Assembly (NCBI RefSeq): GCF_000002865.3
Contig: NW_001865072.1
Span: 22,562-86,561 of the forward strand
DNA length: 64,000 bases
DNA from: Monosiga brevicollis MX1
Taxonomy: Eukaryota; Opisthokonta; Choanoflagellata; Craspedida; Salpingoecidae
Direction of reading: 5' to 3'
How positions within the stretch are numbered: position 1 is the stretch's first letter; each line of letters opens with the position of its first letter. Positions 1 to 64,000 of the stretch are shown one piece after another. The notes beneath the pieces were generated by a model. That model was not told the origin of the DNA. It saw nothing but the letters and a program-made list of their open reading frames with translations, and made no database searches. The position numbers and the translations under genes are program-made.

Positions 1-1750
1 GTTAACCCGTATTTGCCCTCCTCCGAGGTGCATTTGCGAACATAGGTCAATCTACTACCAAGATAGTAGCAAATGCGGCCCTCCGTCAACCGCGTCTTGA
101 CAGCAGTATCATCCGTCAGCGCGCCAGGACCATTTGGATCGAGCTGGCGGCGGAAGAGCAGGAACAAGCGGCAGATCCACAACAGAGCTGCCAGCGTTGG
201 CGTCCAGCTGCTTGGCTGCTTAAAGGTGTTGTTGGCTTGCACCGTCGTGCAAAGAATATAGATGGTGGGACAGTACTCCAAGTCCAAGTTGTTCATGTCC
301 GTGCTTTCATCAAGGATGGCACACCACACGTTGGTCAACGCCTCGGATAGCGCAGTGTTATTTTGACCTTGGGCCACTTCCACGTCGTCCAAAGCTTTTG
401 CCAGCTCGTCACTGATTCGACCAGGAAGCTGGCTGTCACGGCGCCGTGCTCGTAAGAGGTATTGCACGTAGCGCGTAGCCACAATTATGTAGCGATCGTA
501 GCTCTGCTGCATGACCTTTTGATAAAAGCGGGTCGTAAGCACATTTCCCGATTTGGTGTATAGTCGTCCAAAAACTTCGCGAGCCGCCGTGTCGTGTAAC
601 GTGTTTTCGTGCGTCTTGTCCAAGAGACCATGCATGCACGTGATTAGCGTCGGGTTGATCTCGCTAAATCCCAGCTCTCTGAATTGGTTGAGTGCCAATC
701 GGTCAAGCAGTACCCCAAGGCCCAGGGTCTGATAGACCGGGTGGAGTCGTCGCAAGTTGACAACAAAGTGCTTTTTTCTCTGAGCCTCGAGCAAAGGCGA
801 AAAGGCTTGCGCGTCCACATGAGGTCTTTTGGATGGCTTGTGTTGCTGGACCTCCACATAGCTTGAGCCCAGTCCTCCTTTCCTGAGCCGCTGCATCCAG
901 ACTTTTCGAGGCACCTCAGTGGTGGCTGGATCACCAGCATGGCATTGTTCATGTCGCACCAGGCTTTCTCGTGTTGAAAAGCAAAAGGTACAGCAAGGAC
1001 ACCTATAGCCCCGATGTACTGGGATGCATGGGTACGCAGGTCGGCAGCCGTTCATGTCGAGTTTGGGTACCTTTCGTGGCGTTGCTTCCTTGATGAGGTC
1101 CATGGCAAGCGATATGTCTGCATCTTCTACGTTCAGGCAGTGGCGCTTCAGGTGCTGGGCTGGGTATTCGCTCAATGCGTACCCGCACTTGCCGCAAATC
1201 AGTATCCACTCGTACTCATCCAGAGCCAGACCAAGCGATTCCAGATACATTTTGGCGCGCGATGCATCAGCATTTTTGCCCAAGGAAACTTGATGATGAG
1301 GATATCGGCGTTTAGGCGCTCCAATGACCGACTTCGGAGCGTTGTTGATCTGCGAAGCAGGGCTGTGAATGAGCATGCCGCCCAGCTCGGCAGAAGTATT
1401 CTCTGCCATGGCCATGTGCTTTGCTCTGATGTGCCGTCTCACGCCCTCAGCCTTGGGATAGCGCTTCTTGCAGCCGTAAATCGGGCAGCAAAATTTGCCA
1501 TGGAGGGCCGCTCGTTTCAAAAGAAAGTTTCTTTGACCGATGGTGATCCGCGACTCTTGTTGATGACGCTACAAGTTGGTTGCAAAGCGATGTGAGAGCG
1601 AGACAGAATGAAATTGAACGCCGAGCAGCACGCGAGGATTACCTTGCGCTGATGATGCGCTTGCTGCTTCTGCGTCGTAAAAGTTTGAGCGCATGATCGA
1701 CATGTGTGGGTCGACTGCGCTCCACCCTGAGTGCTTGATGAAGCATCCAT
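1..1750 (-). CDS. Tandem C2H2/OrsD-like zinc-finger gene, 3' end beyond window edge (partial)
   Basis: Two exons are visible: 1643-1750 and 1-1568, with a 74-bp GT-AG intron (1569-1642, phase 0). The first exon carries a C2H2 finger (CRSCAQTF...) whose last histidine lies after the splice. The next exon has further fingers (FCCPIYGCKKRY...H...H; CGKCGYAL...H; CPCCTFCF...H), then a long helical region containing LHPVYQTLGLG and PTIYILCTTVQ. These match the neighbouring helicase gene (MHPFYDSVGM and VNVFLLCTAVS) in order, so the two are tandem paralogues. The reading frame stays open to base 1, so the helicase part, if present, lies off the window. I chose the ATG at 1750 because it places the first finger as close to the N-terminus as in the paralogue; an in-frame ATG at 1918 is the alternative. 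The zinc-finger pattern resembles the OrsD-type region found in fungi, often beside RecQ helicases (family memory, not searched). Role unknown; probably nucleic-acid binding. Confidence 0.75.
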
Positions 1751-2094
1751 GCCGTGCCAGATGCTGTTGCGTGTTTGTGTCGATTGAAGCACAGGGTCTG
1801 CGAATGTCCAGGCTGGTTGACTAAATGCTGCACCTACGAACGAGCAGGTGAGGCCGAACATGGGAAGAAAACGGAGGTGAATGCCACGATCTAATTCTTG
1901 TATGCCAGCCGCCGTCATTGTGAGTGTTCACTATCCTGACCAAGCAGAAAGCGTGCGAGACCAGGATCCTCGATTGACTCGGGTACTGTTCGCACGCACC
2001 TATACTGATGGTTGCCCCACGCTGAACCACGCCGCCAGCAACAGCAATGCCTCGACTTGGCGACTGATAAAAAAAAAAAAATGATAAACCGTGA

Positions 2095-2132
<38 letters not shown>

Positions 2133-2680
2133 CCAACAATATCTCGAGTCTTTTCTAAACGCCGTCACGTTTCCATACAGCTCAGTTCTTCGATTTCTAC
2201 AAGCTTTGCTACAGAAAGTCAAAACTTCATTTTCTCTGATTTGTTCTACATTATGTGTCATGATTTTAGCTTTATGACTTTACTCTAAGGACCAAAACCG
2301 TTCATCATCCTTTATATTGGATGCAATTACAAGGTCCACTTTCTCACGACTGATTCAGGCCTGCTGGCGCATCATTCAGTATTCCTGTCAATCGTGCCAA
2401 CGCCTGCAAGGATCCGTGCACTCTGTTGTGTGTGGCGCAAGAGCATCAAGATGCCAGGTGTCAGGCGTTCAAACAGTACTTGGCAAGGCAAACGATGTCA
2501 ATTTGCGCTCCGTCCTGGCAAGACGCAGCTCATTCCGCATGACAGAAAAAGCCCAGTGGCTGCTGAAGCACACTTGCATAAAAGTCTTGGTCGATTCCAC
2601 GCATCATGGTGACCTCGGTCCTCATACTCCCACTATCATACTATCCAACCATTAAAACAAATAGTCTGTCGCCCATGTTA
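1751..2680. other. Intergenic spacer with AC microsatellite
   Basis: About 930 bp between two minus-strand paralogues. It contains a short A run near 2070-2081 and an (AC)n microsatellite at about 2097-2127. The open frames here have no recognisable domains or splice logic. It should hold the promoter of the left gene and the 3' end of the helicase gene. Confidence 0.5.
2097..2127. repeat. (AC)n microsatellite
   Basis: About 15 uninterrupted AC dinucleotides in the spacer between the two zinc-finger genes. Confidence 0.95.
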
Positions 2681-4438
2681 TCATATCACAGCCCTTGCAG
2701 CTGCTCCAATCAAAATCTCAACGCTTTCAATCACAAACTCCACAAGGTGCCAATGGCCTGCCGGCAGATGCTTGTCTTCCATGTACAGCCATGCGATAAA
2801 TCTTTCGCGAAAATGTCGCGTCTGCAGCGTCCCGGGCTGAAGATTGTATCCCATCCGCTTGGCCAGTTGGCGCAGCCGCGGATGACAGTCGGCAAGGAGG
2901 ACGATGGAGCTCAAGACTCGTCCAAGGCCTTTATCGAGTGCACAGCCCGGCAGATGCTTCAAGGTGTGGCCGCCAATCCTAGATGGCATGCCACATCTGA
3001 TGCAACACTCTCGTGTGGCAGATTCAAAATCAATGTTGCACTCATCGGCACTGTGCCCTGCGAGATGGCACCGGGTGCACGTGTCGTCTGATTCGGGACA
3101 GGTATGTTGAGGTTTCCAGACGGCTTGAGACTGGCGAATGGTACATGGCATGCAATAGGCATGCATCAACCTCAGCGCATCCAGAAACTTGTCAGCCGCC
3201 GCCTTGTGGATCAGGCGCGAGCGCGTCGTCTTGGCTCGCTTGTCTGATCTCAGGCGTGGCATCGACGCAGCCTCACTGCTTCGCGAAGATAAAGCAGCCG
3301 GGGGCAATGTAGCAGAAGCCACTCGTTTCGCAGAAGACCGCGTAGAGTGTGCGCCAGATAGTCCAGAGCCTTGGTTGCCCAACAAAGAGCAAGGGTGCTG
3401 CGTGGCCTCAGCCTCTGCGGCAGGGTCTGCATAAATAGGGTCGTCACAATCGGAAGAGCTCTCCATGGGTGAGTCTTGGGCAGCTGTGCGTTCCGCCAGA
3501 GCCTGGGCACGCGTAAGCCGCAGCGCTGCCGAGGGCGCGTTTGCTCGGGGCCGTGGTGACAAGGCATCGGAAGCAGATGGCACGGGCAAACGCATCGGCA
3601 AGGCCGAAGGTACCGGTAGAGATGGCAGCGGTGCTCCAAGACGAGGCAATAAAGCCGTGGAAGTCTGCTTAGCCTCGTTTGAAGCTGCAGCTTCTGTTGC
3701 GGGCCGAGGCACACCTTCACTCTCTGACGTGGTTTTGGCCCGCAGACCTGGCACGGAAGAACATGGTGCATCATCTTCTTGAAGGTCTGTCAGAGAATCA
3801 AACTCAAGCTCAAAGTCAGATGCCGTTGGTGTTGCTGGCAGGGACATGATGGGTTCTGCGGCCTCTTCGTCAAGCCGCGCTGCACGTGGTCTTGGCAAAG
3901 CATCACCCATGGCCGAGCCTGCTTCAGAGGCTGTCGTCACGCCGGATGCTAGAGGTTGACGATTGTCACTGTATTGCACTGGCTGCGCCCGAGCTTCTTC
4001 CTGTCGTTGTGCCTGAAGCTCGGGATCTGACATCGTGGGTAAATCTGGCACGGCCATGGGCTCTGCGGTGGCTGCATTAAGTCGTTCAGCACTTGGCCGT
4101 GGCAATGCATCAGCCATCACTGGTTCCAGTGCAGTCTCGCCCGATTGAGCGACACGTTCACTCTGTGAGACGCTGCTTGGCTGCACTTCCTGTGCCATGT
4201 TCGTGCACACGTCACAGGGAGCCTGGCCGGTGGCAAGACATGTAGCAGCGCGGGGATCCAACATTTTGCCAAGCGTCCACCTTCGACACACACTGCCCTC
4301 GACAAAAGCTTCCATGCCCGGTGCTGGGGTGCACCTGACTGGCAGCCACAGCTCGGCAGCTCCGCCCTTTCTATCACGGCCAGCCCGACCAAATGCCTAT
4401 AGCCGATTGCACGCACACCATTAGCTCAATGAACGATT

Positions 4439-4489
<51 letters not shown>

Positions 4490-7400
4490 TTTTTTTTTTT
4501 TTTTTTAAATTGAGACAGTTCCGCGGACGTTTGGTCAACAACTCACCTGGACCAGAGTATAAACGTCATGGCCACTGCCATACCACAGCACGTGACGGAC
4601 GGTAAACAGGTCCACATCTATGCTCAAACAGCTGGTGGCCACAATGACGTCGCATTCACTCTGTTGCCACCGTGCCAGATGTTCCTTCTGCGCCATCTCT
4701 TCCAAGTCTGCATAATAAGGCAAGGCTGCATAGCCGCGTGCGTGCAGCTGGTCACACAACAGCTTCACCTCGCTCACCGTGTCACAAAAGACCATCATGT
4801 GCACACGCTCCTCATTTTCCTGCCACGTCATCCGCTGCCTGTCTACAAGACCTTGCACGTGCGACAAGAAGGCCCGCTGGTCGCCATGATGCACACGCAG
4901 CTCCACATTGTGATGCATTGTTTCCAGGCGGTACAGTTTGCCCCCTGCTTGCTGACCCAGCTGTCGAAAAAGCCGCTCTTGGTCGCACATGCATAAAGTA
5001 TCGGTCAAAGCCACGCGCTTAATGTTGGTCCATCCGCCAGAGGCCACGCAGGCCCCGACTTGAGCCATCATGTTCCGCTGGCTGGCATCAGAGATGAGCG
5101 TGTGCGCCTCGTCCATAACCACAGTGCGGATGCCCTGAAAGCAAGCACGTGCGTGCAAGGCGTCAGACCCTGCGCAAACAAACTTGTCAGTCGTGATGAT
5201 AAGCACATCGAGGCCAGCTGCTACCGGCGTCGAGGGGCCCAGCCACCTTTTCGCACTGTGGCCAGCCGCTTGCAAACGCCGCAGCAAATTGTCTGCCAAG
5301 GTCGCAAAAGGCACAATCCACAGCACCGTGCCGGCATGCGGGTGACAACCCAGTTTGGGCATGGTATAAAGCGTCTTGTCCATGTCTAATGGCGCCACAA
5401 CAATCAGCCAGCCATCCTCGGCCCGATGCTGGTCAATGGCCGCTGCCAGGTCCAATTGTTCTTGGCTTTTAAAGCCGTGGCCCCACGAGATGCGTGTCTG
5501 CTGGGCCAGTTGGGTCATGTAGGCTACATCATGCTCAGCTTGCGTATCCATGATGATGCGCCCGTCTGCGGCAAGTTTTGATGACCCGCTCCAGCTTATG
5601 GGGTGGCGAGCTTCCAAAGCTTCCTTGGCGGCTGTGAGCTCGGCCACGCTGCGCTTGCGGTCAAGACCCAAGAAGGCATGCCAGCTTTGTGAGGCCAGCT
5701 GATGCATCAGACGTGATGACATTTTGGCTTGCAATTGGTTGCTTGTTGCGGTAGCAAAGAAGTCTTTGGCCATGTTCCCCGAGGGTTGTGTCTGGGTGCG
5801 CATCAGGCTACCCAAAGTGCCCGCGGGGTCGGCAAAGAGCTGGTTTGTCACGAATGTTGTCATCCAGAAGGTCGCGGCGTGTCGCCACTTTGCCACCCCC
5901 AGCGTTGGCTGATGCAGGTAGGCGGTCATTTGTCGACGAAAGGCAGCGTAGATGGAGGCTGGGCTAAGCATGGTCTCCAGAGGCGCAATGTTGAAGAGCA
6001 GGTGGCTGTTGTTATAGTGGCGTTGAGCGTCCTGTACCTCGCGTCGCAAGGTCATGACATCATCGTGGCTCATGTGGTCTTCATCCTGCTCGTCCTCCAA
6101 TAGATCCTCCTCTTCCTGATCATTGTCGTAGGTTCCACGCCCGCCATCGCGAGGGGTTTGAAGAGCGCCCCGCTTCTCCAGCCAGCTGGTTAGCATCTGC
6201 TCCAGAGGCTTGCACAAGAGCAAATACATGAAAATCAGCTTGCTAACTTCCTCGTCCATGTACCGAAAGGTGTGCTGCTCATCTAGAGAGAGCCCGTGGG
6301 TTTTACCCAGACGGGTCAATATGGAGAGCTGCCTTTCAGCGAAAAACACGGCCCGTTGCCGACCCACGCCATTTTTGTAGGATAGCCCTTGATATACGGT
6401 TGCTTGAGGTGGCAGACCTAACAAAACGCCAAAGCCAATGCAAACAGATAAGAGTGGTACAATAAACATGCCAAGCTTCTCAAACAGAGTCTTTGCTCAA
6501 TCGCAATCATACCTCCAGCCATGTGCGTGTAGGTGAGCGCCAGCTGGTTGAACCTTCCCACAAATAGAAGCCATTCCCGCACGCGGTCTTCTCGAAAGGT
6601 CGGCTCTTCATTGACTCCGTCTGGCCCATAATCTGTTTGTATAAATTCTTGCCGCAAGCTTGGAGTCTGACCAATGTGATCAAGAAGGGCCCGCTCAGCT
6701 GGGCTGCCATGGCCCACCCACCAATTCTTGACCCTGTTGGTCCGATCCTCCTTCGACCGTAGCCGAGCATACTCGCCAATGTGTTGCTCTCGCAGACCAG
6801 ATCCCAGCAAGAGGTGGGTGTCCAAGACCTCCTTCATATCGTTGCGCATCTGTGCCAGGGCGGCCCCAATCTCTTTCACGTTGAGTTCAACACCTTGACA
6901 AACGATAGTGTGCAGCGCCTCGTCCGTCATGTTCCCGTCCGTTTGCACGTCAATATCCACTCCAACCTGCCCCTCGGCCGTGCTGGCAGAGCGAGCCGCC
7001 GCCATGCGCTGGCTCAAAAAATGCACCAGCCGTCCAGACTGTAGAAAAGGCCTGAGTTTACCCGCAGTGGCCCATCGCTGTGTCTTGCCAAACCGGAGCA
7101 AAAACAGCTTGAAAATATAAATCAGGCCGGCCAGCGTCGTGGACCAGCGCCGGATGTCCTGCAAGACACCGCTTCCCTTGGACACGGCCGTGCACAACAA
7201 AAACACGTTGACAAAGTGCACCTTGTCGTTGTCAAACAGATGTAGCTCTGCATTCACCAGCGCCAGCCACAGGGTCGCGAGGGGCTCGACAAGATCCTCC
7301 CCGCTCAGTCCCGCATCCAGCGCCTCTTGCACGGCCAAGGCAGCTGTAGTTATGGCCTCCCCACGGCTGGCAAGCACCTGGCTCAAAAAGCTGGATGGCT

Positions 7401-8730
7401 CGAGGGCTGGCATTGCGTCCAGTAGCAGTAAAAAATGCACCAGGCGCGCCCCAATGTTCAGGTACCTGCTCATTGTGCCAGGAGATATTTGGGGTAAAGA
7501 TTGTGGCTGAACTTGAAACTCTTCAGCTTCGAACAAGGACGCCACGGAAGCAGCCGCCAGACCGTGCTGGGACAATTGCTCGTGAGCCTCCCACAAGAGC
7601 TCTTGCATGCCCGACACGAGTTGTGCGGGTGGGGTGTCGTGGCCTAGCTTGAGAATTTGCTCTGGGGTTAGCTCGTTCAGGATCAGCGTCATGCCCACGC
7701 TATCGTAGAACGGGTGCATCTGGTGAACGCCGTGCGGGCAGCGCTTCTCCTCGGCCTCTGACGCCATGACCTGGGTGCTTGAGATGAACTGCTTAAACCG
7801 CTGCTGCTCCTCCAGCTCCTCCTCGTTCTCGCTGACGTCGGCTGCCGAGGCGTCGTGGCTTTCTTCGACAATGACCTCGACACAGCGGGCTCCAGCACCG
7901 CGCAGCGGCTTTTGCAGCTTGACACGTCGAGGCGGCTGATTGATATCGGGGTCACCAACGTGCTTGTTGTGCAAATGAAAGTGCAGGCTATTCTTCGTCG
8001 TGAAGCATGCCTGACAAACGGGGCAACTCACGCCGTCCAATATCGGAATGCCTTCCACGGGTGCACGCGGCCCAGTCTCTGTTGCAACATCCTCCGTCGG
8101 CTCCTCGGGCTGCTCAGAGCGCAGGAGCGCCGTGGCTGCATCAATGTCCTCTTGACTACACCGAACATGGTGCTTTTTGAACAGGTGTTGGGGCACATTA
8201 CCACTGAGGACATGGCCGCAATGAGTACACACCAGCCCTGAAGACGCGGGAGTCACCAAGCAGCCAATGTCGGTCATGAACATCCGAGCCCCAACAACAC
8301 CCTGCTGCTTATCAAGCTTGACGCCACGCTTCCGTGTACGCACGCGCCTTTGTTTTAGGCCAGCAGAAGGGCATTCATTGGTTGGAACACGTGTTGCGGG
8401 CACGGGCGGTGTCTCTTCTTCATGCACACGCTGAAGATGGGATCTGAGGGTGGCTGAGCGATCGTGGCGGTAGTCGCATCCCTCGACAGGGCAATGAAAG
8501 TTGCCATCTTCATTTCGGTGCCTCAGGATGGTTTGCCCATTGAGCCTGACGGACGTGCTTTTTTGGTGGACCTATTGCCAACGCATCGTGAGATCTGATG
8601 CCGCGGTTGCTCAAAAGGCCAAAAGTAGTCGAGCGGGTAAACGCACCCGGGCGACGTGCTGTTCCTTTGCCCCTCGATTGTGAAAAATCTGGCCGCACTG
8701 TTTGCACGGCACTTCCTCCACCCTGGCCAT
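2681..8730 (-). CDS. C2H2 zinc-finger / diverged RecQ-type helicase, 1909 aa
   Basis: Four exons: 8647-8730, 6513-8571, 4547-6417, 2681-4396. Lengths sum to 5730 nt in consistent phases (0, 1, 0). Exon 1 starts MARVEEVPCKQCGQIF, and its C2H2 finger is completed across the first intron (EQHVAR joined to VHQK). Two or more fingers follow (FHCPVEGCDYRH...; CTHCGHVL...; CPVCQACF...), then a helical region. The third exon holds a superfamily 2 helicase core: motif II VVMDEAHTLI, a motif III-like VALTDTL, and DVIVATS. The last splice joins YTLVQ to AFGRAGRD, restoring RecQ motif VI, which is strong support for the model. The Walker A position reads VAPLDMDKTLY, with K-T kept but the glycines lost, so ATPase activity is doubtful. 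The C-terminal exon has an Ala/Pro/Ser-rich linker with an internal repeat, then a Cys/His cluster (CTRCHLAGH...C, CCIRCGMPS). Fungal telomere-linked RecQ proteins have a similar layout; that relation is inferred. Confidence 0.85.
4440..4506. repeat. Poly-T tract inside helicase intron
   Basis: About 67 bases, nearly all T with one G. It lies inside the 4397-4546 intron and reads as poly-A on the coding strand. It accounts for almost half of that intron. Confidence 0.95.
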
Positions 8731-8830
8731 GGTGATAACGTGCGTGTGTATCAAGACCGAGAGGTCAAGAGGTCATGAACGAGGCATGAAGCGGCCACCG
8801 TCGCTCTGTCAACGTTCAGCTAGCCGTCGT

Positions 8831-8873
<43 letters not shown>

Positions 8874-9183
8874 TGACAAAACGAACAGACAAAACAACAC
8901 ACGTATCTGATCAAAAGACTGTGCAAAACAGCAGTTTGTCTGAACACACAAAGTCACACTTTCGATTCGGTGCATCCCGAGATAACACGGATCAAAACAC
9001 ATGTTGATAACTATGTCAGCAAAACGCAAACGTTTCCGCGAGTCCGAACTTTTGCTTGTTGTTGTTTTTTCTGCTAGTCCGCCGGGCAGGACATGCTCAT
9101 TGCCGGGACAGGAGGTTTTTGGAGGAATGATGCTTGCCGCGTTGCCGCTCGTTCCAGCAATGCGTGCCGCCGAATGATCAAGG
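8731..9183. promoter_or_regulatory. Divergent intergenic region between helicase gene and gene A
   Basis: The 453 bp separate the ATG of the minus-strand helicase gene from the ATG of the plus-strand giant gene A, so both promoters should be here. It contains a 39-base A run at 8833-8871. I see no clear TATA box or other named element. Confidence 0.45.
8833..8871. repeat. Poly-A tract
   Basis: An uninterrupted run of 39 A in the divergent promoter region. Confidence 0.95.
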
Positions 9184-12100
9184 ATGGAGCATCATACTGA
9201 TTCTCTGATCCTGGGTGACGATCTGGTATGTCTCAAACCATGTCCTTCTCGCCACCTTCTGCAAAACACGGCTCACACAACTTTTCCTGCGTCCTCAGAA
9301 TGGAAAAGCGGTGGCTTTGCTTCTCGCAAAATGTCGACTGGAAAAGTCAACAGCTGCAGATCTTGGTGTTGTGGTCCACAAAGCAGTTGGCGGGAAATTT
9401 CGCCGAACCCGAGCTTACCTTCACTTGATCAGCTTTGAGCATGATCCTCAGCTCGATTTGCTCAAGGTTTCGGGAGCTTTGCGAGTCTATCGATACGTCC
9501 CGCCATCTACATCACCGCCATCCACAACAACAGCATCTTGGTGGTCAAAACTCACAGAGCTTTTTAAGCATGACGAGCAAGACTCTGACAACAATCTGTG
9601 GGAGCAAGAAGCCGAAGATGAGACATTCCAACGTTGCCTCGGTGACTTTTGCAGTCAACAACTTGTACAAATTCTTTTTTTGGTTGCGCGTGACAATCCA
9701 AGCCTCTGCTTAGCCTACCTGAGGCACAAGGACGAGGACGCTATGATGCTTGCTGCACTTGAGACGGTTCTACGAGGTACGCAATTTTCTTTTTTGACTC
9801 TCTGAAAGATTCCCCAAAGGTTGCGCTTAGTTCACACTCCTACATCGTACCCTTCATAGAGCCAGCTCGTTCAGGCAGCTGGCACAGCATGACCAAAGGC
9901 AAAGGAATTCTCTTTATGCACTTTTGGGAGCGCGATCTAAAACTGAAAGCATGGAGCCTCTTTACGCGCATGCAGGACGCCAAGGATGGTCTTTGCGTGT
10001 TAAGCAGAATCTTACCTCTCAGCGACATCAGGGTCGAGGATGTCGCTACGGAGCCTCATGTGCTGCAGTGGCTGACTGAGGCAACAACATATTGTTCCAG
10101 CGACCTGGTATGCAAGGCGTCATTCCTTTGGGGATTGACGGACAAGCACAGCGGGTTGTTGCACGCGCTTCAAGAGAACATCAGAAAAACTGTGGCTGCG
10201 ATGATCACAGACTTTCGTGAAGACAGACAACAACACGCTGCGGAGCTTGCGAGTTGTCTTGTGCCAGAGCAACGTTGCTGTAGTCTCCGTGCAGCCACCT
10301 CTCTTGCCCTTGGCTCTCAACTGGGAGATCTCAACACTATCTTGAACGATTGTGATGCTGGCACATTGCAGCTTCTCTGCTGGCTAACGCAAACACAAGT
10401 CTTGATGCCATCACCCGCACAGCTGAGCGCGCCAACCCTCTCATCAGTGCTCTTTGCAGCTTCTCGCAACGATCCTCGCCTCCTCAAAGAAATGACTTTG
10501 GGGCTGCCCCAGCTGTCGCTGCTTGCACGTGTTTGGCCCAATGTTCGTCCAGACGAGGTCAATAGTTTGAGCGACTTTCAGGAGTTTATCGATGAATGGC
10601 ACCTCCTTTATTCAGAGCAAACGCTAGGAGCAGCAGACCTTTGGCGCCAACCAGCACTTGCCCTTTGGGACAGCCTGCTTCAACATGAACATGATTGGTT
10701 AAAGACACTGGGGGCCAGATGGTTTTGCCAGTGGGCCTGTCAAGTCACACAGGCTTTTGCAAAGGATGCCAAAGCCATCGAACTTGTCCGTTTGGCAGAG
10801 ACTTGGTACAGATGGCGAGTGAGCTACCAAAGCCACACAGTCTCAATCGGTGAGGCGTCTATCAACAAGGTGCAGCAAAACTTGGAGAACATATTCAAGG
10901 CCAAGGTTGAAGATCTGGATGTTTCTGATCTGGATTCTCTTTTGAGTGCATCTGCACCCGATGCAAACCTCACGTGGCCTGAAATTCTCGAGCGTTGGAA
11001 CGTACAAGCAGCTCTTGAGACTTTGCAGACGCGCTTGCAGCAGTCGCATTTGCATGACTGGATGCATGCTTGTGAAAACGTACTTGCCGTGTGCAAGAAG
11101 CATGTCTCTGTACCAGCTGAGTGGCACGACGCCGTGCAGTCCAATGGACGACTGTTGATCCAGCCTTGTGACCATGAACCTCTAGCCTGCGTCACGTCGG
11201 AGCTCACCGAGCTGTTGGGCGTTGCAAGCACCATCTTCGACTTTTCAAAGGGTTTTACAACACAGCAGCTGATCGAAAACACAAGAGCCCTTGCTGACCT
11301 CAAAAGACGCTGGCCCATGCCCCTGATGAGTGTTGCTTGGAAGATTGGCAAGCGGAGCCCTTTGCACCTCGATACTTGTCTTGAATATTTAAAAGAGCGT
11401 CAGACAGTCAACAGTGAGGAGCTGGAGCGCATGATTACGGAGTCGATCGGCCGTTTTGGTCAGGCGCCATTTACCTTGACTGTGACAAGGCTTTACCTTT
11501 GGCCCTACACAAGCATTCCGAGCGAATACTTTGCTCCACACCCGCCGTCGTTCAACGACCTCTTGCCCTTGGTTCCAGACCTCATGCGCCTCATCTTATT
11601 TGCAAAACGGCTGCGACTCGCACAGAGCTTTGAAATAATTTGCGACTTGGTCGATGGCGTTCGCGAGCTTGCTACTTTTGGGGACGCACTGCCACTTTGG
11701 CAAAAGCCATGTCCGCCAGAAGAAGCACAGCCCATGGCGCTACTATGGGAGCGCATCTGGTCAACAAGCTTGAACCAGAAGTTGCCCTTGGAGGCCATTT
11801 TCCCCGTTGAGCAACAGTCAGAGCTACTCGCTTGGAGCAACAAGTTGATGTCGCTGCCGAGCCATTTCAATGACGTGACGTTCGACCAGTTCTTCAAACT
11901 GTGCGATGAGTCAAAGATTTTGGAAAGTGTCAAGCGATGGCAGGCGCAAAATATATCCGAGGATAATTTTCACAAGGCATTCACCCTCATGCAGGGCACG
12001 CGCGTTGGTGGTGACTTTTTTGGCGCATTGCATCAATGTTACAATGTGTTCAAAGCAACCGGTCAAGGTACTCGCCCATCATTGCCTGGGGTTCTGGCAG

Positions 12101-15100
12101 CTCTGAGCACAACTTTGAAGCAGAACGCTTCGCGTCGGCCTATTGGCGACTTTGTCATTGATCATTTGCCGCATCTTTCCACTGTCAAAGACCTGCTTGG
12201 TCAAACAATGAGTAAGGCGGGCCGCGAAGAAAAGGACGCCCTCGTTGTCGACGGCTGGCTCGAACATTTCAGGAACGATGAAGTGGACGTGAGCTTTCTC
12301 CTTGAATCCTGTGATGACAATGATTCTAGTCTTGCCATGCCAAAGTGCGAGCTACGCCATCAACCTTCACAGGAAGCGATTGAATGGCATACCTTCGTGT
12401 CGATTTGCGCTTCCATACAAGGGCAAACTAGTCAAGCCGAAAGTCTAGCCGCGCTTGAGGCCCTGGTGGATGGAGCACTGGGTCAAATGGCCGTGCTTCA
12501 CGCAGAGCGCGCATTTGGATTTGCATTGCCTCTGCAGTCCAGTAAAACTCGCCATAGCTTTCGCTTACAACGCGATATCAACTTGCTCGAGCGCTGGAGC
12601 ACCTTTCTCAGCGCATATGCCAGTGCGTGGGCTATGCTGACTGCAGGCGCTGAAGGGGCACGACATTACTTGAAACTGCGTCGAGGCTTTAGCCCTGTAC
12701 AGATTGCGCAAATGGAAGCTTGCGTTTCTGGTGAAGCCAGCGGCATGCTCACGGCATTTGTGCCCGGTGCCCGTTTGCAAATTACCTCAAGTCACAAGCG
12801 GGCACCAGCTTATACACAATGCCAAAGAGAGCATCAGCGTGGCCATGATCTCCTGCCGATTCTACAAGATCAATGTCGGGCTCTTGATGAGCTCATCTGC
12901 AACATGACACCCACTGCACAAGTGGTACCGGTTGGTGGGAGGCTCTGGCAACAGCTTGAACTACCCGCCAACAAAGCAATCTATTGTCCCCGGCGCAGCG
13001 ACCAGCCCCTTGATAGCTTCGAGCTTCCAGCTTTGACTCAGCTTTGTGCGCTGTGCACAGTAGCCAGCGCCTTGTCGCGCACATCGGACAAAATCACGAT
13101 TCCACCACCATCCGGCTACCTTTTTCTCACGTTGCAAAGCGATGAGGAGATGCTTCATGCAGTCCACGAGCGTTGTGCGCGCGGCACGTGGATGAGCGAA
13201 TCGCCGCTGTTGGTCTTTGTGGAGTCGCTTGAAGCCTTTGATTTGCTTAGATCTCAAAGTACAATGTCATGGTCAATGCCACTTTTGATCATATGGATAC
13301 ATTTGGAGCCAATGGATGCCAACAAACCGAATGATGTCACAGAGGTGCCACTACTTGATCAGGCTAGCATGCATGCCATTGTATCAGGCTTGATGCGCAA
13401 GCAAAGACTTTCTATACGGTTGGTCTGCGATTCCGAAGTCAACGATGAGGCGAACCCTCGGTGCAAAAGCCATTTTATCAGTTTCAAGCTCACAAAAATC
13501 GCTGAACAAGAAGAGCACGTCCGCCGAGTCGTCGTTGGACGGGGTGACGCTTGTGAAAACATTGTTCAGAGACTCTCTGGAGCACCGAATTACCGGCATT
13601 GCTGGTTTGATGTTGCAGCAGCAAATCGCATCATGGCTAAGGTGGTGTGGGACCTCCTACTTTACGGAACGATTTATTCAGAAACACAGCAATTAACGCT
13701 GTCTGGCCACGATCGGATCATCTGGCTCGAGGTACACTATGCTCCGCTGGCTTGGGCCCATGTTTTTTTGCCACAAAATACAGCATTGCCTTGGTCGGAA
13801 CCATTGCTACAACAACTGTGCCCAGCGCCGCTCTCCTCTGCTTCCGCCGCACGGCGGCTCGTGCAACAAGCCGCTGCAGCACGCTGGCTGGCAAAAGCCG
13901 AAAATATTTGTGAGCCCACCAAAGTTCATATGCAGTGGGCTCAACTTTTGTTTCAGCGACGCACCGGCGCGGGAGCGAATGCTTTGCCGACCTCTAACCA
14001 ATGGCTGCGCTGGTTTGAAGGTCAGCTGAATTTGGACTTTTCAAAGATACCTTTACCTTGCTTTCAGGGCAATGCCGAGGTCGTCTGGTGGGAGCCAATG
14101 CAATCGGACGGCGCCGCTTCTCCCGAACAGACTGTTCAACACCTTGAAAGTGTTTTGAAGCAAGTATACGGCGAAAAGCAAGTACACGACATGCACGCTC
14201 AGTTTACTGAGCTGGTTATGTCCCCCCTCTTTGCGGTTCGGCTTGTAGTCTTATCACTACTGTATCAGCTCCGCGGGCCAATCATTCTGGAGGGTGAGAC
14301 AGGTGTGGGCAAAACCTACCTTCTTCGTGTTTTTTGCGCATTGCTGGGTGAAAGCGTTGCCTTGCACCAGCTGGACATGCTGCCGAGCACCACCGGGGAG
14401 GACATAATGACTTTCCTCAAGGCCGTGCCCTCGGATTCAAACTCGACACAAATTGCGTTTCTGGATGAAATAAATTGCAGCAATGCCATTGACGTTGCCG
14501 CCAGCATTGTCAGCGAACCCTCTGCCATTCATGCAACGCAACAGCAGGGCGGCATTTGGATTGTGGCGGCTTGCAATCCGTTCCAATCGCGTGAGGCAAG
14601 CTATCACGTGTTGCCCATGCCTGATCGTCTTGAAGCTTTTGTTTGGCGCCTCGATGCGCGCTCTCCAACGGAAACTGAGTTTCTGTTGCGTCGTTTGCTG
14701 GAGAACAACGAGGCACTGCAAGATCTCAATGAGAATGAAAAGGAACTGGCTCTTGACACGGCGCTCAGACTGCATGGAGAAGTGCAATCCCTGGCTGCTG
14801 CCCCGAGTGGCACCACAGTCTGTTCGCCACCTTCGACACGAACAATCGTACATTTGGGACAGCTTGCCACCTTCTTGAAAAGCATTTTGCCCTTGAGTAT
14901 TTTCGTCGTAAACCATGTCGTCCCTCAAACATCGCCCGCCTTCTTGGTAGCGGTAGAGTGTGTCTACCTCGCTGGCTTGCCACCTGAGCAAGCGTCTGAA
15001 GTATTGGCCACAGCACACTTGTCGCGAGATGCGACGTGCCCGACCTATTTGCACTCGCAAACATCAACAGCTTCCTCTCTCGGTTGGCTGGCTTGCGCTG

Positions 15101-18100
15101 CCAACTGGCTAATGAACGCCTGTGGCTTTCACCAACTGCCGGGCATTGTCTTGACGCACTCGCTGATGATCAATACCTTTTTGCTCTTCTGCCACATCTT
15201 TGCCCCCGTTCCATTGTTTGTTGTTGGAGAACCTGGAACGTCAAAATCTCTTTGCCTTCATCTCATATTTCAGTACTTCTCCTGCGATCCCTTTGCTCGT
15301 GTTGAGGAGCTGCGGCTTCTGCCGCGCATCACAATGAGTGTTCTACAGAGTTCTCCATTGCTTACGAGCGCTATGCTCAAAGAAGAATTTGAACGCGCTC
15401 GACAGTATCAGCTTGCAGCGGGCGTGCGCACGGTGGTCTGTCTCGAGGAAGCAAGCCTTGTTTTACCCGATCCAGTCAGACGCTCACAGCCGCCAACGGC
15501 ACTCAAAGCACTACATTCACTATTGGAAGAGCATGGCGAAGAACGTGATCCTGAACAGCCAAAGTGTCGTGTCTCGTTCATATGCTTGTCAAATCACCTT
15601 TTGGATTCAGCCAAGCTTAACCGTGGCACCGTGCTACGAAGCCCCACACTGCACTGGGCTGATGTTCAAAGAGCAATTCAATCGCTTTTTCAACTTCCAA
15701 GCCAATCCACAGAGGAGGAAAGCGGCTGTGCATGGAAGGAGTGGTGTGACCTGTTAACGCTCATGATTGGTGAGTTGCAGGGACAAGCGCGCGATGTGTA
15801 CGCATTTTTGGGAGATACCAGGCACCTACTGGCTGCCGCGGCCACGGCCTCTGGTAACCCCCACCCTGCACCATCATCAGATACGATTCGCTCCGTCTTG
15901 CGTGCTTTCGCTCGTAATGTTCAGGGCAGCTCAGCAGAAAAGACCTTTTGTGAACGTTGGCGTGACCAATTTGTGAACACGTTTCTTGATTGCAAGCTCG
16001 GTGATCTTCGTGCCGCAACCAGCATGTGGAACGATGCTTGGCAAAGGTCATTCACGCTTGAGGAGGCTTTGCTCGCGCGACAAAAGCTGTCAGAGCACGA
16101 TGCACCAAGCCCGGTGACGATTGCTTCTCGCCAGATCTTGTGCATCACGGATCTACCTCTCACTAACGCATGGGCTCAGCTTGCGCTTGGTTCTGCTCGA
16201 CAACAAAAGATGAAATTGTTGTTTGCGCCTGCGCGACGCTATTCGAAACTTCAGAACGGCTTCACAGCCCATGGTCACGACGCGTCGTATGACGCACAAG
16301 CTTTGCAAGTGCTAATTCAAAGCCTAGCAGAAACCCAGACCATGGTGGCTAGCGTCTCGAATGATGTGCTTCTCAGCCTGCTTGATCTATTCAACGGACA
16401 CTATCACAGTTTTGATGGTGTTGTCAACTTGGCTCGGGTCGCTCGCGGCCCGCGCTCCAGTCTAGTCAGCATGCGCCAAGATCTTGACTTTGTGGTTGTT
16501 GTTTCCCAGGAACAAGCGCAGCTCATGACCCCAGCCCTCGCATCTCGTTTCTGTAAGATTTGGGTTAATATCGATTGCATTGGTCGGCTCGCGTATGACA
16601 AGGCACAATCCTGGCCTTTGCAACAGCGAGTGGAGGAGGTCATGTATGAAGTTAACCCTTTTCTACGATGGACATTTGAGCCAGAATGGCTTGCAGCCAT
16701 GCTAGAAGTGGATCAAGAAGAAGAGACCCAATCCCAGGCTGAGTTCATGCTCTCCGTGCTCACCTCTGAGATTGTTCGAGATGCCAAGCATGATAAAGCA
16801 CTCAACCTCCTGCTTGAGGAAGCTGAGGACTGTTTTGTGGTGGTGCGCTGCGTAGCTTCAGAATGGGACATCAATATCCTCGCATCTCATTTGAAGCAGC
16901 AACTTAGCGCCAAGGGCTTGGCTGTGAAGGAAACGTCCACGCTGGGGAACGGACGGCCGTGCCACTTGGCTAGTTATGGTAGCTCTTTCCAAGCACTGAT
17001 ATGCGTTCTTGAGGAGCAGCCGTGGGACCTCTGTTCGCGCTTGTCGGAAATTAGCCTCAGTCAACTTCAGACATGTTGGGTTCTGCTTAAAAGTCCCTTG
17101 GCAATCGAAAAGCCCTGCTTTCGGGTTCCGGAGTTTTGGCATTTACTTGCTTTTTGTCCGCCAAGCCCTGGGTTCCAAAGACTAGGCAAACTGCTCGCGG
17201 AAAGTTCGCAGCGTGCTTTGCCAAGAGACCTTCTTGAAGCTGTCGTTACCTTGAAGACCGACCCGGCATCCGCCCCTGCTGCAACCAAGGAGCCGTCATC
17301 CCTTGACGGCATTGTTACACCGCAGCTATATTGCGAATTAGCCAGAGACTCAGCACAAAAGCGTGCTCTTGCCACCTCAGCGGCGTCGCGCCTCTTCGCC
17401 CTGTCGAGTCCTTTGTTCCCTGAGGTGCTTCATCTTGCTCAGGATGAGCTGGCTCTCCTCCAACATCAACAGCTTGCCACGGGAGTGGAAGTTTCGCTGC
17501 AAAAAGTACCTGGCTGGCCAAGTGACAAAGATTGTCCCTGGCAAATCACTGTGGAAGCACCCGCGAAGGAACAACAGGATCATTTATCACCTGTGCAGGC
17601 TGTGTTGGAGTCTGTACGGAGCATTAAGACTGTCCGCCGCTTTGTCAAACTCACAGCAGATCAGTGGCGTGTCTTGAGCGATGAATTTCATCATCTCAAG
17701 CGAGGTGAACAATCTTTGCAGCAGTTGGCTGAAGCGTCCAATTGTACGCTGCAGGCCAAGGCTTCTTGCAATGACCAGGTTGAACTGTGTGTCCTGGCCT
17801 GCCGCGAACCTAAGGCGCAAACCTTCTGCGAGATGCTTCAGCGTATTTTGAACACTGACCTAGTTGTGATCTCTACCGACATTCGCATTGCGGACACTCT
17901 AGCTGATCGCCGCAATCGGAAGTTGGCCTACTTACTGCTCAAACAGAGAGGCCGTGCGCTGACTTTGCAAGGCAGTGTGACTTGGAAGCTTTACGAAGAG
18001 CACTGTGTCATCACTGGCTGGCAGTTTGAGATGCGCGCTGCTCGCGAGAGTCTGATTGACCACATTCAGAACTTGGAGAGGTGCCTGAGCTTCAGGTACT

Positions 18101-19158
18101 GTTGCTTGCCTGCAACCGTTTCGCCCATTGCGAGCATGACACGCCTCAACAATGTTATGGCCCTTGAGCTTCAAAAATGTGAACGAGTGCATGTGCCTTC
18201 CGTTTATCAGCATCACTTCACGCAAGCTCAGTGGGAATCCGACACTCGGCAACAGATCAAGAGCAAGCTCCCTTGCACAAAAAAACTAAGCGCCGGATTC
18301 ACGCAGTGGCAAGCTTGGAAGCTGTGTGGAGAGGCTGCCCTGGTGACCGAAGCGCACACGGAATTATACAATTGGTTGCGATCACACTGGGGTTCCGAGA
18401 GATTGGGACTCATCACGACAGCCCGCTTTGAAGGGCTTCTGGATCAATTGCGAGAGCTGAACGTGGAGTGGCGTATTGAAGCGGAAGGGGGTCTCACGAT
18501 TTGGGCTGAAGTGGCCCAAGTGAACACTGCCCGGAAGCTGTGGCAGGACCTGGAAACAGATGAACAGCAACGGCGCGCTCGGGAACAAGCTTCACATCGC
18601 AGTGAACTTCCGTTTCCTCAGCGAGAATGCGATGAACGGACGGAAAAGTTTTGTTCATGGCAATTGCACAAGCCAACTGCTGCTGCACACCCAGATAACG
18701 CAGCCTATGGCATGGCGTTGTCTCAATACGAGGCTATGGGTGGTGCTAAGGCTGAAGTCAAGCGTATTGATATGATCAAGACGATTGACGCTTTTGACCG
18801 TTATCAGACTCTCAAGACAGCGTTTGCGGCACAAGGCTATGGGACTGAAACGTGGATTTTCCATGGCACGGATGTTAAGAACCGGAGGAGCATCCAAGAA
18901 CTTGGCTTGGTGGTGGGTGGTGAAGGCGAGGTTCCAGTGGCACGAGGGCGAGCTTACGGCCCTGGCATTTACTCTGCCACGAAATGCACCACTCCCAAAA
19001 GTTATGGCAAACTGATCATTCTCGCGCGTGCTTTACAAGGTCGCAAGGGGGCATCCTGTTCTGATGGTGATTGCTGGCCGGGGGGAGGTGCTGACGTGTG
19101 GGTATTCCGAGACAAAAGCCAGGTGCTGCCCTTATTCTTTGTTGAATTGCATTCATGA
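9184..19158 (+). CDS. Giant RNF213/mysterin-like AAA+ protein with C-terminal PARP-like domain (gene A), 3272 aa
   Basis: Exons 9184-9225, 9299-9776 and 9860-19158, with introns of 73 and 83 bp. The first donor is GTATGT. The sum is 9819 nt, in frame. About 1600 N-terminal residues are helical without clear motifs. The first AAA+ unit has Walker A GETGVGKT at about residue 1652 and Walker B IAFLDEIN at about 1709. The second has GEPGTSKS at about 1963, VVCLEEAS at about 2036 and, downstream, ALHSLLEE and LDSAKLNRG. These correspond to the RNF213 second-AAA signatures that I recall as LHPLLE and a DPAKMNRG-type motif. In RNF213 the double AAA core is followed by RING and E3 modules; I find no RING cysteine pattern here. 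Residues about 2420-3050 contain repeats that look KH-like. The C-terminus (about 3140-3272) resembles a PARP catalytic domain: WIFHGTD (His at 3175), RAYGPGIYSATK (Tyr at 3211) and a final LPLFFVEL strand. The usual catalytic Glu seems replaced by Leu, as in mono-ADP-ribosylating PARPs. Gene B converges on it 216 bp downstream. Confidence 0.85.
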
Positions 19159-19374
19159 TGACATTGTATTTTGCCCCACGTAAATACATGTTCATGTATT
19201 TCAATCAATTGATTTTTCTGATGCGAGAAAACTTCACATGTCTAGTGATAATTGATGTATGAAAGTGAAACGAGGAAAAGAATTGACAAACAGAAGAAAG
19301 ACATGAACATCCGGATGTAACAACCGGAACAAGAAACAACATGCCTGATAAGACGGTCGTTAACAATTCACATA

Positions 19375-22300
19375 TCAATCAAATAAACCAATGTCATAAT
19401 GATGATCATCAACTTTGGATTCCTTCACTGATGACTGCCATTCCAACAAGACCCCCTTGACATCATCGCAGCTGTGTCGAAGCCTATCCGCTCGCTGCAA
19501 CAGGTTATGGATCAAGTTGAGCAAGGCCTCGTCAGCTTCGTTGGGCCAAGGCGTGCCAGTTTCGTAGTTTTGAGCCACATTTTTCCAATAAGTCGAATCC
19601 CAAAATTGCGATACATAGTGGTCTTCGCCCTGGCCCTGTTGATCTTCACAAAGACTGCGGAAAGCTCGTGCCCATCTTGAATGCGAGGCGTCTCGGCCTT
19701 TCCAAAGCGTCAAAACAGCCTTGTAGTCCTTATTCTCTGCCCCAAGTTCTAACGCCCTGCCCACAAACTGATGTGAGACCATGGCCTTCACAACGAGGAC
19801 TTGCGAAGCCGTTGCATTGGTGGCAAAATCGAGAGCATGCTTGATGATGTTCTCCTCGGCAACTTGCAAATCGCTGCCACGGGCCTGGCAAAAGAGATCA
19901 ATGTTGCCATCTATGAGGAGCCAACTCCAAAGCTTTTGCCTCACCCCCGGCTGGTCACAGGCACGCGCCCAGGTCGTCGAGCTGTCCTGGGCATTGCTTG
20001 AGAGCAGTCGACGCCAGAGAACATAACAAACAAAATTTGGATGGCTTTGTGCAAACACATGCCAAAATGTGTCGAAGGCAATCCGTGAACAAGCGTGTTG
20101 CACCACAAAGCCCGTCTCGTCTTCTTCAGCGCCAGCAAGAAAACTACGTTCAGCCAAGCGGACCAATTGCTCATCGGGCACAGCCGTCAAGCAGGACAGC
20201 ACATTGCCAACATCGTGCAGAAGATCTTGAAATTGTTCCAAGTTCGAAGGCGGGTGAGAACTCCAACTTTTCTGAAGGTCGCTCCAGTTGATTGGTCGGT
20301 GGTGCACCACGTGGTCGCGAAGAGTAGCAAGATCCTGTGCCTCGTGATCATTGAGTTTGATGCCTACGCTTAACCAGTTGGCTTTTGAGTCTGCGGCATC
20401 CTCCTCAGCTGAAACGATTAGCGGAAATCCATCCTGGTCGAGCCAAGTGAATAGCGAATCGCATGGCTCCACCTTCATTGAGGCTCCGTTGCTTTCAAAC
20501 CCCTCAAGCCATTGTGAAGCGCGTTTGAGGGGTGGCCACTTCTGCATCGCCGGATTTGAGAAGGCGTCTTGCAAGCTGTGACATGTTGTTGAGTCAAATT
20601 TGGAGTCTCGCGCTTTTTTCAAGGCCGCACTCAGGAGCAGGTCAGACAGCCCACGCTCGTCAGGGCGTGGCGTTTGATGCAAGCACACCATGTTAACGAA
20701 AATGCTCGCACAGCGCGAGGCAAACTCGCTTCCCAAGGCCGGTGCTTTTGAGATTAAGGACTCTATCAAGCAATCTCTCAGGTTTTTTGCCCGCGACTCT
20801 GCATCCTGATATCGGTCCCACACCAATGACCAATTCTCCGCAAGGGCACGCCCGTTGCGCATCGAGAGAATTGAAGGGCCAAATAGAATACGCAGAAAGA
20901 TGAGCCAGCGGGTCAGGTCGTCTTTGATGCCGTTTGCATTGTCATGGCAGTTCTGCACAATGAAGTTAGGATCGAGTTGCACCTCCATTTCTTCAATCTT
21001 CACGTCGTCCTTTGTACAGCCAGTCGACTGCACATGGCGACGAAGATCATCGAGCAGGCCACTGTCTTGACGCAGCTTGCGATTGCCAATAAGCAGCACG
21101 TTGAGCCAGCTTAAGCGAGGAGTTATCCAATTAAACAGCTCACGTTTATGGCGTAGCCCAAGCAAATGAAACTCATCTGCAACGAGAAGCGAAGGGCGGT
21201 TTTCAACGGAGAAGTATGTCGCAAGTAGACTGCTCAAGGAGTTCATAACAAGGCGGTCGTCGCTGCAGTCAAAGCGATGGCAGATGATTTCTCCTGAATC
21301 TCGCATGATCTCGTTGGCCGTGTGCGACTTTCCCGCGCCTGGAGGGGAAACCAAAAGCATCACGCGGCGGGGCATGAAGCCTTCAAAGAAGTTCTTGACC
21401 TTCTGCTGCCAGTGGGCACCTTTGAAAGATGCTGCTTTATCGCCTTGGGCAGGTCCTGGTGGGATATCGTTGGCTTCGTTGGCATCATTCAAGTTGAAAG
21501 CGCGCTGGTTCCAGCGTGTCAGGCCACTCTCGGATGCTGGATCGGAGCCTCGAGCAAATTGAAACCGGTCTCTGATCTCAGGGAAGCTGAAGCGAATTGA
21601 CAAGTCCTCGAAATAGATGAACCGCCAAGGGAAGCGAAAGGTGTACTCGCAGCACCATTTCAAAAAAAGATCGGTTGCAGCGCGGATGCCTCTTACATAC
21701 ACCATGTGGGTGTTTCGATCAAAGAGCCCAATAATGGCCAAGTATACTGCGGCCGGGGCCAGATGCATTTCTTCGAAGACGTACTCTTTGATGCAGCTCT
21801 TGATCAGTGGCATATTTCGCAGCTGATGCAGATACGCCTTGCACACGAATACACCGTAACGGGCGTCCTTACGACGCAAACACATTTGCAGCTCGCTAAA
21901 ATTCTGAGAGCCGGAAACCGGGTCGATGCAGCGTTGCAGGGTTCCACGCAAGCTATCTTGAGGACAGCAGTTGGCAAGTGTTGTCACAATTAGGCGATCT
22001 TCCGGTGCAATCTCCAATCCAAATGACGATGCTGTATTCTCTCCTTTGCGCAAAATTGCAAGAATGCGCCATTTTGACACATGCTGGATGGGCGAACGCA
22101 GGACATCGAGAACCCATGCCCTCAGCTCAGGTTCCTCCCTCTTTGACGAAAAAAAGTCAAGAGAAAGCAGCATTGCAATTGTCTGAGTGTCACCAGCCTC
22201 GAATGCAATTTTGTCGTCCTTGCGCTGGCGAAACAGATCGAAAAAAAGGATGTCGTCCTTGGAAGTTTGGCTTTGCGCGAGCCGTTCACACAGGTTTCTT

Positions 22301-25300
22301 GCAGGCTCTCCCCACCATTCCTCATACATAAGCGCCACAAACATGGCTTGTGCCAACGTTTCCTCTGCTTCAAATTCACTGCCAGAGCTCCCTTCGCAAT
22401 CCTCAGAGCTGATCAAAACGCGGCCTGAATCTTCAAGCTTCTTGACTTTGAGACTTGCTCTTTCGCGGTTGTTTGGCTTGCAAATGGTTTCCAACATTTG
22501 CACGGCCTCCAACGCGTGCCTGTGTTTGAGAACCTGAATGATGGGCTCCGGTACAACTTCACACCAGTCTGCAAGTTGCTTGCAAATCTCCACTTTGTGC
22601 GAACTTGCGGTGGCCTGGATCCATGATTGGGAAGTGTCGCGATGCCACAAGAACCTGTCAGCTACAAGCAGAGAATTGGGCCCAGTATGTTTGTCAAGAA
22701 AAAGCCAGGCTTCCTGGAAATTTGCAAATGTCTGAAGAACATCAATGTCTGTGCAGTCGTGCGGTAGCAGGGGCACGATCTCCAAAACGTTACACGGAAA
22801 CCGTGCCGTTCCATGTTCTGTTCGCTTTCCAGTCGAAGCAGAGGCTCGATTCACAAAGGAAGCATGGCGCTCGATGAGAAAGCCATGCTGGCTTGCATTG
22901 ACGTCAACTGTGGAGTAGGACACTTCACCAAAGCTTTCGCTGATTCGGGGGCTGGCGTGATGCGTGAGTCGAAGCAACGGCTCGACGAAAATAATGACAT
23001 GGCCACCAGACAACCGCTCAACCCCAGGCTGCTCGACGGCAGTAGCAAAGCGCAAATCTTTGGATAAAACGGGGCATGGCGCAGCTTGAATCAGCAAGCC
23101 CTCTGTCGACTCCTTTGTTCCGGAACGCTTGGACGATGATTTTTCACGTGGGTCTTGCGTGCTCATGGCCGGCTGCCCGGCCGATGCTTGTAGGACGGAA
23201 AGGAAGCCACATTTATGATAAACTTGAATCTTGTTGTCTCTGGCCTTGGATACTAAATCATACGAAAGCGCTTGGCCAGATAGCTGGCGGGGCTTCATGC
23301 CCTTGGACTCTAAACTGACCACCAGTGGGTGGCATTGATTGAGTTGATGAAGTCGTTCCAACATGAGCGCAGTAAGCTCTTCCGCTTCTTTGAGCAATGG
23401 CCAGATGTTGTCAGCATAGAAGGCTTGCTCGTTCTCTTCAGGAGCCCGAGCGGCAATACTCAAAGAGTATTGATGGAATGCATAGGCTAGACTGCCAGCA
23501 AGCCCAATCATCTGCACATCATCTAGCTGTTCCAAATAAGAAGGCGCAACCAAATGCTTGACAGCACAGGTAAGAAACTCATCTGCGTTGCTTTGATAGT
23601 TTTCGAAAGAGCAAGAAGAGAGAAAGGTAGGAGTCAAGGACGTTGCATCAGCCGCAGTTAGAATGTCTACGGTTGTGACATAGTTGGCCAAGCCAGTCCC
23701 AAAGAATTTGCGATGGGTTTCAGGTCGTAGCGAGGCGTCTAACAACGTCAACCAGGGCCAACCCCCTTGATTGATATCCTGCTCTGGCTTTGACAGGATG
23801 GCATCGACTTTCTCGGGTTTCACTGGCCGATCCATGAGGATAGACAGGCAATCGTCAAAGCGGGGCCCATCTAAATTAGCGATGGCAGCTTTCCATTCCT
23901 CGCGCACCATGAACACCAGATCAAAACTTGCTTGATGGAACCAGGCCAGGACAAGCAACATTTTTGAAACTGTCGTGTTGAAAACGTATGTCGAGTCGTC
24001 GTCGCTAATGCTTGATTTCGAAAGCCAATGTAGGAAGAACTATCGCATCACCAGGAATAGTCAAGAATCACATGAGCAGGCGAAAGGTTGCTTTCTCGGA
24101 AGTTGCATCATCCTTCGTAGGCGTACATACCAAACCACGGCAGAAGGTGCTGGCATTCAGGATTGCCAAGTCTGAAGCAAAGCCACGGTGCAAAGCGACA
24201 TTTAGCGGCTGATTGCTAAGAAAGTGATCTACTTCGTCAATCGACTGCAGACTTGCCAAGTCTGTATCAAGCTGAGCTAGAACATCATCCAACCCGAGCT
24301 CATCGCTCAGTTTTAGCTGTGAAGCACCGTCACCAACAGGAACGGAACATCCCGGGAAAAGAGCAACACATTGGTTCTTTCCCACTTTGACAAGGATGCT
24401 GGCGGCTGGTGGGTTGCACAGCTCCAGCTTCTGATAGACCTGCGCACGGAACCCGGGATTTGCATAGTCCGGCGCAAACAGACTCAATGCCATCTGACCC
24501 GATGGCGATTCTGAGCCAACAAACTGATAGTTCAAACCTTGCAAGGTATTGAACGTCTCGAGGGTTTCGCGCAGCGCACGGTAATCCCCAATAAGCCATG
24601 ACGCGGGTGCGCAGGCGCTGCCAGGGAAGAGACACCACACCAGGTCTGCCACCTTTATAGTATTAGAAGGTAACCCTGATGCTCCTGCTGTGCACAGCAA
24701 AGCCTGGATGCCGTTCATGGCGTCGATTGCGTTCTGTTCCAGCTTGACTGACTTTGCGACCCACGACAGCAATCTTGTAGTTCGTTGGGGATCATGACTC
24801 TGCTCAGCAAACGCCTTGGCTGCCAGCTGAATGACCAACGGGATCGAATTTTGGTCCTTCAAAAGAGAGCTCAAACAAGTCGGCTCATCCTTGACTAGCG
24901 ACAAGCATGCCTCTGTGTCCTGATTGCTCAGCCAACATAAAACCGCGTCCCAATAGTGATTGGCTACTGCAAATGGTTTTGCATTGCCAATTCGGCGGGC
25001 CATGACGCCAGCAGTCCACCATTGACGAGAAGGAAGGCTTGCTTCCTCCACAGCTGAAGCCGTTCCCATGGCTTTTAAGAGCTGGGCGCCTTCTACATGC
25101 GGTACCGACGGGCCAAGAGCCGTCTGTACCAATGCACCAGCAGAAGGATTCTCCCAATTTGCTTCGCAGGCGCGGAGCGATGCCCACATGAAAAGCCGGA
25201 CAGCTGCTTTGTCGGACAGCTTCAAAAAGGTGCCTTCAAAGCTTATTTCCAAAAACGCATTCGCTGGCTGCGCATTTTTAGAGGTGTATGCTAAGAAGAG

Positions 25301-28300
25301 ACTGTTGGCTTGCAGCCAGTTCTGTGGTCTTGAATCGCAAGGCTCATTGCGCTCCAGTTGATCAATGAGCTGGTCAACGAATGCAACGCCAAGTTTGTCG
25401 GGTAATGGCACGCCGGGCTCCAAAAGTGCAGCTTGCAAAATGCCGCGACCACCGCTGACATCAATATCCTGTTCCGCGAGCAATGCTGCAACGTCAGCTG
25501 GCAGCTTGTCTGCGGGTGCCATGATTTTGATTAAGGCGACAGCCTCAGCAGATGTGAAGGGCAAAGCACTGGCGTCGCCTGCATTGCACAAGCGTCTCGC
25601 AATTAGCTTGACTGCAGCTAAACGTGAGACTAATTTATTTGGAATTGGTGCTAGCCCATCACCGTCGGTGTGCTTGTTGTACGTCGAGATCAAAAAGTCT
25701 AGACCTTTGAGCTGCCTGAGCAAAGCAGCAGTCGCTGTTGAGGTCAGCCAAGCACCTTCATCCTGCCGTGCCTCCGCAGTCAAGCTCAACAGCCTAGAGC
25801 TCTGAATAGCAAGCAGGTAGTAGGGTTTGATAGCCCCTGCCTCGAGCACAAGGCGCAGCTCCTGCGAGTCGTATGCGAAAGACTCCCAGCGATGGCACAA
25901 GCTATTCCAATCGGTAGCCGTGTGACCTTGGACTGATAAAAACAGCTCGCCTTGCGCACTGTCTTCCTGGGCCGCAGCAGCAAAAAAATAACTTGCAGGG
26001 ATTTGTTTTGCCGAACTGTAGCAGTACCACAAAGGAAGTACATTGTCGCTCAACACATTGCTCATGCAAAGCATCGCAGACCGGTGGCTGTTCATGGCAA
26101 AATACCCCAGAAGTGGTTTCAGGTCAACTTCTTTGCCAAGTTTGAGGCAAGCGACGTGAGCAACGTACAAAGCCACTCGCACGTTTTGTGTGCAGAGAGG
26201 GGCAATGGGGCTTGCTCGTAGAAAAGCTTGATATGATAGATGCTGAAGAGCAGGTTCTTGCACAGTGATAAAAGAAGCCGCCAGAAGAAGCATAAACGGC
26301 TCTGAGGACTGCTGAAGGGTTTTGGCTGCTTTGTGCGGTGAGGTTGCCCAAAGCCATAGATACACTGAAACGTCGACTGCCACTTCCAGCTCAATGGAAG
26401 CGCTTAAAAGCGTACTTGCTCCTTCTAATAATACCTCATTCATTTGTTCAGACTGGGTCTCAGCCAGATTGTCAAGCGATGATATGCGTTGGCGGAGCAA
26501 AGCCTTGAGATCCGGGCTGAAAGTAAGGCCCTTGGCTCCAGGGCTAGAAATTTGCCCAAGCCGTGTACCGAGCTGGTGTGCCACAGCCCTGATGAGGTTA
26601 CAGTGCGCATCTACCCCCAGGTCACATGAGGCATCCAACGCCCGTGAATACACCTCGTGAATTTTGATCGGCACGCCATGTGGAAGAGCTAATGTGAAAA
26701 GACGAGGATCTAGCGTTGCTTGAGTCACCAAGAGGCATATTTTGAGCTGCAAATTGACAACCTCACGCAAGAGCTGTTCTCGTTGATGCCAGGAAATAAG
26801 CTCAAAGTTTTTGATCAAAACATGTTTAGGTGGTGAAATGCCGTTGAGAGCCTGGCGGAAATTTTCGAGCGCAGCTTGGTCTGTAGCAAGATCATAAACG
26901 TGAAAGACTGCGTGCGAAGCGGGCCATCTCGTCGGGAGTGATGTGTCAACCGCAAGTGCCACAATTTGAGTGCAGGTCACTTCCTCAAGAGTTGTGTCAA
27001 AGTATTGTTCTAGGCTTCGGGGAAACGATGCCGCAGCCGTCGCTTGCCCCTGCAAAGAATCTCCTTGCTGCTCTGCATGAAGTTTTACCATGGTTTCAAA
27101 TTCCGTCGGGTGGGCTTTGAACAGGCCTTCCGCCATGGTAAAGAGCTTGGTCACAAGGCTCTCCGGCTGCTCATCGAACGGAACAATTTGAGCGCCCGAG
27201 TCGGGAAGCAATCGACACCGCCTCACAAACGATGTTGAGGAACGATCCAATTGTTGCTGCAGGCGAGGCGTGTACATTAGCAGAGACGTCGTATTTGGGG
27301 ATTGGTTCAGAAGTTGTAGAAGCCGCTGCAAGTCTGCCAAGCCTACCCCGGCGTCGATCGAGAGGATGACTAGGCGGCGGTTGCGCCAGTACTGCGAAAG
27401 ATGGTTATGCTGTAACTGAACAATTACACCATCCAAGTTCTCTTCATCAACAGCATAGGCCGACACAAACAGTGGGGCAAGGTCGCGTCGAATTCGGGCC
27501 AACTCTTCCAAATGAGCCTCTACTATCAGCCATATCTCTGGTTGAGCATCATTGAGACCACGATCCAGGCAGGCAATCATGTCCTGGTATGCAATCGAAT
27601 AGCCCCGTGAGACAGAGCTTTGGATCCCAGATGCTTGCTTCAATGCGTCGCTTGGCAGTCTAGCCGAAGACCGCTCACATGCAGCATGATGTACTGCCGG
27701 AGAAACTTGCCAACGTAAATTCAGGGATCCAAATGTCGAATGCGGTCCTTCAACATCTTGATCAAGCAGTTGGGCGATCATGTCGTTGCTCAAGCTAATT
27801 GGATGCTTCTGCGCCTCTTGCTGGAGTGCCTCAAGCGCGTGGCGAAAGCCCTTGCTTGGTGGCTGTTTAAGCGCTCGGATTCTCACGCAAAGAGCAGTCA
27901 TCTGAACGGGCCGACTTTCTGAAGTACCAGAAAAGGCATCTGGAGACATAGGCAAGATCACAGATGCATCAGCCAGCTGACACATTCGCATAGTTTGCGT
28001 ATGTAGGTCGACCATCAAAGTTGCGGAGGCATGATGCCCATCAAGACAGGCAGCAGCTGAAGATGGCAGCTGAAGTGTATCGAAACGCTGCGCCCGTAGG
28101 ACATCGAGAAGTTCATGCCACGCGTACGGGCGTAGCTCGGCATTGTAGTTGGCTCCTTGAGATTGCGCCCACCAAGCTCCCTGTTCCCGTTCGCGGCAAA
28201 ATTCGTCTTCTGACACGAAGGCCAACACGCAAAGTTTGCGCGAAGGTCCGGCCAAGGACGCCTGGTTCCCCTTTTCACGCAAGGACAACCCGTGTTTCCA

Positions 28301-29825
28301 AGAAGCACCGTCCTTCTCATTACCATCATCAGTCTGATAAACAAGCACGAAGCACGCGCTTTGGAGAATCCCCAGCATTGCCACGTTGGCATCTTGCACG
28401 CTGGTCTTAAGAGCTTGGAACAGCTTGCTGGTTTCGCTCGTGTTCTGTGGCTCCACTGCCACGTTGATTCGGATCGTCTGACGTCGCGTCTGGCCCACAT
28501 CAATCTGATCAGCATCGACTAGTGTTTGCAAACAGGCAACTGGATTGGAAAGTAGTTGGTCCAGGCGTTTCAGCTCTGCAAAATCCTCCATTGCCGCTTG
28601 ATATTCTTTCATTCGACGACGATTAACCTCGTCCGGATCTGCAAAATACTGCATGAGAAGCTTCGCTTCATCTGCTTTGTCTCGTGGATGGCCAAGAAGC
28701 TCAGCTAAAGAGCAGTTTGCAGGGTCAAAGGCCGAATTTGGCGACTCGCTTTCAGAGTCAAGGCCTTTGAAGCATGCAAAGTGTTGTGAATGGATGTGCT
28801 GCATCTTGCCTTTTAACTTGCACTGTGCTTCTCGCCAATCTGCAAACATCAGACCCCGTGTTAATGAAGGCACAAAGCACACCGTCGGCAGTGTATCAAC
28901 GTGACGCTCTTGCGCGGGTTGGCGAGTGCTGACACTCAACTGACCTTGTGACTGGCGAGCAAAGGTTTTGCCCCACAGAGTGATGTCGCTCCAATCCAAA
29001 TTTTCAAAGACGTGCTGCATTTCCTCATCCAGATTAAGCAGGGGACTTGTGCGAAGCTCTTTTACAGAGTGCTCGGTGTCCGAGGTTGACCCACTGCGCC
29101 TCGGGAGTCGACGATTACACAGTGATTCGAGCGCATGGAGCAATGACTCGACGTCCTCATCGCGCAAGGCAGACTTGGCTGACAACAAACCAAAACAGTC
29201 AAGCTGAAGCAAGCGCACAATCTCGATCATATAGCCAGTGTCGGCGTCGGTTGTCAGCTGGTGCAAGGGAGCATCTTTCCGACACCAAGCCTCAAAACGA
29301 TTTTGGAAGTAAGACTCTTCCTTGAGAATCCAGCTCTCCAAGCAGTGCTCGGCCACAAAGGTAAAGCCTTCTTGGGCCGAGACCAGTGGTTGAAAGAGGG
29401 AGCGAAGATTCTTCACAGCAGACTTGCGCGCGTCTACGGTCGTCGTATCAGAGGCCTCGCATAGCGTCGCCACGGAGCGCTGCCATCCGGGCTCATTCAG
29501 CTCCAGGGCAATTGTGGCCAAATGAGAAAGATTGATCTCCCATCGCAATTGGTCCGTCCCCAACTCCTCATTGAGAGTTGGATCCTCGAGCGGCGCAGTG
29601 AGCGAATTGTCAACAGGGGCCTCCGATTCAAGGATGCGGGTCCAGGCATTCTGATCCTCAATGGGAAGCTGGCTCACATGGAACGCGATGGAGCGGATAT
29701 CCAACTCCGCACGGTCCAGTGGACCCTGCGATGCAAGGCGGAATCAGAGAGTGAATGAGCGATTCGCGAAAATACTGTGGATGAGTGATGCAGTAACGCA
29801 CTTCGTTTGCAGCCGATTGCGCCAT
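19375..29825 (-). CDS. Giant P-loop NTPase (gene B), 3427 aa, paralogue of gene C
   Basis: Exons 29802-29825 (MAQSAANE), 24131-29725 and 19375-24039, with introns of 76 and 91 bp. All junctions are phase 0; the sum is 10284 nt. The 24040-24130 intron has a GTATGT donor. Skipping it joins two very long frames that would otherwise look like two genes, giving a smooth passage (FNTTVSKMLLVLAWFHQ). The product has a long helical N-terminal half, an acidic Ser-rich stretch, a conserved block (VYVRGIRAATDLFLKWC), then an AAA-type P-loop VSPPGAGKSH at about residue 2770-2780, Walker B LLVADEFHLL at about 2825 and a sensor-1-like VLLIGNRK. The remaining 600 residues are helical. Order and spacing match gene C closely. 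No membrane segment or signal peptide is evident. The family is not one I can name. STAND or AAA+ signalling ATPase is plausible; function unknown. Confidence 0.8.
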
Positions 29826-30643
29826 GACGGACTCTTGAAGGCGGGGTAGAATGATATTGATGCCGAAGCAGGATGCGAAGAGTCAGCGATCAGATGCTTG
29901 CGCATCAAAAAGGCTTTGACGTGATTGACATGATTTCAGTCAAGTCAAGAAAGCAAAAAATCAAAAAAGAAAGATCAAAAATGAATGATCGTTGAAGGAA
30001 ATGGAGGTGGAGCTAGTGGTGGGTAGTGGAGCTAGTGGTGGAGCTACTAGTGGTGGAGCTAATGGAGCTACTAGTGGTGGTGGTAGTGGTGGTGGTAGTG
30101 GTGGGCTAGTGGAGCTTGGTGGTACATGTAGTGGTAGTGGTGGTGGTGGTGGTGGGGCGGTGGTGGTAGTGGGGCTAGTGGTGGTAGTGGACCAACGCTG
30201 GTGTTTGGTGCTAGTGGTGCTAGTGGTGCTAGTGGTGTTTGTGGTGCCAAGTGGTGCAAGGAGGGCAAGTGAGTGGCCAGTGGTGGGGTGCCAGTCAGTG
30301 ACCGTGGTTGTCGGACTGGAAGGTTGAAATTTCGGACTCGCTTGGTCCGATCTCCTCCACGTGGCAAGCTTGTTCCCTTCTTATTCATTTCTTTGGTTTT
30401 GTTTTTTGTTTTTTGTTTTGGTTTGTTGGTTTTCTTGGAGAAGAAGACCTTTCACCATAAAAATTATTTGACGTGATCAACGATTGGAAGGTCTCTCTTT
30501 CATTTCTTTTTTTTCTCAAAAGAGAGCGGCCTCCAGTCCGCCGCGGGCTCATGAGAGCCGCCGCTCGCCCACCTCGCTGAGTCACTCAGCCAGCGCTCCA
30601 TGGTCGGGCCACCACCCTCTTAGCTGGGCTATCCACGTCGATC
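29826..30643. promoter_or_regulatory. Bidirectional spacer between genes B and C
   Basis: 818 bp between two divergent start codons, so it must carry both promoters. It includes a GGT/AGT-rich minisatellite (about 30003-30260) and T-rich stretches near 30395-30440. No named promoter element was recognised. Confidence 0.5.
30003..30260. repeat. GGT/AGT/GCTAGT-rich minisatellite
   Basis: Imperfect tandem copies of short units such as ggtggtagtggagctagt, almost free of C on the plus strand apart from gct. The apparent glycine/serine frame through it is an artefact of the repeat. Confidence 0.85.
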
Positions 30644-33600
30644 ATGGACGCGAATCGCCGCCACCGCCCCCGCCGAATGCAGCCACAGCCTCCGATCGAA
30701 TCAAGTCAAGAGCTCAGGTGTGTCCGATCGCGTGTACGCTTTGGCTTCACTGGCTCAGGCTCATGCACCTATTGCTTGATGATGATCATTGTTAGTATTT
30801 TGAAATTCATCGACTTGCACGAAAATCAACCGGCAGTGAGGCGGCGGCTTGCTCAGTTGCTTCGCTTGAACGAAACGTATCAAGACAACGAAGAGTATCA
30901 AGACAACATCATCTTCGATGATGACCGACACCGCGAGCTAGCCAGGTTCGTGCCAGCTTCCCAACAACTCTCGCGCTCTCGTTGACAGTTAATCTCCTCA
31001 CCATAGAATGATTTCTTTTCTAGACTCGACATCCTCAGTCATGTTGATCAGCAAGCATTCAAAGAGACGCAGAAGAGATTGCATCAACTTCTGCGTGAAT
31101 GCCCTCTTTTTGAGCTCTTGGCTCGCTGCAATGATGACATGACAGAGCTACCTTCGGCAATCAATACCTCTCACAACATTTGCCACACCACTCTGATTCA
31201 AGAATATCTGCTCGATCGCGAGCAATGGCTTCCTATTGCCCAGTCACTCTGCAAGTGGGTGCAGGAGCGCGTAGTTGCTGAGCCAACTTTAGCCGCGGCG
31301 CTTGGCGAGTCTGGCGCTCATAGCCAGAGCAAAGCCGTGGGTAAACGACTTTGGCAGCGCCATCTGCTCCCTGTGCGCTGGCGATGTTGCGCCCTTGCTC
31401 TTCAGCCAAACTGTCCGCCCTGTGTGTCCCAGCTGGCCTCGAAACAAGCTGATACGGGAGATGCGCTGCGCGAGCTCAAGCACATTGCTGGCCAGATGGA
31501 GCAAATTGCTAGTTGGCTTGAGGGACTGGCTTGGGTTGCCATCGCACATACCAAATCAAGAAGCAGCGACCAACTCTTGCAAATATGGGACACTTTTCAG
31601 GAGATGTTGGTGCCAACCGCCGACGAAATTAACTTTGAATTTGCCCTCGCTGTGCTCTTCCAAAATCAACTACCTGCCCTGTCAAACGCACTGCTGAGAT
31701 CCAACGACTTGGTGAAGGATCTCAACACCCTGAAAAGCAACTTGAAGAAGCGCAACGACCGAAAGTTATCCTTGAAAAAGCCGTTGCAAAATGATCGAGC
31801 CAAAATCATCCTCCAGGTGGCTATGGTTCCGTTCCGCGAATTCTCGACCGACACTGACATGCGTGCCAATTTGGACTGCTACGACGGCACTCCACAAGAT
31901 TTGAAAACAGTCAGTCTGACGATAAATCAACCCCTTTCCAGCAAGCCTGCGCGGCCCACGCGATCTGAAGCGTTGCTTCAGAGCAACATCATCTGCCGCA
32001 TCGAAGGGCCAAGCGTTAAGATGGTCGGCGGCGATACTCTCCAAGTCATTCAATATGTACTGCCCTTGGATATCCAGCTTTGCCTTGTCGACTGCGACCA
32101 GAGTTACTTTGCTGACTTTCGATCGCATCTCTTTGCCACCAATCCCAATGACCTCTGGCTTCTCCAAAGAAACTCAAAGTTGACGGAGGATCCACAAGCC
32201 ACGGACCTGGATACGTGGTACACCCCACAAAAGGCAATTGAAGACTGTGGCGCCTCTCGTCTTGTCTTCAAGATCAACAATCAGACGTTTGAATACAACC
32301 GCAACACGCTGTGCTTTCTACCACTGGATGGCTCAGCATTTGACTCACACGAGTTTTTGCGCGTAGCACCCACCCGTGCTCACTGCCAACTGAACGGCAT
32401 AGTTCGTCCTGTGCTTGTTTTGGGCATGCAAGTCAACTGTGGGCGACGCCGAGCATCGAATTTGAGCGAGCTGGAACAGCTTAGGATTCAGCAAGACAAA
32501 ATGATCGGCACTGGCAATTTGCAAACCATTTCTGTGGACGCTGAAGTACTGACGGTCGCCCTCTTTGCCTACTTTTATTGCTGGGACAAGCTTCCTCGAA
32601 ACGGGTTTGATCGATTGCGTCATCATCCTCTCATTGCCGATTTCAACGCTCCAGCCATGCGACAAGCTTTGCAGCAGTTGACCAACAAGTCAGGCTTTGT
32701 GCTTGACAGCTCGTACTGGAATGAGCGACTCTGTCTGGAGGCCAACGCCAGAGCACAACCCGCCGAGCAAGTTTTGCGGCAACTCCTTTCCGAAGAGTCT
32801 CACTATGAGCTCAACTTAATTGCCGTGTTGAGCCCAAAGCTCTTCGATGAGGTCCAACGCCTTTGCTTGCAGGGCTCGGGAGGAGACCGGCACAGCATGT
32901 GGCGCCCCACAATCTTGCGCTTCAATGTGGATCGCAGCAATCTTGAAGCTGTCAAGCAAAAGCTGTTTGGCCTCGCCGCATCCTTTTTATTAACTATTGC
33001 GGTCGTGCAACTTTCTTCCCAGCTGGCGGCCAACGACATCTTGTGGCTGTTGGCCCCCTTTGCCTCCCCCGCTTGTTCGATTCGCTTCATTCTCCTTGAC
33101 ACATGCTTACACCTCGAGGAGCTCGAGACTTCAGACATTGGGCAATACCTATTTTACGGCGAGACCAGGCCTGAGACGAAAGCTCCACGGTTGACATTGC
33201 TGGGCGCCGAATCCCAGGTGGAGCAAGCCATGCTCAAAGCACCTGTTGTCACTGAGCCACTGTGTGAACAGGCGTGGTGCGACTTGAAAGACCAATGTGC
33301 CAAAGCTCGACAATGGATTCCTGAAGCCTTGGATGCCTTTGCCAACAAGCGCATGGTGTTTTTTGTGCATCCGGACCGAGACACGTGCATCAATGCTTCT
33401 CGTCAACTTTGCCAAGAGATGGAAAACAAAGAGCGAACCCGCCTCGAGACGTCCATGAGCACTTCGCGAGATAGTGAGGGTCACGAGTCAGATTCGAAGC
33501 CCATCTGCACGCTGCTCAAAGAGCTTAATGCCACCGCATCAGACTTTTTTCAGTCGGTTTCGGCCATCATTCGCAACAGGGCCAAGCAGAGTGGTCATGC

Positions 33601-36600
33601 GCGCGTCCAGCCAGTGGTCGCTGTGTCCTCAGCCAATATCTTACAACCACAGACTCTCAAGGCTCTGCTTTCTGAAGCCAACGATAACGGGGTTTGCTTG
33701 GCTTTCTTCTTTTCGTCTCTTGATCCCCAGATCCTTATGACCGCAAGAGATGTTCTGAGCATTGACCCTCGTGTATTGAATTACTCTCGTGGATTCTCTG
33801 CCTTGAGCGTCCTTGGTTGGCCCGAGGCATTAGTGGATTCCAATGCATGTCGCCAAGCATGGTTCCTCAGCGTTCTTTTTGGCTCGCGTTTTTCCTGGAA
33901 TATGCTCAATGCTGTAGCCAAGAAAAATGGCGTCCCAGTGCCTTTGCCACATAGAGCAAGCGCAAGAGAGCATCGCCTAATCGATGCCATCAATGCTTTG
34001 AATGCTCCGGATGATGAGCAGAAGGACTTGCTTCAGCAGCTCGTGGCCCGTTTGCACGATGGATGGTGCGACCTGTGGGGAGAAGGTCAAGACCAGGCCA
34101 AGTCCCAACCTTCCCTGGAGCTGGTTTTCGCAAATCCAGCCTGGCAGCTTTCTTGCCCTGGCCATGCGGTGCGCAAATGGATTTCTTGCGCCTTTGGGAT
34201 CAAGATGGATGAAGTGCAACGCAAGTTCGGTCTTGTGCCAGACGTCTTGCAGACAACGGCCCCTGATCTGTTATGCTTTGCTGCAGACGAGAAGGTCAAT
34301 GCAAAGTCCCCTCCGGCGCTATTTCAATACAATGTGAAACGGCGCTCTCCTCGGCAGAGCCTGACCGAATACTTGATGCGTGCTGCCATGCTCGGATATG
34401 CCTTGGATTGGAGAGCGCTCCCTGCTGCATTTACAGAGCACACCATGAGTACTCAGACGTTCTTAACCATCCTCACCAGCAGCGCACAACCCATTGTATT
34501 GCTCTGTGCCATATCTCCTGCAATTTTGGACACTCAGTTGCAAGGCGCCTCACGTGTCATGCTGCGACGCTTGTATTCTTGGCTAGCTCCGACCGAATCA
34601 GAATTTTCTCTCCTCAAGCTGGCTCAATTCTACATTGAGCAGGGGTCAGATTCAGCTCAGCCTGGTCTAGCACAGCTCGCCATTTTACTACTTCATGCTT
34701 GCAAGGATAACAACCCGTCCTTGATTTCCACACGAGTTGTAGAGCTGCTGATGAAGCATCACATTTCATTGCGCGTAACGGCGGACAAGGTTCTGCCTGT
34801 CTTGAACATTTTGCTGCGACTTGATGGCCCCCCCAATGCACTCTTACAACAGCAAGAGCTACTGGCAGTAGTCGAAACGTGTCGTCCACGCGACCTCGAC
34901 GGAGCCTTTGAGGAGCTAGCCGGCAGGGAAAAGAATGCTAGCATCGGACGCGTGCTGTCAGACACACTTCGCGCGCCCACATTGCCACCAGGCAGCGTGT
35001 TGCGGAAAACAAGGCTTGCAAAGGTCTTGAGTGGCATGTGCGGCGCGTCGGTTTTACAAGCGAGCGCAGAGCTGGTTGAGATGGGCTTGCGACTCTCTGA
35101 CGGACTTTTGGCTGCTTTGTTTGAAGACGTCTGTCGTCACCATTCTACGCAAAGTGTTGCTGCCACATTCAGCCTCCTTTTAAAGCTTGAATCCGCTGTT
35201 GACCCATTGACTCGACTACTTCAAGTGCTGAACGCAAGTCACCAACTACCAGATGGGCAACTTCTTCTTGACGTATTGCAGAACGTTCGCCCAAAGGACA
35301 ACACTTGGGACAACACTAATCTTCAACACCACCGCTATGAACGGGAATTGCAACTCCTGTTTGCACTCATTGGCGCAGAGCCTCATGCAGCAGCTCGTAA
35401 CATGATTGCTCTGCTTGAAAAAGAGTCTGTGGCTTCTGATGACTTGAAGCAAGCATGGCGCTCAAAGAAAAGCCAGCGAGTCATTCCATTGGAGCTTGAC
35501 GAACTCAGCAGCATCCGCGAAGAGTTGGTGAGTGCACTGGCCATTTGCCACGTCGATGGCCTTGCATCTTTGGTCTTGACTTTGGAAAGATTTACGGGAT
35601 CACGAGGCCTGGCCAGCATACTCAGGACCACTGCCAACATGCTCAAGCGTCCACAACCCAATACTGTCCAGCTTCAACAGCTGTATTTGGGCCTATGGAT
35701 GTGTATTCCGACGGAGCACTGTGAGGTTGACCCCGCGGCTCAACAGGAGGGATTGCAAATGAAACCAGGCGCCTTTGACCAACTCCTCAAGTGGGCACAG
35801 CATGATTCTCTTGGCCTGTACCAACGCTCCAAGACCATGAGTGGCTTATCGCAATTGGCTCAATGGCTGTATTGGCCCGAAACCTTGCCATTGGTGTCTC
35901 TGCTCTCAATTGAAGAACGATTTAGACCCGTTTCACGGCGAGAGGCGAAGCAGCGCAGTTTCAGCCTGGCCCAAGCGGCTTCTTCTGAGCGGCAGCTGTA
36001 CACAACGGTCGCCCCACAATACGTTGACATGAATCCGGCCTTGAATGAGTCCCTGCAAGCTGTGAAAGTGCTTTTGCAAGGATACACTCAACGACCACCG
36101 TATCCCTCCATCGTCTATCTTGTGGACTGCGGGCACAACAAAGACATCTGTGTTTACAACTTGGCAGCAATGGCCATGCTTCACTCAAAGTGCCTGCGCC
36201 CCCGATCCTTGGAGGAGACTGATGAAGACAAGAAGAATGTTGCTGCAAATCTGGCATATATTCACAATCTGCTTGGAGTGTGGTTTGCTTTGGGTCGAAT
36301 CTCACATCAAGACCTACAATCTCACCTGCGAGGCCTTCTCGAGGAAGACTATGAGGCCTTTGCGCCACTAGCCAATTATCAAGCCGAGCCATGCCGTGTG
36401 GCGGTCCCATCATGCATCGACGTACATCACACTGATTCAGCTGTCCTCGTGGAGCTGCTATCTCCAAACCCCCAGCCCGTGGACCGTCGCTCGACGATTG
36501 AAGTGCTGAACCTGTTTGGTGGCCCATTTTCTGTTGCTGATGTGGAAAAAAGTAATGATCTGGAGAAGTTTCTTCAGATCGCAGAAGACCGCATGCTTGC

Positions 36601-39600
36601 TGGCTTGAATGACGCCACACCTGTTTCTTCGAAAGCAGCGGCCTATGCTTTGGCGATGCGACTGTTTTGGGGTCGAAGTGAAGGCTACAGCAGAAGCGCT
36701 TCTAGGGCATCTGTTTGCAGAGTTTTTCAAAAGGTCGCGCAGAATCGCTACCATCGTCACTTTTTCAGGCATTTTTTGCGCACGTTAGGCTTCAACGCCC
36801 AAGCGTTTGACGTAGATTCGAGCTCCAAGTCTGCAGCACTGCAGATTGCCACACACCTGGCGTCGACGTTGATAGACTTGGAAGATCCCTTTCCGGTCTG
36901 TGCTGCCACTTTGCGAGAGCTTGTGGCTTTTGTTGAAGGTCATGGCATGCTATCAAGCGATGAGATCAAGCGTCTCAAGAATTTGCGCAACGAGCCTGTA
37001 GATGAGCCAAAAGTACCGCCTTTAGAATATACCACGCCAGCGTGTGAAAGCGAAATTGCCAAGCTCTTGGAGCACCGCCACTTGTGTTCACGCCAAGCTG
37101 ATGGCTTGGCCTCTGAGCCACACCAGGGAGTCGCATCGCGGAAAGCCAATCCATTAAATGTTATACCTTGGTCAGACGGTGGTGCTTTTGACAGCCCGTC
37201 GCGCAAGTTTGGATCTCTTCCAGGCGACAACGGCCGACAGGGCTTGATCAGTTTCTCACTTCAAAGTCAGGAGGGAGTTGTCGTTCGCGCGCCAGCATTA
37301 TTTCGGATGCAACAAATATTCGCTTCCAAAGATGATCCCAACAAGGCATGTTCTGTGCTTGGCATTGAAATTTTACAAGGCCCCGGCGGCGTTCTCGTTG
37401 CACAAGATGTGACGGTTGGCGGCTTATTGGTGGCGTCCAGCACCCTTGTTTTTCTCGACAAGCGTCACCTCAACGCCAAGGAAGGAATCCCTTCCGGATA
37501 TAAGCCTGTCCAAGCTTTTCCTTCACATGCTGCAGCCTTTTCGTTCTTCATTGAGGACGCCCCCGCTAGCACGCTTCTCGTGGGTGAGAATGTGATGTTG
37601 AAGCGAGTAAGCGGTGGCAATTGGCATCCAGTTTTTACCCACAACTCTCGCGACTCCTTGCCTGCCGCTCTCAAGCCAAGCTTATCAGCACCGACGAGGC
37701 GACTGCTCAATGATTTCGGGCTAGCCCAAGAGTTTGTTGAGTTTGTTGCACAATTAGTGGAGCTGAGCCGTTCTCTTCCAGGACAGGATGCCGAAACGCG
37801 ACACCAGATTGCAGATGCACTTCAAAAGTGCGAAGACACAGGATCAATCGCGCCATTGGAGCAATTGACAAAAAGGCATTTCTCTGGCGAAAACGACGGT
37901 CTGCAAAGGCTCCTTCAGCAGAATCTGAGGCATCAAAAAACTTGTTTTGAAGTTTTGATGACCCCTGGGTTACATGACAACTTTGACATAATCAACTTTT
38001 TGCTTCGTGGATTGCCATCTTTGCCCGAGCGAAACGAAGGCCAATTTGCATTCATGCCAGCAAAGCCCGAGGATATTGTTGAAAAGTCCGAGGATGCTGT
38101 TAATCAAGACGATTATTTGTTGTTCGATTTGCCATCCAACAGCTCGCGTGCTTCTTCAGCTGCAGCTGTCGGGTCTGAGGAGTTCGTCTACGTCTCAAGC
38201 GACTCTGAGGATGTGGAGGAGTCTCGCGCCAGCAGCGCTTTGAGCCTTTTTGATGCTGACGAAGAAGCTTTTACGCGCAATACGAGCGTCAATTCTATGG
38301 AAGAGCCGTGGCCAGCAAGATCCGTGTGGCAGGTGTATCCACACCAGCGCCTGTCTGCAGAGTTTGAGCGTGCCAGTGACAGCCTTCAAGGGAATTTTTT
38401 CGGGTTTATCGTGGATAGCCCGATGAATTACACGAGCCATGACATGAACTGGATTGTGCAATGTGCTCGAGCCCCCCTTGCCCCAAACTTGCGAGACTGG
38501 ATCTTGAAGACGTTTTTGGATCAATCTTTTCTTCAGTGCGCTCCTGAGTTGCAGACAAATGCAAGGATCAGTGAACACATTGTTGCCTATAGCTTAGCAG
38601 AGCGGTGCCCGATTCCCAATGTGGCTAAACGCTTGATGGCTGCCTTTGCCCTGCCACACCCCCTCAACAAGTATTTTGGGCACGTCTCGGGCGAGTTTGG
38701 CATCTATATTTGTGACCCGCCCGTGTATCAACAGCTGCACAACGTGCTGCACATTCCCATGCGCACTGTGGATGTGGAAGTTTTGCGAACGCGTGGCGTG
38801 ATTGGTGAAGATCAGCTACTTTTGGAGATTCTTGGTCAATTCAAAGACAACATCACTCTGGTGTATGTTCGAGGCATGGACACCATTCCAGATCTACTCC
38901 TCAAGTGGTGTGCCGAGTATACCAAAAGCGTGGCCTACCATTACATTTACCTCGAATCCACAAATACAACCAAGAACTTTGTAGAGAATCGAGATCGCTG
39001 CAACACATCCTTGTATCATCCACCTTCATTGCAAGAACTAGAGCTTGCTGCAATTTCACAGCCCGGCATGACCTCACCGCAAGGCGCTACCAACATTGCT
39101 TTGGCCACTTTTGCTCCTCAGTTGGATATTTCTTTCTCCGATGCCAGCTCCCTGGAGAGCCATCACGCTTGTGACTTTCAAAAGATGCCCAACACGACAT
39201 TGAAAGGCAGCTGGAAGCGGAAAATGCTGACATGGCTTGGCTTGAGCAAGGCACAGACTGCAGAGGAAAGTCAGGCAGTGAGCAGCGGTCAGCTTTCTGC
39301 TTTTGTTGTGTTTTCGCCGCCTGGAGCAGGCAAAACTCATTTTTTGGACAAGGTCGTGCGGCCACAATGGGAGACAGTGGCGCGGCGAGAAGTCAGAGAT
39401 TTTGACTGCAGCTCAAAGCAGCTTGTGGAAGAATCTTTGGCATCCGTGCTCTCCAGCCGTTGCTCGGGCGCTGCCAAAGAGTTGCTTGTCGTGGCGGATG
39501 AATTTCATATGCTAAATAAAGCCCAAAAGCTTGAGCTCTTTGCAACACTTGCCGAGAGGGCATTGAGTCAGCCATTGCGAGTTATCTTGATTGGAAATCG

Positions 39601-42600
39601 TCGGGAAAAGGACGACGACGATTTATTGGCTGCGTGGAAGGCTATGCCTGCAAGTGGCAACATTCAAGACGTGTCAGCGCGGCTTACGGTCGTAGAGCTC
39701 CATGCAAGAATCGTCCAACTCGGTCTGAATGAGAACAAACTCCTTTGCTGGTATGCCTGTTGTCGGGCCCTTTTTTCTGACCATGTGTTGACCCTGCGCA
39801 ATGTTGAGGCAGCCGTCAAATGCAGAGCCGAGCCTGCCAAATTGGCGCATTTGCTGTTTTCAAAAATGCCCTCGCTTGGCCAGTTGGCCTCTCGTTGCAT
39901 CACTGAAGCCATTTTTAGCTATGTGGAGCAGTTTGCTCTGGGATGGAAGAAGGAAGATCGGGACACACCAGCTTCCGTTGGACTCCTTCGACTACTCCAA
40001 GAAAGAGATGATGATCCTTTGCGTCTGCTGGCCAGAGTGGGCCTTGCATCTGCCTCGTTTACCAGCCAAGCTAGGGCTCATGCACGTGTCGAGAACACAG
40101 AGGTTGCAAACAGCATTCTCAACAGCGATGGGAGCGTGGAAATGCTTGAATCAGACGAAACAGTCTTGATGTCCTATCCCGAATTTGCTGATGCTTTCCC
40201 AGGAAGCCACAAAATGCATCCTGTGCTTCGACTGCGAACGTGGATTGGATACATTCAATACAGATTGAGCGAAGAACTTGAGACAAAGATTGAGCTGGAC
40301 TGTACGTCGCTAAGGCGCTTGGTGTTGATTGATCAGCCGGGATTCCCACTTATCACAGGCGTGCTTGCCATGCAAGGGCAGCCCAATTTGAGTGAGTGTC
40401 GAGCCTGGAGTGAGACTGGTGACTATACAGACTTGGAATGGATTCGCGTCTCCCTGCAGCGAAATTTGGCTATCGACTGGCAGCGTGCGCGTGACATTTG
40501 GAGCACGTACTTTGTGACTGATTGTGTGGCTTTTCTCAACTTGCTGGACGAGGCTCCAAATAAGGCAGTTGTGCTCTCGGCCGTGGCTCCCATGAACCTT
40601 GCCGCGCTACTCCTGTCGTCTCGCCATGCCAAGCATGGACAGCAGCTCGCTGACCTGGTAGTTACCATGATGTGCAAAGATGAGTCTGCTGAACACACAC
40701 AAGGAAACCTAGGGGATTGTCTCGATCCTCTTTTCCTCTCCCAATGGCTCACGTTTACTTTGCGAACACCAAACCTTTTGACAAAGTTGGTTCCCCAGCA
40801 GCGCCGTCGGTTGTTGATGTGGGCAGCGCAGCATCTAACCAAGGACCTCAGCAGCACTTTAAATTCCGAATGTAACGCTGCCTTGCTTGCGGCTCTCGAA
40901 GAAGAAACATTTCAACTGATGGAACAAGCTGATTTTGACGCTGTGCGTCTGTTGTGGTCAAATCACTTTGCATCTCACTTTCCAATACGCACATTCACTG
41001 CCGTGCAAAGTTGCGACGCACATTTTGTGGTTGCCGACCAGCCGTCAGCACACAGTGCTTGGCCCGAGGAGCTCGGCTGTCTCCATCGCATTCTTCATGG
41101 ACAGGTTGAGCTGCAGGATCTCAACCTTTTGGCTAGCTGCTTAGCAAGCCAAGAAAACACAACGATAGCCGGGTTTCCGCACGAATCGAGCCTACACCGG
41201 CGCTTTGTTCAAAGCTTGGTGAGTGAAACTGTCGTTGATCCTCTGCCAGCAGCATGGCAACGAGCACTCGTTGCTCAGGTCGCCGAGCCATGGATGAGAG
41301 ACGAGGACCTTGCAAAAGTCTTACGAGACAAGGAATACGTCACATGCAAACTGTTGGCCGGTTTCTTAACAGTACAGCGCGCAGCTGACATCTTTCCCAA
41401 ATGGGACCGCAGGCTGAAGTCGTGCGCTGTCGTCAGAGAACACTTTGTTCAACTATTTGGTGTGGATGACCTTCTAGAACGCCAAGGGCATTTGAAGACA
41501 CTTCACGAGCAGGCAGTGCGGTCTGAAGAACAACGCCAGAAGGAGAAAATGAAACACATTCGACGCGTCTTACCGCACGTGGCCGAGCGACCGCAGATCT
41601 TGCGCTTCTTTACGGACCAAGTTGGTCGGACGGCCCTAGCTCAGCTTTTGCACCAAGGCAAAGCCGAAGAATTTGACGAATTTCGCAATCCGCGCACAAG
41701 CAATTTTGACTTGGCGCGTGATGGGGCCTTCAATCAGCAGAAGATTTTGATTGGCAATTTTTTTCGTGATTGCTTGCACCAAGCCAATGTCAAAATTCCG
41801 AGCGGGACTCAAGATCGTGTGAGGGCGCTCTTAAAAAACGGCGGCTTTGACGATGACGAGTTTAGTGTTGGATCTGATTTTGTTCGAATCATTACGCCAT
41901 ATCAATCACTCTCCCGAGTGGAACAAGACGCACGACTCCAGCGATTGCTTGCCGTGCTCCAGCAAGGCCAGATCCCGTCGAGCGTGACGTCAGTTAAAGA
42001 GATTGCTTTCAAATTCGAAGGTTTCTCTCAAAACCAGCTGCGAGACAACATTGCAGATCGTTTGCACCAAAAAGGATTTCAATTGCAGATTGAACGCGAT
42101 GAGGAAGAGTTTTCATGCCTACTCTTGACGGGCAACTATTCAGTTGCGTGGGTCATTTCTGGCAGCTCCTATGTCATGACAAAGCGAGGCAAAGCGTCGA
42201 CTCGACGCAGTCTTCGACGATTAGCACAAGCATGTGCAACCTTTCACGCTGCTGGAGGAGGTTTGTTTATCTTTGGTGACAATGACCCATATGTCCTGCA
42301 TGCCAATGCAGTGCTGGCAGCCGTGGACGTTGGCTGCAGGCTTGACGGCAATGTAGACGGTAACAACTTTGTTTTGCACAAGGCCAACACCAATCCGCCC
42401 GCAACAGTGGAAAGCAAACGGTCAGGCGGCTGCATCAACAACGAAGACCACCCAATCATGACCGGCATTGCTACTCTGTTTGAAGGCATTACCATTTGTG
42501 TACCGGACCCCTCAGACAAGTTCGAAGAATTCTTTGATGTTCTTGCTGTGGGCGGGTACAAGCATGACTCAACGGAACGCCCAGTGCCCCTGATTTTGGC

Positions 42601-42859
42601 CAGCAAGGATGCGCGTCGTGCTGCTTCACGGGGACGCATTGTGGTCGATGGAGGATTTACTAAATTGTGGTCCAACTGGAAGGTGGGCGGAACAGATCGC
42701 TATGTTACCAATGCAACGGCCTGGCTCACGGCCGTTGACCAGGAGTTGGCCATCAGCCCCAAGCAGGAAGGCATTTTCTCCATACCTCGCAAAAGGGTTG
42801 GTGCTGAAGTCGCTCTCCCCCCCTCATTTGAGGGCTGGCTTCAACTAAATTGTCCGTGA
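30644..42859 (+). CDS. Giant P-loop NTPase with C-terminal ThuA/GATase-like domain (gene C), 4019 aa
   Basis: Exons 30644-30717, 30796-30945 and 31024-42859. Both introns are 78 bp and in phase 2; the sum is 12060 nt. The first intron is a multiple of three without a stop, so its removal is inferred from its GTGTGT...TTAG ends and odd translation. The last exon is 11.8 kb. The N-terminal two-thirds are helical. Residues about 2690-2760 contain VYVRGMDTIPDLLLKWC, shared with gene B. The P-loop SPPGAGKT is at about 2839-2846, Walker B LLVVADEFHML at about 2900, and sensor-1 VILIGNRR follows. Beyond the end of gene B, about 450 extra residues hold a flavodoxin-like domain (about 3770-3990) with GGGLFIFGDNDPY, HPIMTGIATLFEGITIC and VDGGFTKLW, resembling ThuA/class I glutamine-amidotransferase folds. 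No nucleophile-elbow cysteine is evident, so a binding role is possible. Function unknown. Confidence 0.82.
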
Positions 42860-42900
42860 AGCTATAACAGGCCCGCAGTCATGTGATCGCTTCAAGTCTT

Positions 42901-42906
42901 AATAAA
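42901..42906 (+). terminator. Polyadenylation signal AATAAA of gene C
   Basis: A canonical AATAAA starts 42 bases after the gene C stop codon. Confidence 0.6.
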
Positions 42907-42925
42907 GCCCTGGCGTGTGGGTCAA

Positions 42926-43136
<211 letters not shown>

Positions 43137-43267
43137 NNNNNNNNNNNNNNNNNNNNNNNNNNNNNNNNNNNNNNNNNNNNNNNNNNNNNNNNNNNNNNNN
43201 NNNNNNNNNNNNNNNNNNNNNNNNNNNNNNNNNNNNNNNNNNNNNNNNNNNNNNNNNNNNNNNNNNN
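43137..43267. other. Assembly gap (Ns)
   Basis: 131 undetermined bases at the end of the CT repeat. Confidence 0.99.
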
Positions 43268-43711
43268 TGTGCACAGCAAAACAAAATTGTATCTGATACA
43301 CTCGCCACTCTCCACCTGTCAACAAGCATTTGCACAAGAGACTAACTCGGAATTCACTGCGATTCATTTGACTTGGAGATTTGATCAAGCCAGTCCAAAA
43401 AAGCGCTTGCATACAATTTTACACTGCCGAAAGTATTGTGATAGAGAACGCACAGACTCTACGGCTACTTTCACAGTGGATTGAATCAATAAACGAAGTG
43501 GTACCCGGCCAGATATTCTGAACCCATGAACTTGACCTTGTGTTTCAAAACTCAATTATTTGTTGGCATTGAGCAAACAAGAGTAGTCGAGTTTACATCA
43601 AACAATCAGCTCGAATATACATGGGGCTCAAAGCGCCGAGAGCATGGCAGCGCCACGGCACAAAATACGGTTACAAAATATAGCACACGGGTCACCCATG
43701 TCGGGCTCGGC
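43268..43711. other. Intergenic, nothing recognised
   Basis: About 440 bases downstream of gene C (plus) and of the receptor-L gene (minus). I see only 3'-flank type sequence. Confidence 0.5.
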
Positions 43712-46237
43712 TTAGCCGGTGACTAGGGTGGTGTTGGTGGAGATGGCGTTGACGTCAAAGACAATGGCGTTGACGTCCACGTCGTTGTTGACGATGATGA
43801 GGTCGCCGGTGACGCTGAGGAGGCTGCCGAGCGCATCCACGTTGGTCAGTGTGGGATTGTTGTAAACCACGAGCTGGCCCGCTGTCTCCAGGCTCTCGAG
43901 GCCATCCAAAGTGGTCATGTATTCGTTGCTGTCAATCTCCAGGCTGTCAATGTGCGTGACTGCACCAAAGAGCGACATGTCAGAAAAGAGCGTATCAAAG
44001 ATGCTCACATAGCCCAGTCCCGCCGGGATCTGGCCCTGGTAATTGGTGGACTCGTCAAAGTAGAGAGCGGCTGCGTATGTCACCGTGTCCAAAAGTCCAG
44101 AGCTGAAGCCATCGCCACAATATTCGAGAAGGACTAGAGGGCTGTAGAGGTGGGTGACGCCAGCAAGCATCGCCTTGACGTCAGTGGCGGTCGACACGTT
44201 GCAGATCAAGTCATCGCCGTCGTAGCCGGTGCACATGTAGTCTGTGTAGCCTGGGTTACAGGCGCAAGACAGGCTACCAGCCGGCACCGTGCCAAAACCG
44301 CCACAACTAGACCACGGCACGCTGACGCTGGCGCCGTCAGCAATCTCGACCGTCTCCACCAAATGCGACCAAAGAGCTTCGCAGTCTGCGCACGCATCGA
44401 TGCTCAGAGCTGGGGCAAAGTTTTGACCGAGCAGAAGCACCGGCTCGGCGCCGTTGAGGGCTGAAAAGTTGGTCAAAAGATCCGATGAGGCGATGGCGAG
44501 CGAACCAATGCGCGCCACATTATCAAGGCCGGCGAATGAGGTCAGCACAGGACACACGATGATCTCGAGCGCCCCGTCGATGGTGGTCAGCGCGGCAAGT
44601 CCCGAGAAATTGGTGAGCTGGTCATTGTTCTGGATGCTCAGCGAGCCCACCGTCTCAAGCTTGGGCAGCCAATCGATGCTGGTTGCAGGTACAGACTCAA
44701 TGTGCACAGTTGAGACAGACTTCAAACTTGGAAAGCCTGGCTCGACAATGGGCATGCCGAAAGAGTTGACGAACAGGCTGCCTTCGATGCTGGTGAGGTA
44801 GGGCAGGTGAAGGTAGGATGTCTCGAGGCACGTGTCAGTCAGGTGAATGTCGCCAATCACGTGGCGCACGTTGGCTAGGGTCTGGTTGAGGGTCTCGGCT
44901 TGGGCAAAGTCCGTGCAGAAAAAGTCACCGGTGATGGTGTCGCACAGCTCGCCCGAGTACTCGGGCGAGGCGCAGGTACACTGGGTCTCGGGAAAGCCCG
45001 AATGATAGCCGTTCTGGCATACGAGCTGAAATTCAACAGAGGTGCCGACCGTGCCGGTGCGCTCGATAATGGTGGGGTTGAAGGCCAGCACGTTGCGGAG
45101 GTCCTCGTTGTCCATAATTTCGACAAAGCCCAGAGTGACGGTTTGAACGCCGGCAAAGTCGTCAAGAGTCTCAAAGCCAGTCCCGCGAAGGAACAGACCG
45201 TGCTCGCCGATGGAGGACAGGTGAGGCATGCCCAGACCCTTGAGAGCCGGACTGCCACGGATGTAAAGTCCACCAAGGTGCTCCACGAGCACATCGTTGA
45301 GGTAGCGGGCCGGGAGGTCGAGCAAAAAGGCGCCGGGCATGGTGCGCAGGTGGGAGAAGAGAGTAATGTCATCGCATCCTTCAAAGCATTCGTAGAGGCT
45401 GCGCCCAAAAGACACTAGCATCATCGAGATCCGAGGGGCGGTGGAGCGATTGACAAAGTCCTCCACGTAGTTGGGTGTAAGAAAGTTTTGCACCTTGCTC
45501 AGTGGGCATGAGCCGATCGAGGTGAGTTCGGAAAAGACGGTGCGGCCAACGAGCTGGATTCGGGGGATGTAGGCCATGGCCACGCAGCCCGTGACAGTCT
45601 GCCAATGGTTCTCGGGCCAGTCTCCAGTAAATTGCTCAAGATACTCTTGGTCGTAGATAAAGGCGCTGCCATCGATCGTGGTAAGTTGGTTGGCTGCAAT
45701 GATGGCCTCGGCCACGATGCAGTAGCGCTTCATGATGAGATCGCCCCGAAGCGTGGTGACACCTTCAAGGGCTGCAACAAAGAGAGGCACATCGCTCGTT
45801 TGTGAACACTCAATGTCGCCCACGTAGATGCTACATGGAACAGAGATGGGGATGAGTGTGCGCAAGTGTGGGGAAAGCAGCGCCGGGGCTAGGCAGTAGG
45901 CGCAACATATTGTGGGGCACTTACTCGCAGGCCGGGCCCTCATAGCCGCTGTCGCAAAGGCAGGTTTTGGTTTTCGTGACATTGTCAATGACGCTAACCC
46001 CGTGGGTCGTACACCGGGGCAGCAAATAGTCCTTGACGGCTTCCAGAACTACAGTTTCATGGCCGTTATCCGGCACACCAATGAGGATGGAAAGCTAGCC
46101 AGGCGGCCTCGTGATTGAGAGCCAGGGGTACCAGGTGTTTGAAAGCGGCTCGTACCGTCATTGTCAAAAGACTGAGAGGCTATGGTGGGGACGGTGAGCA
46201 GCGCCGCGAGGGCGACAATGGCGATGTGGCGCAGCAT
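43712..46237 (-). CDS. Secreted receptor-L-domain / EGF-like protein
   Basis: Exons: signal peptide exon ending at 46156 (MLRHIAIVALAALLTVPTIA...), an EGF-like exon ending at 45925 (CLCDSGYEGPAC) and a long exon 43712-45830. The 45831-45924 intron is clean (GTAAGT donor, GTAG acceptor, phase 2). The junction between the first two exons is not resolved: no AG acceptor restores the frame. The long exon has three or more leucine-rich repeat-like blocks typical of the receptor L domain of EGF and insulin receptors (VGSLSIQNNDQLTNFSGL; TAGQLVVYNNPTLTNVDAL). These are separated by EGF-type cysteine segments (CQNGYHSGFPETQCTCAS...C; CACNPGYTDYMC). No membrane helix or kinase is seen before the stop, so the protein is probably secreted or anchored by an exon I missed. 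Likely role: extracellular binding or adhesion. Confidence 0.75.
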
Positions 46238-48021
46238 GATGCTGGTGGCTGATGTGTGGTCGCTGTAACACGGCAATGGCACACTCGCAGCAGGCGGTGC
46301 TGGTGGCAGTGGACGTATTGGTGTGGCACGCGAGGTCGGATGCAGTGGTCGATGGTGGTCACTCGAGATCGAGGAAAATGAGCTGTCTGATCAAGACGCT
46401 GCACTTGTATCAAGCCATGGACGGTGGGTGGGGAAGCGGGGCATGGAGGTGGAAGGGTGCAGTGCAACAGAAGCAAAGGGCTTGAGCTTTGGCTGCAGAT
46501 GGCACTTGGAAGCAGTGGATGCTGTCATTGTGCACCGTGGCGAGATGAAATGTAGCAAGATCATGGCTTGCTGCTCACGCGAGGCCCTCGTGGTTTGAGA
46601 TCTTGCTCGAGAGGTTCAACGCAATGCTCATGAGTACAGTGCTCATGAGATACAGTGCTCATGAGATGTGCGCTGCCAGGTTGCTTTGAAGGAAAAAGGA
46701 CACCAGCAGGACCAAGGTCAGGGCTACGGAGTGAATACGGTGGTTGTCAAATGGCATGACAAGCCTCTTTGTTCTCGTAAGCACATCCCAAAAATAGAAT
46801 AGAAAGCAATAAAATTTTAAATGTGTGTCAGGTACTGACTGCTGCTTTTGACTTTATGAAGGATACTTTGATGATGATGTATTTGATGGCCATATAAACA
46901 CTGATAGATTAAGGATGTTTTTGTAGATGATAATTGATTAAATGTAGGTAACTATCAGCCTCACAAGCAAGGGGGGATACAGGTGCCTGGAAGCATGCTT
47001 GGGTCTGGAAAAAGAAGGAGACCCAATGGGGTGGTGCTGCAGGTGTGGGTTTTGCCTGATTTACTCGTGAGCATTGCTTGAAAGGCTCTGCTGTTATCAC
47101 ATGGTTCCTGACCATGTCCTGACCATGTCCTGACTATGCCCTGACACCAAGCTGACTCCAAGCTGACTAGGCCCTGACTATGCCCTGACACCATGCTGAT
47201 TCCAAGCTGACTAGGCCCTGACCATGTCCTGATCATGTCCTGACTATGCCCTGACACCATGCTGATTCCAAGCTGACTAGGCCCTGACCATGTCCTGATC
47301 ATGTCCTGACTATGCCCTGACACCATGCTGACTCCAAGCTGACTATGCCCTGACTCGGGTTCTTGCCTAACCTCCACCCATGTCTGATGCTGGCTGCACC
47401 TGCTTCCTTTACCTTGCTGTCTCCACGCTAACGGTGTATGCTGGCGCTCTGCTCTACTTTGCAACCAGTGACCCATGAACTTTTTTTATCGCCGCATCAC
47501 ACCAGGACCGAGGCTTGCTTTGATCGAATCAGCTGTGGCCACAACGACGCACCAAGCCTGCATTAAGTTAATGTCGAAGAAATCCAAGCAGATGAAGAAG
47601 TCATAATGTTGCATAAGGAAACTTATGCTTAAAATGTTTAACAAAAAAAAGAATAAGATAGAATCACAAGACAAAAAAATATAGAGTAAAGGCCAACAGC
47701 ACCATGTATTCCCATCTGGTCACCCACGATAGTACTAGCATGGCCCAACATGGCTTAACTGCGGCGATCGGACGAGAGCCGGTGTATTCTATGTGGTATG
47801 ACCGTTGGCGGGAGCAGGTACAAAAAGTAAACATAAAAAAAGGTGTTGGTCTTAGCACCTTGAAGCACAACCTTGCTGCACTCCGAGTGACGAGAAGCTT
47901 CATCTGGATCAGGTCAACTAGTGAGAAAGAGTGTGATCTTAGTATTGATTCGGCAAGCTGAGGCCGGAACAGCTAGAGTGTATCCATAGATCCATCCTGA
48001 TGTGCAGTTGTTCTTTTTTTG
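46238..48021. other. Intergenic spacer with tandem repeats
   Basis: About 1.8 kb between two minus-strand genes. It holds a short tctcatgagtacagtg-like repeat near 46627-46670, a minisatellite at about 47099-47358 and an AT-rich stretch around 47560-47700. No coding exon was supported. Confidence 0.5.
47099..47358. repeat. Minisatellite of CTGAC/CTGATT-rich units
   Basis: About four imperfect copies of a roughly 65-bp unit, itself built from sub-repeats such as ccatgtcctga, tatgccctgacacc, atgctgattccaagctgac and taggccctga. The copies are close to identical, which suggests recent expansion. Confidence 0.9.
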
Positions 48022-51000
48022 CTAAGCAAAGGTCATGGCTGATCCGTCACTATCGGGAGCATCACTGAGAATTTGAACAATTGTATCGACCGGTTTGCTG
48101 GGTGCTTGATCTTGGAGATGGTTGTTGTGCTGTTCAGACCCGGAGGGTTGGGTGTTGTTTGCACGAGTATTGCCGGCCATCTCCACCGAATCGCTGAGAA
48201 GCGACGATTTGCTCTGGCTGATCTCAGCCATTGAGCTTAGACTGACGGGGACGGTATCCGAGTGCTCAAATACCACGCCATTGTGAGGCAGCGACAAGCG
48301 ATTTGCTTGGTCTGTCCGAGGTGAGCTAGGATGACCGCCGGCGCTGTGCTCGTGTGGGTGCCGAGGATTCAACGAGACGCGGGGGCTACGTGCACTTTGG
48401 TTTGAGACTGTGCTAAACCGCGCTTTTCGCGGCATCTTGACAGTTGCTTCCACGTCATCCATCCCCGGAGCATGGCCCAGCCAGTAGGTTTGCATTTTGC
48501 CCAATCCTTTGATGTTCACAACTGGATCGCGCTGAATCACGTGGAGGGATTGGTCGTGCTTCTGCACCAATGCCGCGGCCTCTGGGGACATGTGAATGCA
48601 GTTCCGCACGCTGTTGCTCTCCATTCGTGATGCACAGTTGACCGTCGATCCAAACAAACAGAATCGTGGCGTCAAGGTCCCCACCACATTTGATACAACC
48701 GGTCCGCTGTGAAAACCGACGCGAATGTTAATGTGATCACCCTCGGGCTCGTCCTCAATGATGGGGATTGCATTTGCTCCCGCCAGGGCATCCATAGCAA
48801 ACCGAGCCACGCGAGCTGCATGATCTGGTTGGGGTACAAACAAATTGCCCACGCACATGTATGCGTCACCAATGGTCTCGATCTTGTACAGGCCGTGCTT
48901 ATCGCAGAGTTGGTCGAATACTGTGTACAGTCGATCCAGCATATTGGAAACCTGAACTGGCTCTAGCGTGGCACTCATGTCCGTAAAACCGCAAATGTCC
49001 GAAAAGAAAATGGTCACCTCTGCATGATGCTCCGGCTCTATACCATGTCCCCAATCAACGGATTTCGACCAGAAAAACAAGTGGCGGTGAGCAGAAATGA
49101 GAAAGGGCCACGCTTCATGCATTACCTGGAAGACCATGGTCACTGCTGCAACAACTTTGCGAACGACGTACCAACAGTTCGGCCCTCGCGCAGTGCAGCT
49201 GCGATGTGCTTTGGAAAGACCTGCTCTAGCAGCTCATTGTCTTGAATGCCGCCCTTGCGTGAGTTGGCCCGCATCTTCCCCTCCAGGGGTTCAATCCGTC
49301 GCAACAGCTCGACAAACGTCGGGCGCATGTCGGGATCGGCTGCAAATGCCTCCTACGGGATACCAGATGAAAGATGTGACATAATGCCAGGCGGCCAAAT
49401 AAAGAAAACAGGAGAAAGAAATAAAGAAGCAAGAGCAAGTGTGCAGAGATAGTATTCAGGGCACATATTTGCATTGAACGGACATTCATGAGGACGGCGA
49501 GCTCAGGTGGCATGTTTTCGGGTGTAACAGGACGCAGCTTGCGACCGAGAATGTTCTGAACCAGTGTGTTTGAATCAAAGCTCATATCCTCGTAAGGGTC
49601 CTCGCGTGAAAAGACCTCAAACATGACCATGCCAAAGCTATACACGTCGCTGGCAAATGTACACGGACCGCCGCGCAGCAGTTCTGGGAAGATGAGGCAC
49701 GGAGAAAGAAAAAAAGGCCCGGTGATGAAGGCGGAAAAAATATACATATACAAGAACCACTGGTCGGCCAAAGCACGAGGCAAAGAGCACAGACCAGGCG
49801 CCATCCAGGCCAAAGTGCCGCCCCGTTGGCTGTGTTCCGAGGCAAAGCCTGCCATCCCAAAATCCGACACCTTGACTTGGAACTTGCTATCAACCAGGCA
49901 GTTCTAAGAACACCCGCAGAGAGCAAAGCACGGTTAAGCGCATTGCTGTGCATTGAAGAGCTCGGTGTGGAGACATAAAACGAGCACATACCAGAGCCTT
50001 CAGATCACCGTGGATCAGATCTGCGTTGTGCAAGTGTCGCATGCCGCAGGTTATGTTGTGCAAGCTGTTGTAACGAAACTCATCATCCAGTTCCATTGCT
50101 TCGTTGTGCAGCATGTTGTAAAGCGACCCCATTTGCATGTACTCTCTTGGAAGCACCCAGCCGTGTTGAACAGGGCAGGCGGATGAGAAGAAAACGAGAC
50201 CGCCTCGTTGAACGATGGTTTTGCAGAAAAACTTACAACACCATGAGTGGCTCCATACCCGACTCCACAACAGCACCCACCATGCGACAAATGTTGTCAT
50301 GCTGCATGCGGCTCAACAGGCGCATTTCACGGAAGAGCTGACGGCGCGCGCGTGTTTCTGCTGACGGGCCAAAGAGTCTACTCCAACAAGGAACATACGT
50401 ATCATGGATGGTTCGACTTGGCTTGGAGCTTGATGCGTTGTTTGCGGATGCTTTGTTCACAGCTGCTTCGGCCTCGATAAAAAAGGTGCGCATGCGATTG
50501 CGGGCCGTATGATCCGTGCGCTTTGTTGTGGTTTTGCGGCTCGAGAGCGAGAAGTTTAAACTCGAGGACGCGACAGCGACGTCACGCCCGCTTGCCACCC
50601 TGCTCTGGCTGTGTTGTTTGCGATGCTTGTTGACGTAGGCGCGCTTGACTGCCACAGCTTGCCCACGGAGCTTGGCGGCCAGTACGACGCCAAATGAGCC
50701 AGAACCTAAAACTTCAGGTGGCTGATCCAAGACGAGATCCTTGGCGTCGATTTGCCAAATACCATCCGTTTTCAGGCGTTGTCGATGGTTGTTATAGAGG
50801 ATCAGCGAGGCAATGACGATAATCACGGGTACCAGCACTTGTACAATCAGGATGCCAAAGGGTACGCAGGTGCCAGCCGATGTGACGTAGCCTGAGTCAC
50901 ACTCACAATTGCCGTCGCTGTATGTCTCGTGCGCAGCACAAACGGAAACGCAGGGGTAGCAGACACATTGATATTGCACGGTCTCACTCGTTGGGCATGG

Positions 51001-52774
51001 GTATTGATGGTGGGTGTCACACGAAAAGTCGTCGCGCAGCCGAAAGCCGTAGGGGCATGACATGTGTTCCAAATCAGCGTCCATGTTGCCACATGTCAGC
51101 GTTTTGTCTGCGTTTGTGGTTAAAAACGAGAGCTCGCGCTATATGCACACCAAAAACGAAATAAGCAAACCAGCGCGTGGAACCAAGAATGAAGCATCTA
51201 CGGGCGCAAGGAACAGTTTGTTTGGTTGGGAAGACGAAGAACCAACCAGCAAGGCAAAAACCCTCACGGTGGAGAGAGGGGAGCGCCAGTAGCTAATGGA
51301 AGAGGCGCCAGCCTTTTCAAAGTCCGAGTGGTTAAACCCAAACAGAGCCGAAACGGGTCCATGTGTTTCCTAGTGAAACAGCCTTCCTGTGAGGTTGTCC
51401 CTCGCTTTGGCTCCACGGTTGGCCAGAGACGTACCTCCTCACTCAGCCCGGTGATCGAAGACAAAACCCAATCTGCGGTCAAGGGATTCAAGTACGGACG
51501 ACAGGTCGCAATGGCACCTTGAGATAGGATAGAGCTGGATTGGGGCATTTGGTTCTTTGAAGGCGGCCCATCGCTGCTGCAATCCAGTTTTGGCTTACCA
51601 CTATACAAATTGGTTGAAGAACGAAAGGGATAGGCCTCGCCCAAGGCGTTGAAGTGGTTGTATTCGTTGAGAAATTTTATGTTGGAAACAAACACAAGGC
51701 CCAGATCCATCATTTCTGAAGCAAGAAACGGCACGACGAAACATGCATGAGTGGCATGTTGTCACACACGATCTGAAGGCAACGAGCAAACCACTCTGAC
51801 CGAACACGGCAGTAGCTACCTTCAATAATGCCGGTCTGAACAAAACCAACGTCTGCCAAGCCGTTGACAACGTCCAAGACCACCTGGTACTGATCTGCTG
51901 TGAAAATGATCTGACGAAAATCGGACAAGCATCACAAGCATCATGAGCTGATGATGTAGTAAAGCAACAACACAGTCTTTGTGCCCGGCTGTGGCCATTC
52001 CTATGTCTGTCTGTCCATTGATTTGTCCATCTGGCACAAACCTGGGGGTTGGCGGTTAAAATCTCGATGCCATGACGCAAGATTTCATGACGCTGTGCCG
52101 CATACCCAAAGAGGGAGTCACGCCCCACCGCTGAGATCACTTTGCCTTCGATATCAGCGAGGGAAGCTATATCGCTGCGATCGTGCTTTGTAAAAATTAC
52201 GCCTCCCGCTTGCGACACGTCAACAGCTGCATCAGGGGGTGGGAAATCGAAAACAAAATTCAAGGCCATGAGTTCAGGATGTAAGGGTCAGGCAAACGCG
52301 TGAAGCAAGCTCTGAGGGGCGCGGCTCAACAAAACCCACTTTTGTGGTGGCGGACGATGGATGAGATGGGGGCAGCGCTCGTCTCCGCCGATAAGCAAGC
52401 AAAGATGTGGCTCGGTGTAAAGGCAAGATTGATCATGCCGAGACGAGCGTACTCGCGAATCTCTGACGTGGTTCCGGTCACATACACGGCTTCAACGCCA
52501 AGCAGAGACATTGAAGCATTGATGTCTCGCATTGCCCGATCATACAAGGCTATTTGCACGGCCAAAAGAGTAGATATTAGACAGATGGCAGACTCTTTCG
52601 ATCCACAAACGCGACGAGATCGATTCGGCACAATTCAGGCGTGCTACTGGCAGGAGCTGAGCTGCACGTACAGTTGTTGATGAGGCCTACGCGAGGCATG
52701 ACGAGCGAGGCCTCGGCTGGCACCACCAACAGGCTGGCAGCCAACGCCACGGCGAGAGTGATCCAAACTCCCAT
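48022..52774 (-). CDS. Receptor guanylate cyclase with PhnD-like ectodomain and kinase domain, 1078 aa
   Basis: Eleven exons: 52672-52774, 52340-52549, 52042-52226, 51820-51910, 51599-51715, 50237-51107, 49992-50145, 49795-49903, 49484-49683, 49172-49352, 48022-49037. The sum is 3237 nt with all phases matching; the first intron choice is the least certain. A signal peptide (MGVWITLAVALAASLLVVPA) is followed by a bacterial-type phosphonate-binding (PhnD) fold to about residue 235, with SDIASLADIEGKVIS and QVVLDVVNGLADVGFVQTG. A short Cys-rich segment and a membrane helix (about 319-340) come next. The kinase has VLGSGSFG, VAVK, HGDLKALN, SDFG and a splice-restored MAPE, so its catalytic residues look intact. 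A linker helix (LLEQVFPKHIAAALREG) leads into a class III cyclase (TIFFSDICGFT, IETIGDAYM, RFCLFGSTVNCASR); Glu and Cys at the base-recognition positions point to GTP. The role inferred is ligand-gated cGMP signalling at the cell surface. Confidence 0.88.
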
Positions 52775-54050
52775 CTTTTGTTGGATCCGATGGCCAGCGA
52801 GCTTCAAATTCAGCAGCAGCAGCAACGGGCAGACCGACAAATGTAAAATGCCCCGAGAACATGTCGGAGCACACCACAGCGGCAGGTGTGGTCTGGGGTC
52901 GGGCAGCTCTCAGCACAAAGCCGGCCATGCAACCTGGCGGTGGCAGGTGCACAGGGAAAACGTTCCCAGAGCCCGAGCAGGCCGCGAAGAATCGGCAGCA
53001 ACCAAGACAAAACGCACAACAGGACACGTGATGGGTTTGTTGGGTGTTTGAGCTTGTGCCTACTCTGCTCAATTGATGTCATGCATAAACCTATCTCGTC
53101 GTGAATTGGGTTCTGAGAACAGTGAACCGATGTAAATTTGATTTTCTATGCTTTGGGTTGTTTTCCTACGCGACCTCCCAGAGTTCGAGTCGGCAACCAC
53201 GCATGCGCGCCCCCGTCGTGAATTGGATTGATTCAAGCATGGGTTCTGAAATGATGTAGATTTGGCCCACAAAAATGATTTTCGATACTTTGGGTTGTTT
53301 TCCTACGCGACCTCGGAGTCGGCAACCACGCACGCGAGCCCAGCAACATGGCACGGCTCGGCTCGTGTGCCGTGTGTGGGAAAATCATCACGAAATCGCA
53401 ACATCCTTGGGGTGTTTTACATCCTTTGTATTGGGGTTTCACACACATTTGTGACACAACAATTTTTAGCAAATTTTTGCTTTTTTTTTGTCTATTTTCT
53501 TTGCCTTGGCATCGACGACTCGATCAGTGCACACCGAACGCACTCGGCCGGAATGACTTGAGCCTAATGAGTCGACTGCCCGCTATCATGTTTTGTTGTC
53601 GGCTGCATTGCATCAGCCCTTTACCCATGTACACATCAGCAATAAAAGTTCACACCTGTAGCCTGTATTGGAAAGACCTCTTGTGGTGAGAAGAACCAAG
53701 AGACCAAGAGTAAAATTTGCAGCAGAAAAAAAAAGGCCATCGAATTGCTTTTTATCCAGACAGCATCTCGTCAATCTTTGCTCTCCCTGTGCCCATTGTT
53801 TCAAAACCCTTTGCTCTTGTCTTTGAAGCTGTCGACTCAGTGTTATGGCAACTAGATCGACACTCATTGCCATATCGCGTCAATTCAAAAAGGCGTGCCT
53901 TAAAGGGCACGTTGGCAAAACGCACAAAAACAGCGCCGCAACGAAGCGACGTTTCGAGTGAGCTACGCTCTTGACACAACTTGATGTCTCGCAGATGCGA
54001 AAACGAAAAGGTGTGAAACAAAGAAGCAAACTTTTGACAAATCAAAAGAC
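52775..54050. other. Intergenic spacer with duplicated ~120-bp segment
   Basis: About 1.3 kb between the start of the receptor cyclase and the 3' end of the fibrinogen-like gene. Apart from the duplication at 53096-53340, no gene, promoter motif or RNA was recognised. Confidence 0.5.
53096..53340. repeat. Diverged tandem duplication, unit about 120 bp
   Basis: Two direct copies share tcgtgaattgg, tttgggttgttttcctacgc, gcgacctc and gagtcggcaaccacgc in the same order. The second copy carries small insertions and deletions. Confidence 0.8.
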
Positions 54051-57000
54051 CTAGGGTTCGGGCATGACCAGGACCTTGTAAAAGCGTCCTTCACCACCTA
54101 TGCACCACGCCATTCATTGTTTTTTCTCATGAGCGATAGACTAAGACGGAAAACACGCACATTTTTTTGTCCCTCGTCCCACCAATAAACCAAAAACCAG
54201 CGAGCTAGGCGAACGCACCTTGGCCACCTCGTTGAGAATCATGGTCTCCATCCCAATCTTGCCACATGGGGCGGGCACCACCGTTGATGTCATAGGTGAG
54301 CTGGTAGTCGTTCTCCGAAAAGAGGTGAATCAGACCGCCTGAACCAGCACCACCCGAGCCGGCTGCAAGCATCAAGACCCAAAGTTAGCAAGCAGCAAAT
54401 CAGCCTGAAAAAGGGCAGATGGGGGGTCACATACCCTGAGGGTTGCCGTTGTCTTGACCCCACCTGCAGGTAGCCTGCTTGGGGTTACCTTGCTCACCCG
54501 CAGCACGGAAAGAGGCGTGGGTCACAACGTTGCGTGCCGCAATCACAATGGCACCACCACCACGACCACCCTCGCCAGGCGCACAGTAAGCTTCAGTTGT
54601 TCCGGAATGGCTAGAGTTTGCGTGGCAGTAAACATTCCAGAGCTTGATCAAAGACAACGCGTCGGGCATCTGGTATCACAGTAGCAGCAACATCGATGCA
54701 GACGTACCCTGGACCACCTGCACCGCCGCCACTGCCCAAAGGCGCTACAGAATTGGTATTGCAGGTTTTTTTTGGGCGTGAGCAGCATGTGGCTTGTTTC
54801 AGGCAGACACGAAACGCGGACATCTGAATACTATCATATTTTTTCAGCTCACATACCATCAGCTGGGCTGAAATCCACCACAGCGCGAACATCGTAGGTC
54901 GGACCACCCACAGCCGAATAATCACCATTGCAGCGGCCACGGTCCGGCGAGCCTGTATCAACCAAGCCCAAGCAGGGCAAGCCAAAGTGGTTGCAATGAG
55001 CCAGAACAATGAGTTGAGAGCGATGAGCCGATGAGCCTTTGTGGCCATTGCCCTTGCAAGGCGATCCCAACCACATCCCAAGCGCAATTCGCACCGGTTT
55101 GGCCCTGAGTACCAAAGCTGCCGCCGCCCCCACCAGCACCGTGGGCATTGCAATCGTTGAAGTTGCCACCTGCACCCGCGCGAGTGTCACACGTTGAACA
55201 TCAAAGCAACACGAGCATCGGGGAGAATGAGATGCACGCCATGAGTCCGTTTTGCTCGAGCACGACGGGGCTTTGGTAGATAGGTCTGGGCTTGACTGAC
55301 CGCCGCCGCCGGTGCCACCACCTGGACCATACCCAGCTTGGTTTCGTGTGTCCTCTACACGAAAACCGCACCCACAGCAAGACCATGTGATGAGCGCGAT
55401 TCGACTTTGCCAACGTGCCTGTGCCACAATCTTTGGAGAAGACATACCCATAATGTCAACTGTGGTAACAAAGTTCCATGCGCCATACCAGCCAAGCTCC
55501 GAAACATCGATGCGACACGAGTCGCAGATATCGAGGGTCTGGGCACGGAAGGCCACGATGCCACCGCGGTTGGTGCGTGGATCATATGCGCTCGTCGTTA
55601 GGATGGCGGCATCTCGGAGTTGCACGGTGGCATAGTTGGGAATGATTCCCTTGCGAGGATCATAACCCGGGAAGACGTCCTCCATCAAGTGAACACCACC
55701 AGAGAGCTCAAGGTTGTTGTTGGCTCCGGTGCCGAAATGTACACCGACGCCCTCGCCCTCGCAATATGCTGGTCTGATAGGGCCTTCCGCTGAGGGTACC
55801 CGAAAATAGCCATACTGCTCACCACGGCGCTCCAGCTCCTTGCAGGTGCGGCCATGGAGGCACACACCTGTGCAGCTCTTGTCCACGATCAAGCGATAGA
55901 CGCGACCAGCCCTGAAGCACCAATGATATTTTGATTCCGAAATATCGGTGTCCCACACACATCATAAGCCTGGTCACGCGTAGAGAAGCCAAAGCAAGCC
56001 AGGTCTGCATGCCACTTACCCGCCATAGCCGCCCCGCTGGCCTTCAGCCCGATTGCGTTCATTACCCCAGCTTTGACGCGAACCACGATGGCCACCATCG
56101 ACCTCAATTGCACCGAAAGAATTGGTCTGGGTAGATGTTTGCAGGCGAACCAAACCGCCTGAGCCGCCACCGCTTGAACCCACTTGAGGATTGCCATCAG
56201 GCCAGCTGTAAGGAGGCAGGGACAGTAGGGTAGACGTCGAGCAGCATCGTCAGCGAAATACGACAAGGGAGAAAGTAAAAGATCAAAACCAAAAAAACAA
56301 AACCAACAAAACCCAAAAACAGTAACAAAAAACAAACCCACAACCAAAAAATAAAAAAAACCGCCTCTTACCTGCAATCGGACCCCTGAGGTAGACCATC
56401 TCCACCATTGGCTCGAATGATGCCCTGTTCAAAGAAGACAGAGCCTGAGTATTCGAACGGCTTCATTGAACACCCAAGACGAAGTCTCGATCTGAACAAA
56501 CATTGTTTTGGATCTGCTGGGCAGCAATCTGAATAGCACCGCCACCGTGGCCACCAGGCTTGGGCGCGCAACTGCACCAATTGAGCATTAGCAAATACAT
56601 GAGCTTGGGACGTGTTGATGCGTCGTAACCACAAATCAGCAGGTTGAGCACGCTTACGCTGATGTAGAAGGATGGCCCGGTCCACCGGCGCCGCCACCAC
56701 TGAGCACAAGGAAAAAAAAAAAAAAATGACAGGGCATGTATAAGATTGCCACAACATCTATTGTTAAGACATGCTGGCGTGTGCCTGGTTGGTACAAAAA
56801 AGGCGATCGGATCTCTCACCTGCCCATGACGGGGCGACTCCAGAAAGGACCGGACTCAACGCCGTAGGTCTTTCCAGCAACAGCCGATTTGTCATTAATG
56901 TTCCGTTGAACGCTACAGACAAACGCAAGGCGCAGCAAAAACGGCCATCAGATTTGCTGTCAGGAAACAAATGCAAGTGAAGCGTCCCAGGCAAGTGCGG

Positions 57001-59933
57001 GCAAAGAATGCTTCACTTACTCTGGGGTGCCCAACTGGCCGGCAACGGCAAATGAGCCACTGAAGCCAATGCACGCAAAACGGGCACGGGTAAGATTATC
57101 ACGAAGGGTACAGGATTGATGGCGGTCATGAGCAAGAGAACATCCGGAACACTTTTGTAGAAGCTATGCCATCAGATCGAACACGCACCCGCCACCACCA
57201 GATCCGTGCCAACCACTAAAACCTCCAACACCACCGCGACCACCACCGGGACCCTGCCACGTTAAGAAAAGGCACATGTGAGCGGGTTGCACGGTTCAAA
57301 TATGCAACTGGGTGTGCTTGGTCAACCCACCAGTCCGGGCCCATTGCGAACGTTGTCGCCGTAACCACTGGATCCATAAATGGCGGCGCCGCCGGACCAG
57401 CCCAGCGCCGAGGCATCAATGGAGCACGTCTCGCAGATGGAGAGGAGTGAGCTGACGTAGAACATGATAACACCGCCTGTGGTTTTGTCATTGAATTTGT
57501 TGCAAGTGAGGCGGGCGCCATTGATGAGCGATAGGGAATTCCAGTTGGGGACGTTGCCGGTCATCCAGTTGTAGCCCGGGTAGAGGTCTTCGATGGCGTG
57601 CACGCCACCATCGAGGACACGATCGCCGTCGGCGCCGGTGCCAAAAGACACAGTCTCGGCGCGATGCTCCACGTTGAGGAAGCAAAACGCTTGAAATGGG
57701 GTTGTTCCACCCTGTAAAACCCAGTACAGACCGTCCGCACGGATGCCGCGCTTGTACAAGTCTTCACAGTCCTTCGCAGGCAGAGACTGTTCAGTGCCAA
57801 TGCCGATGGCTGAGAGAGCCATCCATGTACCGCTCTTGCAAATCTGAGGCGTCACAGTCAGCAAAGACAAAGGTTAGTGGGTGGAGGGGTGCGTGAGGGG
57901 TGCGTGAGGGCCAGCTCTGACCTCAAGATTGTGAAGGGGGGTGGTGTAGCGGAGCAGGCCTTCGGTGGTGCCAGTGCAGGCAGCATCGGGCAGGTCTTTG
58001 GTCACCACCGACGCGTCGTGGCATGCCGAGCCGTCCCAAATCTGGCCAGCATTGGCGCAATTTTGCATCGTGACCATGGCCTGCTCATTCCTGAGGTCGT
58101 TCAAGCACCAAGAGCAGGGAGGATATGCGGACAAGAGTTGGCGTGTGAGGGTACCGGCGAGGCGCGAGCCGTGGTGTGAGGGCAAGACCATGAGCCAAGA
58201 CCATGAGCAGCGTACACAGTGATGCGACCACCGAGGCTGGTGGCGTCTGAGGCTTGTTGAAGGCTGACGTCGTTTGTCAGTGTTGTGAGATCGTCGATGC
58301 GACCCGCTTCGGCATCGACGTCGTCCACAAGATCGTAAAGAAGGTCAGAGAGGGCAGCCGTGAGGTTGAGATGCGTTGTGTGGTTATCCACGAGATCGGC
58401 GATGATGCCAGCCTGCAGGCGCAGGACCTGTGTGCGGCGGGTGCATGTTGTCCGGTCGTGCAGCCGAAAGAGTTGATTGTGAGCAAGTGGCGCGGCGCGG
58501 CACGGCACGGCACAATACGAATGCCTGTTAAGGTGCAAGGCGAGGGGCAGAGGCATACGTCGGAGGAGACGTTGTCGATGCGGTGGCTGAGTTGGCCCAA
58601 GGAAACATGGTGTTGGTCAATTTCCAATCCCTGCGACTGCACCGAGGTCATGGTGTTGCCCAGGTTGGTGGAGAGAGTGGTGGCCAGGTTGCTGGTGTCC
58701 GCAGTTGTGTCGGCTGTGTTTGCTGCGGCCTGGGAGTGGCGGAGGTTGGTCGTGAGGCAGTCGGGTGGCAAGGGTTAGCCGCGCAGGCGGGATCGGTTCG
58801 AACTTGGCTGAGGGAGTTGAGGAGGGTGGAAACGTCGACGAAGCCCTGGGGCTCATGTGCTGTGTTGGTAGAAACGGTCGTGACCAGCTAGAAAAAAACC
58901 AAGTGGAGACAATCAAGAGCCGGGAGAGCAGGGCCACAAAGTGAGGAGAAGACGGCACTCGAAGCTGTGATTGCGCAGGAAGATCAGCGACGGTCTGCAA
59001 GTGAGGAAACGGGCACGCGCAGGAGAACTGACGTTGGAGAGAGCTTGATAGTTGGAGGCGGTGATGCTGGTGCCGAGGCGAGCCTCGAGGGCCTCACGTT
59101 GGGTGCGTTCAAACTGGACATCGCTGGCCAGGGTCTGGGCGTCCACCTCACTGTTCGTAAATTTAAACTAAGGTCCAGGAAGGAGGCGGAGGAATCAATG
59201 AGCAGACCAGGAAGAGAATCAAGTGGGGAAGCGGGAGAGGCAAAAGAGAGCCATGGATGCGGCTTCCTCATGAATCAAAGGCGATGGCGTGGCTAGGCCA
59301 GTGAGGGTCGGGCTGGGCGATAGTGTGGAGGGCACCTTGATGCCCTTGGAGGGGCGGTTTACGGCAAGGACGAGGTTGCCGTCCTCGATCTCAATATAAG
59401 GGTCCTCGGGCTCATTACAGGTACCAGCACCGTTGCAGGTGCCACCGTTGGAGCCGCAGGAGGCGCCGGCCGGTTTGAAGGGATTGGAGCAAGCGTTGAT
59501 GCCGATGCATTCACCGATGGCATGGCAGTCGGACAAGGCGGTGCAGACCACGGTCTCACACACGTCCTCACCCGCGCAGGTACCTGTTTGCGGGTGCACA
59601 CAAGGTCAGTCGGTCGAAGGAGCCACAAGTTGGATGGCAGATTTTGGCTTTGGTTTTGCGTGAAGAAGCCAGCGCGCGCAAGCGAAGAACGAGCCTCACC
59701 ATTTTGGCACGAGTCGTTGATGGTCGTCGCGCGGCCATCATCACAGGCCGTGCCATTGGGCTGTTGTGGTTAGTGATGCGTCGAGGCGGGTTGAGGCGGG
59801 TTGATGCGCGTGAGTCGGTCGTGGTGCGGGTGGGGGGCTCACAAACCTGGCCGACGCAAGCATCCAGAGCAACGACGGACAAGGGACCCACGGCCACATG
59901 AAGGAGCAGAGCAAGAAGGACAAAGCCTCCCAT
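54051..59933 (-). CDS. Large exported protein: Cys-rich, coiled-coil stalk, two fibrinogen-like plus glycine-rich modules
   Basis: A multi-exon gene of roughly 20 exons. Supported ends are exon 1 59847-59933 (signal peptide MGGFVLLALLLHVAVG...), 59700-59760, and an exon starting at 59583. At the 3' end they are 54857-54952, 54708-54744, 54435-54610, 54219-54362 and the last exon 54051-54097, ending FYKVLVMPEP and stop. Phases match through the 3' exons; some middle junctions are unresolved. The N-terminus has Cys-rich repeats (GTACDDG, GTCAGEDVCETVVC). Exons between 58200 and 59160 encode heptad-like helices, probably an oligomerising stalk. Two copies follow of a module that starts like a fibrinogen C domain (KDCEDLYKRGIRADGLYWVL near 57750; TCKELERRGEQYGYFRV near 55820). 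Each copy passes into SFGTGADGDRVLDGG-type repeats and then glycine-rich beta-helix-like exons (GGRGGGAIVIAA, GSGGLIHLF). Likely a surface adhesin or matrix protein. The intron at the module boundary (about 55920-56020) splices in frame, so this is one gene. Confidence 0.72.
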
Positions 59934-59983
59934 GGCGCCCCTCGCCTCGGATCGGCAGTGACCACCCATCATCATCATCATCC

Positions 59984-59984
<1 letters not shown>

Positions 59985-60029
<45 letters not shown>

Positions 60030-60033
60030 CAGT
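59985..60033. repeat. (CAG)n trinucleotide repeat
   Basis: About 14 CAG units followed by tagcag, just upstream of the minus-strand start codon of the fibrinogen-like gene. On that gene's sense strand it reads (CTG)n in the presumed 5' flank or UTR. Confidence 0.95.
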
Positions 60034-60065
60034 ATAAGAGCTGCGGCTCTCTACGTAAAATAGAG

Positions 60066-60322
60066 TTTGTGAGAGAGAGGGGAGGGAGAGAGAGAGAGAG
60101 AGTTTGAGAGAAGAGAAGAGAGAGGGAGACTTTGAGAGAGTTTGAGAGAGAGAGAGAGAGTTTGAGAGAGTTTGAGAGAGAGAGAGAGAGTTTGAGAGAG
60201 TTTGAGGGAGAGAGAGAGGGGGGATAGTGGTTGAGAGGAGAGAGAGTGTGTTAGAGAGAGTGTTTGAGAGAGTGTGTATTTGAGAGAGAGAATTTGAGAG
60301 AGAGAGAGAGTTTGGAGAGCGA
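60066..60322. repeat. GA-rich / GAGAGTTT microsatellite
   Basis: About 255 bases of GA repeats with regularly spaced gagagtttgagag units. The Leu/Ser frame on the minus strand is a repeat artefact. Confidence 0.93.
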
Positions 60323-61153
60323 GAATGAATAGGTTCTCACGTTTTAAGAGTGGCACGTTCCACGCAAAGGGTCATCGGACCTACCGCATCGTAACCAGTG
60401 GCACCAAAAGGCCACACCACCAAAACAAAAGGAAAAGTAAAGGAAAAATTATGACAACAATAACATTGAAAACAACGTTACAAACATTTATTGATGTCCT
60501 CAATATATACAACTAAAGATCATCAGAATCTACACAAACTACAATAAAAGACACATAAACTAGCAAAGCATAATCATTATAACACTTTGGTCAACGTTTT
60601 GGTGCCATCTCCAGACTGAAGAGCCAAATTTTGTTCAGAAAAGCTGTTTGGAATTGTGGTTAAACATTAGTGTTTGTAGATGCTGTTGTCTTTATCTGTT
60701 GTGGTGCCAAACTTCTTTGCTATGGAAGACATGCCACGAGCACCTGCCCTGCCATTGAGAGCGACGAGCCGCCCGAGGGAGAGCTGGTTTAGCCCAAACA
60801 AAAAAAGGAATACGTCGTGTCGATGGATCTGGCTCTGAAGTTTGGGACTGCATCGGTTCGAGCTCAACGTTGGATCACCGCCGATAGCTCGCGCTTAAAA
60901 CGGCGACATCCCCCCTTGCAGTCTGTTTTGCAGCAACACTTTCGGCGGACTCGAGGGCGTGCGTGGTCGGACTCGAGGGCGTGCGTGGTCGGACTCGGAG
61001 CAACAACATTGTTTGTAAACTTGTTTGTAGGCTTGTTTGTAGAGCGGACTGCTGGTGGTTGCTTGATTAAGGATAAAGGCGATAAACAAGTGCTCACGAC
61101 GGAACAACCATCTGATGCATTTTTCTTCATCACCTGCCCTGCGACGCTGCGAG
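60323..61153. other. Intergenic, no gene supported
   Basis: About 830 bases upstream of the small secreted-protein gene. It is AT-rich from about 60430 to 60660. Two adjacent 22-bp direct repeats lie at 60946-60989, and repeated gtttgta words occur near 61011-61041. The promoter of the downstream gene should be here. Confidence 0.45.
60946..60989. repeat. Two adjacent 22-bp direct repeats
   Basis: The 22-bp unit runs cggactcgag through gcgtggt and occurs twice in a row, about 165 bases upstream of the next start codon. Confidence 0.9.
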
Positions 61154-61780
61154 ATGGCACCCTTGAATGCACTGCGACGACTGGGCCTTGGGGTCTTGTT
61201 GTTGACCGTGCTCTTTGCTGCACTGGCTGAAGCAGATACCTACTTGAGCAAATGTTGCCACAAAGGACACAACTGCTGTGGTTCGTCCGACGTCAAGACG
61301 GGCGAGGAGCGTGATAATTGTGCGCTCGGTCAACGCCGATCCATTTGTGAGCGTGCCGACACTACAAGCAGGCCCACCCAGCCGCCGGGCAAGTGTGGCA
61401 TTTCAATGCCCGACTGCCAGTTGTTCGATGATTGTCTGGGTGCCCATTGTAGTGTCGATGTTCCACCCTTTGGCAATCTCGGGTTTGGCTTTGAGCTCGC
61501 CCCGTGTGGTCCGGCCGGCCCCTATCTGGAATTGCAGCTTGAAGCGGTCGGAAAGGACCTCGCCTACAACATCTCCTCTGACATTGACGTTGCCACTCCT
61601 CTCTCAGTTTCAGCTGCTGGCGCAAAGGAGGGCCTGTACATTCGCGTCCATATTGGCAGCTTGGCCAATCACTCGGTGCCCCTGGAGATTGAGCTGGTGG
61701 CCAAGACCGACTTGATCGTGAAGGAGACCAAAAAGCTTGCCACCATCTACCAAGGCGCCTTTCCCGTCTCCGTCTGCTAA
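61154..61780 (+). CDS. Small secreted cysteine-rich protein, 208 aa
   Basis: Single exon. The ATG at 61154 gives a clear signal peptide (MAPLNALRRLGLGVLLLTVL...AEA); an in-frame ATG at 61115 would add 13 residues before it. The mature protein opens with a Cys-rich stretch (KCCHKGHNCCG, then single cysteines in NCA, ICE, KCG, DCQ, DCLGAHC). It continues as about 130 residues of beta-strand-like sequence with two N-glycosylation sites (NIS, NHS) and ends in Cys. No family is recognised. The signal peptide and paired cysteines support a secreted, disulphide-bonded protein. Confidence 0.72.
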   Translation: MAPLNALRRLGLGVLLLTVLFAALAEADTYLSKCCHKGHNCCGSSDVKTGEERDNCALGQRRSICERADTTSRPTQPPGKCGISMPDCQLFDDCLGAHCSVDVPPFGNLGFGFELAPCGPAGPYLELQLEAVGKDLAYNISSDIDVATPLSVSAAGAKEGLYIRVHIGSLANHSVPLEIELVAKTDLIVKETKKLATIYQGAFPVSVC

Positions 61781-64000
61781 ATCCCCTCAGCTCTGGCAGG
61801 CAACGAAGCAGCAACACGAGCGCACTGCTTTTGGCAAAGTGTGAAATGTCTTGTTGAAGAGACTTGTTGGTGGTGTTGTTGTGAGTAAAAAGAATTGACA
61901 GTGGTCGAACGAAATACCTAACGAGACAACGATTCTCGAAATTTTCTTCGTTGGCTTTTTATGGGGTGTGCTTTTATGGTTTGCAAGTTGTCCAGACGCG
62001 ATACAAATTGAGCGGAACGAGAGCGGCCCCAATGACCGAGCCGGGAGGGTGCCGTTTCACACCTCTCAACGCGCTCATGACCAAGTTTAATCGCCGAAAA
62101 GCGCGCTGGCGGGGATGCCGGGGCGCGATCCTGCGGCTACACGGCAAAAACAATTGTAACTTTGGTTTTTGGAAACATTTTTGAATCAGCTTGCAAAACA
62201 CACGACAGTTTAAACGTGGTAAAACAGGGTGGGAGATGCGACTTTTGACCACTGTGAGCTTTCTTTGTGCTTGAAAGCCCTGAATACGAGTTGAGCAAAA
62301 AGCAAGCTTTGAAACAGACTGCCAGAAAAAGGCACTAGACCAGGAGAGAGCAGTAGCTAAAACGGGGAGAGAGAACACGAGAACAAGACACCACCACGTC
62401 TCTGCGAGAGTGATTGCTTCGCAAGCTACAAGAACACAGTGCAAGACAGACCCGATGCAACATCAGGTTGGCGGCTCATGCTGCCCACCCTAGGTTGGTC
62501 CGGTTTTTCGAAAAAGCCATGCGCTTGTGACAGGACAATGACACAGTGAATCGACACCTGAAAGCGTCTTTTTCAGCCGTTGGGAGGGGGAAAAGACTGG
62601 TTCCCACACCCTGGTGTGCCGGCTTCGGCATGATGCATCATTCGAGCTCGCCTCATCTTGCGTCGAGCAACCTATAGCCCTCGAAACGAATCTGGAAAGC
62701 CTTGTGGCTACCAAGGAAATGTGGGGAGTCAGGACAGAACTTCGAGGCCCCAATGTTCAAAAGAACTGTACCCACATCTCGAGTTTGCTTTTGTCCTCTG
62801 TCCTCTTGTTGGTGAATGACCTTTTTTTCCTTTTTTTTTTTTTTTTGGGCTGCTCCGACGTTGCTAAGCACGACAACGTGAGGGTGAATGAGGAAGACGC
62901 TGTCAAGTCAGTGGGAGAGAGTATGACAGGGTGAGGTGAGAGAGACTGTGGAGATGACAAGCAGAGAGAGAGAGAGAGAGAAGTGTAGACAGACAGACAC
63001 AAGAGGCAGCGATGAGAGTCAAGCAAGCGGTTGCGATCACGTCGTGTTGGGGCACGTGTGTGGTCGCCAAAGCAGTGCTGAGGTCCACTTCCAGGAGCGA
63101 TTGAAGACGACATCGCGTTGTCAAGCACTGCGCCCAAGCCATTGGTCCGCAATCACGTCGTGCACACGAAAAGCTCACGCGCCAACGCGAGAGCTTGGCA
63201 CAAAGTTTTTCAGCAACATTGTGGTGCGGAGCCATCAACCCCAAACCTTTCGTGATTGGCAAGCCTCTCACAATGTCGCGCGCCAACACTGACCATTGTC
63301 TTCTTTTCCCTCTGCATCAAAAAGGTCACTTTGCATTACAGCCCGTAACCGCTCCGATTGACCCTGGCCCCCAAAGCCGCCCAGCCCCAACCACAACCCC
63401 TTTCTTTGACTTGCTCCGGTTCGACCCAACTCTGTCCAAACCAGCATGGGACCCAACCACTTCTTGCTTTTTGTCCTATTCTACACCACTCTACAACAAC
63501 CCTCGTTGTTCGCCCCCCACCACACCAACACACTCACACATACTCACTCGTGTGCACAACACAGTTACAACAATTCCCTCGCTTTCCCCCCATACACGAT
63601 CACCACCATCATTGACTCGCACCCCCATCGTAACCCATGACCCAACCCATCCATTCCCCCCCTTCCCCAATTGCCAAACCAACGTCTTTTTCTTTGTAAT
63701 CGGCACACACTGATAGACTCGCCGCCACACATAAATCTAACCTTACCACACAAATAAACGGTATGATAACGCTAAACATTACAAATATTCACGAATATAT
63801 CACACATATCAACCACATTCTCATACATAAATGCCTTGCGTCCCACACACCCACAATGATGGGGGGACCCCAAGAACTTTTTTTACAGCAGAATGACGTC
63901 CGCTCCGTTGCGCCCCCTCGACACCCAAATGCCCGCCCCTCGTCTGCCCGCCTTGCTGCCTCACACGCTTCTCCCCCTTTGAACCTCGGCTGACCAACCT
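61781..64000. other. Right-edge region with no supported gene
   Basis: About 2.2 kb. It includes a poly-T run near 62821-62846 and a short GA repeat near 62963-62982. From about 63360 to 63760 the plus strand is strikingly C/A/T-rich and poor in G. The open frames are low-complexity Pro/Thr/Ser and have no signature I trust. Confidence 0.5.

Follow-up and report, generated by a model that had tools for sequence, protein, structure and literature searches.

A cluster of three giant genes in Monosiga brevicollis: an RNF213-type AAA core with a PARP-like tail beside two giant AAA+ proteins with a common core

A cluster of giant genes

The stretch of DNA analysed here (hereafter, the window) covers 64,000 nucleotides of Monosiga brevicollis MX1, namely positions 22562-86561 of contig C23 in a 39.5-Mb genome of 57 contigs; positions below are those of the window unless another contig is named. 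It carries three neighbouring giant genes, A, B and C, with exons joined via GT..AG introns that preserve the reading frame. Their first exons and start codons are predictions from sequence. Gene A (9184-19158, +; 3272 aa) consists of a predicted exon 1 with the ATG (9184..9225), a predicted exon 2 (9299..9776) and a long third exon, open to the stop codon in the frame scan (9860..19158), separated by GT..AG introns at 9226-9298 (frame kept) and 9777-9859; the acceptor of exon 3 was picked from several in-frame candidates, and its exact site is a prediction. Gene B (29825-19375, -; 3427 aa) begins with a predicted exon 1 (ATG; 29802..29825), followed by a GT..AG intron that keeps the frame (29801-29726), exon 2 (24131..29725), a second intron of 91 bp in phase 0, identified by eye (24130-24040), and exon 3, found by frame scan (19375..24039). 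Gene C (30644-42859, +; 4019 aa) has two short predicted exons (30644..30717, with the ATG, and 30796..30945) and a third exon with a long frame, found by the same scan and open to the stop codon (31024..42859). Thus modelled, each giant gene has two predicted introns, all of them 5'-proximal except for the second intron of B.

The original prediction spoke of about 10.7 thousand residues in three giant genes, and the models add up to 10,718 (3272 + 3427 + 4019). Its two distances were reproduced as well: 216 bp separate the stop codon of A from that of B (19159..19374), and an 818-bp spacer (29826..30643) with an internal GT-rich repeat lies between the ATG of B and that of C. From stop to stop, the open frames measure 3131 codons for A (9763-19158, +), 1554 and 1891 codons for B (19375-24039 and 24068-29743, both -) and 3950 codons for C (31007-42859, +). 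When this stretch was simulated 200 times with a first-order Markov model, the longest stop-free frame reached 373 codons at most and 240 on average, against the 3950 codons observed; A, B and C are therefore maintained genes.

Several other features surround the cluster. Beside A, on the reverse strand of window positions 1-8571, there are two OrsD-type frames, one of them below the cut-off, and a DEAD/helicase frame, which may represent a helicase element that is mobile or associated with telomeres. The 22.5 kb to the left of the window consist of N, which bears on the idea of a subtelomeric location. Downstream of C, frames with receptor L domain, guanylate cyclase and kinase matches occupy 43712-51084 (-), and a 5S rRNA gene is found at 47691-47809 (-; 104.6 bits).

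Gene A: an RNF213-type core and a PARP-like tail

Residues 1081-2472 of A (12580..16755, +) form an RNF213-type dynein-like AAA core. Compared by hhalign with a profile of 19 RNF213-type sequences from which A had been left out, they align in a single collinear stretch (E 8.7e-50, probability 100, 18% identity) that reaches residues 1257-2703 of R1, the RNF213 of the same genome. The units identified in this core are AAA2-AAA4, the alignment stopping short of the expected AAA6. Both AAA3 (14197..14829, +; bounds approximate), with Walker A GETGVGKT, Walker B FLDEIN and sensor 1 ACNP, and AAA4 (15142..15669, +; bounds approximate), with Walker A GEPGTSKS, Walker B CLEEASL and then SNHLLDSAKLNRG, have intact Walker A, Walker B and sensor residues; the Walker B of AAA4 reads LEE, with Glu replacing the first Asp. 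The P-loop of AAA2 is absent from A. Residues 1-1080, where the N-terminal arm would sit, do not align with the RNF213 profile, and a genome search with the N-terminal stretch (9862-13902) found nothing besides itself. Past residue 2472, no alignment to RNF213 was obtained. On the long frame of A, Pfam gave AAA-type families, apart from a few matches at chance level; neither Pfam nor Cys/His patterns revealed a RING, and for the RZ finger (PF20173) there was likewise neither a pattern nor a Pfam match.

Of 7983 candidates scored with residues 1400-2110 of P0001 as the query, 32 proteins, A included, reached E 1e-3 or better. The 31 relatives of A comprise animal RNF213s, plant, fungal and protist proteins and other database sequences; two of them, P0034 and P0038, match only over short P-loop stretches. 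A RING pattern occurs in 11 of the 31 and an RZ pattern also in 11, as opposed to neither in A; these patterns are strict and miss some cases, and precomputed annotation assigns PF20173 to more of the relatives. The best-scoring relative, P0008 (2980 aa, ena), shares with A the RNF213-type core (26% identity over 945 columns) and the loss of the AAA2 P-loop; unlike A, it has a C-terminal Cys-rich RING-like module (Sina_RING, E 0.05) and no PARP match.

The genome holds RNF213 genes proper on another contig, C31. One of them (36335-50041, -) is open over 4569 aa and shows both the RING and the RZ pattern; a second copy, with RZ (246.8-258.7k, +), lies behind a run of N and is 93.5% identical over 3987 residues. 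Each is one long open frame over the stretch examined. PF20173 has three matches in the genome, the two C31 copies and one on C10, and none on C23. An apparent frame of 8732 aa on C31 was discarded as an artefact spanning a 10.7-kb run of N. Compared with RNF213 (mysterin), an AAA-type E3 ubiquitin ligase, A is similar in its collinear core, its AAA3 and AAA4 motifs and its giant size, but it has lost the AAA2 P-loop, and in place of RING and RZ, which were not found, it ends in a PARP-like tail. We thus rule out that A is RNF213 proper. Since two RNF213 genes exist elsewhere in the genome, A is a distinct variant, most likely one in which an ATP-gated core would be combined with a different effector.

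The PARP-like C-terminal domain (18742..19158, +; PF00644) contains the motifs HGT, GPGIYSAT and DVWVF. Its profile match depends on the length searched: PF00644 was not matched by the whole frame of A, reached E 6e-4 with an 803-residue segment, and reached E 6e-5 with the last 193 residues alone, where the score of 23.1 bits is below the curated cut-off of 26.7. Among solved structures, four PARP14 sequences were the best matches (E about 0.1). Closer counterparts exist in the same genome. The tail shares 36-42% identity with a PARP-type gene on contig C52 (at 1351.9k), which exceeds the PARP cut-off (34 bits), and 29-33% with another on C20 (at 263.9k), which falls just below it (24.3 bits). 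HGT and GPGIYSAT of A, with their His and Tyr positions, are kept in the alignment with both genes; HGT and GIYSAT are presumably the catalytic His and Tyr motifs of PARPs. The third catalytic position, assigned by hand in this alignment, is Asp in all three, while in PARP1 we take it to be Glu, the Glu of polymerising PARPs. Given this Asp, the tail of A may be mono-ADP-ribosylating or inactive. Thus, the claim of an RNF213-like AAA+ protein with a PARP-like tail stands for the core and for the tail, and falls only as far as it would make A an RNF213.

A PARP-type C-terminal domain likens A to PARP14 and other mono-ADP-ribosyltransferase PARPs. PARP14 also has KH-like repeats before its PARP domain, and by eye the roughly 600 residues between core and tail of A look like such repeats; a comparison of this linker (residues 2470-3099) with PDB and Pfam gave nothing meaningful and leaves the KH-like reading without support. 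Unlike PARP14, A has no macrodomain, WWE or RRM in Pfam scans, is attached to an RNF213-type core and carries Asp at the third triad position. A profile built from the three tails (A, C52 and C20) found no match in 43 retrieved proteins, including the 31 relatives of A, although it does detect the genomic PARPs used to build it. As some of the 31 are perhaps C-terminally incomplete, the absence among them is soft.

Genes B and C: a separate AAA+ family

The conserved core of B (residues 2515-3235; 19954..22116, -) has Walker A SPPGAGKS, Walker B ADEFHLL and sensor LIGNR; that of C, an AAA+ core (residues 2551-3359; 38450..40876, +), reads SPPGAGKT, ADEFHML and LIGNR. Walker A, a DE-type Walker B and sensor 1 (GNR) are all present in both. 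The two cores are 25% identical (E 8e-37; E 2.1e-30 by profile). A profile made from C, P0006 and P0007 matched nothing in B outside the core. The original prediction of two paralogous giant P-loop proteins is thus borne out for one core and not beyond it. AAA_22 (PF13401) and AAA (PF00004) are matched by all four B/C-family members compared, at E up to 1 (best 1.3e-5); B passes the PF00004 cut-off (24.3 bits against 21.2) and C falls below it.

Within the genome, residues 2541-4019 of C find only C and B, and the last exon of B finds only B and C; two candidates were scored in each of these searches, and distant copies could escape them. The stretch of C preceding the core matches itself and a single 118-residue piece on contig C35 (614086-614439, +), a partial copy of C that shares 95% identity with residues 936-1053 in the query stretch.

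Wholly or partly, the core of C is common to B and 12 database proteins. Two of these are full-length relatives, P0006 (4861 aa, lgn) and P0007 (4600 aa, jgi), both presumably of metagenomic origin and the only matches outside the window to reach E 0.01 when 1876 candidates were scored. They resemble C over several collinear stretches, which include the core, parts of the N-terminal region and a domain before the C-terminus; unlike C, both end in a vWA domain. The 10 further family proteins, some of them partial, are 574-1527 residues long, the alignment search being limited to about 430-1380 aa or slightly more. No vWA was found in C, whose frame stops at 42859 with an AATAAA 41 bp further on; a vWA in a downstream exon was also considered and gave no sign in six frames up to 43720, 131 bp of these being N. 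The domain that precedes the vWA in the relatives is kept in C as residues 3738-3990 (42011..42769, +). By eye, it resembles class I glutamine-amidotransferase-like folds, and neither Pfam nor PDB offered a convincing match. Predicted structures of this domain (mean pLDDT 37, from 3 rows) and of the C core (mean pLDDT 47, from 4 rows) were too poor for a fold search.

Midasin/Rea1 and MoxR-vWA systems also combine an AAA+ ATPase with vWA. In contrast to them, C and its relatives have one detectable AAA+ domain and no MoxR-type match among the Pfam matches listed. Long frames ending in vWA are also present elsewhere in the genome, on C51 (70155-78524, -), C31 (68311-76551, +) and C44 (453403-458307, -); by BLAST, they have only the vWA in common with P0006 and P0007. 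The Pfam scan, which covered the C51 and C31 frames, found a weak SecA_DEAD match in each. Kinship to defence systems was sought with PADLOC, run on A, C and the final portion of B, and was dismissed, the results being weak P-loop matches only (mad8 at E 3.7e-4 in C; IetA at 0.023 and mad8 at 0.05 in B).

In a tree of 13 rows, from which P0047 was omitted for partial coverage, C, P0039, P0006 and P0007 compose one group without B (support 100/99). A clade uniting B and C is rejected (p-AU 0.0026; 12 rows, P0046 and P0047 omitted), with the caution that the branch of B is very long and its exact placement unsure. This topology makes a recent tandem duplication of B and C unlikely. Overall, as far as sequence comparison goes, B and C represent a separate family of giant proteins built around one detectable AAA+ ATPase domain.

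Possible functions of the three giants

According to PMC12075652, RNF213 acts as an E3 with a broad antimicrobial range and becomes active once its AAA core binds ATP, binding at AAA3 and AAA4 being both necessary and sufficient to promote this activity. We consider A, by this analogy, to be an ATP-gated ADP-ribosyltransferase-like machine and B and C to be separate, remodeller-like AAA+ giants, a reading to which we assign a probability of about 0.5. The RNF213-family dynein-like core of A would use the ATP sites retained in AAA3 and AAA4, the PARP-like domain would occupy the place of the RING/RZ ubiquitin-ligase module, and ATP binding by the core would license the tail to modify nearby targets. 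The B/C family may act in the manner of AAA+/vWA remodellers, with the ATPase driving a conformational cycle; in the relatives of C, the vWA would hold a partner via its metal site, C itself terminating before such a domain. We infer ATP gating, ADP-ribosyl transfer and remodelling alike, as well as any role in defence. Against an ATP-gated PARP, one may point to the lost P-loop of AAA2, a unit at which mouse RNF213 carries ATP according to PMC7311170, to the sub-cut-off PARP match and to the Asp at the third catalytic position.

These last two features of the tail also feed the main rival to this reading, according to which A is an RNF213-type protein with a catalytically dead PARP-like tail, whose function would be that of a reader or a scaffold, comparable to TASOR, which is described as a pseudo-PARP (PMC7532188). 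The PARP score is weak, and the Asp assigned by hand recurs in both genomic PARP relatives; yet the tail retains the His and Tyr positions in HGT and GIYSAT, and the recurrence of this motif form in two separate genes of PARP type elsewhere in the genome is what one would expect of a maintained type. We regard a dead tail as possible but tentative, and an ATP-gated PARP-like enzyme as the likeliest reading of the sequence. As for B and C, they could in principle be divergent RNF213-family members, the cluster then being one expanded family. In both, by eye, the P-loop domain is preceded by an alpha/beta stretch without a P-loop, reminiscent of AAA1-AAA2 of RNF213, and their best hhalign matches there are AAA3, AAA2 and AAA4, with pairwise E values of 0.002-0.007. 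However, the probabilities are 5 to 14% in one direction (best 13.6%) and 2 to 5% in the other; being so low and scattered over three AAA units, they indicate generic P-loop similarity. A, compared with B or with the profile of C, showed no similarity past the P-loop, and profile comparison found no specific kinship of B or C with A or RNF213. A single expanded family therefore appears quite improbable to us.

It is tempting to suppose that the three neighbours constitute a single co-regulated module of defence or stress, in which B and C would be transcribed from a common bidirectional promoter. The genes adjoin, B and C diverge around the 818-bp spacer, and their third-position GC is alike (0.532 in A, 0.541 in B and 0.542 in C), lower than in seven of eight flanking open frames (0.525-0.707). 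In addition, RNF213 has a part in cell-autonomous immunity (PMC12687431, PMC12075652), and PARP14 is described as interferon-induced (PMC12084362). On the other side, B and C are separate lineages in the tree, and the accessible portion of a paper on bacterial exposure of M. brevicollis mentions neither RNF213 nor PARP (PMC8592570). A weaker point is that, among the 24 of 31 relatives of A with a stated contig size, none sits on a contig equal in size to those of P0006 and P0007 (29,882 and 26,567). The argument for one system is thus adjacency and like composition, and genes that lie side by side need not form one system; we find such a module doubtful. No relatives were confirmed in viral contigs or prokaryote genomes, and, with regard to a possible foreign origin, the third-position GC of the three genes (0.53-0.54) is only slightly lower than in the genome's RNF213 (0.575).

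A fusion of RNF213-type and PARP domains was not reported among the matches listed in our search of the literature on RNF213 with PARP, PARP14, evolution and domain architecture, a search mostly outside subscription papers. Nothing was found that pairs RNF213 with choanoflagellates, or M. brevicollis with PARP, ubiquitin ligase or giant proteins, and the terms AAA, ATPase and RNF213 are all absent from the main text of a PARP survey (PMC4245714).

Finally, we would like to put forward a broader idea, which we hold only tentatively: the AAA core of RNF213 might be an ancient module for sensing ATP, to which different C-terminal effectors can be attached, namely RING/RZ in RNF213 itself, a different RING-like module in P0008 and, in A, the PARP-like domain. 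On this view, A would tie RNF213-type ATP sensing directly to ADP-ribosylation, and B and C would be partners encoded by the adjacent genes. An ADP-ribosyltransferase-like tail on an RNF213 core would suggest that the sensor is reusable, and would connect ATP sensing with both ubiquitin and ADP-ribose. What B and C contribute is a family of AAA+ giants, some members of which have a vWA domain, found here only in this genome and in database sequences.
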